Source of the DNA: Modestobacter sp. L9-4
GTDB lineage: Bacteria; Actinomycetota; Actinomycetes; Mycobacteriales; Geodermatophilaceae
Reading direction: 5' to 3'
Length of the DNA stretch: 64,000 nucleotides
Assembly: GCF_019112525.1 (NCBI RefSeq)
Contig: NZ_CP077800.1
Coordinates: 3,534,001-3,598,000 of the forward strand
Part shown: piece after piece, positions 1 to 64,000 of the stretch
Numbering within the stretch: the stretch's first letter is position 1
How the letters are laid out: every line of letters starts with the position of its first letter
Made by a program: the position numbers and the translations under genes
The notes under the pieces: model-generated
The model's input: only the letters and a program-made list of their open reading frames with translations
Databases searched by the model: none
What the model was told of the DNA's origin: nothing

Positions 1-2
1 GG

Positions 3-923
3 GACTGCGCCGGCGCCGTCGACCAGGTGACCGCCTGGACGACGGCGCACGGCGTCGAGCTGGTCGCCAGCACCGAGGACGTGGCCAGGCTGCAGCTGCA
101 GGGGGTCACCCCGGTCGACCTCACCGAGCTGGCGACCAGCTGCGACGGCATCATCGCCCTGGGCGGTGACGGCACGCTGCTCGGCGCGATGCGCCTGGTG
201 GTCGACGACCCCGTCCCGGTGCTGGGCGTCAACTTCGGCCGGCTCGGCTTCCTCACCGAGGTGGAGGGGCGCGAGCTCGAGGGCGCGCTCACCGCGATGG
301 CCGAGGGCCGCTCGACCCTGGAGTCGCGCAGCTGCCTGGTCGTGCGCGGCCCGGGCTGGGAGACCGTGGCCTTCAACGACGTCGTGGTCGCCCGGGTGCC
401 GGGGGAGGGGATGGTCGACGCCACCCTGTCGGTGGCCGGCCGCCGGTACGGGCACTACCGCTGCGACGCGCTGATCATCTCCACCCCCATGGGCTCGACG
501 GCCTACAACTACGCCGCGGGCGGGCCGGTCATGTCCCCGGGTGCCGAGGGCGTGCTGGTCACCCCCTCGGCACCGCTGAACGGCATCGACCGCACGCTGG
601 TGCTGGGTCCGCACGAGCCGCTGCACCTGACGCTGCCGGAGGACGCCGGGCGGCCGGCCGTCGAGGTCGACGGGCTGGTGGTCGGCCGGCTGGGTCCCGG
701 CGACGAGCTGCACGTCTCCGCCCGCGCCGACGCCGGGCTGCTGGTCCGGCTCGACGACTGGCTGGCCGCCGACCGCAGCCGGGTCAAGCTCTCGCTGCTG
801 GACCTGCCGCTGCTGCCCGAGGAGCTGGCCGAGCTGCTGCCCGACGAGCTGCGCCGCCGCCAGCCCGGCGGGGTCACGCCCCCGGGCAGCACCCCCTCCA
901 CGCCGCCGTCCCGGCGCGACTGA
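3..923 (+). CDS. nadK: NAD kinase, 5' end outside window
   Basis: ATP-dependent NAD kinase makes NADP from NAD in the cytoplasm. The GGDGTLL motif of the diacylglycerol-kinase-like fold is present (GGDGTLLGAMR), as is the second family block around the stretch DALIISTPMGSTAYNYAAGGP, which contributes to NAD binding. The frame is open to the left edge without a start. The eight codons before the GTG at 27 read DCAGAVDQ and fit the family, so the gene is taken as truncated by the window rather than starting at 27. The C-terminus carries a Pro/Thr/Ser-rich tail after the conserved domain. The gene converges on the transglutaminase-like gene with an 18-base gap. Confidence 0.93.
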   Translation, partial: DCAGAVDQVTAWTTAHGVELVASTEDVARLQLQGVTPVDLTELATSCDGIIALGGDGTLLGAMRLVVDDPVPVLGVNFGRLGFLTEVEGRELEGALTAMAEGRSTLESRSCLVVRGPGWETVAFNDVVVARVPGEGMVDATLSVAGRRYGHYRCDALIISTPMGSTAYNYAAGGPVMSPGAEGVLVTPSAPLNGIDRTLVLGPHEPLHLTLPEDAGRPAVEVDGLVVGRLGPGDELHVSARADAGLLVRLDDWLAADRSRVKLSLLDLPLLPEELAELLPDELRRRQPGGVTPPGSTPSTPPSRRD

Positions 924-941
924 CCGGGCGGCGAGCGGCCG

Positions 942-1727
942 CTACGGCAGCGGGAAGGGCTCGTCGTCGGGGGCGGGGAGGTCGCCGTCGACGGTGGCGG
1001 TGACGGTCATCCCGACCAGCACGGCCTGCCCGCCGAACAGCGACAGGAACGCGGTGTCGGCGGCGTCGCGGCCCGAGCAGATGCGCACCAGCGCCGACGT
1101 GGGGGCCAGCCGGGTCGCGTCCACGGTCCGCCAGACGCCGTCGACGTCGGCCTCGACCACGGCGTGGAAGTCCATCGGGGACAGCCCCGGGGCGTAGACG
1201 GCGACCAGTCGGGCGGGCACCTCCAGCGCCCGGAGCATCGTGATGGTCAGGTGCGCGTAGTCGCGGCACACGCCCCGGCCCAGCAGCAGGGTGTCGACCG
1301 CGGTGTCGACCGAGCGGCTGGAGCCGGAGACGTAGCTCAGCCGCCGCGCGACCCAGGCGGCGACGGAGGCGACCAGTTCGGCGCGTGGCAGCGACCGGTC
1401 GAACTCGGTGCCGGCGTAGCCCTCCAGCTGGTCCGAGGGGCAGTACCGGCTGGGCCGCACGAACTCCGCCCACTCGGCCGGCGTGACCTCCCGCGGGCTG
1501 CCCGCGGACTCCACCTGCGCGGTGTAGGCGACCACCGTCTCCCCGGCCGGCACCTGCAGCCGGTGCACCCGCGCCCCGGGGACGGCGATCTCCTCGACCG
1601 GCACCGGGGAGCCGCCGCCGAGCACGGTCAGCTGCTCGGTCAGCGGCGCGGCCACGGCGACCTGCAGCAGCGCGGTCGCCGGCGCGGGGGAGGAGACGGT
1701 GAGGGTGCAGGCCACGTCGGTGCGCAT
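942..1727 (-). CDS. Transglutaminase-like cysteine protease-fold protein
   Basis: A 261-residue protein with the transglutaminase core domain in its second half. The expected triad is visible: Cys154 in RGVCRDYA, His188 in DFHAVVEA and Asp203 in VDATR. The N-terminal 90 residues form a beta-rich region typical of the bacterial proteins of this type. No signal peptide or membrane segment is seen, so it is probably cytoplasmic. Members are thought to be peptidases or amide-bond hydrolases; the substrate cannot be deduced. The ATG at 1727 is about 115 bases from the divergent SGNH hydrolase gene. Confidence 0.85.
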   Translation of the reverse strand: MRTDVACTLTVSSPAPATALLQVAVAAPLTEQLTVLGGGSPVPVEEIAVPGARVHRLQVPAGETVVAYTAQVESAGSPREVTPAEWAEFVRPSRYCPSDQLEGYAGTEFDRSLPRAELVASVAAWVARRLSYVSGSSRSVDTAVDTLLLGRGVCRDYAHLTITMLRALEVPARLVAVYAPGLSPMDFHAVVEADVDGVWRTVDATRLAPTSALVRICSGRDAADTAFLSLFGGQAVLVGMTVTATVDGDLPAPDDEPFPLP

Positions 1728-1844
1728 GACCCCAGATCCTCACTGCCGGATGTGTCGGGCAGGAGACGGCTGCGTTGTGCGTTCGGCCACCCGCCTCCGA
1801 CCCCACGTCGTGTGCCGCCGTCCGGGTCGTGGTGCAGTAGGGGC

Positions 1845-2669
1845 GTGCAGCCGGGCAGCGACCGTCGGACGTGGCAGCGCTACATCGCGCTGGGGGACTC
1901 CTTCACCGAGGGGTTGAGCGACCCCGACCCGGGCGGCCCCGACGCCTTCCGCGGCTGGGCCGACCGGCTGGCCGAGCACCTCGCCGCCGCCGCGCCCACG
2001 GGCACGGTCGAGTACGCCAACCTGGCGATCCGCGGCCGGCTGCTGCCCCAGGTGCTCGCCGAGCAGGTGCCCGTCGCGCTGGCCGCGCAGCCGGACCTGG
2101 TGAGCCTGGTCGCCGGCGGCAACGACCTGCTGCGGCCGGGCGCGGACCCCGACCGGCTGGCCGCGGACCTCGAGGCGGCGGTGGTGCGCTTCCGGGAGGC
2201 CGGGGCCGACGTCCTGCTGGCCACCGGCGTCGACCCGCGGCAGACCCCGATCATCCGGCGCACCCGCGGCCGGGTCGCGGTGTTCAACTCCCACCTGTGG
2301 TCGATCGCCGCCCGGCAGGGCGCCGTGGTGCTCGACCAGTGGGGCGCGGCGTGGGTCCAGGACGCCCGGATGTGGGACCAGGGCGACCGCATCCACCTCA
2401 CCGTCGAGGGACACCGGCGCACCGCGCTGGCGGCCGCCGCGGCACTGGGCGTGCCGGTCGACGGGGACGGCACCGACTGGCGGACGCCGCTGGAACCGGC
2501 CCCGCCGCGGCCGACCCGCGAGGTGCTGGCACAGGAGGCCGCCTGGGTGCGCGGCTTCGTGGTGCCGTGGATCGGCCGGCGGCTGCGCGGACGCTCCTCC
2601 GGGGACGGCCGGACGCCGAAGCGGCCCGACCTGCAGCCCGTGCACGCCCCCGCCGCACGCGTCGGCTGA
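1845..2669 (+). CDS. SGNH/GDSL-type lipase or esterase
   Basis: A 274-residue hydrolase of the SGNH superfamily. Block I is ALGDSFTEG with the nucleophile Ser near residue 20, block III is GGND, and block V is DRIHLTVEGH with the catalytic Asp and His. There is no signal peptide, so it should be intracellular; actinobacterial relatives are annotated as lipases or esterases. The GTG at 1845 is chosen because it leaves a short N-terminus before the GDS motif; the frame is open far upstream but that part lies antisense to the transglutaminase gene. The Pro/Arg-rich C-terminus looks disordered. Confidence 0.85.
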   Translation: MQPGSDRRTWQRYIALGDSFTEGLSDPDPGGPDAFRGWADRLAEHLAAAAPTGTVEYANLAIRGRLLPQVLAEQVPVALAAQPDLVSLVAGGNDLLRPGADPDRLAADLEAAVVRFREAGADVLLATGVDPRQTPIIRRTRGRVAVFNSHLWSIAARQGAVVLDQWGAAWVQDARMWDQGDRIHLTVEGHRRTALAAAAALGVPVDGDGTDWRTPLEPAPPRPTREVLAQEAAWVRGFVVPWIGRRLRGRSSGDGRTPKRPDLQPVHAPAARVG

Positions 2670-2671
2670 AC

Positions 2672-2698
2672 GGACCGGCCGGCGTCGCCGGCCGGTCC
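2672..2698. terminator. Bidirectional hairpin terminator
   Basis: A perfect 12-bp inverted repeat (2672-2683 with 2687-2698, loop of 3) lies in the 38-base gap between convergent genes. Confidence 0.7.
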
Positions 2699-2707
2699 AC
2701 CCGGGCC

Positions 2708-5047
2708 TCAGGTGCGGCCGACCTCCGGGAGGTCACCGGTCGCGGGCGGGCCGAGGCGCTGGGTGAAGGACTCCAGCCACGGGCGCAGCCCGGACAGGTC
2801 GGTGGCGTCGGCGCCGAGGTCGCGCAGGTCGCCGATCTCGGCGGCCTCCCGCGGCTCGGGCACGAACGGGTCGGCGACGCCGTTGGCGGCCAGCAGCTCG
2901 CGCAGCTCCAGGAAGGCGCGCGAGGGCCGGATCACCGAGGGGTCGAAGTCGCCGTCCACGGCGGGCTCCGGCTCCGGCTCCGGCTCGGGCTCGGCAGCCG
3001 GGGCGGGGAAGACCCCGGTGCCCGGCAGTGCGAAGGCGTCCAGCTCCGGGACGGCCGCCGTGCCCCGCGCCGGCTCCGGGGTCCAGCGGGAACCGGCCTG
3101 CTCGCCGTCCTCGCCGCCACCCAGCGCTGCGTCGTCCAGCTCGTCGTCGTCCAGCTCGTCGACGTCGCTGAGGACGTCGGCCGGCAGCGCGAACGGCGCG
3201 TCGAAGGCCAGCGAGCCGGGCAGGCCCGTGGGCGTCGGGCCGGTGGGCGGACCGGTGAGCTGGCTGAGGTCCGGCGGGGCGTCCAGGTCCTCCAGCTCGC
3301 GGGCCGGCAGCGGTGCCGGGCGGCCGAAGGCGTAGCCCTGGGCCATCGAGCAGCCGTGCTCGAGCAGCCACTTGGCCTGCTCGCCGTCCTCGATGCCCTC
3401 GGCGATGACCTGCAGGCCCATGCCGGCGCCCAGCTGCAGCAGCCCCTGCACCAGCGCCGCGGTCGCCGGCTGCCCGACGACGTCGGCGACGAAGGAGCGG
3501 TCGATCTTCAGCGTGTGGATCGGCAGCCGGTGCAGCGCGGTGATCGCGGAGTAACCGGTGCCGAAGTCGTCCAGCGCCAGCGTCACGCCGGTCTCGGTGA
3601 CCGAGTCGACCGCGTGCAGCGTGGCGTCGGCGGCGAACAGCGCCGTCGACTCGGTGATCTCCAGCTCCAGCCGCTCCGGCGCCAGGCCGGACTGGGCCAG
3701 CGCGTCGGCGACCAGCTCCACGAAGCCCGCCTCGGCCAGGTGCCGGGCGGAGATGTTGACGTGCACGCGCAGCTCGGGGTCCCAGCCGGCGGCGTCCCAG
3801 CAGGCCTGGTGGAGCACCCAGGCGCCCAGCCGGGAGGTGAGCCGGTTGTCCTCGGCCGCGGAGAGGAACGCCGCGGGCGGGAGCAGCCCGCGGGTGGGGT
3901 GCTGCCAGCGGATGAGCGCCTCGTAGCCCAGCAGGTGCTCGTCGGACAGCGCGACGATCGGTTGGTAGAACAGCCGCAGCTCGCCGGACTCCAGCGCGTG
4001 GCGCAGGTCGGTCTCCAGCTGCAGCTGGTCGACGTAGCCCTCGGTCAGGTCGCCGTCGTGCAGCTCGATCCGGCCCCGGCCACCGCTGGCCTTGGCCCGG
4101 GCGAGCGCGCCGTGCGCCTGGCGCAGCAGCGCCTCGGGGGAGATGTCCGAGCCCAGGGTCATGCCGACGCTGGCGGACAGGGTGATCTCCCGGCCCTGCA
4201 CGTGGAAGGGCTCGTCGAGCACGCTGAGCAGGCGGTCGGCCAGGGTGCGCAGCGCCTCGACGTCCTCGACGTCCTCGGCGAGCACGAGGAACTCGTCGGC
4301 ACCGAAGCGCACGGCGGTGTCCTCGACGCGGGTGCTCCAGCGCAGCCGGTCGGCGACCTGGCACAGCAGCTGGTCCCCGCCCTCGTGGCCGAGGGAGTCG
4401 TTGACCGCGGTGAACCGGTCGATGTCCAGGTGGAGCAGGCCGACCTGGGTCTCGCGGCGTCCGGAGACGGCGAGGGCGTGCTGCAGCCGCTCGGTGAGCG
4501 CGCGGCGGTTGGGCAGGCCGGTGAGCGGGTCGATGAAGGCGCGGCGCACCAGGTCGTCCTCGGCCCGGCGGCGGTCGGTCACGTCGACCAGGGACAGGAC
4601 GACGAAGTGCAGGTCGCCGTTGCTGCGGTGGATGAGCTCGCGGCTCTGCTCGACCCACAGGCTCTCGCCGTCGGCGCGCTGCAGCCGGCGCTCGCCGAGG
4701 ACCTGCAGCTGCGGGTCCAGCAGCGTGGTGCCCAGCACGTGCTCGGCGGCCAGGTCGCCCAGCGGGACGTCGTCGGGGTGGGTGAGCAGGTCCAGGTGCC
4801 GGCCGACGAGCTCGCCGGAGGTGCGGCCGGTGAGCTCGCACAGGGCGGGGTTCACGACGAGCAGCCGGCCGCCGGCGTCGACGACGGCCTGGGCGACCGG
4901 CGCGGAGAGGAACAGCGCCCGGAAGAGCTGTCCCCGGTCGGCCAGCAGGACGTCGGCCGCGCGCAGCCGCTGCCCGGCCGTGCCGTCGGGCGCGGCCGCC
5001 CGCGGCGACTCGGGAACAGAGGTGGTCACCTCGACAGCCTCGCCCAT
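2708..5047 (-). CDS. PAS-GGDEF-EAL cyclic-di-GMP signalling protein
   Basis: A 779-residue cytoplasmic protein for c-di-GMP turnover. Domains in order: PAS (about 40-160), GGDEF (about 165-330), EAL (about 345-590), then an acidic Pro/Glu-rich linker with a PEPEPEPEPEP run and a conserved-looking C-terminal segment. The cyclase signature reads FGADEF instead of GGDEF, so the cyclase half may be weak or inactive. The phosphodiesterase half keeps YEALIRW, LEITES, LDDFGTGYS, LKIDRSFV and AEGIED and should be active. ATG 5047 is preferred over an in-frame TTG at 5068. The ligand of the PAS domain is unknown. Confidence 0.88.
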   Translation of the reverse strand: MGEAVEVTTSVPESPRAAAPDGTAGQRLRAADVLLADRGQLFRALFLSAPVAQAVVDAGGRLLVVNPALCELTGRTSGELVGRHLDLLTHPDDVPLGDLAAEHVLGTTLLDPQLQVLGERRLQRADGESLWVEQSRELIHRSNGDLHFVVLSLVDVTDRRRAEDDLVRRAFIDPLTGLPNRRALTERLQHALAVSGRRETQVGLLHLDIDRFTAVNDSLGHEGGDQLLCQVADRLRWSTRVEDTAVRFGADEFLVLAEDVEDVEALRTLADRLLSVLDEPFHVQGREITLSASVGMTLGSDISPEALLRQAHGALARAKASGGRGRIELHDGDLTEGYVDQLQLETDLRHALESGELRLFYQPIVALSDEHLLGYEALIRWQHPTRGLLPPAAFLSAAEDNRLTSRLGAWVLHQACWDAAGWDPELRVHVNISARHLAEAGFVELVADALAQSGLAPERLELEITESTALFAADATLHAVDSVTETGVTLALDDFGTGYSAITALHRLPIHTLKIDRSFVADVVGQPATAALVQGLLQLGAGMGLQVIAEGIEDGEQAKWLLEHGCSMAQGYAFGRPAPLPARELEDLDAPPDLSQLTGPPTGPTPTGLPGSLAFDAPFALPADVLSDVDELDDDELDDAALGGGEDGEQAGSRWTPEPARGTAAVPELDAFALPGTGVFPAPAAEPEPEPEPEPAVDGDFDPSVIRPSRAFLELRELLAANGVADPFVPEPREAAEIGDLRDLGADATDLSGLRPWLESFTQRLGPPATGDLPEVGRT

Positions 5048-5203
5048 GACGGCGTCCCAGCCGCGCAACCTGGCCCGCGCCCATGTGTTCGTGCCGTCAC
5101 GTCGGGTGAGAAGTCGTCCCTCGGGTCACACGGTGCCCGTTGCGTCCCACGGTGCACTCCCCGGGAGGCCGGCGGCGGGCGCCGCCGGCCTGCCGGACGG
5201 GGG

Positions 5204-5503
5204 TCAGGAGACGGTGACCCCGGGGGAGAAGGCCACGTAGCCGGCGAAGTCGCGGCCGACCCGCTCCACTGCGGACGGCTTCAGGTCCGGGTAGCTCCAG
5301 GCGCCGTCCTTCGTGGTGCCGTCGGGGGTCACGACGTCCCAGTACTGGGCCGCGCCCTTCCACGGGCAGGTGTAGGGCGTCGCGCTCTCGGTGAACGTGC
5401 CCGGGGTGAGGGCCGACGGCGGGAAGTACCAGTTGCCCTCGATCTTCACCAGCTCGTCCTCGGTCGCCTCGGCGACGACGGTGCCGTTCACGGTGGCGCG
5501 CAT
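5204..5503 (-). CDS. DUF427 domain protein
   Basis: A 99-residue single-domain protein of the DUF427 family, with the family features WYFPP, TPYTCPWKGAAQYWDV and WSYPDLKP. The ATG follows a perfect AGGAGG about five bases upstream. The molecular function of the family is not established. It stands alone, divergent from the flavin oxidoreductase gene. Confidence 0.9.
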   Translation of the reverse strand: MRATVNGTVVAEATEDELVKIEGNWYFPPSALTPGTFTESATPYTCPWKGAAQYWDVVTPDGTTKDGAWSYPDLKPSAVERVGRDFAGYVAFSPGVTVS

Positions 5504-5599
5504 GGGTCCTCCTGGGGTCGGCGGGCGGCGGGTGTGCCGCCCGACACGTCCGGGCCAACGCGCGGACTCCCCGATGTGATCCCCGGGAGCGGGAACACT

Positions 5600-5629
5600 C
5601 TTGCCTGCGCGGGTGCTTGCGCAGGCAAG
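5600..5629. promoter_or_regulatory. Inverted repeat upstream of flavin oxidoreductase gene
   Basis: A perfect 11-bp inverted repeat (CTTGCCTGCGC, 8-base spacer, GCGCAGGCAAG) ends 20 bases before the GTG at 5650. Size and position suit a repressor operator or a leader hairpin. No regulator gene is adjacent. Confidence 0.45.
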
Positions 5630-5649
5630 GACAACGAGAGGTGAGTGCA

Positions 5650-6681
5650 GTGGACAAGAAGATCGGGTTCCTGAACTTCGGGCACTGGCAGCCCATCCCG
5701 GGTTCCCAGGTGCGCACCGCGGCGGACACGATGCTGCAGACGATCGAGCTGGCCGAGGCCGCCGAGGAGCTGGGCGTCGACGGCGCCTACGTACGGGTGC
5801 ACCACTTCGCCCGCCAGCTGTCCTCGCCGTTCCCGCTGCTCGCCGCGATCGGTGCGCGCACCCGGCGTATCGAGATCGGCACCGGCGTCATCGACATGCG
5901 CTACGAGAACCCGCTGTACATGGCTGAGGAGGCGGCCGCGGCCGACCTGATCAGCGCCGGGCGGCTCCAGCTCGGCGTGAGCCGGGGGTCACCCGAGACG
6001 GCGCTGCGCGGCTCCGAGGCGTTCGGCTACGTGCCCGCCGACGGCACCGACGACGGCCAGCTGGCGCGGGAGAAGACCGGGCTGTTCCTGGCCGCGATCA
6101 GCGGTGCGACGGTCGTCGACGCCGACCCGCGGATGACCCGCGGGAGCGCGCGGCTCGCCGTCCAGCCGCAGTCGCCGGGTCTGCGTGAGCGGATCTGGTG
6201 GGGCTCGGGCACCCGCAGCACCGCCGTGTGGACCGCCCAGCAGGGCATGAACCTGATGAGCTCCACGCTGCTGTCCGAGGACACCGGGGTGCCCTTCGAC
6301 GAGCTGCAGGCCGAGCAGATCGCCCTGTACCGCGCCGCCTGGGACGAGGCCGGCTGGACCCACGAGCCGCGGGTGTCGGTGAGCCGGTCGGTCATGCCGA
6401 TCACCACCGACGAGGACCGCGCCTACTTCGGTGCCGACCGGGGGAGCGAGGACCAGGTCGGCATCCTCGGCGGCGTCCGGTCGCGGTTCGGCAAGAGCTA
6501 CGCCGGTGAGCCCGATGAGCTGGCCGAGCAGCTGTCCAAGGACATGGCCGTGCGCGAGGCCGACACCCTCCTGCTGACCATCCCCAACATGCTCGGCGTC
6601 GACTACAACGCCCGGCTGCTGGAGATCGTCACCAAGGAGGTCGCACCGGCGATCGGTTGGGTCCACCCCGACAAGCGTTGA
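5650..6681 (+). CDS. LLM-class flavin-dependent oxidoreductase
   Basis: A 343-residue bacterial luciferase-like monooxygenase-fold protein, which uses FMN or F420. It opens with KKIGFLNFGHWQP and contains the family strand ARTRRIEIGTGVIDMRYENPLYMAEEAAAADLISAGRLQLGVSRG. GTG 5650 is chosen because GAGAGG lies eight bases upstream; GTG 5641 and TTG 5617 are in frame but have poorer spacing. The substrate is unknown. The gene is single and ends in a hairpin before the aldo/keto reductase gene. Confidence 0.86.
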   Translation: MDKKIGFLNFGHWQPIPGSQVRTAADTMLQTIELAEAAEELGVDGAYVRVHHFARQLSSPFPLLAAIGARTRRIEIGTGVIDMRYENPLYMAEEAAAADLISAGRLQLGVSRGSPETALRGSEAFGYVPADGTDDGQLAREKTGLFLAAISGATVVDADPRMTRGSARLAVQPQSPGLRERIWWGSGTRSTAVWTAQQGMNLMSSTLLSEDTGVPFDELQAEQIALYRAAWDEAGWTHEPRVSVSRSVMPITTDEDRAYFGADRGSEDQVGILGGVRSRFGKSYAGEPDELAEQLSKDMAVREADTLLLTIPNMLGVDYNARLLEIVTKEVAPAIGWVHPDKR

Positions 6682-6693
6682 TCTCGGTCTGCA

Positions 6694-6728
6694 ACCATCC
6701 CCGTCGAACGCGGTTCGGCGGGGGTGGT
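6694..6728 (+). terminator. Hairpin terminator
   Basis: A 16-bp stem with two G-U pairs (6694-6709 with 6713-6728, loop of 3) starts 13 bases after the flavin oxidoreductase stop codon and ends 18 bases before the next ATG. Confidence 0.6.
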
Positions 6729-6746
6729 CGCGGTAAGTGACAGCGC

Positions 6747-7769
6747 ATGGAGATGCGCACGCTCGGTCGTACCGGCGTCAAGGTCAGCCCGCTCTGCCTC
6801 GGCGCGATGATGTTCGGCGCCTGGGGCAACACCGATCACGAGGACTCGATCCGGATCGTCCACACCGCCCTCGACGGCGGGATCAACTTCGTCGACACCG
6901 CCGACGTCTACGCCCGCGGGGAGTCCGAGGAGATCATCGGCAAGGCCCTGCTCGGCCGGCGGGACGACGTCGTGCTGGCCACCAAGGCCCACGGCGTGAT
7001 GGGCGAGGACCCCAACCACCAGGGCAACAGCCGCCGCTGGCTGGTCCGCGAGGTCGAGGACAGCCTGCGCCGGCTGCAGACCGACTGGATCGACCTCTAC
7101 CAGATCCACCGCCCCTCCCCGGACACCGACATCGAGGAGACCCTCGACGCGCTGACCGACCTGCAGCGCGCGGGCAAGATCCGCTACTTCGGCTCCTCGA
7201 CCTTCCCGGCGTCGGAGATCGTGCAGGCCCAGTGGGCGGCCGAGAAGCGGCACAGCGGCCGGTTCGTCACCGAGCAGCCGCCGTACTCCCTGCTGGTGCG
7301 CGGCATCGAGACCGAGATCCTGCCGGTCGCCCAGCAGTACGGCATGGGCGTGCTCCCGTGGAGCCCGCTGGCCGGGGGCTGGCTGTCGGGCAAGTGGCGC
7401 AAGGGCGCCGACGCCCCGGAGAGCAGCCGCTCGGCCCGGATGGCCGGCCGCTACGACCTCTCCGACCCGGTCAACCAGCGCAAGCTGGACGCCGCCGACG
7501 CCCTGGCCACCCTGGCCGAGGACAACGGCATGACGCTGGTCGAGCTGGCGATCGCGTTCGTGATGAACCACCCGGGCGTCACCTCGGCGATCATCGGCCC
7601 GCGCACCATGGACCAGCTGACCACCCAGCTGCCCGCCGCCGACGTCGTCCTCAGCACCGAGGTGCTCGACGCGATCGACGCGATCGTCCCGCCGGGCACG
7701 AACATCCGGGCCGACGACGCCGGCTACCAGCCCCCGTCGCTCACCGACGCCTCGCTGCGCCGCCGCTGA
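6747..7769 (+). CDS. Aldo/keto reductase
   Basis: A 340-residue NADPH-dependent aldo/keto reductase (TIM barrel). The start MRTLGRTGVKVSPLCLGAMMFG is the usual N-terminus of the voltage-gated K-channel beta/YhdN-type subgroup. The catalytic tetrad can be placed: Asp and Tyr in DTADVY, Lys in ATKAHG and His in YQIHRP. The C-terminal IIGPRTMDQL is the dinucleotide-binding block. The substrate is not predictable. ATG 6747 or the next ATG two codons on are both plausible. Confidence 0.9.
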   Translation: MEMRTLGRTGVKVSPLCLGAMMFGAWGNTDHEDSIRIVHTALDGGINFVDTADVYARGESEEIIGKALLGRRDDVVLATKAHGVMGEDPNHQGNSRRWLVREVEDSLRRLQTDWIDLYQIHRPSPDTDIEETLDALTDLQRAGKIRYFGSSTFPASEIVQAQWAAEKRHSGRFVTEQPPYSLLVRGIETEILPVAQQYGMGVLPWSPLAGGWLSGKWRKGADAPESSRSARMAGRYDLSDPVNQRKLDAADALATLAEDNGMTLVELAIAFVMNHPGVTSAIIGPRTMDQLTTQLPAADVVLSTEVLDAIDAIVPPGTNIRADDAGYQPPSLTDASLRRR

Positions 7770-7779
7770 CCCCACCGTC

Positions 7780-7826
7780 GTGCGCTGACGGTCGTCTCCC
7801 GAGCGCGGAGACGACCGTCGGCGCAC
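7780..7826. repeat. Long palindromic hairpin, copy 1
   Basis: A 20-bp stem with one G-U pair (GTGCGCTGACGGTCGTCTCC at 7780-7799 with 7807-7826, loop of 7), placed 10 bases after the aldo/keto reductase stop. A closely related palindrome is at 8507-8561. It can serve as a terminator, but its repetition suggests a dispersed element. Confidence 0.75.
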
Positions 7827-7864
7827 ACCCGCGGGCCTGTGCCGGCGGTGCGATGCTGCACCGC

Positions 7865-8500
7865 GTGGACCTCCGCGCACGCGTGGCCGACACCACGCCC
7901 TCGGACGACGAGCGCTGGAGCGCGGCGCTGGCCCAGGTGGCCCGCCGTGCACCCCGCACGGAGGAGGGCGTCCGCCGCGGCCCGCGTCAGCTGACCTGGC
8001 TGTCGACGGTGGTCGGCGTCCTGACGGTGCTCAGCTCCGTGCTGCTGGTGCTCCAACTGCTGGGTGGCGGACCGTCCTGGCGCCAGACGCTCGCCGGGGT
8101 GGCCGCCGTCTCGCTGGTGGTGCTGTGCCTGGCCGGCGCGGTGCTCGCCTGGAGCGGCGGCACGCTGCACAACTCATGGCAGGACGTGCAGAAGGAGCTG
8201 ACCCGGGCTCAACGCCGACACGTGGCCCGGCAGCTGCGCGGTCGTGTCCCGGTCGATCCGGCGCACGTGCCGCTCGTGCGGGAGTGGGCGTGGCAGCAGA
8301 TGAGGCAGGTGCCCCTCGTCCTGCTGGCATTCGGTGTGCAGCAGGGGCGGATGGGCGACCTCCACGCTCGCGATGCGTTCCTCCACTGGTTCGGGGTGGG
8401 CACTCTCGTCGTGTGGCTGGTCCTGCTCGGCCGGACGGCCGTCGAGCTGCGGCGGGTGCGGCGGTTCGTGCACGCGCACCCGGAACCGCCTCGCGGCTGA
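7865..8500 (+). CDS. Membrane protein, paralogue of the 9893-10564 gene
   Basis: A 211-residue protein of unknown function. After a polar N-terminus containing DDERW there are hydrophobic segments at about 43-65 and 71-90, a polar loop ending GRVPVDPAHVPL, and two further segments at about 135-155 and 165-185, then a basic tail. The same plan, with matching DDERW, TRAQR, GRVPVDP and VLLGR blocks, recurs in the gene at 9893-10564. GTG 7865 is preferred because the paralogue has a GTG at the same place; ATG 7853 is possible. Confidence 0.7.
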   Translation: MDLRARVADTTPSDDERWSAALAQVARRAPRTEEGVRRGPRQLTWLSTVVGVLTVLSSVLLVLQLLGGGPSWRQTLAGVAAVSLVVLCLAGAVLAWSGGTLHNSWQDVQKELTRAQRRHVARQLRGRVPVDPAHVPLVREWAWQQMRQVPLVLLAFGVQQGRMGDLHARDAFLHWFGVGTLVVWLVLLGRTAVELRRVRRFVHAHPEPPRG

Positions 8501-8506
8501 GCGCGC

Positions 8507-8561
8507 GGGTGTGCGCTGACGGTCGTCTCCGGAGCGGGGAGGCGACCGCCAGCGCACACCC
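8507..8561. repeat. Long palindromic hairpin, copy 2
   Basis: A 24-bp stem (8507-8530 with 8538-8561, loop of 7) with one G-U pair and one mismatch; it contains the same 20-base arm as the copy at 7780. It lies between the convergent ends of the membrane protein gene (8500) and the protease gene (8574), so it can act as a bidirectional terminator. Confidence 0.75.
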
Positions 8562-8573
8562 GGCGGCCGCTGG

Positions 8574-9767
8574 TCAGTCGGCGGGCCCGGCGACGAGGGT
8601 GGCCGTCGCGGTGTGCGACGTCCCGGTGGTGTCGGTCCAGGTCACGCGGACGTCGGCGCCGGGCTGCTGCCCAGCCAGGGCGGTGGTGAGGGCGTCGGCG
8701 CTGTCGACCGCCGTCCCACCGACCGAGGTGACGACGTCGCCGGCGGTGAGTCCGGCCCGGTCGGCCGGGCCGTCGGTGACCACCCCGGCGATCGTGGCGC
8801 CGCCGGTGCCGTCGGCCACCGAGACGCCGAGGAACGCCGGCAGCCCCTGGTGCACGGTCGCGCTGTCGACGCCGCCCTCGATCTGCTCGACGACGCCCAG
8901 CGCGGTGGCGATCGGGATGGCGTAGGCCTGGACGGCGCCGCCGCTGGAGGCCGCGGTGTCCATCCCGACGACCTCGCCGTCGGCGTCGAACAGCGGGCCA
9001 CCGGAGTCGCCGGCCTGGACGTCGGCGTCGGTCTCGATCAGCCCGGTGAGCCGCTCGCGGTCCGACCCGGACTCGCTCGCCGCGGTGATCGACTGGTCGA
9101 GTGCGGTGACCGTGCCGGGGGCGGCGCTGGTCGAGGTCGGGTCGCCACCGGCGTTGCCGACGGCGGTCACCGCCTCGCCGGCCGTGACGCCGTCGGAGTC
9201 GGTCCGCACGGTGGTCAGGCCCGAGGCGTCGGTGAGCCGGAGGACGGCGACGTCGGCGGTCGGGGCGGTGCCGACGACGGTGGCCGTGTACTGCGCGCCG
9301 GTCGACAGCACGGTGACGGTGATGGACGTGGCGCCCTCGACCACGTGGTTGTTGGTGAGCACCTCGCCGTCGGCGGTCAGCACCATGCCGGTGCCCGCCG
9401 ACTCGCCGCCGGAGTACCCGAGCTGGCTGACGATGTCGACGACGCCGACCACCTGGTCCGCGGTCGCGGTGCCGGCGGCGACCGCCGTCGAGCTGCTGCT
9501 GCCGTAGCCGGGCGGGGTCGCGAGACCACCGCGTGCGCCGTACCCGCGGCCGAAGGTGACCGCCGGCTCGGTGGCTGCTGCCGGGGTGACCGCCGGCGCC
9601 GTCGTGCCGCCACCGGTCTGGACGCCGATCACCACTCCCGCGGCGACGCCCATCGCACCGACCGCGCCGGTCGCCAGGAACCGGAGGCCGCGCCGCCGCC
9701 GCGAGGTGGGCTCGGTGGTGGTCGCGGGGACGGGCGTGGCGGTGACCGGGGTCGTCTCGTCGTTCAT
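8574..9767 (-). CDS. Membrane-anchored HtrA-type serine protease with PDZ domain
   Basis: A 397-residue S1C-family protease for envelope protein quality control. Order: cytoplasmic N-terminus, one membrane anchor (about 28-48), a Gly/Ser-rich linker, a trypsin-like domain, and a C-terminal PDZ domain (about 300-390). The triad is His in LTNNHVVEG, Asp in TADVAVLRL and Ser in DVQAGDSGGPLF. The PDZ domain has the usual GPADRAGLTAGDVV block. It is convergent with one membrane protein gene and divergent from its paralogue. Confidence 0.9.
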   Translation of the reverse strand: MNDETTPVTATPVPATTTEPTSRRRRGLRFLATGAVGAMGVAAGVVIGVQTGGGTTAPAVTPAAATEPAVTFGRGYGARGGLATPPGYGSSSSTAVAAGTATADQVVGVVDIVSQLGYSGGESAGTGMVLTADGEVLTNNHVVEGATSITVTVLSTGAQYTATVVGTAPTADVAVLRLTDASGLTTVRTDSDGVTAGEAVTAVGNAGGDPTSTSAAPGTVTALDQSITAASESGSDRERLTGLIETDADVQAGDSGGPLFDADGEVVGMDTAASSGGAVQAYAIPIATALGVVEQIEGGVDSATVHQGLPAFLGVSVADGTGGATIAGVVTDGPADRAGLTAGDVVTSVGGTAVDSADALTTALAGQQPGADVRVTWTDTTGTSHTATATLVAGPAD

Positions 9768-9892
9768 GAGACGAGTTGACCGCCGCTGACCCAGCGAGGG
9801 CTGTGCGCCGGTTGGGAGTTGCCTGCACGCGCTGGCAGTTGCCTGGACGCCGGGTCCCGTCGCTGACCTGCGCGTCCTGTCATGCTGCGCTC

Positions 9893-10564
9893 GTGGACAC
9901 CGGTCGCGGGGGCGAACTGGCAGGGGCCCAGGACGACGAGCGGTGGGCGCAGGCCCAGTCGGTCCTCGACCAGCAGCCCACGCGTGAGGCAGACCAGCGG
10001 CTGCGCCGGCCCCGGCGTCTGGTCTGGACGGGGATCGCTGGCGTGCTCATGGTGGGGATCGCCGTCGGCGTGCTGGTGTCCGTGCTGGTGTCCGGCTCGG
10101 GCGGGAACGCCGACGACCTCGACCCGCCGGTCTGGCAGGTGGTGAGCGGGATGGTCGTCCAGGGGGTCGGCGCCCTCGTGGAGATCGTGGGCATCGTGGT
10201 GATGTGGCGGGCCGGCATGTTCCGGAGGGACCGTTGGTCCATCCCGGGGGCAGTGCTCACCCGCACGCAGCGCACGACCCTCCTGCGCCAGGTGCAGGGT
10301 CGAGTGCCGATGGACCCGCGGCGGCTGCCGTTGGCCCGGGACGTCGCGCGGCGGCTGGTCGTGCAGCGAGCTCAGCTGCTCCTGCTGGTGGGCCTGCTCC
10401 TGCTGCAGCTCGGGCAGGCCATCGCCTCCCCGAGCCTCTGGCGCTCGGTGCTCGCCGGGGCGCTCGTCGTCCTGTACGCCGTCCTGCTCGGGCAGGTGGA
10501 GCGGAACGCCCGGCGGGCCGGGCGGTTCCTGACCGAGCACCCCCGGCCGGCCGAGGCTGGCTGA
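9893..10564 (+). CDS. Membrane protein, paralogue of the 7865-8500 gene
   Basis: A 223-residue protein of unknown function with about four membrane segments: 43-65, 80-100, 155-172 and 178-197. It keeps the DDERW motif near residue 14 and the cytoplasmic block TRTQRTTLLRQVQGRVPMDPRRLPLARD, which matches the first paralogue. GTG 9893 is chosen by analogy with GTG 7865; both follow an out-of-place ATGCTGC by about a dozen bases. It is divergent from the HtrA-type protease gene, which separates the two paralogues. Confidence 0.7.
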   Translation: MDTGRGGELAGAQDDERWAQAQSVLDQQPTREADQRLRRPRRLVWTGIAGVLMVGIAVGVLVSVLVSGSGGNADDLDPPVWQVVSGMVVQGVGALVEIVGIVVMWRAGMFRRDRWSIPGAVLTRTQRTTLLRQVQGRVPMDPRRLPLARDVARRLVVQRAQLLLLVGLLLLQLGQAIASPSLWRSVLAGALVVLYAVLLGQVERNARRAGRFLTEHPRPAEAG

Positions 10565-10589
10565 CCGCGCGTCAACCGGCCGCCGCGGG

Positions 10590-11138
10590 TCAGCCGCGGA
10601 CCAGTGCGCCCAGCGCCTCGGGGTCGTAGAGGACCTGCGCGTCCACCCACTCGCCGTCCAGCAGTGCCTGCGGGGTGCCGTCGGGGTCCTGCGCCAGGAA
10701 CGCCTCCTCCTGCGCGACGACCCAGTCGGCGTACCGGCCCTCGCGCACCCCCGCGACGTACTCGGGACTGGTCAGTCCGGCATTGCGACCGAGCTCGACG
10801 AGCTCGTCGGCGGTGAACCCGCCGGTCTGCTCGGCCGGCTGGTGGGCGAAGAGCTCACGCCGCAGCTGGTCGAAGTGCCCTGCCTCGGCGGCCAGGGCCA
10901 GGGCGTTGGCGGCGCGCACGGACTCCGGGCCGAGGAAGCTGCGCATCCGGTACTCGACGGAGACCGAGCCGGAGGACACCTCGCGCCGGAGCAGGTCACC
11001 GGTGGCGTCCTCGAACTGGCGGCAGTACGGGCACTGCGCGTCCTCGAAGACGACGAGCTTCCGGCGGGCGTTGTCGCTGCCCACGAGCACCCCGCCCTCG
11101 GGGGTGTGTCCGGCGGGGGAGGGGTTCGGGGTGCACAT
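10590..11138 (-). CDS. DsbA-family thioredoxin-fold protein
   Basis: A 182-residue thiol-disulfide oxidoreductase-like protein. The active-site motif is CPYC in VVFEDAQCPYCRQFED, near residue 37, followed by the DsbA-type helical insertion and the cis-Pro segment DGTPQALLDG. There is no signal peptide or membrane anchor, unlike the exported DsbA/MSMEG-type proteins, so a cytoplasmic role is inferred. The gene is convergent with the membrane protein gene and divergent from the F420-type oxidoreductase gene. Confidence 0.85.
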   Translation of the reverse strand: MCTPNPSPAGHTPEGGVLVGSDNARRKLVVFEDAQCPYCRQFEDATGDLLRREVSSGSVSVEYRMRSFLGPESVRAANALALAAEAGHFDQLRRELFAHQPAEQTGGFTADELVELGRNAGLTSPEYVAGVREGRYADWVVAQEEAFLAQDPDGTPQALLDGEWVDAQVLYDPEALGALVRG

Positions 11139-11273
11139 GCCCTGCGCCTACCCACTGCAGCGGGCTCCCACCTGCCCCGGTCCCGCGGAGACGGGGGTGT
11201 GACAGGACCCTCGTCCGCCGTCGCGGGGCGACCTAGGTTCGCGTGGCGCGTCCGCCCACCGACAGGAGCACTC

Positions 11274-11966
11274 GTGACCGTCATCGGCATCCTCGGCGCC
11301 GGCCAGGCCGGGAGCACGCTGGCCCGGGTCTCGATCGCGGCCGGCTACGACGTCGTCCTCGCCAACTCCCGGGGACCGGAGACGCTGGCCGGGCTCGTCG
11401 CCCGGCTGGGCCCGCGGACACGCGCGGCGTCCGCGGTGGACGCCGCTGCGGCGGCCGACTTCGCGGTCACCGCGTTCCCCTACGCGCCCGGCGACCGGCT
11501 GCCGGTCGCAGAGCTGGCCGGGAAGGTGGTGATCGACAACAACAACCACATGGTGTGGCGGGACGGCGTCCTCCCCGAGGTCGAGGCGGGGCTGAAGACG
11601 GTCCACGAGCTGCGCCAGGAGCAGCTGCCCACCTCGAAGGTCGTCAAGGCGTTCACCCACGTGCAGTTCCACGAGCGCTCGACGATCCGGACCCCGGAGG
11701 ACGCGTTGCCCGCCCTGGTCCGGCTGGCCCGCCCGGCCGGCGCACCCGACCGGAGGGCGCTGGTCGTCTCCAGCGACCACCCGGACGCCGTCGAGCTCGT
11801 GACCCGCTACTACGACGACCTCGGGTTCGACGCGGTCGACAACAGCCCGCTGAGCGAGTCCTGGCGCAGCGCTCCCGGGACGCCGATGTGGCGCCACCAC
11901 GTCGACGGGCAGAGCCGCGAGCAGCTCGTCGCGAACCTGCGGTCAGCCGAGCGTCCGCCCGGCTGA
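11274..11966 (+). CDS. NADPH-dependent F420 reductase-like oxidoreductase
   Basis: A 230-residue Rossmann protein of the NADP-oxidoreductase, coenzyme F420-dependent family. GILGAGQAGSTLAR is the dinucleotide fingerprint, followed by LANSRGPETL, typical for NADP-preferring members. Family function is hydride transfer between NADPH and F420 or a ketone substrate; which applies here is not shown. GTG 11274 has AGGAG five bases upstream. The 3' end overlaps the convergent hypothetical gene by 24 bases. Confidence 0.82.
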   Translation: MTVIGILGAGQAGSTLARVSIAAGYDVVLANSRGPETLAGLVARLGPRTRAASAVDAAAAADFAVTAFPYAPGDRLPVAELAGKVVIDNNNHMVWRDGVLPEVEAGLKTVHELRQEQLPTSKVVKAFTHVQFHERSTIRTPEDALPALVRLARPAGAPDRRALVVSSDHPDAVELVTRYYDDLGFDAVDNSPLSESWRSAPGTPMWRHHVDGQSREQLVANLRSAERPPG

Positions 11967-12392
11967 GTCAGGTACCGGCCGGGCACCGGCCGCACCGCCG
12001 GGCAGCCGGCCGGCCTCGGCGATGTCGTGCTGCGGCTCGCCCGGGCAGTACCAGGCGCCGGAGCAGTTGCCGAGGACGCGGGCGTGGTCGGCGCAGACGG
12101 GCCAGGTCAGTCCCAGGGCCCGTAGTGCCTCGGCCACCTCGGTCCCGACCACCTCGTCGGCGTCGGCGTCCAGCCCGGCGCCGAGCTCGCCGGGGGTGGC
12201 CCCAGCCGGGGCGTACCAGTCCTCGTCCTCCACCTCGGCCACCAGGGCCAGCTGCTCGGAGCGGGCCCCGTCGGAGACCGTGAGCACCAAGTCGTCGTCG
12301 ATCGTGCAGGTCCACGGGTGGTCGGTCGTCCGGCGCAGGTCGGCCTGGACCCGTCCCGCTGCGGCCACCAGCCGCGCCGGCTCCCGTTGCAC
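11943..12392 (-). CDS. Hypothetical protein
   Basis: A 149-residue protein I do not recognise. It is acidic in the middle (EVEDEDWYAP) and has two Cys clusters near the end, CADHARVLGNC and WYCPGEP, that could bind metal. GTG 12392 is the first start after the uppP stop region; the frame upstream belongs to the antisense of other genes. It overlaps the convergent oxidoreductase gene by 24 bases. Codon third positions are GC-rich as in its neighbours, which supports coding. Confidence 0.6.
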   Translation of the reverse strand: MQREPARLVAAAGRVQADLRRTTDHPWTCTIDDDLVLTVSDGARSEQLALVAEVEDEDWYAPAGATPGELGAGLDADADEVVGTEVAEALRALGLTWPVCADHARVLGNCSGAWYCPGEPQHDIAEAGRLPGGAAGARPVPDSAGRTLG

Positions 12393-12472
12393 GGCGGCAC
12401 GGTAGCGCCTCGCGGAGCACGGCGTCCCGATCGCGGCGAGGCCCACGACGCCCACGTCGTGGCCCGACCCGG

Positions 12473-13306
12473 TCAGGTCGCGGGCAGCGCCCCGGTGCCG
12501 ACGAGGACGAGCACCAGGACGCCGACGACGATGCGGTAGACGACGAAGGGGGTGAAGCTCCCGCGGGACAGGTACCGCAGCAGCCAGGAGATGACGGCCA
12601 GCCCGACGGCGAAGGAGATGACGCTCGCCAGCAGCGTGGGGCCCCACTGCACCGCCGGACCGGCGACCTGCCCGCTCAGTGCCTGGTAGGCCTGGTAGCA
12701 GCCGGAGCCCAGGACCGCCGGGACCGCGAGCAGGAACGAGTACCGGGCCGCGGCCGCGCGCTCGTAGCCGAGGAACCGGCCGGCAGTGATGGTGCCGCCC
12801 GACCGGGACACCCCGGGGACGAGGGCCAGGGCCTGCGCCAGGCCGAAGACGAGCCCGTGGCCGACCGTGAGGTCCTCCAGCTGCCGCCGCTGCGAGCCGA
12901 TCCGGTCGGCGACGTACAGCACCACGGAGAACACGACGAGCGCCGTCGCCACGATCCGCAGGTCGCGGAACGTGGTCTCGATGGCGTCCTGGAGGGCCAG
13001 GCCCAGCACGATGATCGGGATGCTGCCGATGATGATCAGCCAGCCCATCCGGGCGTCCGGTTCCGACCGGCGCTCGCGGTGCACCAGCGACGACGCCCAC
13101 GCGGCGATGATCCGGGCGATGTCGCGGGCGAAGTAGAGGAGCACCGCGAGCTCCGTGCCGATCTGGATGATGGCGGTGAAGGCCGCGCCGGGGTCGTCCC
13201 AGCCGAACAGGGCCCCGACGATCCGCAGGTGCGCGCTCGAGGAGATCGGCAGGAACTCGGTGAGCCCCTGCACGACGCCCAGGACCACCGCCTCCCACCA
13301 GCTCAC
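12473..13306 (-). CDS. uppP: Undecaprenyl-diphosphatase
   Basis: A 277-residue BacA/UppP integral membrane enzyme that removes the terminal phosphate from undecaprenyl diphosphate to recycle the cell-wall lipid carrier. The two signature regions are present: [15 protein letters not shown] near the N-terminus and [11 protein letters not shown] in the middle, with seven or eight membrane segments. Length is normal. Its GTG start overlaps the stop of the COG4705 gene by four bases (GTGA), which indicates translational coupling. Confidence 0.95.
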
Positions 13307-14106
13307 GAGGCCACCCGGGCGACGTCCGTGGGCTGCTGCACGTCGCGCCGGGTCACTGCGCACCAGGCGACCAGCGCGACGATGAGCGCCCCGGACACCA
13401 GGGTGACCAGGCCGTCGCCCAGACCCAGGCCGCCGTCCGGGTGGTGCGGCTTGCCCAGCCAGTCCGCGACGGAGGCACCCAGCGGGCGGGTGAGCACGTA
13501 GGCGGACCAGAACGCCACGACCGGCTCGAGCCGGAACCGGGCCCAGGCCAGCGCCGGGACGGCGATCAGCGCGGCGAACAGCAGCGCCGAGCCGGCGAAG
13601 CCGAGGTGCCACGCCGTCGCGGTCAGGTCACCGAGCGCGGTGCCGAGGGCGAAGGTGGCCAGGACGGTCACCCAGTAGAAGACCTCGCGGCGGCGGGTGG
13701 TGATGCTGTGGATCGACAGCGTCCCCTCGCTGCGGTGCCACACCAGGAAGCAGCCGGCCACCAGGACGACGTAGGCCAGCGTGGACGCCAGGTAGGACAG
13801 GCCGAGGACCTCGTGCGGGCCGTCGGCGACCATCGTGCCGAAGACCGCCACCGCTGCCACCGCCGACCAGTAGCGGGCGGCGACGTACTCGCCGGCCCGG
13901 AACTGCCAGGTCATCGCGAGCACCAGGCCCAGGACGCCCACGGCACCGGCGAGTGCGATGCTCACGCTGCCCAGCCAGTCCGCGCCCGCCTCGCCCATCC
14001 CGGTGGTCAGCACCTTGATCGCCCAGAAGAGCGCGGTCACGGCGGGGACCTTGGCCCGCAGGGCAGCCGGTGCGGCGACCCGGGAGGGCGTGGCGGAGGA
14101 GTGCAC
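13303..14106 (-). CDS. COG4705-family membrane protein
   Basis: A 267-residue protein with about eight membrane segments and the family-type opening [22 protein letters not shown] second similar region, [18 protein letters not shown], suggests an internal duplication of a four-helix unit. The function of the family is not established. It overlaps uppP by four bases and follows the DedA gene in the same direction, so a role in lipid carrier or envelope metabolism is possible but inferred only from context. Confidence 0.8.
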
Positions 14107-14248
14107 GGGTGCTCCAGGCGTGAGGGGTCAGGCGGGCGGGCCGGCTGTCGATCCGGCCCCAGGGAGGATCGGTGCGCGTACCTGACGAGGTCCTGAACAG
14201 CGGGTGTGCGCCGCACCACCCCGTCGGGGACGGTGGGCGCCGCGGTGG

Positions 14249-14863
14249 TCAGCCGGCCGACGTGTGCTGGCCGCGCCGGCCGCGGACGAGCTCGACGGCC
14301 ACCGGCACGAGAGACAGCACCACGACGGCGAGCACGAACAGCTCCACGTGGTCGCGGACGACGGCGACCCGGCCCAGCCAGTGGCCCAGCAGCGTGAGCC
14401 CGCCGGCCCAGGCGACCCCGCCGATCACCGAGTGGAGCGCGTAGCGGCGGAAGTCCATCCGGGAGGCACCCGCCATGACCGTGGCGAACGTGCGCACGAC
14501 CGGCACGAAGCGGGCCAGCACGACCGCGCGGGCGCCGTTGCGCTCGAAGAAGCGCCGCGAGCGGTCGACGTACTCGGGCTTGAGGAAGCGGGAGTCGGGC
14601 CGGTCGAAGACCGCGGGACCGGCCTTCCGGCCGATCCAGTAACCGGCCAGGTTGCCCGCGACGGCTGCGGCGGGCAGCGCGACGAGCAGCACCCACAGCG
14701 GGGCGACGAGGCCGTCGGCGGCGAGCAGCCCCGCGGTGAACAGCAGCGAGTCGCCGGGGAGGAAGAAGCCCACGAGCAGCCCGCACTCGGCGAACAGGAC
14801 GGCCATGACCCCGATGAGCCCGAAGGTGTCGATCAGGTGCGTCGGGTCGAGGAAGCCGCTCAT
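14249..14863 (-). CDS. DedA-family (SNARE-associated/VTT) membrane protein
   Basis: A 204-residue DedA protein. The family stretch FLPGDSLLFTAGLLA, then AGNLAGYWIGRKAG and FVPVVRTFATVMAGASRM, are all present, including the Arg of the conserved FxRFxPxxRT-like motif. DedA members act as scramblases or flippases; some return undecaprenyl phosphate to the cytoplasmic face. The nearby uppP and the two-component genes just upstream support an envelope role. ATG 14863 lies 68 bases after the histidine kinase stop in the same direction. Confidence 0.9.
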   Translation of the reverse strand: MSGFLDPTHLIDTFGLIGVMAVLFAECGLLVGFFLPGDSLLFTAGLLAADGLVAPLWVLLVALPAAAVAGNLAGYWIGRKAGPAVFDRPDSRFLKPEYVDRSRRFFERNGARAVVLARFVPVVRTFATVMAGASRMDFRRYALHSVIGGVAWAGGLTLLGHWLGRVAVVRDHVELFVLAVVVLSLVPVAVELVRGRRGQHTSAG

Positions 14864-14931
14864 GCACCCACCGTGGGCGCTGACTCCTGTACGAGGCCTG
14901 AACGGGCCGGGTGCGCCCGTCCGGGGACGCC

Positions 14932-16293
14932 TCAGCCGGGCGGCAGCTCCACCGTGACCCGGCCACCCGCGGGGGAGGCGGTGGCGTGGACGGTGCCGCC
15001 GGCGGCGACGACCAGCCGACGGACCAGGGCGAGGCCGAGGCCCGCACCGGGATGACCGTCCTCGGGGTCCCCGCGGAAGCCCGGTTCGAAGGCCCTCGTC
15101 GCGACCTCCCCGGTCATCCCCGGGCCGTCGTCCTCCACCGTGACCACCACCCGGTCCTCCTCCCGCCGAGCCCGGACGACCACCTCGGACCGGGCGAAGC
15201 GCAGCGCGTTGTCCACCACCGGCGACAGGGCACGGACGACGACGTCGGCGTCCACCCCCACCACCAGCTCGGCCGGGCAGTGCACGACGACCGGCGTCCC
15301 GCTGCCCCGCCCGACGGGATCGGCCAGCCGGGGCAGCACGTCGGCCAGGCGCGCCCGCCCGACGGGAGCGGAGTGCGCGCTGCGGGCGGCGGACATCATC
15401 GTGTCCAGGATCGACCGCATGGCCCGGGTCGAGCGGTCGATCGCGGCGTGCGCCTCGCGCACCTCCTCGGCGCTGCGGGGGCGCGACGTGAGCAGGTCCA
15501 TCTCGGCCTGCACGCGGGCGAGGGGCGTGCGCAGCTCGTGGGAGAGCTCCTCGGAGAACCGCTGCTCGTGCCGGACGACGGCGGCCAGCCGGTCGAGCAG
15601 CTGGTCGAGGGTCTCCGCCAGCTCGGCGAGCTCCTGGGGGCGCGGTTCGGCCCCGAACCTGCGGTCCTCGTCGTCCGCGCTCCACTCGCTGGCCTGCGCG
15701 CTCATCTGCCGCACCGGACGCAGCGCGCGGGTCACGTTGGCCCGCAGCACCAGGTGCACGATCACCAGCAGCAGGACGGCGACCCCGGCGCTGCCCGCGA
15801 GCGCGAGCCGCTCCACCTGCCGGTAGGGCGACAACGACGTGCTCGTCACGACGGCCGCCACCTGCCGGCCGCCGTCGGTGATCGGCAGGGCGAGCAGCCG
15901 CAGCGGCTCGTCGACCTCGAGCTCCCGCGTGCCGGCGCCTCGTCCGGCGAGCTCGACGGCCGCGGCGTCCAGCCGGGCGCTGCTCCCCGGTGGCCGTTCC
16001 ACGATCGTCCCGGCCGGCCCGACGATCCAGGTGCCGACGTCCAGCGCCTCGTCGTCCCGTGCCTCCAGCACCGACACGGTGCCGTCCGCCGCCACCTGCA
16101 CCGTCTGCGCGGTGGCCTCGGCGCGGGCCTGGAGGACGTCGTCGGCCTGGGTGGACAGGCCGCGGGCCAGCAGCAGGTTGGCGCCCACGGTCAGCAGCAG
16201 CACCCACAGCGCCACCACGAGCGACGCCGACCACGACAGTCGGCTCCGCAGACTGCGGCGACCCGGGGACCGGAGCCGGTCGGGGAGCCTCAC
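14932..16293 (-). CDS. Two-component sensor histidine kinase
   Basis: A 453-residue membrane kinase. Membrane segment 1 (about 22-44), an extracytoplasmic loop (about 45-155), membrane segment 2 (about 158-180), HAMP, then HisKA with the phospho-acceptor His in SEELSHELRTPLAR and a HATPase domain with N box VVDNALRF, G1 VEDDGPGM and G2 GAGLGLALVRR. Its GTG overlaps the response regulator stop by four bases (GTGA). The stimulus is unknown. Confidence 0.92.
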   Translation of the reverse strand: MRLPDRLRSPGRRSLRSRLSWSASLVVALWVLLLTVGANLLLARGLSTQADDVLQARAEATAQTVQVAADGTVSVLEARDDEALDVGTWIVGPAGTIVERPPGSSARLDAAAVELAGRGAGTRELEVDEPLRLLALPITDGGRQVAAVVTSTSLSPYRQVERLALAGSAGVAVLLLVIVHLVLRANVTRALRPVRQMSAQASEWSADDEDRRFGAEPRPQELAELAETLDQLLDRLAAVVRHEQRFSEELSHELRTPLARVQAEMDLLTSRPRSAEEVREAHAAIDRSTRAMRSILDTMMSAARSAHSAPVGRARLADVLPRLADPVGRGSGTPVVVHCPAELVVGVDADVVVRALSPVVDNALRFARSEVVVRARREEDRVVVTVEDDGPGMTGEVATRAFEPGFRGDPEDGHPGAGLGLALVRRLVVAAGGTVHATASPAGGRVTVELPPG

Positions 16294-16976
16294 GCGAACG
16301 TGTAGCCGACGCCGTGCACGGTGCCGATCGAACGGTCCGGGTCACCGGCGGCCTCGACCTTCCGCCGCAGCCGGGCGACGTACTGGTCCAGGGTGTTGTC
16401 CGCGACGTGGGCACCGTCCGGCCACCCGGCGGTCGCCAGCTCCCGGCGCCGGACCACCTCGCCCGGCCGGGCCATCAGCGCGGCCAGCACCCGGAACTCG
16501 GTCGGGGTCAGCCGTTGCGACCCGGCCGGGCCGAGCAGCGCGTGCGAGACGGGGTCCAGGGCGAGGCCGCCGGCGCCGGGCCGCACCGGCGCCGTCCGGC
16601 GCAGCGCGACCCGCAGCCGCGCCACGAGCTCGCTCACGTGGAAGGGCTTGGTCAGGTAGTCGTCGGCGCCGGCGGCGAAACCGGACAGGACGTCGTCCAG
16701 CCCGTCGCGCGCGGTCAGGAAGAGCACCGGCGCCGTCATCCCGTGCGCGCGCATCGCCTGGCAGACGTCCCGCCCGTCGGAGTCGGGCAGCCCGATGTCG
16801 AGCACCACGGCGGAGAAGGTGTGCGCCGGCTGGTGGCGGACGGTGGCCAGCGCCCCGGCGCCGTCGCTGGCCGTCACGACGGTGAGCCCGCTCTCCCGGA
16901 GCCCGCGGGCGACCAGGTCGCGGAGCTGGTGGTCGTCCTCCACCACGAGGACGCTGGGTCGGCCGGCGGCTGTCAC
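16290..16976 (-). CDS. OmpR/PhoB-type response regulator
   Basis: A 228-residue regulator with an N-terminal receiver (phospho-acceptor Asp in VLDIGLPDSDG, Lys in YLTKPF) and a C-terminal winged-helix DNA-binding domain (LTPTEFRVLAALM through DQYVARLRRKVE). It is the first gene of a regulator-kinase pair read toward DedA and uppP, which are plausible but unproven targets. Confidence 0.93.
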   Translation of the reverse strand: MTAAGRPSVLVVEDDHQLRDLVARGLRESGLTVVTASDGAGALATVRHQPAHTFSAVVLDIGLPDSDGRDVCQAMRAHGMTAPVLFLTARDGLDDVLSGFAAGADDYLTKPFHVSELVARLRVALRRTAPVRPGAGGLALDPVSHALLGPAGSQRLTPTEFRVLAALMARPGEVVRRRELATAGWPDGAHVADNTLDQYVARLRRKVEAAGDPDRSIGTVHGVGYTFA

Positions 16977-17057
16977 CCCGCCATGATGGCCGCCGGACGG
17001 CCGGCGCCCGCCCAGGCCGCCGCGGGTCGTCGCGGCGGTGGGCTGGTCACGCCCCGG

Positions 17058-17133
17058 TGGCGCGCCCGGCAGGGATCGAACCTGCGACCAAGTGCTTAGA
17101 AGGCACCTGCTCTGTCCACTGAGCTACGGGCGC
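17058..17133 (-). tRNA. tRNA-Arg(TCT)
   Basis: A 76-nt cloverleaf on the minus strand including an encoded CCA. Acceptor stem GCGCCCG (17133-17127) pairs with CGGGCGC (17068-17062). The anticodon loop reads CTTCTAA, giving TCT for AGA codons. The T arm contains GGTTCGATCCC. Confidence 0.95.
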
Positions 17134-17313
17134 TCGACCCGGCGGCCGAGGCCCACCCGGTCCGCACCGCGGTCTCGGCGCAGGGTCATGGTGCCATCCG
17201 CGGGCGCGCCGCGGACCGGGATGCGGGCGGGTCGCCCGGTGCCGCGGGGCCGGGGACCTGCCGATGACGGTCCCGGCTCCAGTGCAGGGGCCGCCTGCGC
17301 CAGGAGGAACACC

Positions 17314-18390
17314 GTGCTCAGCGCCTTCACCCACCACCGCTCCAGCCTGCAGGGTCACTCCCTGGTGACCGGGCTGGAGTCCCTGCGGGCCATCGTCGAC
17401 ACGGCCCCGGTCAGCCTGCTCGTCACCGACGCGGCCGGGCAGATCCTGTACCGCAACACCTCCTCCGAGCACGCCATCCGTGCGGCGGTGGCGGAGCACG
17501 GGCCGGCCTTCGGCGACCAGCTCCGCGCCGCCATGCGCGAGTTCCTCCACGCCACCCAGCAGTACCCGGCGCACGACCTGCTGACGGTGGGGCCGATGAC
17601 CGTGGCGGTCAGCGTCGGGGAGATCGACGGTGGGTTCGTCGTCTCCTGGCGGGACGACACCGCAGAGCGGGAGCTCTCCACGGCTGCCCGTCAGCTGGCC
17701 GAGGAGCTCACCGTCGAGGGCAACGACCTCGCCGGGCTGGGCGAGACCCTGGCGAGGGCGACCGGCAGCTCGACGGAGCACGCCGACCAGCTGTCCACCG
17801 GCACCCGGGAGCTGACCGAGAGCATCCGGGAGATCTCCTCCAGCGCATCGGCCGCGCTGACCAGCACCCGTGAGGCGGTGGGCTCCGCGCAGGCGGCCAG
17901 CGGCAGCGTGGACAACCTGACCACCTACTCGACCGCGATCGGCAACGTCTCCCGGCTGATCACCGCCATCGCCGAGCAGACCAAGCTGCTGGCGCTCAAC
18001 GCGACCATCGAGTCCGCCCGCGCCGGGGAGGCCGGCAAGGGATTCGCCGTCGTGGCCAGCGAGGTCAAGGAACTGGCCGAGCGCACCGCCAAGGCCACCC
18101 AGGAGATCGCCGGCACCATCGAGGCCATTCAGTCCGGCAGCGCCGAGGCGGCCTCGGCGATCAGCGACATCGTCGACCGGATCCGCGACATGGAGGCCCA
18201 GCAGACCACCATCGCCGGTGCGGTCGAGCAGCAGAGCGCCACCGCCCGGGGGATGTCGGAGGCCAGCGCGGTGCTGGCAGCGTCCGCGCAGACCTCGTCC
18301 GGCGCGGTCGAGGGCGTCCGGACGGCGGCGACGGGGCTGGCCGACCGCGCCGCGCGGCTGCGCCAGCTGATCATCGACCAGCAACGCTGA
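17314..18390 (+). CDS. Soluble methyl-accepting chemotaxis-like protein with PAS-like sensor
   Basis: A 358-residue protein with an N-terminal PAS-like domain (about 20-120; [20 protein letters not shown]) and a C-terminal MCP signalling coiled coil whose hairpin tip is intact: [19 protein letters not shown] followed by [18 protein letters not shown]. No membrane segments exist, so it is a cytosolic receptor. There are no che genes in the window, so its partner kinase is elsewhere or absent. GTG 17314 has AGGAGG six bases upstream. Confidence 0.88.
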
Positions 18391-18450
18391 TCGGTGGACG
18401 TGCCGGCCGCCGTCCACAACGGTGGTGGCCCTCCACAACCTCGCGCACCC

Positions 18451-18476
18451 GCTGTCCCGGCCGTGGCCGGGACAGC
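18451..18476 (+). terminator. Hairpin between receptor and SSB genes
   Basis: A perfect 12-bp inverted repeat (GCTGTCCCGGCC, 2 bases, GGCCGGGACAGC) 60 bases after the receptor stop and 53 bases before the SSB start. Most likely a terminator without a U tract. Confidence 0.5.
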
Positions 18477-18529
18477 ACGGTGGTGCCAGCGCGGCAGGTC
18501 GCCGCGACCCCACCACAGCGAGGAGCACC

Positions 18530-19060
18530 GTGAACGAGTGCCTGGTCACCGTCATCGGCAACATCGTCACCTCACCGCAGCGCAGCCGGCTGCCCAGCGG
18601 TGACGGCGTCACCAACTTCCGCATGGCCTCCACCTCCCGCCGGTTCGACCGGGAGACGCAGGCCTGGACCGACAACCGCACCTTCTTCGTCGACGTCGAG
18701 TGCTGGGGTGAGCTGGGCGGCAACGTCTCGCACACGCTGAGCAAGGGCGACCCGGTGGTGGTGCGGGGCGAGCTCTACACGCACTCCTGGGACAGCGAGC
18801 AGGGCCGGCGCAGCCGACCGCAGATCCGCGCCGCGCACGTCGGCCCGGACCTCAACCGGGGGACCGCCGACTACCGCCGGTCCGCACGGCCGGTACCGCA
18901 GGCCGACCCCTCCGGCGTGCCGGACGACGCCGCGGCCGAGCCGCCGGCCGACGACCCGTACGCCGACCGGCCCACGGACTACACCGAGGGGGTCGAGGCG
19001 TTGGACGACGTGGACTCCGCCCTCACGGGCGACCGTGCCGCGGTGCCGGCGCTGACGTGA
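18530..19060 (+). CDS. Single-stranded DNA-binding protein (second, SsbB-like)
   Basis: A 176-residue OB-fold protein beginning NECLVTVIGNIVTSP with DVECWGELGGNVSHTLSKGDPVVVRGEL, the standard SSB core. The acidic C-terminal tip (DDDIPF type) that recruits repair and replication partners is absent: the end reads AAVPALT. This fits a secondary SSB rather than the replication SSB. GTG 18530 has AGGAG four bases upstream. The SSB-ettA neighbourhood matches that in mycobacteria. Confidence 0.88.
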   Translation: MNECLVTVIGNIVTSPQRSRLPSGDGVTNFRMASTSRRFDRETQAWTDNRTFFVDVECWGELGGNVSHTLSKGDPVVVRGELYTHSWDSEQGRRSRPQIRAAHVGPDLNRGTADYRRSARPVPQADPSGVPDDAAAEPPADDPYADRPTDYTEGVEALDDVDSALTGDRAAVPALT

Positions 19061-19098
19061 GCCTCCCGGACTGGGAGGATCGGAGCTGAGAACGCAGG

Positions 19099-19137
19099 GG
19101 GCGGGGCCGGTGGACGCCGGCAACGGCTGCCCCGCCC
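19099..19137 (+). promoter_or_regulatory. Leader hairpin before ettA
   Basis: A 9-bp GC stem (GGGCGGGGC with GCCCCGCCC) sits 33 bases upstream of the ettA GTG. It could end SSB transcription or form a leader structure; no leader peptide was recognised. Confidence 0.35.
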
Positions 19138-19170
19138 TGCCCCCTCACCGACGGAAGGCACCGACCCCCA

Positions 19171-20840
<1,670 letters not shown>

Positions 20841-20903
20841 CGAACCGTCCCGTCGCCCCCCTGCCGCGTTCGACGGCGCGGGGCCCTGCGACGGGGCGGC
20901 CCC
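20841..20903 (+). terminator. Stop-proximal structured repeat, copy after ettA
   Basis: Begins directly after the ettA stop. CCCGTCGCCCCCC on the left and GGGGCCCTGCGACGGGG on the right pair through GTCGC/GCGAC and flanks. The same architecture follows the genes ending at 39864, 47119 (minus) and 61330. Confidence 0.6.
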
Positions 20904-20906
20904 GAT

Positions 20907-20948
20907 GGGCCCCTCCGCCACTGCTCCCGAGCGGTGGCAGAGGGGCCC
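20907..20948. terminator. Second hairpin after ettA
   Basis: An approximately 20-bp stem with two mismatches (GGGCCCCTCCGCCAC on the left arm), followed by short GC-rich direct repeats of about 17 bases (20946-20995). The rest of the gap up to 21094 holds nothing recognised. Confidence 0.55.
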
Positions 20949-21094
20949 GTCGTGCGTCGCGGCCCGTCGTGCGTCGCGGCCCCTCGGGCGTTGCGGCCCC
21001 TCGTGTCGCCAGCGTCGTCGGGGCGCCGGTCTGCGCGGTGTGGGGGTCGACGGCGCGGTCTACCGCGGCCAGCACCCCCACACCGCGACGGGCG

Positions 21095-21547
21095 TCAGCG
21101 GAAGCGGGCGACGAACCGGCGCTGCGACGGGGTCTCCACCGCACGCGGTCTGTAGTGGGCGCGCACGTACGCGACCGCCTCGGCCGCCGGGACCCCGTCG
21201 AGCACGGCGAGGCACGCCAGCGCGGTGCCGGTGCGGCCCGTCCCGCCGTGGCAGGCGACCTCCACCCGCTCGCCGGCCGCCCGCTCCCACACCGTCGCCA
21301 GCTCAGTGCGCAGCAGCGCCGGGTCCCGCGGCAGCCGGAAGTCCGGCCAGGGCACCCAGTGCTGCTCCCACGGCAGCTCCGGCGGGCGGCGCCCCAGCAG
21401 GTACAGCCCGACGTCCGGCAGCGGGCCGGGCGGCAGCGGGGCGCCCAGTCCCCGTCCGCGCACCCGGCGGCCCGACGGCAGGGTCAGCACCCCTGGCGCA
21501 CCGCCGTCCCAGCTGCCGGTCACGCCGGCGGGGCGGGGCAGCAGCAC
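21095..21547 (-). CDS. Protein-tyrosine/dual-specificity phosphatase-like protein
   Basis: A 150-residue cytoplasmic protein with the Cys-X5-Arg phosphatase loop in VACHGGTGRTGTALAC and an upstream WVPWPDFRLPRDP segment in the position of the general-acid loop. This supports hydrolysis of phosphotyrosine or a related phosphoester; the target is unknown. The gene stands just upstream, in the same direction as, the end of the small Zn-ribbon gene (30-base gap), so the two may be cotranscribed. Confidence 0.8.
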   Translation of the reverse strand: MLLPRPAGVTGSWDGGAPGVLTLPSGRRVRGRGLGAPLPPGPLPDVGLYLLGRRPPELPWEQHWVPWPDFRLPRDPALLRTELATVWERAAGERVEVACHGGTGRTGTALACLAVLDGVPAAEAVAYVRAHYRPRAVETPSQRRFVARFR

Positions 21548-21577
21548 GGCCTGGCCGGGGCAGGTGCGACGACCGGG

Positions 21578-21769
21578 TCACGGGACCGGAGGTGACCCGG
21601 GCAGAGTCGCCGGCCACGACGTGAGGTGCCAGCCGCGGCAGCGGGGACACCGGTAGGCCCGTTGCGGGGTCCGCTCCCGCGCGTCCTCGGCCAGCTGGAT
21701 GCGCGCCAGGGCGAGCTCCGCCGTGGCCTCGTCGCGGTACCGCCGCTTCGTGCACGCTCGCCCGGTCAC
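21578..21769 (-). CDS. Small putative zinc-ribbon protein
   Basis: A 63-residue protein: CTKRRYRDEATAELALARIQ, then AYRCPRCRGWHLTS. The pair of Cys in CPRC plus the downstream His and the upstream Cys could bind zinc. GTG 21769 has AAGGGAG a few bases upstream. Small proteins of this pattern are widespread in actinobacteria and phages without assigned function. It precedes the phosphatase gene in the same direction. Confidence 0.65.
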   Translation of the reverse strand: MTGRACTKRRYRDEATAELALARIQLAEDARERTPQRAYRCPRCRGWHLTSWPATLPGSPPVP

Positions 21770-22056
21770 GCGCTCCCTTCCCGTCCGACACTCCGGGGGC
21801 GCGGTGCCCACGCCGCCGCCGTGACGCCCCGCGCTCCGTCCACACCTCGATGGTCCCGCGCCCGGCGAGCTGATGCCGCCCACCGCCCGTGGTGCCTGGT
21901 GGTGGTGCGCAAGTAAGAGGTCGTCCCCTTCGGCAGGACCCGGCCCCGTCTGGTCGCGCACGCGCCGCCCCGACCGCAGCGGCGCCGGCCCAGACACGCC
22001 CCTGGTCCAGCACCCGCCGGCGCGGGCACGGTGGGGGAGTCCGGCACACTCCGCCG

Positions 22057-22554
22057 GTGACCGAGACCGAGTGGGAACACCGGGTGACCGCCGTGTGGGC
22101 GACGCTGGACGGCCGGCCGGAGCCCGAGTTCGTGGCCGCCGTCGACGCCCTCGCCGACGAGCTGCCCGCCGACAGCGGCGCGGCGGCGTTCGAGCGCGCG
22201 GCCGCCCGCGACTCAACCGGCCGCTCCGACCTCGCCGTCCCGCTGTACCGGGAGGCGCTGCGGCTCGGGCTGGCCGGTGAGCGCAGGCGCCGGGCCGTGG
22301 TCCAGCTGGCCAGCTCGTTGCGCAACCTCGGCCGGGCCGCCGAGAGCGTCGCGCTGCTCGAGGCGGAGCTGGGCCGGGGTGCCGACCACCTCGACGACGC
22401 GGTGCGCGGCTTCCTCGCCCTGGCGCTGGCCGACACCGGCCGGGAGCGGGAGGCGGTGTCGGTCGCGCTCACCGCGCTGGCCCCGCACCTGCCGCGCTAC
22501 CAGCGTTCGCTCGGGAACTACGCGCGCCTGCTGGTCGAGCCGGACCCGTCGTGA
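22057..22554 (+). CDS. Tetratricopeptide-repeat protein
   Basis: A 165-residue all-helical protein. Helical pairs such as DLAVPLYREALRLGL, RRRAVVQLASSLRNLGRAAESVALL and AVRGFLALALADTGREREAV have TPR spacing, so a protein-binding scaffold is likely; the partner is unknown. The GTG follows an approximately 285-base gap (21770-22056) in which I see no gene. The thioesterase gene begins 25 bases after its stop in the same direction. Confidence 0.75.
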   Translation: MTETEWEHRVTAVWATLDGRPEPEFVAAVDALADELPADSGAAAFERAAARDSTGRSDLAVPLYREALRLGLAGERRRRAVVQLASSLRNLGRAAESVALLEAELGRGADHLDDAVRGFLALALADTGREREAVSVALTALAPHLPRYQRSLGNYARLLVEPDPS

Positions 22555-22579
22555 GGGCGGCTGGGAGCGGGCTGGCAGG

Positions 22580-23005
22580 GTGGCGCGGGTGAGGCACACC
22601 GTGGCGGTCCCGATGCGCTGGTCGGACATGGACGCCTACCAGCACGTCAACAACGTGGCCTTCCTCGGCTACTTCGAGACGGCCCGCGTCGACCTGTTCT
22701 TCGACCACCCCACCCACGACGCCGAGACCGGCCTGCGCCGCGGCATCGTGGTGGCGGCGCACGAGATCACCTACAAGCGCCCGGTGGTCTACGACGCGCA
22801 GCCGCTGGAGGTGCAGATCTGGGTCAGCGGGATCCGCTCGGCGGCCTTCACCTGCCACTACGAGCTCCTCGACCACGGGCAGCTCGCGGTCACCGGCAGC
22901 ACCGTGCTGGTGCCCTTCGACTTCGCGGTGAACCGCCCGCGCCGGCTCACCCCGGAGGAGCGGGCCTTCCTGGAGCGCCACCTGGACGACGCCGCGCCGG
23001 CCTGA
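22580..23005 (+). CDS. Hotdog-fold acyl-CoA thioesterase
   Basis: A 141-residue 4HBT-type thioesterase that hydrolyses acyl-CoA. The signature MRWSDMDAYQHVNNVAFLGYFETARVD carries the catalytic Asp and the HVNN block. Length is normal. GTG 22580 or GTG 22589 are both possible. The gene corresponds by position to Rv2475c in the mycobacterial order. Confidence 0.88.
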   Translation: MARVRHTVAVPMRWSDMDAYQHVNNVAFLGYFETARVDLFFDHPTHDAETGLRRGIVVAAHEITYKRPVVYDAQPLEVQIWVSGIRSAAFTCHYELLDHGQLAVTGSTVLVPFDFAVNRPRRLTPEERAFLERHLDDAAPA

Positions 23006-23039
23006 GCCGGCGCTCACCTGCAGCAGGCCGGAACGCAGA

Positions 23040-23073
23040 CCGCCCCGCTGCCGGGTGGTCGGCAGCGGGGCGG
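23040..23073. terminator. Bidirectional terminator hairpin
   Basis: A perfect 13-bp stem (CCGCCCCGCTGCC with GGCAGCGGGGCGG, loop of 8) lies between the convergent thioesterase and bioY genes. Confidence 0.8.
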
Positions 23074-23088
23074 TCGGAGCGGTGCGGG

Positions 23089-23685
23089 TCAGCTGCGGCG
23101 GGTCAGCCGCCACGCGCCGCCGAGCACGCCCGCGCCCACGACGGCCTTGACCAGGCCGCCGAGGATGAACGGGGTGAAGCCGGCGGCGAGCGCCTGGCCG
23201 GCCGACATGCCGGTGCTGATCGCCAGCCACGGGACGCCGACGGCGAAGATGACGGCCTGGCCGGCGACGAACAGCGGCGCGGCCTTCAGCGGCTGGCGGT
23301 CCATGCCCCGGCGGGCGGCCATGCCGATCAGGTACGCGGCCGGGATGAAGCCGATGACGTAGCCGCCGGTGGCGCCGAAGACGACGTCGACGCCGCCGCT
23401 GGCCTCGGAGTAGAACGGCAACCCGACCAGCGCGGCCAGGATGTAGAACGCCTGCACGGCGACGCCGCGCACCGGGCCGAGGCTGGCCGCGGTCAGCACG
23501 ACGGCCAGGGTCTGACCGGTGATCGGCACCGGCGAGCCCGGGACCGGGATGGACACCTGCGCCAGCAGGGCGGTGAACAGCACGCCGAGGGCGACCAGGC
23601 CCGCGTTGCGGGCACGGACGGCCGGCACGAGGTCGGCGAGCACGAGCGGGCGCGCGGGCAGCGCGGGCATCGAGGCGGTGGCCAC
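23089..23685 (-). CDS. bioY: Biotin ECF transporter S component
   Basis: A 198-residue integral membrane protein with six predicted membrane segments. The BioY signature is clear: VPGSPVPITGQTLAVVLTAASLGP, then GLPFYSEASGGVDVVFGATGGYVIGF. It captures biotin and works with the shared EcfAA'T module, which is not in the window. GTG 23685 has TCCTCCT complement (AGGAGGA) four bases upstream. The 250-base region between bioY and the roadblock gene is divergent and should hold both promoters; no BirA or BioQ site was recognised. Confidence 0.93.
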   Translation of the reverse strand: MATASMPALPARPLVLADLVPAVRARNAGLVALGVLFTALLAQVSIPVPGSPVPITGQTLAVVLTAASLGPVRGVAVQAFYILAALVGLPFYSEASGGVDVVFGATGGYVIGFIPAAYLIGMAARRGMDRQPLKAAPLFVAGQAVIFAVGVPWLAISTGMSAGQALAAGFTPFILGGLVKAVVGAGVLGGAWRLTRRS

Positions 23686-23937
23686 GGGTCCTCCTGGGAG
23701 AGCGGGACGGCGCAGCGCGCCGTCGATCGGCAGAGAGTCTGCCCTACCCCTCCGGGACGTCGGCCCGGCGGTCGGACGGGCGGCCGGGAGGGCTGCACGA
23801 GCTCTCGGGAGCCCTTTCCGTTCCGTTGCCCTGAGTACCTGCCCGCTCACCTGCAGATACGTCCGCCGGTTTGCCCGGCCCGTCGGGGGCGTGTTCGCTG
23901 GGGTCCGGAGCCCCTCGGGGAAGGGCGGAGTCACGGC

Positions 23938-24657
23938 ATGGCAACCGGGTGGTGGACAGCTCTGCGGTCGTGGGGACGACCCGTACCGCAGGCCCCCCAC
24001 CCGTCGGCCGTCCGGGCTCCGGACCCGGTGCCCGAGGACCGCTCAGGGCCCGACCCCGCCCCCGCCGGGCCCGCCCTCGACGAGTCAGCACCGCAGGACG
24101 CAGCACCGCAGGACGCAGCACCGCAGGACGCAGCACCGCAGGACGCAGCACCGCAGGACGCAGCACCGCAGGACGCAGCACCGCAGGACGCAGCACCGCA
24201 GGACGCAGCACCGCAGTCCGGGCGACGTCCGGACCCGGTGGGCGGCGACCCGCTGCCCACCGCCACCACAACGACAGGAGCCTCCACCGTGGCCCAGCTC
24301 GACAACGTCATCGCCGACCTGCTCGCCATCGACGGCGCCACCGGCGCCGCGATCGTCGACATCGACAGCGGCATGGCCCTCGCGACCGGCGGCAACCCCG
24401 GCTTCGACCTCAACGTCGCGGCCGCCGGCAACTCGAACGTGGTGCGGGCGAAGCTCCGGACGATCACCGACCTCGAGCTGAAGGACGAGATCGAGGACAT
24501 CCTGATCACGCTGCAGGGCCAGTACCACCTGATCAACGTGCTCCGCGGTCAGGGCAACGCCGGTCTGTTCATCTACCTGGTGCTCAACCGGACGACGGCG
24601 AACCTCGCGCTGGCCCGGCACAAGCTGCGCTCGGTCGCCGCCGGCGTGGCGGTCTAG
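23938..24657 (+). CDS. Roadblock/LC7-domain protein with a tandem-repeat N-terminal extension
   Basis: The C-terminal 122 residues form a complete roadblock/LC7 domain (AQLDNVIADLLAIDGATGA through LARHKLRSVA). Such proteins regulate small GTPases. The 117 residues before it are Pro/Asp/Ala-rich and include eight PQDAA units. Two starts are supported: ATG 23938 with GGAG seven bases upstream gives 239 residues, and GTG 24289 with AGGAG eight bases upstream gives the usual 122-residue form. Both may be used. No GTPase gene is adjacent. Confidence 0.8.
   Translation: MATGWWTALRSWGRPVPQAPHPSAVRAPDPVPEDRSGPDPAPAGPALDESAPQDAAPQDAAPQDAAPQDAAPQDAAPQDAAPQDAAPQDAAPQSGRRPDPVGGDPLPTATTTTGASTVAQLDNVIADLLAIDGATGAAIVDIDSGMALATGGNPGFDLNVAAAGNSNVVRAKLRTITDLELKDEIEDILITLQGQYHLINVLRGQGNAGLFIYLVLNRTTANLALARHKLRSVAAGVAV
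24091..24210 (+). repeat. Eight exact 15-bp tandem repeats
   Basis: CCGCAGGACGCAGCA occurs eight times without a single mismatch, followed by a partial unit to 24216. The unit is a multiple of three and encodes PQDAA in the frame of the roadblock gene. Identity of the units implies recent expansion or homogenisation. Confidence 0.98.
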
Positions 24658-24697
24658 TCGACCCGGCGGTGCCGCCCCACCCGGGGTGGCACCGCCG

Positions 24698-26221
24698 TCA
24701 CGCGGCGGTCGCGGCCTCGAGGATCCTGGCGCGGACGGTCTCGACGGCGAGGTCGCCGGCCTCGATCCAGCGGGTGACCCGGCCACCGGACACGATGCCG
24801 ATGCGGTCGCAGCACTCGGCCAGCTCGTCGGGGTCCACCGACACCACCACGACCGACGTGCCGTGCTGGGTCGCGTCGTCCAGCAGCTGGCGCACCTGCT
24901 GGCGGGCCCGCACGTCGAGACCGCGGGTGGGCTCATGGAGGACGACGACGTCGCGCGCCGAGGCCATCCACCGCGCGAGCGCCAGCTTGTGCTGGTCGCC
25001 GCCGGACAGCGCACCGAAGGAGGTGCGGATGCTGAGGGTCTTGACGTCCATCTGGTGCACCGTGCGGATCACCCCGCGCAGCGTGGCGATCTCCTTGTGC
25101 AGGTCGCTGAGGGTGCCCCACGCCTCCTGGGTGAGCGTGCGGGCGATGGTCTCGCCCGGGTCGACCCCGTAGGCGTCCTCGTCGGCCCGGTAGACCGGCA
25201 GCTGCAGCGCGTGCTCGCCCGCTGCGGTGCTCAGCTCGCGCGGCTCGCCGTGCAGCAGCAGTGCGTCGGTGACGGCCGGCAGCTCGCCCGACAGCGCCCC
25301 GGCGATCTCGCGGACGCCGGAGGAGCGGTGCCCGGTCAGCCCGATGACCTCACCGCGCCGCACCTGCAGGTCGACACCGTCGACGGCGCCGGGCACCCGC
25401 AGGTTGCGGACCTCGAGTGCCACCTCGGCGTCCCCGGCCCGCGGGGCAGGCGGCCGGACGGCGGCGGGAGCGGGCCCGGACGGCGCCGGGACCCGGGCGG
25501 CGGGCAGCGGCACCGGCTCGCCCACGGTCTCGGCGGCCAGCCGCACCGGGTCGAGCTCGGCGGCCGGGCTGTCCAGCGCGATCCGCCCGTCGCGCAGCAC
25601 CAGCACCCGGTCGACGACCGCGAGCAGCTCGGGCAGCCGGTGGCTGATGTAGAGCACGCCCCGGCCCTGGCGGCTGAGCCGGCCGGCCACGGCGTGCAGG
25701 CTGGTGACCTCCAGCGGGAGCAGTGCCGCCGACACCTCGTCGAGCACCACCACCTGGGTGTCCTCGGCGAGCACCCGGGCGATCTCCACCAGGCCGTGCA
25801 CGAAGTGCGGCAGCTCGCCGACCGGCGTGTCCGGGTCGACGTCCAGGGTGACCTCGGACAGCAGCGCCTGCGCCGGGCGGCGCAGCTCCGCCTGCGGCCG
25901 GCCGGCCCGCTCGGTGCCGCGGAAGACCGCCTGGGCGACGGTGAGCGCGGGGTCGATGCGCACCAGCTGTTCCACCACGCCGATGCCCAGCAGCCCGGCG
26001 TCCTCGACCGACAGCGGGGCGTACGGGCGGCCGCGCAGCGTCATCGTGCCGGCGTCGGCGGCGGTGATGCCGGCGAGGACGTCACCGAGGGTGGACTTGC
26101 CCGCGCCGTTGGTGCCGACGAGCCCGACGATCTCGCCCTCACCGACCCCGAAGGTGACGCCCTTGAGGACGCGCCGGGCACCGAAGGACTTCCGTAGACC
26201 CTCGACCTGCAACAACGCCAT
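24698..26221 (-). CDS. Tandem ABC-transporter ATPase, sugar-import (RbsA/MglA) type, orphan
   Basis: A 507-residue protein with two nucleotide-binding domains. Domain 1 has Walker A GTNGAGKST but a degenerate signature (LPHFVHG where the family has LSVGQQQ-like). Domain 2 has a degenerate Walker A (GHRSSGVRE, no Lys) but an intact signature LSGGDQHKLALARW. The composite sites are thus one good (Walker A1 with signature 2) and one dead. No permease or binding-protein gene lies beside it, so its transporter partner is elsewhere or it has another role. ATG 26221 chosen as the start of the conserved domain. Confidence 0.85.
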   Translation of the reverse strand: MALLQVEGLRKSFGARRVLKGVTFGVGEGEIVGLVGTNGAGKSTLGDVLAGITAADAGTMTLRGRPYAPLSVEDAGLLGIGVVEQLVRIDPALTVAQAVFRGTERAGRPQAELRRPAQALLSEVTLDVDPDTPVGELPHFVHGLVEIARVLAEDTQVVVLDEVSAALLPLEVTSLHAVAGRLSRQGRGVLYISHRLPELLAVVDRVLVLRDGRIALDSPAAELDPVRLAAETVGEPVPLPAARVPAPSGPAPAAVRPPAPRAGDAEVALEVRNLRVPGAVDGVDLQVRRGEVIGLTGHRSSGVREIAGALSGELPAVTDALLLHGEPRELSTAAGEHALQLPVYRADEDAYGVDPGETIARTLTQEAWGTLSDLHKEIATLRGVIRTVHQMDVKTLSIRTSFGALSGGDQHKLALARWMASARDVVVLHEPTRGLDVRARQQVRQLLDDATQHGTSVVVVSVDPDELAECCDRIGIVSGGRVTRWIEAGDLAVETVRARILEAATAA

Positions 26222-26368
26222 GGCGGGCCTCCCGGGGCGGGTCCAGCGACGCTGGTGGACAGGTGGTGAGCGTCCCCCGCGACGCTGAGTAACTGGTCGG
26301 ATGCTACCTGGCGCCGGAGCGGACACCTCCCGGGGCAGCGCGCCCCGGGAGGTGTCCCGACGGGTCGG

Positions 26369-27955
26369 TCAGCCCTGGAGCCAGACCGCCGCGTCGACCG
26401 GCAGCGCGCCGTCCGTGACCGGCTCGCTGGCCAGCAGCACCTCGCCCTCGGGCAGCGGCACCGGGGCGCTGGAGAGGTTCACGACGCACACCAGCCCACC
26501 CGGGCGGCGGAAGGCCAGGCAGCCCTCGGCCGCCGGCAGCCACTGCACGTCCTCGCCGCCGAACGCCGCGGAGGAGCGTCGCAGCGCCAGCGCCGTCCGG
26601 TAGAGCGACAGCATGGAGTCGGGGTCGGCGGCCTGCGCCTGCGCGGTGAGCGGTCCCCAGCCGTCCGGCATCGGCAGCCAGGTGTCGGGCGTGGTGGAGA
26701 AGCCGTAGGCGGGGGAGTCCCCGGACCACGGGACCGGGATGCGGCAGGCGTCGCGGCCGCGCTCGGTGTGCACGGAGCGCTCCCAGATCGGGTCCTGCAG
26801 CACCTCGTCGGGCAGGTCGACGTCGGGCATGCCGAGCTCGTCGCCGTTGTAGACGTAGGCGACGCCGGGCAGCGCGAGCTGCAGCAGCGCCGCCGCCCGC
26901 GCCCGCCGGGTGCCCAGCTCGCCGCCGCCGTAGCGGGTGACGTGCCGGGGCCGGTCGTGGTTGGACAGCACCCAGCAGGCCGGCGCGGGCACGTCGGCGA
27001 CGGCGAGCAGCGAGTGCTCGATCGCCGTCCGCAGCACGTCGGCGTCCCAGTCGGCGGTCAGCAGCTTGAAGTTGAAGGCCAGGTGCAGCTCGTCGGGGCG
27101 CAGGTAGCGCGCCAGCCGCTCGTCGTCGAAGACCCAGACCTCACCGACGGCCATCCGGTCCTCGTACTGGTCGAGCACCGCCCGCACCCGCCGGTGGATC
27201 GCGTGCACGCCGTCCTGGTCGAAGCGCAGGTCACCGGGGCCGTCGTCGGCGAACAGCCCGGTGTCCTCGACGCGCACCATGTCCGGCAGCCCGGCCGGCT
27301 TGGCCATGCCGTGCGCGACGTCGATGCGGAAGCCGTCGACCCCGCGGCGCAGCCAGAAGTGCAGCGTCTCCTCCAGGTCGGCGACGACCTCGGGGTTGGT
27401 GAAGTCCAGGTCGGGCTGCTCGGGGGCGAAGATGTGCAGGTACCACTGCCCGTCGGGCACCCGGGTCCAGGTCGGTCCGCCGAACACCGAGGGCCAGTTG
27501 TTCGGCGGCTCGCTGCCGTCGGGGCCGCGGCCGTCCCGGAAGAGGTACCGGGCCCGGGCGGGGGACCCGGGCGCCGACGCCAGCGCCTCCTGGAACCAGC
27601 GGTGCTGGTCGGAGGTGTGGTTGGGCACCAGGTCGATGGTGACCTTCAGCCCCTGCGCGTGGGCGTCGGCCAGCAGCGCGTCGAACTCGGCCAGGTCGCC
27701 GAACACCGGCTCGACGTCGCGCGGGTCGGCCACGTCGTAGCCGTGGTCGGCCATCGGCGAGGGGAAGAACGGCGTGATCCACAGCGCGTCGACGCCGAGG
27801 GCGACCAGGTCGGGCAGGTGCGCGCGGATGCCCGCCAGGTCACCGACGCCGTCGCCGCTGCCGTCGGCGAAGCTGCGCACGTAGACCTGGTAGAACACCG
27901 CCTCCCGCCACCAGTCGGCGCTCGAGGTGGTCGCGGACGTCGGGTGCTCGCTCAG
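26369..27955 (-). CDS. aglA: GH13 alpha-glucosidase
   Basis: A 528-residue alpha-amylase-family glucosidase acting on alpha-1,4 or alpha-1,6 glucosides. Region I is DLVPNHTSDQ, region II GFRIDVAHGM with the nucleophile Asp, region III GEVWVF with the acid Glu, region IV LSNHDRPR. The start is set at CTG 27955: AGGAG lies six bases before it, and it supplies the expected WWREAVFYQVYVRSFADG N-terminus; the first GTG (27898) would cut this off. Position beside glbO matches Rv2471 in M. tuberculosis. No signal peptide. Confidence 0.88.
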   Translation of the reverse strand: MSEHPTSATTSSADWWREAVFYQVYVRSFADGSGDGVGDLAGIRAHLPDLVALGVDALWITPFFPSPMADHGYDVADPRDVEPVFGDLAEFDALLADAHAQGLKVTIDLVPNHTSDQHRWFQEALASAPGSPARARYLFRDGRGPDGSEPPNNWPSVFGGPTWTRVPDGQWYLHIFAPEQPDLDFTNPEVVADLEETLHFWLRRGVDGFRIDVAHGMAKPAGLPDMVRVEDTGLFADDGPGDLRFDQDGVHAIHRRVRAVLDQYEDRMAVGEVWVFDDERLARYLRPDELHLAFNFKLLTADWDADVLRTAIEHSLLAVADVPAPACWVLSNHDRPRHVTRYGGGELGTRRARAAALLQLALPGVAYVYNGDELGMPDVDLPDEVLQDPIWERSVHTERGRDACRIPVPWSGDSPAYGFSTTPDTWLPMPDGWGPLTAQAQAADPDSMLSLYRTALALRRSSAAFGGEDVQWLPAAEGCLAFRRPGGLVCVVNLSSAPVPLPEGEVLLASEPVTDGALPVDAAVWLQG

Positions 27956-27995
27956 CGGGGGCTCCTGCGGGTGTGGAGGGGCTGCGGCGCCCGGG

Positions 27996-28423
27996 TCAGA
28001 CCGACAGAGCGCCGCCGGCCCCCTCGGGCCACCGGTTCTGCATGCTGTGCGCCGCCATCTCCAGGTAACCCCACAACGTCGCGTCCTGCTCGGCGGCCAG
28101 GCCGAGGGAGTCGACGGCGGCCCGCATGTGGGTCAGCCAGGCCTGCCGCGCGGCGTCGTCGATGGCGAAGGGCGCGTGTCGCATACGCAGCCGGGGTGCC
28201 CGCGCTCCTCGGAGTAGGTGCGCGGCCCGCCCCAGTACTGCTGCAGGAACATCCGCAGCCGCGTCTCCGCGCCCTCCCAGTCGTCGCCCGGGTACATCGG
28301 GCGCAGGACGGGGTCCTCCTTCACGGCGGCGTAGAAGTGCGCCACCAGCGCGCGGAAGACGGGCTCGCCACCGATCTGGTCGTAGAAGGTCACGGCCTCC
28401 GCCGGTGAGGAGCTCTGGGTCAT
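27996..28423 (-). pseudogene. glbO: Group II truncated haemoglobin (trHbO); frameshifted
   Basis: Small oxygen-binding haem protein. The first part reads [22 protein letters not shown] and [20 protein letters not shown], the second, in another frame, [20 protein letters not shown] to the stop at 27996. The family reads [13 protein letters not shown] across this junction, so one base is missing in the G run (plus strand 28191-28196). Restored length is 142 residues, normal for the family, and the proximal His in MRHAPF is present. ATG 28423 overlaps the stop of the MFS gene (ATGA). A sequencing error is possible. Confidence 0.9.
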
Positions 28424-29745
28424 GCCTGCGATGGTCCCCCAGCCGACGGACTCCCAGCCACGTGGGCAGGGTCTCCCTCGACCGGTCGGGGAGCCGTGCG
28501 CCGCAGCGACAGCAGCGGGACGACGACGGCGACCAGCCCGACCGCCCCGGACAGCGCGACCACCGTGCTGGGCCGCACCAGGTCGGCGCCCACCCCGGCC
28601 AGCACCGCGCCCAGCCCCTGCGCCCCGTACAGCCCGGCCACCGCGACGCCGAACGCCCGGCCGCGGTAGGCGCTGGGCACCGCCTGCACGAACGCCACGT
28701 TCAGCGGGATCGAGCAGGCTCCGCCCAGGCCCGCGACGAACAGCAGGACCAGGACGACGACGAAGGAGGTGGTGCCGCGGTCGAGCACCAGCGGCACCAG
28801 CCCGGCCAGCAGGACGCCGCCCAGGCACAGCACCACCAGCGGGGTCAGCAGCCGGTCGCGCAGGGCCGGCGGGCAGAACCGCCCGATGAGCACGCCGCCG
28901 ACCGCGGTGCCGGCCGGGTTGGCGGCCAGCAGCAGCCCGGTCGCACCGAGGGCGTCCTGCAGCTGCAGCGTCCACGGGGTGGCGATGGCCTCGGGGGCGT
29001 TGACGAACATCGCCGCCACCCACAGCACCCCGACGATCGCCCGCAGCCGGGGGGCGCCGGCGACCAGGCGCAGCCCACCCACGGTGTCCTGCAGGAAGGT
29101 GCCGGCCTCGTCCCCGGCGTCGGTCCGGGCCGGCGCCGGACGGCGCTGCAGCCCGGCGGAGAGCCAGACCGCCGAGACGGCGAAGGTCGCCGCGTCGAGC
29201 AGCAGTGCGGCGGGGGCGGAGAACTGGGCCAGCAGCAGGCCGCCGAGGCCGAAGCCGATCAGCTGCGCGACCTGGCCGGTAATGCCGGTGAGCGAGGTGG
29301 CCACGGCGTACCGGTCGCCGGTGAGCACGTCGGCCATCAGGGCGGAGCGGGCCGCCTCGAACGGTGGCGCGAACAACGAGACCAGCAGCAGCAGGAACAG
29401 CAGCAGCGGCAGCGGCGTCCCCGGCACCGCCATGGCGGCCACCAGGACGGCGCGGGCGACGTCGCTGCCGATGAGCACCCGGTGCCGGGGCAGCCGGTCG
29501 GCCAGGGTCGAGAGCACCGGCCCGCCGACCAGCCAGGGCAGGTAGCTGATCGCGAACGTCAGCGCGGCCAGCAGCGCGGAGTCGGTGCGCTGGAAGACCA
29601 GCACGGTCAGCGCCACCCGGGCCAGCTCGTCGCCGACGGTGGACAGCAGGTAGGAGCCGAACAGCGGCCGGAACTCACCGACGGCGAAGACCTGCCCGTA
29701 GGTGGCCGGCCGCTCCTGGGTGGGCCCGGTCGGGTGGTCGCTCAC
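28420..29745 (-). CDS. MFS transporter, exporter type
   Basis: A 441-residue major-facilitator protein of the MFS_3/transmembrane secretion effector group, with 11-12 membrane segments and the loop motif [19 protein letters not shown] between segments 2 and 3. It is likely a proton-driven exporter; the substrate cannot be told. Its stop overlaps the glbO start by four bases, so the two are cotranscribed and coupled. Confidence 0.85.
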
Positions 29746-29870
29746 CGGCCGTCCGCCCGGGACGCCGCGCCCTCGCTGCCGGTGACCGGCCGTGTACGCC
29801 CCATGACGAGGAATTCTGACATGTGGAACGGAACCGGCCGGGACCGACCAGGGGGCGCCGGGCGCGTCGT

Positions 29871-29902
29871 GGCCCGCCGGACCCCTGCGGGGCCGGCGGG
29901 CC
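29871..29902 (-). terminator. Terminator of the prolyl oligopeptidase gene
   Basis: GGCCCGCCGG and CCGGCGGGCC enclose CCCC-TGC-GGGG, giving a 14-bp stem with one bulged A, 10 bases past the gene end at 29912. The bases up to the MFS gene (29746-29870) hold no gene. Confidence 0.75.
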
Positions 29903-29911
29903 GGTGCACGC

Positions 29912-31990
29912 TCAGGCCGAGGCGGGCGCGAGCCCGGTGTGCGCGGCGAGGAAGGCCAGCTGGTCGGCCGCCAGCCCCACCGTGCGGCTCACCGCGCGGG
30001 CGCCGTGCCCGACCGAGAGCTCCCGGCGCAGCACGACCGGGGCGTCGGCGGAGGTGGCGTGCTGGAGGGCGGCGGCCAGCTTCCGGGCGTGCAGCGGGTC
30101 GACCCGGGTGTCGGACTCGAAGGTCGTGAACAGCACCGCCGGGTAGGCGGTGCCCTCGACCACCCGGTGGTAGGGCGAGTAGCCCAGCAGCCAGCCCAGC
30201 TCGACCGGGTCGGCGGCGGTGCCGTACTCGTCGTTCCAGGTGCGGCCCAGCCCGAACAGCTCGTAGCGCACCATGTCCAGCAGCGGTGCGCTGCACACGA
30301 CGGCGGCCACCAGGTCGGGGTGCTGGGTGGTCATCGCGCCCACCAGCAGCCCGCCGTTCGAGCCGCCCATGACGGCCAGCCGGTCCGGTGTCGTCCAGCC
30401 GGCGGCGACCAGGTGCCGGGCCGCGGCGGCGAAGTCGTCGAACACGTTCTGCTTGTGCTCGCGCATGCCGGCGCGGTGCCACTCCTCGCCGTGCTCGGAG
30501 CCACCGCGCAGGTTGGCCACCACCCACACGCCACCGGCGGCGACCCAGGCCAGCGCCTGCGCGCTGTAGGCCGGGGTGAGGGAGACGTTGAAGCCGCCGT
30601 AGCCGTAGAGCACGGTCGGCCGCGGGGTGTCCGGCATGCCGGAGGGCGACAGCACGAACAGGTGCACCGGGGTGCCGTCGGCGGAGGTGGCGTGGGCCTC
30701 CACGACCTGCACCGACAGCACCGAGGCCGCCGTCGGCGCCTTCTCGTGCTCGGCCAGCGCGGTCGGGTCGGTGGCGTCCCAGCGCAGCACCGACGGCGGG
30801 GTCGCGTAGTCGGTGAAGCCGACCCAGGCGGTGGTGCCGCCCTCGGGCGGTGCACTGACGCCGGAGATGCTGCCGGGCTGCAGGTCGCTGACCTCGCCGA
30901 GCGCACCGCTCCCGTCGCCGGCCCACAGCGAGAGCCGGTCGGTGGCGTCGACGGCGTGCACCGCGAGGACCGCCAGCGCACCGTCGGCGTCGTCGACGAG
31001 CGCCACGTCGGTCAGCACGCCCTCGGGCTGCTGGGGCACGACCTCCCGCCAGGCCGACGGCGCCCAGGTCGCCGGGTCGGTGGGGTCGGCCACGACCAGC
31101 CGGCCGCGTGGGGCGTCGCGGTCGGTGTGCAGCCACAGCCGCCCGTCCCGGGCGACCCAGGCGGAGGTCTGCGCGTCGACGCCGACCTGCAGCTCGCGCA
31201 GCACGCCGTCACCGGACAGGTCGGCCAGCCAGACGTCGTCCCGCGGGGCGGTGCCCACCGAGGCGGAGACGACCAGCCAGCGGCCGTCGGCACTGGTGCG
31301 GGCGCCGAAGTAGGTCGAGGGGTCGCTGCCCTCGCCGTGCACCAGGACGTCGGTGCCCGGGTCGCTGCCCACCCGGTGCCGCCACACCCGGCGGTGGAAC
31401 TGCTCCTCCCCGGCGGGCACCAGCTCCGGGGCGAGCCGGCGCACGTAGAACAGCTCGTCCCCGCCGGGCAGCCAGCCGACGGGGGAGTAGCGGCAGCGGT
31501 CGACCGGGCCCTCGACGACCTCGCCGGTGGCGACGTCCAGCACGAACAGCTGCGACTCCTCGTCGCCGCCCACCGACAGCTGGTAGGCCAGCCGGTCGCC
31601 CTCCCAGGAGGGCTGCCAGGCGTCGAGGGTGGTGGTGCCGGCCGGGTCGAGCGCGGTGGGGTCGACCAGCACCCGGACGCTGCCGTCGGGCTCGGTCACC
31701 CGCAGCACCGCGTGCTCCTGGCCCGGGTCGCGGCGGGTGGAGAAGGCCCGCCCACGTCGCCACACCGGGACGCCGACGGCGCCGGCCTGCACCAGCCGCT
31801 CGATCCGGTCGGCGAACACCGGCCGGGTCGGCAGCGCGCCGAGCAGGTCCGCGGCCAGCTCGTCCTGGGCGGTGGCCCAGGCGACGGTGCGGGGGTCGGC
31901 GGCGTCCTCCAGCCAGCGGTAGGGATCGGCGACCGGGTGGCCGTGCAGGTTCTCGACCAGGTCCTGACGGGGGGCGTCGGGGTAGCGCAC
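29912..31990 (-). CDS. Prolyl oligopeptidase family serine peptidase (S9A)
   Basis: A 692-residue cytoplasmic peptidase with an N-terminal beta-propeller and a C-terminal alpha/beta-hydrolase domain. Nucleophile Ser in [10 protein letters not shown], Asp in [11 protein letters not shown], His in [10 protein letters not shown]. The N-terminus [20 protein letters not shown] is typical for the family. It cleaves short proline-containing peptides. Length is normal. Confidence 0.93.
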
Positions 31991-32112
31991 GAGGGCGACG
32001 GTAGTGCGGGGGTGTGACGTCCGCCGCCCCTCGTCGCCGATTCCGGTGCAGGATGGGAGGTGCCCGTGGGCTGTCGAAGCCGTCGGTGGCGGCGGGCACC
32101 CGGAGGTGTCCC

Positions 32113-32709
32113 GTGTCGATCACCGCACTCCCGCCCGCGTCGGGCCGCGCTGCGCCGCGGCGTGACCCGATCCCCCCACCCGCCCAGCCGGCGGTCACGA
32201 CCGCCGCGACGTTGCTGCTCAACGCCACGTACGAGCCGTTGACCGTGGTGTCCAGCCGCCGCGCGATCGTGCTGGTGCTGGCCGCCAAGGCCGAGAGCGT
32301 CGACGACGGCGACGACGAGGTGCACGCCGAACGGGTCACCGTCGCCGTGCCGGTCGTGGTGCGGCTGACCCGCTACGTGCGGGTGCCGTTCCCGGTGCAG
32401 GTGCCGCTGTCGCGCCGGGCGGTGTTCACCCGCGACTCCTCCACCTGCGTCTACTGCGGCGCCTCGGCGACCAGCATCGACCACGTGGTGCCGCGCAGCC
32501 GGGGTGGCACCCACAGCTGGGACAACGTGGTGGCCGCCTGCCGGCGGTGCAACCACGTCAAGGCCGACCGGTCGCTGGCGGAGATGGGCTGGACGCTGCC
32601 GCAGCCACCCCGCGCACCCAGCGGCGCTGCCTGGCGGCTGCTCGGGCACCGCACCGTCGACCCGCGCTGGCGCGAGTGGCTGGGGATGCCCGAGCAGGTC
32701 AGCGCCTGA
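32113..32709 (+). CDS. HNH endonuclease
   Basis: A 198-residue protein with an HNH nuclease domain: CVYCGASATSIDHVVPRSRGG, then WDNVVAACRRCNHVKADR, including two zinc-binding CxxC pairs. The N-terminal half (NATYEPLTVVSSRRAIVLVLAAKAE) is the conserved extension of the actinobacterial family found near glbO and DUF5130. Biological target unknown. GTG 32113 has GGAGG six bases upstream; an upstream open frame lacks support. Confidence 0.9.
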   Translation: MSITALPPASGRAAPRRDPIPPPAQPAVTTAATLLLNATYEPLTVVSSRRAIVLVLAAKAESVDDGDDEVHAERVTVAVPVVVRLTRYVRVPFPVQVPLSRRAVFTRDSSTCVYCGASATSIDHVVPRSRGGTHSWDNVVAACRRCNHVKADRSLAEMGWTLPQPPRAPSGAAWRLLGHRTVDPRWREWLGMPEQVSA

Positions 32710-32715
32710 CGAGAG

Positions 32716-32745
32716 GCCCCATCGCCGGCAGGCCAGCGATGGGGC
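32716..32745 (+). terminator. Terminator after HNH gene
   Basis: A perfect 10-bp stem (GCCCCATCGC with GCGATGGGGC, loop of 10) starts seven bases after the stop codon. Confidence 0.75.
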
Positions 32746-32874
32746 GGTGCACGGGGTTCGGGCGACGTCGAGTCACAGGGGTCACACAGGCGCGTCGCAG
32801 GTCGGGGCGGGGCCGGTCGTGCCCTACCTTTCGCCGCGTCGGCGTGTCGTACGCCGCGGTCGAGAGGCGTCCCC

Positions 32875-34419
32875 GTGTCCCCGAGCACCCTGCCCCGCGC
32901 GCTGCCGCGCGCCGTCGTCGGCTCGCTGGCCGCCCTGGTGGTGTTCGCCCTGGGCACGGCGCCGGCCGGCGCCGCCGCGGGGCTGACCGTCCCGCTGTCC
33001 CCGCCGCAGGTCGAGGTCTTCCTCGTGCCGGCGGAGAACTACGCCGAGGTCCCGGTCGAGGACGAGTCCGGGGACGGGTCCACCCCGGTCGAGGTGCCAT
33101 GGGGTGGCGCCGTGGAGCTGCAGCTGCCCGCCGGACTCGACAGCGCCGACGCCGTCGTCGTCCTGCAGACCGGCTCCCCGGACGACGAGGAGCCGGCCCG
33201 GACGCTGTCCTCCGACGCTGACGGTGCCGACCGGCTGGACGTGACCGACCTCGGGGACGGGGCCAGCCGGGTCGCCCTGCCCGCCGACGACGGGACCGGC
33301 TCGGCGGGCGTGCTCAGCGTCGAGGGCCTCACCGCCGCCGACCCGGGCATCCGCGTCGGCGATCTCTACTACTTCCTCCAGTTCACCGGCACCGGCGCCG
33401 CGGTGGTGCCGCTGGCCCCGCAGCTGTCCGCCTACTCGTCGGTGCCCTGCGCCCTCGACCTGTTCGCCGGCCCGGCCGACTGCCCGCCGTACCCGGTCCT
33501 CGCCGGCACGACGGTGGGCCTCACCGTCCCGGCGGACTCCCTGCTGCGCACGCTGGGGCTGGGCACGCTCACCGACGTCGGCGTCGCGCTGACCCCGCTG
33601 GACCCCGAGCTGGTCGACGAGGGCGGGTACGGCTTCTCCGACGGCTACGACGACGGGTACGAGGCGGGCTTCGACGCCGTCCCGGGCACGACCTACGTCC
33701 CGGCACGTGGACCCGGGTACGACGCGACCGAGGCGGGGACGGACGCCGAGTACGACGCGGACTACGCCGAGGGGCACGCGCAGGGCTGGGCCGACGGGGC
33801 GCTCGCCGCCGCCGACCCGGGGACCGACGACGAGGACACCACCTACGGGTGGGCCGGCATGGTCGGCACGCTGGCCGAGCTGCCCGAGGCCGTCGACGAA
33901 CCGCTGACCGCCCCCGCCGCCGAGGAGTCGATGGCCCGGGTGGCCGAGGCCGCCCGGTCCGTCGACGAGGTGGTCGCCGCTGCCGCGGAGCCCGCCGAGC
34001 CCGTCACCGAGGAGATCGGTGCCGAGCCGATCGTGGACGGGCTGCTGCCGGTCACGGTCACGGCCGAGGGCGTGGAGGTCACGCTGCCGGCGGACACCGC
34101 GGCCGGGGAGTACGAGCTCGCGGTGTTCGAGGGCGACGGCCTGACCGGGCCCTCCTCGGTCGTCGTGCTGACCCTGGACGTGTCGGCACCGGTCGCCGCC
34201 GCGCCCGTCGTCGCACCTGTCGTCGCGCCCCCGGCTGTGCCCGCCGTCGTCCCGGTGCTCAACCCGGGACTGGCGTCGAACACCGGTTGGACCGAGCCGG
34301 CACCCGGCAGCTCGCCGGGGCTCGTCGCACTGGGTGGTGCGGCGGTCCTGGCCGCCGGCCTGGGTGCGGCCGTGGTCCTCCGGCCGCGCCGCCGCCCAGC
34401 ACCCGCCGCGCAGGACTGA
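32875..34419 (+). CDS. Secreted, cell-surface-anchored protein with sortase-type C-terminus
   Basis: A 514-residue protein of unknown function. Signal peptide 1-34 (cleavage near GAAAG). The middle holds Ser/Asp/Val-rich beta-type sequence and an aromatic/acidic stretch with recurring GY/DG pairs (FSDGYDDGYEAGFD, AEYDADYAEGHAQGWADG; about 255-315). The end has a Pro/Val/Ala linker, LASNTGW (about 466-472), a hydrophobic segment (about 480-501) and a basic tail RPRRR, that is, a sorting-signal layout with an atypical motif. The class F-type sortase gene starts one base after the stop. Confidence 0.8.
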   Translation: MSPSTLPRALPRAVVGSLAALVVFALGTAPAGAAAGLTVPLSPPQVEVFLVPAENYAEVPVEDESGDGSTPVEVPWGGAVELQLPAGLDSADAVVVLQTGSPDDEEPARTLSSDADGADRLDVTDLGDGASRVALPADDGTGSAGVLSVEGLTAADPGIRVGDLYYFLQFTGTGAAVVPLAPQLSAYSSVPCALDLFAGPADCPPYPVLAGTTVGLTVPADSLLRTLGLGTLTDVGVALTPLDPELVDEGGYGFSDGYDDGYEAGFDAVPGTTYVPARGPGYDATEAGTDAEYDADYAEGHAQGWADGALAAADPGTDDEDTTYGWAGMVGTLAELPEAVDEPLTAPAAEESMARVAEAARSVDEVVAAAAEPAEPVTEEIGAEPIVDGLLPVTVTAEGVEVTLPADTAAGEYELAVFEGDGLTGPSSVVVLTLDVSAPVAAAPVVAPVVAPPAVPAVVPVLNPGLASNTGWTEPAPGSSPGLVALGGAAVLAAGLGAAVVLRPRRRPAPAAQD

Positions 34420-34420
34420 C

Positions 34421-35101
34421 GTGCGGCGGCCGGGCAGGCGGACGGCGGCGCTGGGCGGGTGCGCCGTCCTGGGCGCCGCCGGGGCGGTCGCCCTCGCGGT
34501 CGGCCTGTCCGCCGGCGGCGCGGTGCCCGAGGTCGGGACAGCGGCGCAGGGCGTGGTCGCCGGCGCGACGGGGGCGGTGCCCTCCGGTGCCCCACCGGGG
34601 GCGACCACGCTGCCCCGGACCACCGCGACCGCCTGGACGACGCCGTCCTCGGCGGTGCACGTGCAGGTCGACGCGGTGGGTCTGGACCTGCCGGTGCTGC
34701 CCCTGTCGGCGCCGGACGGCGTGATCGACCCCCCGCTGCTGACCGCGGCCTACTGGGTGCAGCCCTACGGCGAGCCCGTGGGCGCGGCCGGGGAGGCCGA
34801 GAACACGATCTACCTGGCGGCGCACTCCACCAGCCGCGGCAGCTCCGGCTTCGACCCGCTGCTGACCCCCGACCACCGGGACTCCGCGCTGGCCGCGGGG
34901 GACGTCGTCTCGGTCAGCACCCCCGGGGGCACCGTCGACTACACCGTCGACCGCAGCGCCCGGTACGGCACCGCCGAGCTCGCCGGGTCGGCCGAGGTGT
35001 GGGAGGCGGTCCCCGGCCGGCTGGTGCTCATCACCTGCCTCACCCCGCTGGGGTCGGGCGCGACGACGGAGGACCTGGTCGTCTTCGCCACCGCGCGCTG
35101 A
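34421..35101 (+). CDS. Class F-type sortase
   Basis: A 226-residue exported transpeptidase. A single N-terminal membrane segment (about 8-30) is followed by a Thr/Pro-rich linker and the sortase barrel: YLAAHSTSRGSSGFDPLL with the catalytic His, and VLITCLTPLG with the catalytic Cys. The Arg normally found about a dozen residues after the Cys is not seen; that stretch reads GSGATTEDLVV. It starts one base after the surface protein gene, so it probably anchors that product. Confidence 0.85.
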   Translation: MRRPGRRTAALGGCAVLGAAGAVALAVGLSAGGAVPEVGTAAQGVVAGATGAVPSGAPPGATTLPRTTATAWTTPSSAVHVQVDAVGLDLPVLPLSAPDGVIDPPLLTAAYWVQPYGEPVGAAGEAENTIYLAAHSTSRGSSGFDPLLTPDHRDSALAAGDVVSVSTPGGTVDYTVDRSARYGTAELAGSAEVWEAVPGRLVLITCLTPLGSGATTEDLVVFATAR

Positions 35102-35102
35102 C

Positions 35103-35750
35103 TCACCTGCGCCAGAACAGGTGGTGCACCACCCCGCTGGGGCTCGGGACGACGTCCCGGTGGAAGCGGTCGAGCAGCTCGTCGGGTGAGTGCCACAGCC
35201 GCGACCCCGAGCCCAGCTCGATCCCCGGGTGGACGGCCACGTGCAGGGTGTCGACCAGGTCGGCGTCCAGGAACTGCCGGACCACCGACGCCCCGCCACC
35301 CAGCCGGACGTCGAGGCCCTGCGCGGCCTCGCGCGCCCGGGTCAGGACCTCGGCAGGTGTGCCGTCGAGGAAGTGGAACGTCGTGTCCGACAGCGTGAAC
35401 GACGGCCGTGGGTGGTGGGTCAGCACGAACACCGGCGTGTGGAACGGCGGCTCGTCACCCCACCAGCCCCGCCACTCCTCGTCGGTCCACGGGCCGCGCT
35501 GCGGGCCGAACTTGTTGCGACCCATGATCTCGGCGCCGATGCCGTGGCCGAAGTCGCGGACCAGGTGGTCGTCGAGCCCGCGGCTGCCGCCGGGGGCGGT
35601 ACGGGCGGGGAAGCTGGCCGTGCCGAACGCCCACCGCATGAGCGCCCCGGGGTCGGCGTGGCCGAAGGGCCGTTCCAGGCTCTGCCCGTCCCCGGCACTG
35701 AAGCCGTCGCTCGAGACGGTGAAGTTCTGCACCTTCAGCAGCTGGGTCAC
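35103..35750 (-). CDS. Dihydrofolate reductase-family (RibD C-terminal) protein
   Basis: A 215-residue oxidoreductase-fold protein opening QLLKVQNFTVSSDGFSAG, with AEIMGRNKFGP and the late block DVRLGGGASVVRQFLDADLVDTLHVAVHP. Such proteins reduce pterin- or flavin-like substrates with NADPH; the substrate here is unknown. GTG 35750 has GAGGA five bases upstream. Its stop lies one base from the sortase stop, convergent, with no room for a separate terminator. Confidence 0.87.
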   Translation of the reverse strand: MTQLLKVQNFTVSSDGFSAGDGQSLERPFGHADPGALMRWAFGTASFPARTAPGGSRGLDDHLVRDFGHGIGAEIMGRNKFGPQRGPWTDEEWRGWWGDEPPFHTPVFVLTHHPRPSFTLSDTTFHFLDGTPAEVLTRAREAAQGLDVRLGGGASVVRQFLDADLVDTLHVAVHPGIELGSGSRLWHSPDELLDRFHRDVVPSPSGVVHHLFWRR

Positions 35751-35800
35751 GCAGTTCCTCCCGGTCGTCCGTGCCCCGTCCCCACGGACGGGGTCCTTCC

Positions 35801-37066
35801 TCAGGTGACCCGGCTGCGCTCGGTCGGGTACGCCTCGTAGGAGCGGTCGGTGAGCACCGTGCGCAGCCGGTCCATCGCGTCCCAGACGTCGACGAAGCGG
35901 GTGTACAGCGGTGCGGGCCCGAGGCGCAACCGGTCCGGCGTCCGGAAGTCCGGGACGACGCCGCGCGCGATGAGCGCCTGGGTCAGCTGCCAGGCGGCGG
36001 GGTGGGCCAGCGACACGTGCGCGCCGCGGCGGGCGCCGTCCCGGGGGCTGGCGACCGCGACGCCGTGCCCGGCCAGCCACTCGTCGGCCAGCGCCACCAC
36101 CAGGTCGGTCAGCGCCCGGCCCTTGGCCGCGATGGCGTCGATGCCGGCCTCCGCGGTCAGCCGGGCGCCCACCTCGACCGCGGCCATCGCCAGCACCGGG
36201 GGAGTGCCGACGGCGAAGCGGTCGACGCCCTCGGCCGGGTCGTAGGCCGGGCCCATGGCGAACTGGTCGCGCGCCCCGAACCAGCCCCAGATGGGCTGGC
36301 GCAGCTGGTCGGCGAGCTCGCGGCGCACGTACAGGAACGCCGGGGCGCCCGGGCCGCCGTTGAGGTGCTTGTAGGTGCAGCCCACGGCCAGGTCGGCGCC
36401 GACCGCGGTGAGGTCGGCGGGCACGGCGCCGGCGCCGTGGCTGAGGTCCCAGAGCACCAGGGCGCCGCGCTCACGGGCCAGCCGGGTCACCGCGGCCATG
36501 TCGACCAACGCACCCGACCGGTAGGCGACCTGCGACAGCACCAGGACGGCGACCCGCTCGTCCAGCGCCTCCGCCAGCACCGCGAGGTCGAGCCCCTCGT
36601 CGACGTGCGCCTCCACCGAGCGCACGGTCAGCCCGCGCTGCTCGGCCACCCCGGCCACGACGTACCGGTCGGTGGGGAAGTCGTCGGCGCAGCAGACCAG
36701 CACGTCCCGACCCGGACGGGCGTCGACGGCGGCGACCAGCAGCTTGTAGAGGTCGACGCTGGTGGTGTCGCTGATCAGCACCTCGCCGGGCCGCGCCCCC
36801 AGGACACCAGTGGCCAGGACGTCGCCGATCCGCCTCGACTGCTCCACCCAGCCGCCCCAGGAGCCCACCAGCCCGCGGCCCCACTCCTGCTCCACCACGC
36901 GGGCGACCGCGGCCGGGGTGTCGACCGGCAGCCGGCCCAGGGAGTTGCCGTCGAGGTACAGCTGGCGGCCCGGCCCGTCGTCGTCCGTGCCGGTGAAGCG
37001 GGACCGGAACCCGGCCAGCGGGTCGGTGGCGTCGGCGGCGACGGCGGCGGCGCGGGAGAGGTCCAC
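35801..37066 (-). CDS. kynU: Kynureninase
   Basis: A 421-residue PLP enzyme that cleaves kynurenine to anthranilate and alanine in tryptophan breakdown. The opening YLDGNSLGRLP and EWGRGLVGSWGGW, the DDFPTDRYV block, and the PLP-lysine motif CTYKHLNGGPGAP are characteristic. No kynA or kynB gene is adjacent. The GTG at 37066 lacks a clear ribosome binding site, so the start is less certain. Same direction as the DHFR-like gene with a 50-base gap. Confidence 0.9.
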   Translation of the reverse strand: MDLSRAAAVAADATDPLAGFRSRFTGTDDDGPGRQLYLDGNSLGRLPVDTPAAVARVVEQEWGRGLVGSWGGWVEQSRRIGDVLATGVLGARPGEVLISDTTSVDLYKLLVAAVDARPGRDVLVCCADDFPTDRYVVAGVAEQRGLTVRSVEAHVDEGLDLAVLAEALDERVAVLVLSQVAYRSGALVDMAAVTRLARERGALVLWDLSHGAGAVPADLTAVGADLAVGCTYKHLNGGPGAPAFLYVRRELADQLRQPIWGWFGARDQFAMGPAYDPAEGVDRFAVGTPPVLAMAAVEVGARLTAEAGIDAIAAKGRALTDLVVALADEWLAGHGVAVASPRDGARRGAHVSLAHPAAWQLTQALIARGVVPDFRTPDRLRLGPAPLYTRFVDVWDAMDRLRTVLTDRSYEAYPTERSRVT

Positions 37067-37187
37067 GCCGTCATGGTCGCCCGCCCCGGGCCGCCGGCCA
37101 CGACCGGCCCACGCCGCCGTCCGCGGCCGCGCCACCTCGCCGTCCCGACCTGCCTGTCTGACTCCTGCGCGTCCGGCATCCCCGCGC

Positions 37188-37385
37188 GGCTCACGTCGCC
37201 GTCCGCGTCCGCCGTCGCGTCCGGCGGCCGCGCCCGGCGGACGTGCCGTCCGCACCCGGCTCACGTCGCCGTCCGCGCCCGGCGGACGCCCCGTCCGCAC
37301 CCGGCTCATGTCGCCGTCCGTGCCCGGCGGACGCGCTCTCGCGCCCAGCTCACGTCGCCGTTCGCGTCCGGCGGACGTCGTCCCG
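37188..37385. repeat. Degenerate 45-bp tandem repeats
   Basis: Three to four imperfect copies of a unit around CACCCGGCTCACGTCGCCGT and CGCCCGGCGGACG; two copies start at 37248 and 37293, exactly 45 bases apart. They fill much of the 436-base region between kynU and the amidase gene. The rest (37067-37187, 37386-37421) shows nothing recognised. Confidence 0.75.
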
Positions 37386-37421
37386 TGCCCGGGCGTCCTC
37401 GCCCCGGCCGCCGGTGCCCTC

Positions 37422-37486
37422 GTGATCACCCCGGGCCCGTGGCGGTCACGGCGGCGGGGTGACCGCCGTGGGCCCGTGGTGATCAC
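37422..37486. repeat. 28-bp palindrome upstream of amidase gene
   Basis: Arms 37422-37449 and 37459-37486 pair at 25 of 28 positions around a 9-base loop. Both ends are GTGATCACC-like. It stands between divergent genes and 16 bases before the amidase start, so it is not a terminator for either. Confidence 0.7.
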
Positions 37487-37502
37487 CCGCTAGCGTCCGG
37501 TC

Positions 37503-38933
37503 GTGACCCCGTCGACCGGCACGCAGCTGCACGACCTCACCGCGCTGGAGCAGGCCGCCGCCGTCCGGGCGCGCGAGGTGAGCCCGACCGAGCTGGTGCA
37601 GCACTCCCTGGACCGGATCGAGGCGCTGGACGCCGAGCTGGGCGCCTTCCTCACCGTCACCCCCGAGCGGGCGCTGGCCGTGGCCGCCGCTGCCGACCGG
37701 GCGGTGCTCGACGGCGCCGAGCTGCCGCCGCTGCACGGGGTGCCCACCGCGATCAAGGACCTCAACAACACCGCCGGGGTGCGCACCACGTTCGGGTCGG
37801 CCGTGCTGGCCGACTTCGTGCCGTCCTTCGACGACGCCGTGGTCGCCAAGCTGGCCGCGGCCGGCACCATCAGCCTGGGCAAGACGAACACGCCGGAGTT
37901 CGGCTTCCCCTGCTACACCGACAACGCCCTCGCCGGCCCGGCCCGCTGCCCCTGGGACACCTCGCTGCTGGCGGGCGGGTCCAGCGGTGGGGCCGCCGCC
38001 GCAGTCGCCGCTGGGCTGCTGCCCTTCGCGCAGGGCTCCGACGGCGGCGGGTCCATCCGCATCCCCGCCGGCATCAACGGGCTGTTCGGCATCAAGCCCA
38101 GCCGCGGCCGGGTGAGCAGCGCGCCGCTGGGCAACGAGGTCACCGGGCTGGGGGTGCACGGCCCGCTGGCCCGCACGGTCCGGGACGCCGCCGCGATGCT
38201 CGACGCCATGGCCGGCCCGGTGCCCGGCGACCCGTTCTGGGCGGCGCCGCTGCCGGCGGGGGAGACCTTCCTCGGGCACACCGACCGGGCACCGGGACGG
38301 TTGCGGATCGGGCGCCAGCTGGACTCCGGGATGTCCGGGATCGAGCTGGACCCGCAGGTGCGGGCGGCCTTCGAGGACGCCGCCGCGCTGCTGGCCGACC
38401 TGGGCCACGAGGTGGTCGACCTGCCGGAGACCCCGCTGACGCCGGAGGTGTTCCCGGCGTTCGAGGTGGTGTGGGCGCTGTCGGCGACGACGCTGCCGGT
38501 CGGGCCGGGGCAGGTCGACCAGCTCCGCCCGCTCACCCGGTACCTGCGGGAGCGGGGCCTGGCCCTCTCCGCGCGCGACGCCATGGCGGCGATGGCCACG
38601 CTGCGGGTGTTCTCCCGCCGGTTCGTCCAGGCGACCGCCGACCTCGACGTCCTGCTCGCCCCGATCTGCACGATGCCCCCGCGGCCGGTGGGCTGGTTCG
38701 GCGACGACGGCGCCACGGACTTCGCCCGGCAGGTGCAGTACGCGGCCTTCCCAGCGGTCTACAACGTCACCGGTCAGCCCGCGGTCAGCGTGCCGTTGTG
38801 GTGGACGCCCGAGGGGCTGCCGATCGGCACGATGCTGGTCGGGCGGCCCGCCGACGAGGCCACGCTCGTGTCGCTGTCCGCGCAGCTGGAGGCGGCCCGG
38901 CCGTGGGCGCAGCGACATCCCGCCATGTGGTGA
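37503..38933 (+). CDS. Amidase signature family enzyme
   Basis: A 476-residue amidase. The Ser-cisSer-Lys triad is present: Lys in PTAIKDLNNT, cis-Ser in GGSSGGAAAAVAAG, nucleophile Ser in GSDGGGSIRIPAG. The family includes GatA-type and general amide hydrolases; a GatCAB role is unlikely, as gatB and gatC are absent. It likely hydrolyses small amides in the cytoplasm; substrate unknown. The GTG start lacks a strong ribosome binding site. Confidence 0.92.
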   Translation: MTPSTGTQLHDLTALEQAAAVRAREVSPTELVQHSLDRIEALDAELGAFLTVTPERALAVAAAADRAVLDGAELPPLHGVPTAIKDLNNTAGVRTTFGSAVLADFVPSFDDAVVAKLAAAGTISLGKTNTPEFGFPCYTDNALAGPARCPWDTSLLAGGSSGGAAAAVAAGLLPFAQGSDGGGSIRIPAGINGLFGIKPSRGRVSSAPLGNEVTGLGVHGPLARTVRDAAAMLDAMAGPVPGDPFWAAPLPAGETFLGHTDRAPGRLRIGRQLDSGMSGIELDPQVRAAFEDAAALLADLGHEVVDLPETPLTPEVFPAFEVVWALSATTLPVGPGQVDQLRPLTRYLRERGLALSARDAMAAMATLRVFSRRFVQATADLDVLLAPICTMPPRPVGWFGDDGATDFARQVQYAAFPAVYNVTGQPAVSVPLWWTPEGLPIGTMLVGRPADEATLVSLSAQLEAARPWAQRHPAMW

Positions 38934-38975
38934 TCCTGCCGGGCCGGTGCGCACCGGCCCCGGTAGATTGCGCCC

Positions 38976-39332
38976 ATGCCCGTGCTCGAGACCCTGCTCA
39001 TCTACGCCGCCATCCCGCTCGTGGTCGTGCTGCTGTTCGCGGCGGTCACGTTGATCCCCGGTCGCGGCAAGGGCCCGGCCAGGTACAAGCCCGGTCAGCC
39101 GTGGGACCACGAGCCCGTCTGGTACGAGCCGCACCCCGACATCCCAGGCCTGCCGGTCACCGGTGACCACCACGACGCCCACGGCGCCGAGGCCGGTCAC
39201 ACCGGTGCCCGTGCCCTGACCTCCGGCGTCGGCGCGACCGCCGCCGCGCTGGCCCTGGGCGAGCACCCGCACACCCACGAGGTCGACGCACCGCGGCGCA
39301 GCGCCGCCGGCGGCGCGCGCGGGACCTGGTGA
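38976..39332 (+). CDS. Small membrane protein resembling cytochrome oxidase subunit CtaJ
   Basis: A 118-residue protein with one N-terminal membrane segment (about 6-28: LLIYAAIPLVVVLLFAAVTLI) then YKPGQPWDHEPVWYEPHP, the pattern of the actinobacterial aa3 oxidase accessory subunit CtaJ. The His-rich, Ala-rich C-terminal half is not conserved in my memory of the family. It is followed after four bases by the DUF5130 gene. Identification rests on the YKPGxPWxxEPVW block and context, so moderate confidence. Confidence 0.6.
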   Translation: MPVLETLLIYAAIPLVVVLLFAAVTLIPGRGKGPARYKPGQPWDHEPVWYEPHPDIPGLPVTGDHHDAHGAEAGHTGARALTSGVGATAAALALGEHPHTHEVDAPRRSAAGGARGTW

Positions 39333-39336
39333 CCCG

Positions 39337-39864
39337 GTGAGCACCGCGATCTCGTCCACTCCTTCGTCCTCCGGAGACCGTTCCCCGATGTCGTCGTCGT
39401 TGCAGGCACAGGCCCATCCGCAGCAGTCGCCGGACGCCGGCCACACCTCGACGAAGGACACCGCGAACTCCGTCGTCGACGACGCCAACATCGGGCTGTT
39501 CTCCTACCGCGACCTGGCGCGCATCGACGAGGCGCTGACCATGTCGACGAAGGAGACCGGCCTCCGGTTCACCCTGTACATCGGCGACCTGGGCCGCGAC
39601 ACCCGCGCCACCGTCGAGGACATGCACCAGCGCTCCGGCGGCGACGTCAGCAACGGCGTCCTGGTCGCCATCTCGCCCGGGCAGCGGGTGCTGGAGATCG
39701 TCACCGGCACCTCCGCCGCCCGCCGGCTGCCCGACCGCGCGTGCGCCCTCGCCGTGCTGTCGATGACCAACCGGCTCGGCTCCGGCGACCTGGTCGGGGC
39801 CATCGTCAACGGCTTCCGCCAGCTGTCGGACTCCGCAGGCCACCCCGCGCGCCGCGGTCACTGA
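39337..39864 (+). CDS. DUF5130 family protein
   Basis: A 175-residue protein related to the TPM-like fold. The conserved part starts at LFSYRDLARIDEALTMSTKETGLRFTLYIGDLG and includes ISPGQRVLEIVTGTSAARRL. The first 45 residues are Ser/Gln-rich and likely disordered. Function unknown. Position next to pepN equals that of Rv2468c. GTG 39337 follows the upstream stop by four bases. Confidence 0.85.
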   Translation: MSTAISSTPSSSGDRSPMSSSLQAQAHPQQSPDAGHTSTKDTANSVVDDANIGLFSYRDLARIDEALTMSTKETGLRFTLYIGDLGRDTRATVEDMHQRSGGDVSNGVLVAISPGQRVLEIVTGTSAARRLPDRACALAVLSMTNRLGSGDLVGAIVNGFRQLSDSAGHPARRGH

Positions 39865-39925
39865 CGAAGGACCCCTCGCCCCCCATCACTCGCACGCTCG
39901 TGGCGGGTCCCTGCGAGGGGGCCGA
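39865..39925 (+). terminator. Stop-proximal structured repeat, copy after DUF5130 gene
   Basis: Directly after the stop: GACCCCTCGCCCCCC on the left and GGGTCCCTGCGAGGGGG on the right form a CCCCTCGC/GCGAGGGG stem over an approximately 30-base loop. Related copies follow genes ending at 20840, 47119 and 61330. Confidence 0.65.
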
Positions 39926-39928
39926 CAG

Positions 39929-39961
39929 GCCCCGCCTCCCGGGATTGCCGGGAGGCGGGGC
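39929..39961 (+). terminator. Strong intrinsic terminator
   Basis: A perfect 14-bp stem (GCCCCGCCTCCCGG with CCGGGAGGCGGGGC, loop of 5) followed by TTGTGTCGTTCT. A further 8-bp stem follows at 39974-39995. Confidence 0.85.
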
Positions 39962-40133
39962 TTGTGTCGTTCTCGCCCCCTGCGATCAGGGGGCGGCGAA
40001 CGCCAGCAGCCCAGGACGGGCCCGGTCCTGGGCCCTGTGGGTCCACCGCCTCCAGGAGCAACGGCCGACCCGCCGGCTCCGGGCCCGTCGGGCGGCGCGT
40101 CCCGGTCTCCGCCGCGGGCACAGGGCCGCGCCT

Positions 40134-40192
40134 GCGTCCCGGGCCGGGACGCACGACGGGCCCGGGACGCAGGTGCGTCCCGGGCCCGTCGT
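40134..40192 (-). terminator. Palindromic terminator of pepN
   Basis: A 19-bp perfect inverted repeat (40153-40171 with 40174-40192) about 13 bases past the pepN stop, next to a smaller palindrome at 40134-40152 that shares GCGTCCCGGGCC. The bases 39996-40133 hold nothing recognised. Confidence 0.75.
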
Positions 40193-40204
40193 GGGGCAGC
40201 CAGG

Positions 40205-42751
<2,547 letters not shown>

Positions 42752-42899
42752 ACCCGGAGCCTCCCATGCGGCACCGACGGGTTCCGCGGTGTGGTCATGG
42801 CGGGCGGCGGGAATGCCGGGACGGCGACCCGACTTGGCGCAACCGATGACCGGCTCGCGCGCGGCTGCGAGCCCCCGTCCACCGATCGAGAGGCACCCC

Positions 42900-43565
42900 A
42901 TGACCGAGACCGTGCAGACCGCACGCACCAGCGCCCGCGTCGACGTGTGGGTCGACCCGCTGTGCCCCTGGGCGTGGCTGACCAGCCGCTGGGTGCTCGA
43001 GGCCGCCAAGGTGCGCGACATCGACCTGCACTGGCACGTGATGAGCCTGTCGGTGCTCAACCGCGGCCGCGACCTCCCCGAGCAGTACCAGGAGATGATG
43101 GCCAAGGCGATCGGACCGGTGCGGGTGCTCACCGCCGCCGTCCAGGAGCACGGCGAGGGGGTGCTCGCCGACCTCTACACCGCCATGGGCACGCTGCGGC
43201 ACCACGACAAGCTGGACATCGACGAGGTCATCGCCCCGGCGCTCGAGCGGGTCGGCCTGCCCGCCGAGCTCGCCCAGGCCGCCGGCTCGACCGAGTACGA
43301 CGAGGCGCTGGAGAAGAGCCACCACGAGGGCATGGACCCGGTGGGCGAGGACGTCGGGACCCCGATCGTCCACGTCGACGGCGTCGCCTTCTTCGGCCCC
43401 GTGATCAGCAAGGTCCCGACCGGTGAGGACGCCGGCCGGGCCTTCGACGGCGCCGTGCTGCTGGCCGGCCTGCCGGACTTCTGGGAGCTCAAGCGCACCC
43501 GCACCGCCGACCCGGACATGTCCTCGGTGCCCGCCGACGCCCTGGAGCTCCTCGGCACCCGCTGA
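42900..43565 (+). CDS. DsbA-family protein of the mycothiol-dependent Rv2466c type
   Basis: A 221-residue thioredoxin-fold protein. The N-terminus [21 protein letters not shown] fits the Rv2466c family, whose M. tuberculosis member is a mycothiol-dependent oxidoreductase with CPWC. Here the motif is CPWA: the second Cys is replaced, so a monothiol mechanism with mycothiol is likely. Other blocks: [21 protein letters not shown] (cis-Pro loop). ATG 42900 follows GAGAGGCACCCC. Context with pepN and rpiB agrees. Confidence 0.9.
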
Positions 43566-43575
43566 ACCACCCGCT

Positions 43576-43619
43576 GATGGAGTCCCAGCGCTGCAGGAAC
43601 CGAGCGCTGGGACTCCATC
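43576..43619 (+). terminator. Hairpin after DsbA-like gene
   Basis: A perfect 17-bp stem (GATGGAGTCCCAGCGCT with its complement, loop of 10), 10 bases after the stop. Confidence 0.8.
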
Positions 43620-43636
43620 GGCGGCATGCTGGGCCG

Positions 43637-44407
43637 ATGGCGAGGCCCCCGGTCCGGCAGCGGATCCTCATCACCGGTGCGAGCGCCGGGCTCGGTGCCG
43701 GCATGGCCCGGCGGTTCGCCGCCCGGGGTCGCGACCTCGCGTTGGTGGCCCGGCGGCAGGACCGGCTGGAGGCCCTGCGCGACGAGCTGGTCACCCGGCA
43801 CCCCGGTGTCCGGGTGGTGCTCGCCCCGCTGGACGTCGACGACCCGGACGCCGTGGCCGAGGTCGTGCCGCGGCTGGCCGCCGAGCTCGGCGGGCTGGAC
43901 CGGTTCATCGCCAACGCCGGGCTGGGCAAGGGCACCGCGGTCGGCACCGGCCACCCGCGGCCCAACCGGCAGGTGCTGGTCACCAACGTGCTGGGCACGC
44001 ACGCCTGCTGCGAGGCCGCCGTCGCGCTGTTCCGCGCGCAGGGCGCCGGCCACCTGGTGGTCGTCTCCTCCGTCGCCGGGGTCCGCGGCATGGGCGGCAC
44101 CCGCACGGCCTACGCCGCGTCCAAGGCCGCCGACGCGGTGCTCGCCGAGGGCATCCGCGCCGACCTGCTCGCCGACCGGGCCACCCGCGGCATCCGGGTC
44201 ACCACCGTGCACCCCGGGTTCATCGCGACCGACCTGAACACCGGACGGCGCGGCTCGTTCACCGTGGACCTCGACACCGGCGTCACCGCGCTGACCGCGG
44301 CGATCGAGCGCGAGCCGGTGCGCGCCTACGTGCCGGAGTGGCCGTGGCGGCCGGTCGCCGGGCTGCTGCGGGTCCTGCCGCTGCCGCTGGCCCGCCGGCT
44401 GGGTTAG
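43637..44407 (+). CDS. Short-chain dehydrogenase/reductase
   Basis: A 256-residue classical SDR. Cofactor motif TGASAGLGAG, structural NAG, active-site Ser in VVVSSVAG and YAASK with catalytic Tyr and Lys are all present. The Arg residues after the second strand (ARRQDRL) suggest NADP. The C-terminus is hydrophobic and Arg/Pro-rich, which may bind membranes. Substrate unknown. Confidence 0.9.
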   Translation: MARPPVRQRILITGASAGLGAGMARRFAARGRDLALVARRQDRLEALRDELVTRHPGVRVVLAPLDVDDPDAVAEVVPRLAAELGGLDRFIANAGLGKGTAVGTGHPRPNRQVLVTNVLGTHACCEAAVALFRAQGAGHLVVVSSVAGVRGMGGTRTAYAASKAADAVLAEGIRADLLADRATRGIRVTTVHPGFIATDLNTGRRGSFTVDLDTGVTALTAAIEREPVRAYVPEWPWRPVAGLLRVLPLPLARRLG

Positions 44408-44408
44408 C

Positions 44409-44428
44409 GCGGGGACCCGGGTCCCCGC
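44409..44428. terminator. Perfect 20-bp palindrome between convergent genes
   Basis: GCGGGGACCCGGGTCCCCGC is fully self-complementary and lies between the SDR stop (44407) and the MBL hydrolase stop (44442). Confidence 0.6.
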
Positions 44429-44441
44429 ACACGTCGCAGGC

Positions 44442-45209
44442 TCAGTGCGGGCCCCCGACCCGGGCCGACGCGACCGCGCGGGTCTGCTCGTCGAACGCCG
44501 GGGGCGCGCCGGGCTCGGTCAGCCACCGCGCCAGCCGGGCCAGCTCGTCACGCTGGGCGGCCACGAAGCCGGCGTCGACCACCGCGCCGTGCCCGGGCAC
44601 CACCGGACCGGCCACCGCGGCCAGCAGCGCGGTGAGGGTGCCGGCCCACTCCAGCGGGAAGGCGTCCTCCATCGCCGGGGGAGCGCCCTCCTCGACCAGG
44701 TCGCCGGCGAACACGACGTCGTCGACCGCCACCACCAGGTCGCCGTCGGTGTGCCCGCGGCCCAGGTGGCGCAGGCGCACCGCCCGGCCGCCGACGTCGA
44801 GCACGGCCGCGCCGTCGACGAGGTGGTCAGGGCCGTCGATCGGCGCGGTGGCGACCAGCTCGGCCGCCGGGTCGCCGTCGGCGCGCAGGCCGGTGACGAC
44901 CTCGGCCCGCTGCAGCTCGCCGGTGGCCGCCAGCGCCTCGGCGCACCGGCGGCTGGCCCAGACCGGTGCCGGGCGGAACGCGGCGTTGCCGAAGCAGTGG
45001 TCGTGGTGGGCGTGGGTGTTGACCACCGTCCACGGGTGCCCGGTCACCGTCCGCACCGCCTCGGCCAGCGCCTGCCCCTCACCCAGGTGCGACCGGGTGT
45101 CGACCACCAGGCAGGCGCCGTCGCCGACGACCAGGCCGCAGTTGAGGTCCAGCTCGCGGTGCCGCCGGACGAACACCCGGTCGCCGACCTCGCGCCAGCC
45201 GGCGGTCAC
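44442..45209 (-). CDS. MBL-fold metallo-hydrolase
   Basis: A 255-residue metallo-beta-lactamase-fold hydrolase with a dinuclear metal site: THAHHDHCFGN, HLGRGHTDGD, FAGDLVE and VPGHGAVV. It is not a typical beta-lactamase; substrate unknown. GTG 45209 overlaps the stop of the DUF429 gene (GTGA), which sets the start; an in-frame longer version would run into that gene. Confidence 0.88.
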   Translation of the reverse strand: MTAGWREVGDRVFVRRHRELDLNCGLVVGDGACLVVDTRSHLGEGQALAEAVRTVTGHPWTVVNTHAHHDHCFGNAAFRPAPVWASRRCAEALAATGELQRAEVVTGLRADGDPAAELVATAPIDGPDHLVDGAAVLDVGGRAVRLRHLGRGHTDGDLVVAVDDVVFAGDLVEEGAPPAMEDAFPLEWAGTLTALLAAVAGPVVPGHGAVVDAGFVAAQRDELARLARWLTEPGAPPAFDEQTRAVASARVGGPH

Positions 45210-45883
45210 CAGCAGATCCGCATCGGCCGGCCGCGGGAGTCGCGCGTGCCGTCGCCGACGCACTCGGCGGTGCCGTCGGCGATCCGCTGGGCCGACCAGG
45301 CGGCCGCGCAGGCGTCCAGCGCGTCGACCATCGGGACGCCGACCGGCGCCTCGGCCAGCGCGGCCTCGACGTCCATGCCGGTGCGGAGTGCGGCGAGTCG
45401 CTGGAGCGTGCCGCGGGCGGTGCCCTTGCGGTCGGGGACGCCGGTGAGGCCGATACGGAAGGCGAGCTCGGGGTGCACCTCGACGACCCGCTCGGTGGGC
45501 GGGTCGCCGAGGGCGTCGTCGAGCGCGCGGATGGAGCGGACCAGCTGGAAGGTCTGCGCGGACGGCGCGCGCGGGGGAGTGGTGGCCGCCCGGGACAGCC
45601 GCCGGGCCTCGGCGTAGTCGTCGGTGGCCAGGACGGCACGCACCGGCGCGGGGAAGACCGAGCTGGCCGCTCCGAACGACCTCAGCAGCTCCCGGGCGTC
45701 GACATCACACCGCCGGACGCCGTCCTCCGAGAGCCCGATCGGCATGTCGATGCCGATCACCTCGACGTCGGGGACGGCGAGCACGTCCGCCACGGTGCGC
45801 AGGTCGAGCAGCTGCACCGCGCGGCCCTCCAGGCGCGCGCCGACCCAGCCCAGCTGCCAGCCGTCCACCCCGAGCACCGCCAC
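45206..45883 (-). CDS. DUF429 family protein
   Basis: A 225-residue protein of the DUF429 family, proposed to have an RNase H-like fold. VLGVDGWQLGWVGA, VIGIDMPIGLSEDGVRRCD and VVEVHPELAFR carry the acidic residues expected for a metal-dependent nuclease-like site. Function unproven. GTG 45883 is 37 bases from the divergent rpiB start. Translationally coupled to the MBL gene. Confidence 0.82.
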   Translation of the reverse strand: MAVLGVDGWQLGWVGARLEGRAVQLLDLRTVADVLAVPDVEVIGIDMPIGLSEDGVRRCDVDARELLRSFGAASSVFPAPVRAVLATDDYAEARRLSRAATTPPRAPSAQTFQLVRSIRALDDALGDPPTERVVEVHPELAFRIGLTGVPDRKGTARGTLQRLAALRTGMDVEAALAEAPVGVPMVDALDACAAAWSAQRIADGTAECVGDGTRDSRGRPMRICW

Positions 45884-45920
45884 CGGGCCAGCCTGCCACC
45901 GGTGCTGGCAGGATCGGGGC

Positions 45921-46406
45921 ATGCGCGTCTTCATCGGCACCGACCACGCCGGTCTGGAACTGAAGTCCCACCTGATGCAGGTGCTCGCCGACGAGGGCTA
46001 CGAGCCCGTCGACTGCGGCGCCTTCGACTACGACCCCCAGGACGACTACCCGCCGTTCTGCTTCGCCGTGGGCGAGCGGGTCGTGATCGAGCCCGGCAGC
46101 CTGGGCGTCGTCATCGGCGGTTCGGGCAACGGGGAGCAGATCGCCGCCAACAAGGTGCCCGGCGTCCGCGCCGCCCTGATCTGGAACGGCAGCACCGCGA
46201 TGCTGGCCCGGCAGCACAACGACGCGAACGTCGCGGCGGTGGGCAACCGGCAGCACAGCGTCGAGGAGGCCACCGAGCTGGTGAAGATCTTCCTGCACGA
46301 GCCGTTCAGCGGCGAGGCCCGGCACGTGCGCCGGATCGCCCTGCTCAGCGACTACGAGCGGGACCGCAAGGGCGTCTCCGGCGAGTCGCCGACCCCCGCA
46401 CCCTGA
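45921..46406 (+). CDS. rpiB: Ribose-5-phosphate isomerase B
   Basis: A 161-residue RpiB/LacAB-type isomerase that interconverts ribose 5-phosphate and ribulose 5-phosphate. FIGTDHAGLELK, the phosphate loop and active-site stretch GGSGNGEQIAANKVPGVRAAL, and ARQHNDANV are present. The usual catalytic Cys position reads VVIGGSGNGEQ, as in mycobacterial RpiB, which uses Glu instead of Cys. Position matches Rv2465c. Confidence 0.94.
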   Translation: MRVFIGTDHAGLELKSHLMQVLADEGYEPVDCGAFDYDPQDDYPPFCFAVGERVVIEPGSLGVVIGGSGNGEQIAANKVPGVRAALIWNGSTAMLARQHNDANVAAVGNRQHSVEEATELVKIFLHEPFSGEARHVRRIALLSDYERDRKGVSGESPTPAP

Positions 46407-46416
46407 CGGCCCGGCG

Positions 46417-47007
46417 GTGACCGGCGACGACCTGCGGGCGGCGGGGGCCGCCGTGCAGGAGCTCTTCGCCCGCGTCCCCGACGGCACGGCGTCGGTGCCC
46501 ACCCTGGGCACCGACGTCGTCGGCGTGGCCGCGCACATCACCTCGTGCCTGACCTGGTACGCCGCCGACCTCGTGGCCGGGGTGGACGAGGCGACGGCCT
46601 TCGACCTGGTGCGCCGGCCGGACGCCGAGCTGGCCGAGGTGCTCACCCAGCTGCGTGCCGCCACCGAGGTGCTCGCCCGCGTGGTGGACGCCGCCGGCCC
46701 GGACGAGCGCGGGTTCCACGACTGGGGTCTGGCCGACGCGTCCGGCTTCGCCGGGATGGGCTGCGCCGAGATGCTGCTGCACGCCGGCGACGTCGCCGAG
46801 GACCAGGGACTGGACTGGGCGCCACCGTCCGCGCTGGCCGACGCCGTCCGGGTCCGGCTGTTCCCCTGGGCCCCGGACGACACCGACCCGTGGGCGGCGC
46901 TGCTCTGGGCCACCGGCCGCGGCGAACTGCCCGGCCAGGACCCGGTCACCTCGTGGCGCTGGCACTGCGCCCCACTCGACGAGTGGGACGGCACCCGCCC
47001 CAGCTAG
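46417..47007 (+). CDS. DinB/maleylpyruvate isomerase-fold protein
   Basis: A 196-residue protein of the mycothiol-dependent, DinB-like fold. VGVAAHITSCLTWYAADLVAG and GMGCAEMLLHAGDVAEDQGL hold His residues in the usual positions for the metal site. The enzyme activity is unknown. It starts 11 bases after rpiB and may be cotranscribed. The last eight codons (EWDGTRPS) are copied as DNA just downstream of the stop. Confidence 0.75.
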   Translation: MTGDDLRAAGAAVQELFARVPDGTASVPTLGTDVVGVAAHITSCLTWYAADLVAGVDEATAFDLVRRPDAELAEVLTQLRAATEVLARVVDAAGPDERGFHDWGLADASGFAGMGCAEMLLHAGDVAEDQGLDWAPPSALADAVRVRLFPWAPDDTDPWAALLWATGRGELPGQDPVTSWRWHCAPLDEWDGTRPS

Positions 47008-47032
47008 CCGAGTGGGACGGCACCCGCCCCAG
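46981..47032 (+). repeat. 23-bp direct repeat spanning the stop of the DinB-like gene
   Basis: GAGTGGGACGGCACCCGCCC followed by CAG occurs at 46981-47003 and again at 47010-47032, an exact copy 29 bases apart with the stop codon between them. Confidence 0.95.
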
Positions 47033-47055
47033 TCAGTGGCGCCCCACGCCCACCG

Positions 47056-47118
47056 CAGTCGGCCCCCTTGCAGGGTCCCGCCGCGAGCTTGCGAGTGGCG
47101 GGGGGCAAGGGGGCCCTT
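47056..47118 (-). terminator. Stop-proximal structured repeat, copy after Eis-like gene
   Basis: On the minus strand it begins right after the TAG at 47119. GGCCCCCTTGC pairs with GCAAGGGGGCC, 11 bp, with an inner GC stem. Same family as the elements at 20841, 39865 and 61332. Being palindromic, it can also serve the convergent DinB-like gene. Confidence 0.65.
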
Positions 47119-48354
47119 CTAGAACTGGTCGGGGCACCAGGGCGTGACGGGCCAGCTGAAGGCGGTCGAGGCGGCGATGACCGCCCCCGGGCTGATCTCG
47201 GTGACCCGGCCGGCGGCCTGCAGCGAGGCCAGCGAGACCCCGCCGAGGAAGGCCGCCGACAGCGCCTCGATGTCGACGACCAGGTCGGGGTCGCGGTCGG
47301 TGCGGTCGCAGAAGGCACCCGACGGGTGGCCCCAGACGTGCCAGCGCCCGTCGTTCCAGTCACAGAACCGATCGCGCACCTCGATGACCAGGTCGATCCG
47401 CGCCGGGTAGCGGCGGGCCGACAGGGCCCGGCCCACGTCGACCAGCCGCACCCACAGCGCGTCGACCGGGCGGGCGTGCAGGGCGCGCGGCTGGGCGAGC
47501 AGGTGGCGCAGCGGGTCGTCGGCGGAGGCGTAGGGGGCGTCGACGGTGCGCACCAGGTCGATGCCCAGCAGGAACCGCCACAGCGCGGCGTAGGCGGCCG
47601 GGGTGGCAGCGCGCACCTCGCCGACGGTCAGCACGCCCTCGGGCTCGCCGGTGTCGGTCCAGTCGGCCTTCACCCGGTACGTCGCGTAGCCGGTGACGGT
47701 GCCGTCGGTCTCGGTGTGCAGCACGTGCTGCCGGGGGGTGCCGCCCTCGGCGGGGCGCTCGAACAGCACCCGGTCCCACCACCGCTCGTCGCGGGCCAGG
47801 TTGCCGGGGACGGAGCGCCGGACCTGCTCGTGCAGCGCGACGGCGGCCGGGCGGAACCGGTCGAGGTCCACCACGGCCACCGTGCCGGTGCCGCAGTCGA
47901 CGTCCGGGCGCAGCCGCAGTCGCTCGGTGCGCCCGGTCCAGCCGCCGCGCCAGGTGGCCGGGGCGTACCCGAACCGGCCGTAGATCGAGGACTCCGCGGC
48001 CCACAGCGCCGCCACCGGCTCCCGGCCGTCCGACTGCACCTGGGCCAGCTGCCGCCGCATGATCGCCGTCAGCACGCCCTGCCGCCGGTGGTCGGGGGAG
48101 ACGGTCACCCAGGTGACCCCTGCGGTGGGGACGACGGCGCCGGGGACGGACATCTCCAGGCTGTAGATGCCGGAGGTGGCCGCCACCCGGTCGCCGTCGA
48201 AGAGCGCCAGGCTCCGGTCCAGCTCGGCGAGCGGTGAGGGCTCGTCGAGGAACGGGCCGCTGGACTCGACGCCGAAGGTGGTGTTCATGGCCCGGATGAA
48301 CCGGGGCCACTCCTCGGCCGTGATCGGGCGGAGCTGGTCGGCTGGTTCGGTCAC
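47119..48354 (-). CDS. Eis-like GNAT N-acetyltransferase
   Basis: A 411-residue acetyltransferase of the Eis family: two GNAT domains and a sterol-carrier-like C-terminal region. The acetyl-CoA loop is VSPDHRRQGVLTAIMRR, then YGRFGYAPA, and the C-terminus ends in Phe (CPDQF), as in Eis, where the terminal carboxylate is catalytic. Mycobacterial Eis acetylates aminoglycosides and lysine residues; the target here is not known. Confidence 0.88.
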   Translation of the reverse strand: MTEPADQLRPITAEEWPRFIRAMNTTFGVESSGPFLDEPSPLAELDRSLALFDGDRVAATSGIYSLEMSVPGAVVPTAGVTWVTVSPDHRRQGVLTAIMRRQLAQVQSDGREPVAALWAAESSIYGRFGYAPATWRGGWTGRTERLRLRPDVDCGTGTVAVVDLDRFRPAAVALHEQVRRSVPGNLARDERWWDRVLFERPAEGGTPRQHVLHTETDGTVTGYATYRVKADWTDTGEPEGVLTVGEVRAATPAAYAALWRFLLGIDLVRTVDAPYASADDPLRHLLAQPRALHARPVDALWVRLVDVGRALSARRYPARIDLVIEVRDRFCDWNDGRWHVWGHPSGAFCDRTDRDPDLVVDIEALSAAFLGGVSLASLQAAGRVTEISPGAVIAASTAFSWPVTPWCPDQF

Positions 48355-48410
48355 GGGTGCTGTCTACCGGCCCGGTACGACGCTCCGCCAACCAGTTCCG
48401 CCCCGCCCGG

Positions 48411-50624
48411 TCAGTGGGAGGCCGCGGGCAGCCGGTGCAGCCGGCGCGGCAGCCACCAGGTGCGGTCGCCCAGCAGCGCCATCACCGCCGGCAGCAGCAC
48501 CCCGCGCACCAGCGTGGCGTCGATCAGCACGGCGACCGCCAGGCCCACGCCCAGCTGCTTGAACTGCAGCAGCGACAGCGTCGCGAAGATGCTGAACACC
48601 GCGACCATCACCACTGCGGCGCTGGTGACCACCCCGGCCGACCGGCTGATCCCGGTGACGACGGCCTGGCGCATCGGCTGACCGCTCACGGCCGCCTCCC
48701 GCACCCGGGAGACGACGAACACGTGGTAGTCCATCGACAGCCCGAACAGGACGACGAAGAGGAACAGCGGCAGCCAGGACACGATCGCGCCGGTCGAGGT
48801 GAACCCGAGCAGGTCCTCGGCCCAGGTGCCCTGGAAGACCAGCACGAGCACCCCGTAGGCCGCGCCCACCGACAGCAGGGTGAGGACGGCGGCGATGAGC
48901 GCGACCGCCAGCGAGCGGAAGGCGACGGTGAGCACGACGACGGTGATGGCCAGCACGAAGCCCATCACCAGCGGCAGCCGGTCGGCCATGGTGCCGCCGA
49001 AGTCGGCGGTGAACGCGGTCGCCCCGGTCACGCCGGTGGTGACGCCGGGCAGGGCCCCGACGGTGGCCGGCACCAGGTCCTCGCGCAGGGCCGTCATCGC
49101 CGCGACGGCGTCCGCGCTGCCCGGGTCCCCGGCGCTGGCGACCGCCAGCCGGGCCACGGTGCCGTCGGGGCTGAACTCGACGGTGCCGGCCGCCGCGGGG
49201 TCGGGCAGCTGCGCGGTCAGCGCGGCCGCGGCGGCCTGCACGGCGGCGGTGTCCAGTGGGCCGCCGTCGGTGCGCCACACGGCGACCTGGTCGGTGCTGC
49301 CCTGCTGCGGGTAGGCCGCGGCGATCGCGTCGTAGGCGCGCACCACCTCGCTGTCCCGCGACAGCGACTCCGTGCCCGGAAGCGCCGTCGTCATCCCCAG
49401 CGCGGGGGCCGCCACGGCCAGCAGGACGCCGGTGCCCACGGCCAGCGCGACCCCCGGGCGGGCGACCACCCGGCGGGCGATCGCGCCCCACACCCGGCTG
49501 TCGTCGGAGCGGCCCACGAGCCGGCCCAGCAGCGGCACCCGCGGCCGCTCGATGCCCCGGCCCAGCAGTGCCAGCGTGGCCGGCAGCACGGTCAGCGAGC
49601 CGAGCACCGACACCACGACGACGAGGATCGTGCCCGTGCCGAAGGAGGTGAAGACCGGGCTGCCGGCCAGGTACATGCCGGCCATGGCGACGGTGACGGC
49701 GATGCCAGAGGTGAGCACGGCCCGCCCGGACGTCGCCGCGGCCCGCTCCACCGCCTCCGACGTGCTCGCCCCGTGCCGACGCTCCTCGCGCACCCGGCGG
49801 ACGTAGAACAGCGCGTAGTCGACCCCGACGGCCATGCCGATCAGCAGCACGACGCTGGAGGCGCTGGCGTCGACGGGGCTCAGCTGGGAGACCAGCCCGA
49901 GCAGGCCCAGGGCGCCGCCCACCGCGGTGAGCCCGAGCAGCACCGGCACGCCGGCGGCCAGCAGCGCCCCGAAGGCCACCAACAGGATCAGCAGCGTCAC
50001 CGGCAGGCTGAGCAGCTCAGCGCGCTGGAAGTCCTCGTCGAGCTGCGTGCCGACCACGGCGTCCAGCGAGCTGTCGCCGGCCTCGGTGACCAGCAGGTCG
50101 GGGTGCGCGTCCTGCACCCCGGCGACCGCGGCGAGGACCGGGCGCACGGCGTCCTCGGCGGCGACGTCGGCCTTGGTGCCGGTGCGCCCGCCGACGTCCA
50201 GGGTGACCGGGACGAGCAGCGCCGTCCCGTCGGCCGACGGCAGCGCGTCACCGACGGCGGCGACGCCGTCCAGCCCCCGGACGGCGGTGGCGACGTCGGC
50301 GGCGGCCGACGCCCCGCCCGTGCCGAGCGCCGACCCGTCCCGCGTCTGCACCAGCACCTGCTCCACCGGCGGGTCGGGGAAGCCCGCGTCGGCGACGACG
50401 ACGTCGGTGCGCCCGGACTCCCCGCTGCCGCTCTGCGCATCGGTCAGGGTCCTCGTCCCCGCCGCACCGCCGGCCACCACGGCCAGCGCGACCGCGAGCA
50501 CCCACAGGGCGATCACCGTCCAGCGGTGCCGGGCGCTCCACCGGGCGATGCGGACGACGACGCCGTCCGGTCGTGGGCGGTGGACGGGCGTGGAGGGCAG
50601 AGCTGTCATCACGGGCACGCTCAC
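48411..50624 (-). CDS. MMPL/RND-family membrane transporter
   Basis: A 737-residue transporter of the MMPL family with 12 membrane segments: segment 1 (about 40-60), a large external loop, segments 2-6 with GMAVGVDYALFYVRRVREER, a second external loop, and segments 8-12 with GLSMDYHVFVVSRVREA. These GxxxDY motifs carry the proton-relay Asp-Tyr pairs. It probably exports lipids or drugs. GTG 50624 has GGAAGG seven bases upstream. A two-component system lies upstream in the same direction and may control it. Confidence 0.9.
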   Translation of the reverse strand: MSVPVMTALPSTPVHRPRPDGVVVRIARWSARHRWTVIALWVLAVALAVVAGGAAGTRTLTDAQSGSGESGRTDVVVADAGFPDPPVEQVLVQTRDGSALGTGGASAAADVATAVRGLDGVAAVGDALPSADGTALLVPVTLDVGGRTGTKADVAAEDAVRPVLAAVAGVQDAHPDLLVTEAGDSSLDAVVGTQLDEDFQRAELLSLPVTLLILLVAFGALLAAGVPVLLGLTAVGGALGLLGLVSQLSPVDASASSVVLLIGMAVGVDYALFYVRRVREERRHGASTSEAVERAAATSGRAVLTSGIAVTVAMAGMYLAGSPVFTSFGTGTILVVVVSVLGSLTVLPATLALLGRGIERPRVPLLGRLVGRSDDSRVWGAIARRVVARPGVALAVGTGVLLAVAAPALGMTTALPGTESLSRDSEVVRAYDAIAAAYPQQGSTDQVAVWRTDGGPLDTAAVQAAAAALTAQLPDPAAAGTVEFSPDGTVARLAVASAGDPGSADAVAAMTALREDLVPATVGALPGVTTGVTGATAFTADFGGTMADRLPLVMGFVLAITVVVLTVAFRSLAVALIAAVLTLLSVGAAYGVLVLVFQGTWAEDLLGFTSTGAIVSWLPLFLFVVLFGLSMDYHVFVVSRVREAAVSGQPMRQAVVTGISRSAGVVTSAAVVMVAVFSIFATLSLLQFKQLGVGLAVAVLIDATLVRGVLLPAVMALLGDRTWWLPRRLHRLPAASH

Positions 50625-50785
50625 GGCGGCGCCTTCCGGCTCGGGCGCCGCGGGTGCGGCGTCTCTGCCTCGAGCCTGTGGGAGCGCTGTGCCCGGGTCA
50701 GTGCCGCTGGCTGGCCGCTGCGGGTCGGGCCGGCCCGACCCTCCCGGCGGCGGTCAGCCCGACGAGCGGACGGCGCCGGACGCCG

Positions 50786-50829
50786 ACGGGCCGCACCCGG
50801 CGAGGAGGACCCCGCCGGGTGCGGCCCGT
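50786..50829 (-). terminator. Terminator of the NarL-type two-component operon
   Basis: A perfect 17-bp stem (50786-50802 with 50813-50829, loop of 10) lies 11 bases past the response regulator stop, within the 215-base gap before the MMPL gene. Confidence 0.8.
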
Positions 50830-50839
50830 CGTCGACCGG

Positions 50840-51484
50840 TCAGCTGCGGAGGTAGGCCAGGGTCGCCAGCACGCGGCGGTGCTGGTCCTCGTCCTGGGCC
50901 AGACCGAGCTTGGCGAAGATGTGCTGGGTGTGCTTCTCCACCGCACCGGGCGTGACCACCAGCTCCCGGGCGATCGCGGTGTTCGAGTGGCCCTCGGCGA
51001 TCAGCCCGAGCACCTCCCGCTCGCGGGGGGACAGCGACCGCACCGGGTCGTCGCGCCGCCGCCGGGCGAACAGTTGGGAGACCACCTGCGGGTCCAGCAC
51101 GGTGCCGCCGGCCACGACGTCGTCCAGGGCGGAGAGGAACTGCTCGACCTGGGCGACCCGGTCCTTCAGGAGGTAGCCGACCCCGCCGGCACCGTCGGCG
51201 AGCAGCTCGTCGGCGTAGGCGACCTCGACGTACTGCGACAGCACCAGCACCGCCGTCGAGGGCACCAGCCGGCGCGCCTCGACCGCGGCCCGCAGCCCCT
51301 CGTCGGTGTGGGTGGGCGGCATCCGGACGTCGACGACGGCGACGTCGGGGCGGTGCTCGACGACCGCACGCACCAGGTGCGGGCCGTCACCGACCGCGGC
51401 CACGACCTCGGTGCCGGCCTCGCCGAGCAGGCGGACCAGCCCCTCGCGCAGCAGGACCGAGTCCTCGGCGAGCACGACGCGCAT
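50840..51484 (-). CDS. NarL/LuxR-type response regulator
   Basis: A 214-residue regulator: receiver domain with phospho-acceptor Asp in VAVVDVRMPP and Lys in GYLLKDRV, then a LuxR helix-turn-helix (LSPREREVLGLIAEGHSNTAIA through VEKHTQHIFAKLGL). It starts eight bases after the kinase stop and forms a pair with it. Confidence 0.93.
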   Translation of the reverse strand: MRVVLAEDSVLLREGLVRLLGEAGTEVVAAVGDGPHLVRAVVEHRPDVAVVDVRMPPTHTDEGLRAAVEARRLVPSTAVLVLSQYVEVAYADELLADGAGGVGYLLKDRVAQVEQFLSALDDVVAGGTVLDPQVVSQLFARRRRDDPVRSLSPREREVLGLIAEGHSNTAIARELVVTPGAVEKHTQHIFAKLGLAQDEDQHRRVLATLAYLRS

Positions 51485-51492
51485 GGGCCGGT

Positions 51493-52863
51493 TCAGCGGC
51501 ACGGGACCTCTCCGATCAGTCGGGTGGGACCGCCCCGGGGGCTGTCCACGGTGAGCACGCCGTCCACGGCACGCAGCCGGTCGCTCAGCCCGGCCAGGCC
51601 GTGCCCGGGGGCGAGGACCGCGCCGCCGGCGCCGTCGTCCTCGACCTCCACGCGCAGCCGGTCGTCCTCGAGGTCGACCGAGACGCGGGCCAGGGTGGCC
51701 GCGCTGTGCTTGGCGACGTTGGCCAGTGCCTCGCTGACCAGGAAGTAGGCGGTGTTCTCCACGACCGGGGGGAGGCGCTGCCCCAGCGGCAGCGACACGG
51801 CCAGGTCGACGGCGACGGGGGAGCGGGCGGCGATCGCGGTGAGCGCCGCGGTGAGCCCGCGGTCGGCGAGCACCGGCGGGGCGATCCCGCGGGACAGCGC
51901 CCGCAGCTCCTCCAGCGTCTCCCGGGTCTGCTCGGCCGCCTCGGTCAGCGTGGCGCGGGCGCCCTCGGGGTCGGTGTCGATCATCCGGCGGGCCCGGTGC
52001 AGGTCCATGCTCAGCCGCACCAGCCGCTGCTGCGGGCCGTCGTGGATGTCGCGCTCCAGCTGCCGCAGCGCGACCGCCTCGGCGGCCACGGCGGCGTCCC
52101 GGCCCTGGGACAGCCGGCCGATCTCGGCCTGGGTGCCGGCCCGGGAGGTGAGCAGCGCGCGCCCCAGCTGGGCCTCCAGCAGCGCCATCGCCCGGGTCAC
52201 CGGCGGCAGGGTGAGCAGCAGGACCAGCCCGAGGACGGCGTTGAAGACGATGCGGACCGTCAGTCCCTCGCCCAGACCCAGCAGCTCGGGCAGCTCCTGG
52301 GAGTCGGGCCCCTCCGGCAGTGCCCATCCCCAGCCGGCGTAGCCGAGACCACCGAGCGCGCCCGCGCACCAGGTCACGACGACGGCGAACGAGACCACCG
52401 AGACGACCAGGTGCAGCACGGCGTGCAGGGCGTCGAGCCAGTACTGCGGCTCGCGCAGCGGGGCGACCATCCGCTGGGGCAGCCCCTGCGCCGGGTCGAC
52501 CGGCCGGTAGACCGGGCGGGGGAGCGTCCGCCCCAGCACGGCGGGCAGCCGGCGCCGCTCCAGCGTCGCCAGGCCACGGGCGCAGAAGAGGGTGCCGACC
52601 AGCACCGGCAGGCCGATCCAGATGATCAGCAGACCGGCGCCGAGCGCCAGCCCGACGACCACCACGAGGAAGGCGACCAGCGCCAGCGGGAAGCCGAGCA
52701 GCACGTAGCCGGTGTCGACGCCGACCTGGCGCCACCGGCGCCGCAGCCCGGTGCGTGCGGTCGGGGAGGTCACGGGCACCAGCCTCGTCCGGTCGCCCTG
52801 CGCAGCCCCAGCCCGCTGGCTGGTCACTGCCGGGTCGGGCTGTCCCGACTGCTGCACCGTCAT
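51493..52863 (-). CDS. NarL-type sensor histidine kinase
   Basis: A 456-residue kinase with a membrane sensor domain of four hydrophobic segments (about 45-85, 135-165, 210-235), then HisKA_3 with phospho-acceptor His in LERDIHDGPQQRLVR and an HATPase domain (VSEALANVAKHS; GHGLAGLSDRL). ATG 52863 is divergent from the lipoprotein gene at 53032. The 168 bases between hold promoters of both; none recognised. Confidence 0.9.
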   Translation of the reverse strand: MTVQQSGQPDPAVTSQRAGAAQGDRTRLVPVTSPTARTGLRRRWRQVGVDTGYVLLGFPLALVAFLVVVVGLALGAGLLIIWIGLPVLVGTLFCARGLATLERRRLPAVLGRTLPRPVYRPVDPAQGLPQRMVAPLREPQYWLDALHAVLHLVVSVVSFAVVVTWCAGALGGLGYAGWGWALPEGPDSQELPELLGLGEGLTVRIVFNAVLGLVLLLTLPPVTRAMALLEAQLGRALLTSRAGTQAEIGRLSQGRDAAVAAEAVALRQLERDIHDGPQQRLVRLSMDLHRARRMIDTDPEGARATLTEAAEQTRETLEELRALSRGIAPPVLADRGLTAALTAIAARSPVAVDLAVSLPLGQRLPPVVENTAYFLVSEALANVAKHSAATLARVSVDLEDDRLRVEVEDDGAGGAVLAPGHGLAGLSDRLRAVDGVLTVDSPRGGPTRLIGEVPCR

Positions 52864-53031
52864 CTCGCCTGCGGATGCTCCCGGCGGGCGGGCACGGTGT
52901 CCAGCACCGATCGGGTGACGGGCCCCGCACCGGACCGCGGGGTCCCGCCTAGGGTGACGGGGCCGTCCATGAGGTCGCGCCCTCCGACCCGCGTGCCGCG
53001 CGGGCGGTACGACCCACCGGGGAAGTTGATG

Positions 53032-54771
53032 ATGCGCTCCACCACCGCCGTCCTGCCCGCCGCGCTGGCCCTGGCGCTCCTCGCCGGGTGCACCGGTGGC
53101 GGCGAGCCCGCCGCGGGGGACGCCGCCGCCTCCAGCTCCGGCACGACCGCGGAGCCCGCCGCCGTGGTCACCGCGGCGCCGGCAGCCAGCCGCACCCTCG
53201 TCCCCGACGCCGACCCCGCGGCCGCCGCGGTGTCGGCCAGCCGCGCGGTGTTCCGCAGCTCCCCGGTCGCCGTCGTGGCCGGCCCGGACGACGACGCCGG
53301 CCAGCTCCTCGGCGCGGTGGCCGCGGTCGGGCTGGGCGTGCCGCTGCTCCTCGGCGGGTCCGACGCCGTGGGCGCGGAGCTGGACCGCCTCGGCGTCACC
53401 TCGGTGCTGGCCGTGGGCGAGGACGCCGCGCTCCCGGCGGGCGAGGACGCGCAGGTGGTCGCCGTCCCCGCCGACGCCGGTGCGGTGGCGCAGGCCACGG
53501 GCCTGGAGCTCGGGGCGGGCCAGTCGGTCCAGCCGGCCGACCGGGCGGCTGCCGTGGCTGCGCTGGGTCCGGACTCCCTGCCCGCGCTCGCGGCCGGCGC
53601 CGACCCGTCGTCCGCCGACCCGTCCGCTGCCCCGTCGTCCGCCGGCTCGTCGTCCTCCGATGCTCCGTCGTCCTCCGCTGCTCCGTCGTCCGCCGCTCCG
53701 GCGGCCGACCCGGGCCGGCTGCCCGGGGTCCGCCGGGCCGCGCCGCTGGCCGACGTCGTCGTCCTGGCCAGCGGTTCCGCGGACTCGCTCGCCGGCATCG
53801 CCACCGCCCGCGCCGCCGGCGCGGACGTGCTCCTCACCGGTGGGACCGCCGACCCGCGGGGCTCGGCCGAGGTCGTCGACCGGCTCGCCGGGAAACCGTC
53901 GTTGGTCGTGCTGGGCGCCGACCTCGCCGCCGCCCCGGGCATCGACTGGAAGCTGGACACCGCGGCCAGCGGCACCCAGCTGCCCGGCGGCGGTCAGCTG
54001 CTGTTCCCGGAGCACATGCTGGTCGCGCTGTACGGCATCCCGGGCAGCGGTTCGCTCGGCCTGCTGGGCGAGCAGGACCTGCCGGCGGCGATCCAGCGGG
54101 CGAAGGACACCGCCGACGAGTACCGGCCGCTGGTCGACACGACCGTCGTCCCGACCTTCGAGATCATCGCCACCGTCGCCTCCGGCGAGGCCGGCCGCGA
54201 CGGCAACTACTCCGGTGAGCAGGACGTCGAGGCGCTGCGCCCCTGGGTCGAGGGTGCCGGCGCGGCCGGGCTGTACGTGGTGCTGGACCTGCAGTCCGGG
54301 CGCTCGGACTTCCTGTCCCAGGCCAAGGACTACCAGTCGCTGCTCGAGCTGCCCTACGTCGGCCTGGCGCTGGACCCGGAGTGGCGGCTGGACCCCGGCG
54401 AGCTGCCGCTGACCCAGGTCGGCCAGGTGGGCGTCGACGAGGTCAACCAGGTCGTCACCTGGCTCGCCGACCTGACCCGGGAGAAGGCGCTGCCGCAGAA
54501 GCTGTTGGTCCTGCACCAGTTCCAGGTGCGGATGATCATCGACCGCGAGCGGCTCGACCTGTCCCGCGACGAGCTGGCCGTGCTGGTGCACGCCGACGGG
54601 CAGGGCGGGCAGCCGGCCAAGCAGGGCACCTGGCAGGTGCTGCACAAGGACGCGCCGGAGGAGCTGTCCTGGGGGTGGAAGAACTTCATCGACGAGGACC
54701 TGCCGATGCTCACCCCCCAGCAGACCATCGAGCAGGTGCTGCCGACCCCGGAGCTCGTCACGTACCAGTAG
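53032..54771 (+). CDS. Putative lipoprotein with cell-wall-binding-repeat-2-like region
   Basis: A 579-residue lipoprotein: signal peptide with lipobox ALLAGC, lipidated Cys at residue 20. Residues about 60-190 resemble cell-wall-binding repeat 2 (SRAVFRSSPVAVVAGPDD). A Ser/Pro/Ala-rich stretch (about 190-228) links to another similar module and a C-terminal domain (about 310-579) with TFEIIATVASG and LALDPEWRL, possibly a TIM-barrel domain. Function unknown. ATG 53032 or the preceding ATG; GGGGAAG is upstream. Confidence 0.78.
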   Translation: MRSTTAVLPAALALALLAGCTGGGEPAAGDAAASSSGTTAEPAAVVTAAPAASRTLVPDADPAAAAVSASRAVFRSSPVAVVAGPDDDAGQLLGAVAAVGLGVPLLLGGSDAVGAELDRLGVTSVLAVGEDAALPAGEDAQVVAVPADAGAVAQATGLELGAGQSVQPADRAAAVAALGPDSLPALAAGADPSSADPSAAPSSAGSSSSDAPSSSAAPSSAAPAADPGRLPGVRRAAPLADVVVLASGSADSLAGIATARAAGADVLLTGGTADPRGSAEVVDRLAGKPSLVVLGADLAAAPGIDWKLDTAASGTQLPGGGQLLFPEHMLVALYGIPGSGSLGLLGEQDLPAAIQRAKDTADEYRPLVDTTVVPTFEIIATVASGEAGRDGNYSGEQDVEALRPWVEGAGAAGLYVVLDLQSGRSDFLSQAKDYQSLLELPYVGLALDPEWRLDPGELPLTQVGQVGVDEVNQVVTWLADLTREKALPQKLLVLHQFQVRMIIDRERLDLSRDELAVLVHADGQGGQPAKQGTWQVLHKDAPEELSWGWKNFIDEDLPMLTPQQTIEQVLPTPELVTYQ

Positions 54772-54856
54772 CGGTCGCGCGGCCGTACGCCTTGGTTCCG
54801 TCGGTGCCCTCGGGCACCATCGGCCACCACGTCGACGACGACCGCGGGAGCCAGCC

Positions 54857-55873
54857 ATGACCGGTGTGATCAGCGAACTGCCCGGGGTGGGCACGGCCGC
54901 GGAGCTGGAGCCGCGGCTGGCCGAGCACCGGCGGGAGCTGACCGGCTACTGCTACCGGATGCTCGGGTCGATCTTCGACGCGGAGGACGCCGTCCAGGAG
55001 ACGATGCTGCGAGCCTGGCGGTCCCTCGACCGGCTCGAGGGCAGCGGTGCGCTGCGCTCCTGGCTCTACCGCATCGCCACCAACGTCTGCCTGGACGCGC
55101 TGGCCGGGCGCAAGCGGCGCGCGCTGCCGGTCGACATGTCCGCCGAGCCGTCCGCGCCGGTGCCGGCGTCGCTGGCCGGGGTGCTCGCCGACGGGGCGTG
55201 GGTGGAGCCCGCGCTCGACCGGCAGGTGCTGCCCTCCGGTGGCGGTGACCCGGCCGAGATCGCGGTGCAGCGGGACTCGGTGCGGCTGGCGTTCATCGCC
55301 GCGCTGCAGCACCTGCCGCCCCGCCAGCGGGCGGTGCTGATCCTGCGCGACGTGCTGCGCTGGCGGGCCGACGAGGTCGCGGCACTGCTGGGCACCTCGG
55401 TCGCGGCGGCCAACAGCGCGCTGCAGCGGGCCCGGGCCACCCTCGCGGCGCAGCAGGCCGGGCCGGCCGCCCCGCCGCGCGAGCTGGCCGAGGACCAGGC
55501 CGAGCTGCTGGCCCGCTACCTCGACGCGTTCGCCCGCTACGACATCGACGCCCTCGTGGCGCTGCTGCACGAGGACGCGGTGATGGACATGCCGCCCTTC
55601 GCCATGTGGCTGCGCAGCGCCGCCGACATCGCCACCTGGTTCGTCGGCCCGGGCGCGGGCTGCCGCGGCTCGCACGTCGTCCCGCTCCAGGTCAACGGCG
55701 ACCCGGCCTTCGCGCAGTGGCGCCCCAGCGGCCCCGGCGGGCAGTTCGAGCCGTGGGCGGTGCACGCGCTGCAGTTCTCCGGCGGGCGGGTCACCCGGAT
55801 GACGGCCTTCCTCGGCCCGCGGCTGTTCGAGGCCTTCGGCCTGCCGCTGCACCCGACGCCGGCGGACCGATGA
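54857..55873 (+). CDS. ECF sigma factor with C-terminal SnoaL-like domain
   Basis: A 338-residue sigma-70 family protein. Region 2 is YCYRMLGSIFDAEDAVQETMLRAWR, region 4 is LPPRQRAVLILRDVLRWRADEVAALLGTS, and a SnoaL-like domain follows (about 215-335; LLARYLDAFARYDIDALVALL). ECF factors of this plan usually lack an anti-sigma partner and the C-terminal domain controls them. No anti-sigma gene is adjacent. First gene of a four-gene operon; its TGA overlaps the next ATG (ATGA). Confidence 0.9.
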   Translation: MTGVISELPGVGTAAELEPRLAEHRRELTGYCYRMLGSIFDAEDAVQETMLRAWRSLDRLEGSGALRSWLYRIATNVCLDALAGRKRRALPVDMSAEPSAPVPASLAGVLADGAWVEPALDRQVLPSGGGDPAEIAVQRDSVRLAFIAALQHLPPRQRAVLILRDVLRWRADEVAALLGTSVAAANSALQRARATLAAQQAGPAAPPRELAEDQAELLARYLDAFARYDIDALVALLHEDAVMDMPPFAMWLRSAADIATWFVGPGAGCRGSHVVPLQVNGDPAFAQWRPSGPGGQFEPWAVHALQFSGGRVTRMTAFLGPRLFEAFGLPLHPTPADR

Positions 55874-56304
55874 GTCCTGCCGGTCCCGGTGGTCCCCACC
55901 CCATGACGACCACCACGGGCCCGCTCACCGACAGCCCGGCCTTCAGCGGCTTCTCCGTCGACGACCTGGACGCGGCACGTTCGTTCTACGAGGAGGTGCT
56001 GGGGCTGCGCACCAGCGTCGAGCCGGAGATGCGGGGTGTGGCCCACCTGCACCTGGCGGGTGGCCGCGACGTGCTCGTCTACGCGAAGGGGGCGGCGCAC
56101 GCGCCCGCCTCGTACACGGTGCTCAACTTCCCCGTGCCCGACGTCGACGCGGCCGTGGCCGAGCTGACCGGGCGCGGCGTCCGGTTCCTGCAGTACGACC
56201 AGCCGCCCACCGACCCGACGGGCGTGATGCGCGCGGGCGGCCCGCTGATCGCCTGGTTCACCGACCCGGCAGGCAACGTCCTCTCCGTCATCGAGGCCCG
56301 CTGA
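55870..56304 (+). CDS. VOC-superfamily (glyoxalase-like) protein
   Basis: A 144-residue protein of two beta-alpha-beta-beta-beta units: FSGFSVDDLDAARSFYEEVLGLRT and the closing AWFTDPAGNVLSVIE. Relatives include glyoxalases, dioxygenases and resistance binding proteins. ATG 55870 overlaps the sigma stop; ATG 55903 is an alternative that starts nearer the domain. Its stop overlaps the next start (TGATG). Confidence 0.87.
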   Translation: MSPAGPGGPHPMTTTTGPLTDSPAFSGFSVDDLDAARSFYEEVLGLRTSVEPEMRGVAHLHLAGGRDVLVYAKGAAHAPASYTVLNFPVPDVDAAVAELTGRGVRFLQYDQPPTDPTGVMRAGGPLIAWFTDPAGNVLSVIEAR

Positions 56305-56861
56305 TGGGCCGGCTGCAGTACGCGGTGATCAGCTCCCTCGACGGGTACACCGTCGACGCCGACGGCCGGTTCGACTGGGCGGCGCCGGACGAGGAGCTGC
56401 ACGCGTACGTCAACGACCTCGAGCGGCCGGTGGGCACCCACCTGTACGGCCGCCGCATGTACGAGACGCTCGCCGTCTGGCAGGACGTCGCCGGTCCGGG
56501 GCACGACCCGGTCGAGCTCGACTACGCCGAGGTCTGGCGGGCCGCGGACAAGGTCGTCTACTCGACGACGCTGGCGGCCGTCCGCACGCCGCGCACGCGG
56601 CTGGAGCGCGCGTTCGACCCCGCGGTGGTCGCCGCGCTCGTGGCCGGCTCCGAGCGGGACGTGGCCGTCGGCGGACCGGGGCTGGCCGCGTCCGCGCTGC
56701 GCGCCGGGCTGGTCGACGACCTCCACCAGTTCCTGCACCCGGTCGTGGTCGGCGGGGGCACCCGGGCACTGCCCGAGGGCGTGCGGCTGGACCTCGAGCT
56801 GGTCGGTGAGCGCCGCTTCGCCGGCGGCGTCGTGCACCTGCACCACCGCGTCCGCCGGTGA
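56304..56861 (+). CDS. Dihydrofolate reductase-family protein
   Basis: A 185-residue RibD C-terminal/DHFR-like reductase: LQYAVISSLDGYTVDADGRFDW, LYGRRMYETLAVW, DVAVGGPGLAASALRAGLVDDLHQFLHPVVVGGGTR. Substrate unknown. It overlaps both neighbours, so it is translated as part of the sigma operon. Confidence 0.9.
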   Translation: MGRLQYAVISSLDGYTVDADGRFDWAAPDEELHAYVNDLERPVGTHLYGRRMYETLAVWQDVAGPGHDPVELDYAEVWRAADKVVYSTTLAAVRTPRTRLERAFDPAVVAALVAGSERDVAVGGPGLAASALRAGLVDDLHQFLHPVVVGGGTRALPEGVRLDLELVGERRFAGGVVHLHHRVRR

Positions 56862-57853
56862 GGCACCCGCTCACGCCGGCAGAGCTCGGGGCCGTCCTCG
56901 CCCACGCGCTGGGCGGTGCCGCGGTCGGCGCGGTGACCCGGGAGCTCACCGAGGGCACCTTCAACGCCGCCCACGCCGTCGACCTCCTCGACGGGCGTCA
57001 GCTGGTGGTCAAGGTCGCGCCACCGCCGGGCACGCCGCTGCTGACCCACGAGCGGCACCTGCTGCGCACCGAGGCGATGTGCCTGCGCATGGTCGCCGAG
57101 CGCACCGACGTCCCCGTGCCCGAGCTGGTGTCCGCCGGCACGGACCCCCTCGGCCGGGAGCACCTGGTCACCTCGCTGCTCCCGGGCGCCTCCTGGTCGT
57201 CGCAGGCGGCGCGGCTCGACGACGCCACCCGCCGGGTGCTGCGCCGACAGGTCGGGCGGCACGTCGCGGAGCTGCACACGGTCACCGGGGAGGGCTCCTT
57301 CGGCTACCCGGGCCGGCCGGAGCTCTGTGCCCCGACGTGGCGGGGTGCCTTCGGGCGGATCGTCGACGCCGTCCTCGACGACGCCACCCGGTACGGCGTC
57401 GTCCTGCCCCTGCCGGCCGAGGAGGTCCGGGCGCGGGTGCACGCGGCGGCCGACGTCGCCCTGCGCGCGGTCACCACACCGGTGCTGGTGCACGCCGACC
57501 TGTGGGACGGCAACGTCTTCGTCGACCTGGACCGGCCCGACCCGCAGGTGAGCGGGTTCATCGACCACGAGCGGGCGCTCTGGGGCGACCCCGCCGCGGA
57601 CCTGGTGTCCCTGGCCCTGCTGGCCGACGTCGCCGACGACGCCGACCTGCTGGCCGGCTACGCGGAGGCGGGTGGGCCGGTCGTGCTGGACGAGGCCACC
57701 CGGTACCGCTTGCACCTGTACCGCGCGCACCTGGCGCTGGTCATGGTCGTGGAGGCGGTGCCGCGGGGGACCGCCGGGCCGGAGCACGCCGGCTGGAACG
57801 ACCGCGTGGCCCGGTGGCTGGCCGGTGAGCTGGCGGCGCTGGAGCGCACGTGA
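56858..57853 (+). CDS. Aminoglycoside phosphotransferase (APH)-family kinase
   Basis: A 331-residue kinase-fold protein: ELTEGTFNAAHAVDLLDGRQLVVKVAPP (ATP-binding Lys), then VLVHADLWDGNVFVD (catalytic loop HxDxxxxN) and GFIDHERALWGDPAADL (metal-binding Asp). Members phosphorylate antibiotics or small metabolites; the target is unknown. Its GTG overlaps the preceding stop (GTGA). It ends four bases before tRNA-Gly on the opposite strand. Confidence 0.87.
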   Translation: MRHPLTPAELGAVLAHALGGAAVGAVTRELTEGTFNAAHAVDLLDGRQLVVKVAPPPGTPLLTHERHLLRTEAMCLRMVAERTDVPVPELVSAGTDPLGREHLVTSLLPGASWSSQAARLDDATRRVLRRQVGRHVAELHTVTGEGSFGYPGRPELCAPTWRGAFGRIVDAVLDDATRYGVVLPLPAEEVRARVHAAADVALRAVTTPVLVHADLWDGNVFVDLDRPDPQVSGFIDHERALWGDPAADLVSLALLADVADDADLLAGYAEAGGPVVLDEATRYRLHLYRAHLALVMVVEAVPRGTAGPEHAGWNDRVARWLAGELAALERT

Positions 57854-57857
57854 GCGG

Positions 57858-57931
57858 TGGAGCGGGTGACCGGGATCGAACCGGCATGGCCAGCTTGGAA
57901 GGCTGGGGCTCTACCATTGAGCTACACCCGC
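57858..57931 (-). tRNA. tRNA-Gly(TCC)
   Basis: A 74-nt cloverleaf on the minus strand including encoded CCA (57860-57858). Acceptor GCGGGTG (57931-57925) pairs with CACCCGC (57868-57862). Anticodon loop CTTCCAA gives TCC for GGA codons. Confidence 0.95.
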
Positions 57932-57999
57932 GGGGCACCCCTGGAGGTGCCTGCACAGCCTACCGGTCGCCCTCGGTGCCTAGACTCAGCGGCGGGCCA

Positions 58000-58073
58000 C
58001 GGGGTGTAGCGCAGCTTGGTAGCGCACCCGCTTTGGGAGCGGGGGGCCGTGGGTTCGAATCCCGCCACCCCGA
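58000..58073 (+). tRNA. tRNA-Pro(TGG)
   Basis: A 74-nt cloverleaf: CGGGGTG at 58000 pairs with CACCCCG at 58066-58072, discriminator A. Anticodon loop TTTGGGA gives TGG for CCA codons. The CCA end is not encoded. Confidence 0.95.
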
Positions 58074-58078
58074 CTCGC

Positions 58079-58108
58079 GTGAAGCGTCGTCGCCGACGTC
58101 TCTAGACT
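58079..58108 (+). promoter_or_regulatory. Possible tig promoter
   Basis: GTGAAG (58079-58084) and TAGACT (58103-58108) are spaced 18 bases and lie 64 bases before the tig start. The same TAGACTC precedes tRNA-Pro at 57981. Weak -35, so tentative. Confidence 0.35.
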
Positions 58109-58171
58109 CGGTGGCGACCTGACGCCGCCGGCGTCAGGTCCCCGTCTGTCCCCCAAGAGGAGCGCTGCCCT

Positions 58172-59740
58172 GTGAAGAGCACCATCGAGAACCTGGGCCC
58201 GACCCGGGTCCGGCTCGCGATCGAGGTGCCGTGGAGCGACCTGGACCACGCTTTCGGTGAGGTCTACAAGGAGCTCGGCCGCCAGGTGCGCGTCCCCGGC
58301 TTCCGCCCCGGCAAGGTCCCGACCCGCGTGCTCGACCAGCGGATCGGGCGTCCCGTCGTCCTGGAGCAGGTCGTCCAGCACGCCGTCCCGGAGGTCTACT
58401 CCGAGGCCGTCCGCGAGAAGCAGGTCCGCGTCATCAGCCAGCCCGAGGTGTCGGTCACGCGCCTCGAGGACGGCGAGGTCCTGGAGTTCACCGCCGAGGT
58501 CGACGTCGCCCCCACGGTCGAGCTGCCCCCGCTGGACGCCCTGGCGGTGACCGTCGACGACGTCGCGGTCAGCGACGAGGAGATCGACCAGCAGGTCGAC
58601 GTCATGCGCGAGCGCTTCGCCACCCTCACCGGTGTCGAGCGGGCTGCCGAGGACGGCGACTACGTCTCCATCGACCTGGAGGCCACGCTGAACGGCGAGG
58701 TCCTCGAGGACGGCAGCACCACCGGCATGTCCTACGAGGTCGGCTCCGGCAACCTGATGAACGGCCTGGACGAGGCCGTCCGCGGTCTGTCCACCGACGA
58801 GAGCGCCACGTTCTCCACCGCCCTGCTGGCCGGCGACCAGGCCGGTGAGGTCGCCGACGTGACCGTCACCGTCCGCTCGGTCAAGGCCAAGGAGCTGCCC
58901 GAGCTCGACGACGAGTTCGCCTCGATCGCCAGCGAGTTCGACACCCTCGAGGAGCTGCGGGCCGACGTCCGCACCCGGCTGTCCCGCACCAAGGTGCTGC
59001 AGCAGGGGGCCCAGGCCCGCGACAAGCTGGTCGAGCACCTGCTCGAGGTCACCGAGGTCCCGGTGCCGGAGAACATGGTCGAGCAGGAGCTCACCTGGCG
59101 CAGCCAGGCCATGGAGCGCGAGCTCCAGCAGGCCGGCATGGACTGGGACGCCTACTTCTCCATGGCCGGGATCGAGAGCCGCGAGGCCTACGACGCCGAC
59201 CTGCGCGAGAACGTCGAGAAGGCGGTCAAGACCCAGTTCATCCTCGACTCGGTCGCCGACGCCCGCGAGGTCACCGTCGACAACGAGGACCTCTCGGCCC
59301 AGATCATGGCCGCCGCGCAGCGCAACCGGGTCAGCCCGGAGCAGTACGCGCAGCAGCTGCAGCAGGGCAACAACATCGCCGACTTCGTCGCCGACGTGCG
59401 CCGCACCAAGGCGCTGGCCCAGATGCTGGAGCAGACCACGATCACCGACGAGTCGGGCAACGTCGTCGACCTGGAGGCCCTGCGCCCGCAGACCGTCTCC
59501 GCCGACGACCACGCCGGTCACGACCACTCCGGTCACGACCACGACCACGCGGGTCACGACCACGACCACGACCACGCCGGTCACGACCACGGCGAGGACG
59601 ACGCGGAGGACGTCGCAACCGAGGACGCGGTCACCGACGCGCCGAAGCCCGACGTCGCCAGCGACGCCCCGGCCGCGGCGGTCGTGACCGACTCCGAGGC
59701 CGCCGTCGACGACGCCGAGGGCAGCACCGACAAGGCCTGA
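58172..59740 (+). CDS. tig: Trigger factor
   Basis: A 522-residue ribosome-associated chaperone and prolyl isomerase. N-terminal ribosome-binding domain with the signature in VPGFRPGKVPTRVL, FKBP-type PPIase domain (about 160-245), and C-terminal chaperone domain to about residue 430. The tail is longer than usual and holds a His/Asp tract (residues 447-473, 12 His in 27) then an acidic end. GTG 58172 has AGAGGAG about nine bases upstream. Position before clpP1-clpP2 matches other actinobacteria. Confidence 0.95.
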   Translation: MKSTIENLGPTRVRLAIEVPWSDLDHAFGEVYKELGRQVRVPGFRPGKVPTRVLDQRIGRPVVLEQVVQHAVPEVYSEAVREKQVRVISQPEVSVTRLEDGEVLEFTAEVDVAPTVELPPLDALAVTVDDVAVSDEEIDQQVDVMRERFATLTGVERAAEDGDYVSIDLEATLNGEVLEDGSTTGMSYEVGSGNLMNGLDEAVRGLSTDESATFSTALLAGDQAGEVADVTVTVRSVKAKELPELDDEFASIASEFDTLEELRADVRTRLSRTKVLQQGAQARDKLVEHLLEVTEVPVPENMVEQELTWRSQAMERELQQAGMDWDAYFSMAGIESREAYDADLRENVEKAVKTQFILDSVADAREVTVDNEDLSAQIMAAAQRNRVSPEQYAQQLQQGNNIADFVADVRRTKALAQMLEQTTITDESGNVVDLEALRPQTVSADDHAGHDHSGHDHDHAGHDHDHDHAGHDHGEDDAEDVATEDAVTDAPKPDVASDAPAAAVVTDSEAAVDDAEGSTDKA

Positions 59741-59750
59741 CCTCCCACCA

Positions 59751-59796
59751 CGACAGCGCCGCCCGCACCCCGCCCGGGGTCCGGGCGGCGCTGTCG
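59751..59796 (+). terminator. Terminator of tig
   Basis: A perfect 15-bp stem (CGACAGCGCCGCCCG with its complement), inner loop of 16 that can pair further (ACCCCG with CGGGGT), 10 bases after the stop. Confidence 0.8.
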
Positions 59797-59832
59797 TTCC
59801 CGGGAGTCCCGGGTCGCTGCCCGGCCCCGCTG

Positions 59833-59843
59833 CGCCCAGGGCG
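59833..59843 (+). promoter_or_regulatory. ClgR-type box upstream of clpP1
   Basis: CGCCCAGGGCG fits the actinobacterial ClgR consensus CGC-N5-GCG, including the inner A and purine, and is followed by AA. It lies about 200 bases before clpP1 and 43 bases before a TAGGGT -10-like hexamer (59886-59891). ClgR activates clp genes in Streptomyces, Corynebacterium and Mycobacterium. Confidence 0.5.
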
Positions 59844-60038
59844 AACACCGGCCCGCACCGGGAGGAACCCGTCGGGGGTGCGCGTTAGGGTCGTCGTGAC
59901 ATCGAGGCGGTCAACGAGGCCGCACGGACGACGACCGCCCAGCGCGGCCGTCCGCGGCCTCGGCGCCCGCCTCTCGACCACCGGCAACCCGTTCCACGAG
60001 ACCGACTGCACCGCAGTCCTACGGAGGTCACCGCACCC

Positions 60039-60689
60039 GTGAGCAACCCAGCCCTGATCACCCCCGGCACGCCGATGCTGCGTGGCGGTGGGTCGATGAT
60101 GAACCTCAACGACTCGGTCTACGAGCGCCTGCTGCGCGAGCGGATCATCTTCCTGGGCAGCCAGGTCGACGACGTGATCGCCAACCAGCTCGCCGCGCAG
60201 ATGCTGCTGCTGTCCGCCGAGGACCCGACGCGCGACATCCACCTCTACATCAACTCGCCCGGTGGCTCGGTGACCGCCGGCATGGCGATCTTCGACACGA
60301 TGCAGTTCATCGACTGCGACGTGGCCACCTACGCGATGGGCCTGGCCGCCTCGATGGGCCAGTTCCTGCTCACCGCGGGCACCAAGGGCAAGCGCTACTC
60401 GCTGCCGCACACGCGGATCCTCATGCACCAGCCCTCGGCCGGCGTCGGCGGCACCGCCTCCGACATCGCCATCCAGGCGGAGCTCTTCCGCAGCACCAAG
60501 CGGCAGCTCAACGAGCTGCAGTCTCAGTTCACCGGGCAGACGGTCGAGCAGATCGAGAAGGACTCCGACCGCGACCGCTGGTTCACCGCGCAGGAGGCCC
60601 TCGAGTACGGCTTCGTCGACCACGTGGTGACGCGTGCGGAGACCATGACCTCGACCGACAACCCGGTCACCGACGGACCGGAGAAGTGA
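60039..60689 (+). CDS. clpP1: ATP-dependent Clp protease proteolytic subunit 1
   Basis: A 216-residue ClpP. Catalytic Ser in [14 protein letters not shown], His in [10 protein letters not shown], Asp in [17 protein letters not shown] is the oxyanion region. Actinobacteria pair ClpP1 with ClpP2 in a mixed 14-mer. GTG 60039 follows CGGAGG by 11 bases, a little long; a start at ATG 60075 cannot be excluded. Stop overlaps a GTG six bases before the preferred clpP2 ATG. Confidence 0.95.
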
Positions 60690-60691
60690 CC

Positions 60692-61330
60692 ATGAGCGAC
60701 TTCCAGATGCCGGAGAGCCGGTACATCCTCCCCTCCTTCGTCGAGCGCACCAGCTACGGCATGAAGGAGTCCAACCCCTACAACAAGCTCTTCGAGGAGC
60801 GCATCATCTTCCTCGGGGTGCAGGTGGACGACGCCTCGGCCAACGACGTGATGGCCCAGCTCATCACGCTGGAGTCCAACGACCCCGACCGCGACATCAC
60901 CATGTACATCAACTCACCCGGTGGCTCGTTCACCGCGCTGACGGCGATCTACGACACGATGATGTTCGTCCGCCCCGACATCCAGACCGTGTGCATGGGC
61001 CAGGCCGCCTCGGCTGCCGCCGTCCTGCTCGCGGCCGGCACCAAGGGCAAGCGCCTGGCGCTGCCGCACTCCCGGGTCCTCATCCACCAGCCCTCCGGCG
61101 AGGCCGGCGGTCAGGTGACCGACCTGGAGATCCACGCGAACGAGATCGAGCGCGTGCGCGTGCAGATGGAGCAGATCCTGGCCCGGCACACCGGCCAGAC
61201 CCAGGAGCAGGTCCGCAAGGACATCGACCGCGACAAGATCCTCACGGCCGAGCAGGCCATGGAGTACGGGATCGTCGACCAGGTCATCCCGAGCCGCAAG
61301 CTCAACGCACTGCCCCCCATCCCGGCCTGA
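60692..61330 (+). CDS. clpP2: ATP-dependent Clp protease proteolytic subunit 2
   Basis: A 212-residue ClpP paralogue. Catalytic Ser in [14 protein letters not shown], His in [10 protein letters not shown], Asp in [18 protein letters not shown] oxyanion region. ATG 60692 is chosen because GGAG lies eight bases upstream; GTG 60686 overlaps the clpP1 stop (GTGA). The two genes are one operon. The unit ends in two hairpins. Confidence 0.95.
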
Positions 61331-61331
61331 T

Positions 61332-61390
61332 CGAGGACCCCCTCGCCCCCCACCCCTCGCACCTCGGGGCGGGACCCTGCGAGGGGCTGC
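61332..61390 (+). terminator. Stop-proximal structured repeat, copy after clpP2
   Basis: Directly after the stop: GACCCCCTCGCCCCCC on the left and GGGACCCTGCGAGGGG on the right. Stem CCCCTCGC/GCGAGGGG. Same family as at 20841, 39865 and 47056. Confidence 0.7.
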
Positions 61391-61396
61391 AGCACA

Positions 61397-61429
61397 GGGC
61401 CGGGAGTGCGCTCGTCGCACTCCCGGCCC
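61397..61429 (+). terminator. Second terminator after clpP2
   Basis: A perfect 14-bp stem (GGGCCGGGAGTGCG with CGCACTCCCGGCCC, loop of 5). From 61430 to 61676 lies the clpX leader; no clear promoter hexamers or ClgR box were recognised there. Confidence 0.85.
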
Positions 61430-61676
61430 GCACCTCCCTCCGCAACTCGACCGGGTCACGGGAGGGGTGCGAGGCGGGTGTTACGGGCCGGACGAACCGG
61501 GTGAGTTCCTGCCCGGGAAGGTCGTGCCCGCCGGGTAGGTTCGACGGACACCCGGCTCCCCGGTCAGCACCGCAGGGACGACGGACGCCGGCTCGCTGAG
61601 GCGTCGACGGGCACGACACGCAGGTACCCAACGGGACGGCGGCCTCGCCGTCCCACTCGAGGTGGAGGTCAGCCAG

Positions 61677-62951
<1,275 letters not shown>

Positions 62952-62966
62952 TCCGTCGCTCTCCCG

Positions 62967-63000
62967 AACGGCCCGCCCCCCTGCTGGGGGGCGGGCCGTT
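62967..63000 (+). terminator. Strong terminator of clpX
   Basis: A perfect 15-bp stem (AACGGCCCGCCCCCC with its complement, loop TGCT), 16 bases after the stop. The gap to 63240 holds nothing else recognised. Confidence 0.9.
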
Positions 63001-63240
63001 CTGCGTCCCCGCGACCGCGCTCATCGCGGGACGGGGCCTGCACCTCCGTGAGCTGGGGGCGACACGGTCGCGGGCCGGGGTGGACGCGAGTCGCCCGGGT
63101 CCCCGCCCGGTCCTGGGCCGGGCGAGGTCCCGCGGGACGGTGGTCGGCGCGGCGAGCGCGACACGCCGGGGTGGGGAAGAGGGGCGGGGCTGTGCGTGCT
63201 CTGTGCGGGTACGCCCACCGAGCCAGGGAGACACCCCGCG

Positions 63241-63951
63241 ATGCCGACGCTGCTGCAGCACCCGGACACCTCCGCCGCCCAGGTGGTCGCCCGCCGCCCA
63301 CGCCGGCTCCGCCGCCGGCTGGTCGCCGCCGGGATCGGTGTGGCGGTCGTCGTCCCGCTGGCCGGGGTCGCCTACGACCGGATCAGCGACTGGGTGACCC
63401 CGTTCGACCAGCAGGTGGTCGACCGCAGCACCCCGCCGTTGCTGCTGGCGCTGGACGACCTGCAGGAGTACCACGCAGCGACCGGCAGCTTCCAGGTCGT
63501 CATCGACCAGGAGCGCGACACCCGCTACGTGCCCTCGGCGATCAGCGGCGAGCGCACCAGCCTGCTCGCCACCGGCAGCGTCGACGCCTACGTCGACTTC
63601 ACCGGCCTGGACACCGGGCTGGTGCAGCTGTCCGCCGACGGAACCTCGGCCAGCCTGACCCTGCCGGCCCCGCGCCTGGACACCCCGCAGGTGGACGTGG
63701 CCAACAGCCGGGTCCTCGACCGCGACCGCGGCCTGCTCGACCGGGTCGGCGACGCGATCGCCGACGAGCCGGTCGACGACAGCGCGCTCTACGCCGCGGC
63801 GGGGGAGCGGATGGCAGCTGCCGCCGCCGAGAGCGACCTGCGCGCCCGGGCCGAGGAGAACACCCGCGACATGCTGACCGGGCTGGGCAGGTCCTTCGGC
63901 GTCCCGGACGTCACCGTGACCTTCGCGCCCGCGGCGGACGCCCAGAGCTGA
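63241..63951 (+). CDS. DUF4230 domain protein, membrane-anchored
   Basis: A 236-residue protein with a basic N-terminus (RRPRRLRRRL), one membrane segment (about 27-47) and an extracytoplasmic DUF4230 domain: LLLALDDLQEYHAATGSFQVVID and DVANSRVLDRDRGLLDRVGDA. Function of the family unknown. ATG 63241 lies after CAGGGAGACACCCCGCG. It is a single gene. Confidence 0.8.
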   Translation: MPTLLQHPDTSAAQVVARRPRRLRRRLVAAGIGVAVVVPLAGVAYDRISDWVTPFDQQVVDRSTPPLLLALDDLQEYHAATGSFQVVIDQERDTRYVPSAISGERTSLLATGSVDAYVDFTGLDTGLVQLSADGTSASLTLPAPRLDTPQVDVANSRVLDRDRGLLDRVGDAIADEPVDDSALYAAAGERMAAAAAESDLRARAEENTRDMLTGLGRSFGVPDVTVTFAPAADAQS

Positions 63952-64000
63952 GCCGTGCGGGGCCGGTCGACCGTGCCCGCGGCGGACGCCCGGAGCTGAG
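63927..64000 (+). repeat. 26-bp direct repeat at the end of the DUF4230 gene
   Basis: GCCCGCGGCGGACGCCC plus AGAGCTGAG at 63927-63952 recurs with one change at 63975-64000, 48 bases apart. Both copies read PAADAxS-stop in the same frame. Confidence 0.9.

Follow-up and report, generated by a model that had tools for sequence, protein, structure and literature searches.

The 4.22-Mb Modestobacter-type genome carries a large family of dispersed hairpins that nearly always lie directly behind stop codons in the sense of the gene, including stop codons inside operons, and that turn over between close relatives. We give a probability of roughly 0.5 to the reading that this element is a dispersed REP-like palindrome that persists at stop codons and there would slow the release of ribosomes without ending transcription. 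A sequence-only reading of a 64-kb stretch of this genome (64,000 nucleotides; here, the window) had proposed a dispersed family from four copies. A covariance model built from these four identified at least 140 copies in the genome at E up to 1, far more than four, when the best 150 of 6,900 candidates were scored. An unbiased 340-kb sample contained eight copies at E < 0.01, three of which are outside the 140, and the true copy number is therefore higher. A rigid exact pattern, CCCCTCGCNCCCCC, was too strict and matched nothing in the genome.

All four copies are present in the window, each in the orientation of its gene, and a relaxed regular expression recovered only these strong copies there. 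The hairpin core of the first (20848-20896, plus strand) begins 7 nt 3′ of the conserved ettA TGA (20838-20840) and, at 54.2 bits with model R1, has diverged further than the other three. The second (39871-39921, plus strand; 72.9 bits) lies 6 nt, or register 7 in the family alignment, past the TGA of the DUF5130 gene (39862-39864), and the fourth (61338-61387, plus strand; 71.5 bits) lies 7 nt past the clpP2 TGA (61328-61330). The third (47063-47113, minus strand; 74.4 bits) is 5 nt past the TAG of an Eis-like acetyltransferase gene (47121-47119), and this stop codon overlaps the purine flank of the element. These elements had been described as beginning no more than about three bases past the stop; this holds for the purine-rich flank (GAAGGA or similar), which occupies most of the gap between stop and stem, and fails for the stem itself, which starts 5 to 8 nt from the stop. 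A weak, degenerate fifth copy (44415-44465, plus strand; 37.6 bits with model R2) lies 7 nt past a TAG (44405-44407) that closes a called gene (43637-44407); the orthologous place in genome G010 has no element. Folded singly, the four strong copies gave z-scores of -3.6, -0.7, -3.4, and -1.6.

Across the family, the element forms a two-stage hairpin of 51 nt that has two stacked stems, a conserved internal loop (CC/NCCCT), and a loop of about 10 nt, flanked by GAAGGA-like sequence on the 5′ side and CCG on the 3′ side. The most common 5′ six-mers at 112 sites are GAAGGA (53), GGAGGA (12), GAAGGG (6), and TAAGGA (5). The covariation claimed for the window copies extends through the family, with compensatory double changes at 14 of the 16 pairs. 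In 118 aligned rows (114 distinct), 93.5% of cells are paired, compared with 79.1% in shuffles and 49.1 to 61.0% when slid, and 256 double-change cells were observed versus 66.7, in an alignment fitted to the model, which favors pairing. Structure at the level of the family is beyond chance. Some copies continue into a conserved tail, CCGTTCCANCACGTCAC, hinting that the ancestral unit was about 75 nt long.

The proposed linkage to gene ends was borne out. The hairpin starts 3 to 14 nt past a coding-like stop codon on the same strand in 110 of the 140 copies and exactly 7 nt past it in 54, while 3.8% of random noncoding points fall in the 3- to 14-nt zone, an enrichment of about 21-fold for the element (gene ends are codon-based calls made in this analysis, not annotation). 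By gene context, 78 copies are codirectional and sense, 6 are codirectional and antisense, 54 are convergent, and only 2 are divergent, although divergent intervals make up 29% of intergenic bases. Gene ends lie within 20 nt on both sides of 20 of 139 copies, the ettA copy, through which the gene caller ran a frame, having been set aside. All three stop codons precede the element, with TAG and TAA together at 22 of 112 element sites (those among the 140 with a coding-like stop at 14 nt or less) versus 21 of 359 called genes, a few of which themselves have the element (P = 4e-5).

The element is also found in relatives. With 15 to 100 candidates scored per genome, the model matched in 85 of 96 Geodermatophilaceae genomes and in 2 of 394 genomes sampled across the class, both of which belong to the Geodermatophilaceae; as far as sampled, the element is specific to this family. 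Copy number ranges from zero to at least 61 across family genomes, and two near-complete genomes, G451 and G511, had none among the best 61 candidates scored in each. Viral contigs gave no match to an exact pattern, and plasmids gave none to a 76-base query. In Rfam, the window contained only tRNAs at the gathering score, with none at the element, and five element loci searched at E up to 1 gave two subthreshold, chance-type matches, both away from the element. No such Geodermatophilaceae repeat was found in the literature searched, including PMC9686282 and PMC12320835, although subscription journals were poorly covered and absence from print is unproven. The placement behind stop codons points to an undescribed REP-like element bound to gene ends and not to a simple signal for stopping transcription. 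The Rfam and literature searches gave no relative.

Between relatives, copies have been gained, lost, reversed, nested (L155 and L166), and placed in tandem, and filled and empty alleles occur at orthologous sites. This behavior, like that of mobile elements, lay beyond what the sequence-only reading could see. In the closest relative, 12 of 27 G000 sites have no R2 element. Perfect collapsed palindromes also occur, and at L200 a reversed copy lies directly past a stop codon, and the nearest 50 nt or so contain no convergent stop. All 13 neighbor pairs among the 140 copies are head-to-tail, and a further search found one inverted pair, at L052. Arms of orthologous copies are 79% identical, versus 65% at random, within flanks that are 91% identical, and several species share a common stem at the nusG site. 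Because orthologous arms are more alike than random and the nusG stem is shared, some copies have, judging by their sequences, been inherited and altered in place.

Flanking sequences show no target-site duplication in general, the longest shared flank words matching those of shuffled pairs, and movement is therefore inferred rather than proven; the exceptions are a 37-nt flanking direct repeat at L272 (G033) and a tandem array at 673882. Two candidate mobilizers were considered and set aside. The RAYT (Y1) domain PF01797 is absent from G000 and from 35 family genomes, in a search whose control matched in 5 of 14 known genomes, and the reverse transcriptase domain RVT_1 occurs in 9 of 25 genomes and is missing from several that are rich in the element. 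Among 43 proteins encoded next to clustered or low-copy copies, Pfam identified no transposase; two had no match.

Copies lie inside nusG-rplK-rplA as well as behind a trp-operon membrane protein gene and trpC. The genes nusG, rplK, and rplA are normally cotranscribed. At the nusG site, 12 of 18 genomes have a copy; in these, 178 of 192 cells are paired and 8 of the 16 pairs show double changes. One rplA row (G007) of the operon-site alignment is out of register. At the nusG and rplK sites together, the last sense codon is at the identical place in 36 of 36 cases, and TAA is the stop codon at 5 of the 18 filled sites and at none of the 18 unfilled ones. Counted among the unfilled are sites where the copy is reversed (G008) or has collapsed to a remnant (G021 and G018).

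These sites bear on the earlier proposal that the element is a transcription terminator attached to genes, which we now regard as improbable. A GC-rich hairpin soon past a gene resembles an intrinsic terminator, and the 54 copies between convergent gene ends would suit that role, but intrinsic terminators have a T tract on the sense strand, lack the conserved sequence seen here, and are not expected within an operon. On the sense strand, five or more T's occur within the next 12 nt in only 1 of 140 copies, a count that bears on termination of the T-tract type. The antisense strand does carry a pyrimidine tract after the hairpin (mean of 3.7 T's per 12 nt; five or more in 36 of 140), so that the element might halt transcription arriving from the opposite side. 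By eye, many DUF5130 loci have another hairpin downstream whether or not they have the element; in the window it spans 39930-39967 on the plus strand (GCCCCGCCTCCCGGG...CCGGGAGGCGGGGC), downstream of the second copy and separate from it, and is a candidate for the terminator-type hairpin of this gene end, although a terminator pattern scan gave no match there. Because copies lie within operons and no T tract follows them, the terminator claim is unsupported; a role at mRNA 3′ ends, proposed alongside it, is possible. Recoding is a more remote alternative. Structures placed shortly behind a stop codon can stimulate recoding, and a hairpin 5 to 8 nt past the stop has this general appearance; we nevertheless consider a read-through signal very improbable, since the element follows all three stop codons, the closely spaced gene ends on both sides of 20 of 139 copies leave little space for an extension, and no conserved extension is visible by eye at nusG-rplK-rplA in 18 genomes.

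The constant spacing from the stop, the conservation of the CC/NCCCT loop, and the compensatory changes seen even among copies of one orthologous site would instead suit a host-selected RNA element of mRNA 3′ ends or intercistronic regions, evolving in place, whose internal loop a protein or RNase recognizes. Of 28 copies in two genomes from other genera, at least 6 and probably 7 follow the same gene as in G000, as such an element would. Frequent loss and collapse, nested and tandem copies, the 12 G000 sites lacking the element in the closest relative, and its absence from the best candidates in G451 and G511 weigh against it, and we regard this reading as possible but tentative. The covariation could also come from mutation, if template switching within a quasi-palindrome rewrote one arm from its partner in a repeat decaying without selection; the collapsed palindromes and the strong divergence of orthologous arms within well-conserved flanks are compatible with this. 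Such a process would, however, tend to even out the asymmetric internal loop and the A-C mismatch, both of which persist in most of the 118 copies, and it leaves the placement and orientation bias unexplained, making it unlikely. Somewhat doubtful, finally, is a mobile hairpin that targets stop codons and rewrites them, moved by neither a Y1 (RAYT) enzyme nor, going by distribution, a reverse transcriptase. Its 5′ junction would fall in or right at the stop codon, so that TAA, TAG, or TGA would arise from T plus the element's AAGGA or GAAGGA, leaving the upstream protein intact wherever the hairpin landed; the excess of TAG and TAA at element sites and the restriction of TAA to filled nusG and rplK sites support this reading.

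Under the preferred reading of a REP-like palindrome retained at stop codons, copies would spread through the genome, degenerate through deletions that span the hairpin, and be replaced or remodeled, surviving almost only directly past a stop codon and in the gene's sense. From such survival, transcription of the element into 3′ UTRs and intercistronic RNA would be expected. By the general geometry of a terminating ribosome, the base of the hairpin would then meet its leading edge and, by analogy with E. coli REPs within 15 nt of the stop, would slow its release; it may also shield the mRNA end as a barrier to exonucleases while transcription continues. Weighing against this reading are the reversed copy at L200, the copies that were inherited and altered in place, and the lack of both a general target-site duplication and any PF01797 match in 35 family genomes.

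The element is a REP in the broad sense, being a short, abundant palindrome outside genes that falls mainly where neighboring genes are codirectional or convergent. According to PMC3733652 and PMC2817692, REPs of the GTAG class (REPINs and BIMEs) have a GTAG (GT(A/G)G) head, RAYT transposases, and mostly head-to-head dimers. The element resembles these short GC-rich imperfect palindromes in numbering more than 100 per genome, in lying mostly downstream of genes, and in arm changes that keep pairing, but it has GAAGGA (53 of 112 sites) in place of a GTAG head, no sign of a Y1 transposase in the 35 family genomes searched, head-to-tail neighbors, and a sharply fixed distance from the stop codon. 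CGTC-tagged REPs, according to PMC3733652, likewise lack a dedicated transposase; unlike their 8- to 9-bp stem with a loop of 4 to 5 bases and a CGTC tag, the element has two stacked stems, an internal loop, and a loop of about 10 nt, and 16 of 140 copies have T at position 4 of the 3′ flank. E. coli REPs within 15 nt of a stop codon are reported to stall ribosomes; 446 of 4,072 are that close or, by the count of an earlier study that is cited, 260 of 496 (PMC5082802 and PMC12306157). The element shares their position directly past the stop, with 110 of 140 copies inside this distance, and may act similarly on ribosomes. The MIRU of mycobacteria, according to PMC12548453, inserts at start codons and carries a coupled ORF; the element is likewise a small, apparently mobile actinobacterial repeat at a translation signal that leaves the gene intact, but it is a hairpin at stop codons. 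Unlike a MITE, it has no general target-site duplication.

With this element the REP-like palindromes gain an actinobacterial family in which no RAYT was found and whose tie to the stop codon is tighter than the figures given for E. coli in PMC5082802 and PMC12306157. Species of the same genus with and without copies permit a search for the mobilizer. Close relatives differ in whether a given gene end is filled or empty, nusG-rplK-rplA among them, and this natural comparison makes the effect of stop-proximal hairpins on ribosomes and mRNA directly testable.

The sequence-only reading had described four structured repeats behind stop codons, in the orientation of the gene, and all four are present. 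Their hairpin cores lie behind ettA (20848-20896, plus strand), the DUF5130 gene (39871-39921, plus strand), the Eis-like acetyltransferase gene (47063-47113, minus strand), and clpP2 (61338-61387, plus strand); a weak fifth copy (44415-44465, plus strand; 37.6 bits) has a TAG 7 nt upstream. In the four copies, the stop codon is 5 to 8 nt from the hairpin core, a gap mostly filled by a GAAGGA-like flank. This flank leads into a 9-pair outer stem, in which the central positions change in base but keep their complementarity. An internal loop (CC / NCCCT) separates it from a 7-pair inner stem that an A-C mismatch breaks, and a terminal loop (e.g., TCGCAAGCTC) and, at the 3' side, CCG follow. Over 118 copies, 114 of them distinct, 93.5% of cells were paired (79.1% in shuffles), double changes occurred at 14 of 16 pairs (8.2 in shuffles), and the covariation score was 0.376 (0.124 in shuffles and 0.051 to 0.108 in slid versions), figures that gain from having the alignment fitted to the covariance model. 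Behind 12 of 140 copies is the tail GTTCCANCA, allowing one mismatch, and similar tails were seen by eye in other genera. The ettA copy stands behind the conserved ettA stop. In the window, the two ABC domains and last residues of ettA (19171-20840) lie in different frames, and no one frame reaches the conserved C-terminal end; the gene is a single open frame in the relative G010, and the split in the source assembly comes either from an error in sequencing or from a genuine frameshift.

These elements belong to a dispersed repeat family. A covariance model built from the four copies gave at least 140 matches at E ≤1 among the best 150 of 6,900 candidates in the 4.22-Mb source chromosome (G000). 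In unbiased sampling of the chromosome (17 stretches, each 20 kb), 8 copies reached E <0.01, and 3 of these were outside the 140. With a later model (R2), matches at E ≤1e-5 were found in 85 of 96 Geodermatophilaceae genomes, from none up to all 61 candidates scored per genome; genomes with no match at this threshold include the near-complete G451 and G511. Among 59 relatives, 32 matched (32/35 Geodermatophilaceae and 0/24 from other families of the order), as did 2 of 394 genomes sampled across the class (best 15 candidates per genome), both Geodermatophilaceae.

The position bias toward gene ends expected from the four copies is strong. By a codon model, 126 of 140 copies have, no more than 200 nt upstream, a coding-like stop on the same strand. 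The stop-to-hairpin distance was 3 to 14 nt in 110 of 140 (exactly 7 nt in 54 of these), versus 3.8% of random noncoding points, an approximately 21-fold excess; the 16 copies beyond 14 nt include many that come after the first unit in a tandem pair or array. By context, 78 copies lie in end-then-start intervals, 54 between convergent ends, 6 in start-then-end, and 2 in start-then-start intervals; codirectional intervals hold 78 sense versus 6 antisense copies, and divergent intervals make up 29% of intergenic bases yet hold 2 of 140. Gene ends lie within 20 nt on both sides of 20 of 139 copies. In two low-copy genomes of other genera, 26 of 28 copies had a stop triplet, irrespective of frame, within the corresponding 15 nt, versus 11% of background windows. 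Stop usage at 112 element sites (90 TGA, 17 TAG, 5 TAA) differs from that of 359 called genes in the unbiased sample and window (338, 19, and 2; Fisher P = 4e-5): sites at 7 nt carry TGA (55/55), 14 of the 17 TAG stops lie 5 or 8 nt away, and all 5 TAA stops lie 3 or 4 nt away; TAA and many TAG stops overlap the 5' end of the element itself. The 30 upstream genes scanned with Pfam in G000 are ordinary chromosomal genes (e.g., ahcY, gcvT, Ni-SOD, and a gyrB-type gene), one lacking a match.

The proposal that the element is a terminator is not supported in its plain form. In G000, copies stand behind nusG, rplK, and rplA (identified by Pfam), sites that are occupied in varying combinations across 18 Modestobacter-group genomes, and other G000 copies stand behind a trp-operon membrane protein gene and trpC; five or more T's within 12 nt after the element occur in 1 of 140 copies. 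At the DUF5130 locus, another hairpin was seen by eye downstream in many loci, with the element present or absent; a simple terminator scan there found nothing.

Occupancy turns over. R2 (E ≤0.1, either strand) matched 17 of 80 DUF5130 loci from named genome contigs; the weakest match, L208, a near-perfect palindrome, is doubtful. In L199 (Blastococcus tunisiensis DSM 46838), tandem units of ~20 nt, TGAGCTCCTTGCGCCAGCAC-like, lie directly behind the DUF5130 gene from ~1975. L155 and L166 carry nested composites, and collapsed remnants exist, such as that in G019, whose form would result if a G009-like copy underwent a deletion between short repeats. For 27 G000 sites in a stretch syntenic with G010, the closest relative, G010 has a same-direction element at 12, a reversed one at 3 (in one case at a distance of 80 nt), and no R2 match at 12, some of these carrying other or collapsed hairpins. 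Same-site occupants are 80.2% identical versus 78.1% for all cross pairs (12 pairs; 38 of 500 random assignments reach 80.2%), and are therefore barely more alike than random copies; their flanks are 91% identical, and the arms alone gave 79% versus 65%. At the nusG site, a copy is present in 12 of 18 genomes (178/192 cells paired, double changes at 8/16 pairs), and some stems are common to several species, so inheritance is mixed with change. Of the 28 copies taken from G033 and G025, six share their upstream gene, end-aligned, with a G000 copy, and L270 is probably a seventh. Behind clpP2, where G000 has the element, G010 (L220) carries a long, nearly perfect hairpin of another kind, equally far from the stop. 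Six head-to-tail copies, spaced 2 to 4 nt, lie behind a DUF4193 gene (L042; G000:C1:673675-673986).

A REP-like palindrome is the best-fitting reading of the element, and we put the explanation as a whole at about even odds. By the published class definitions (PMC3733652, PMC2817692), the element fails the GTAG and CGTC classes on tag, RAYT, and dimer type and is thus assigned to neither. No RAYT (Y1_Tnp) was found in 35 family genomes. RVT_1 occurs in 9 of 25 genomes, and its presence does not track element copy number, so a reverse transcriptase was rejected as mobilizer; G000 encodes one RVT_1 domain (G000:C1:3165605-3166228) in an open frame of 484 aa. Copies show no general target duplication; one in G033 (L272, ~1464-1588), alone among the copies seen, is flanked by a 37-nt direct repeat, which takes in the convergent gene's end.

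E. coli REPs near stop codons are reported to stall ribosomes (PMC5082802; PMC12306157), and by analogy this element may act likewise. Once transcribed, as its placement would imply, the base of the hairpin would meet the leading edge of the terminating ribosome, given general ribosome geometry, and ribosomes may stall at the stop codons that bear it.
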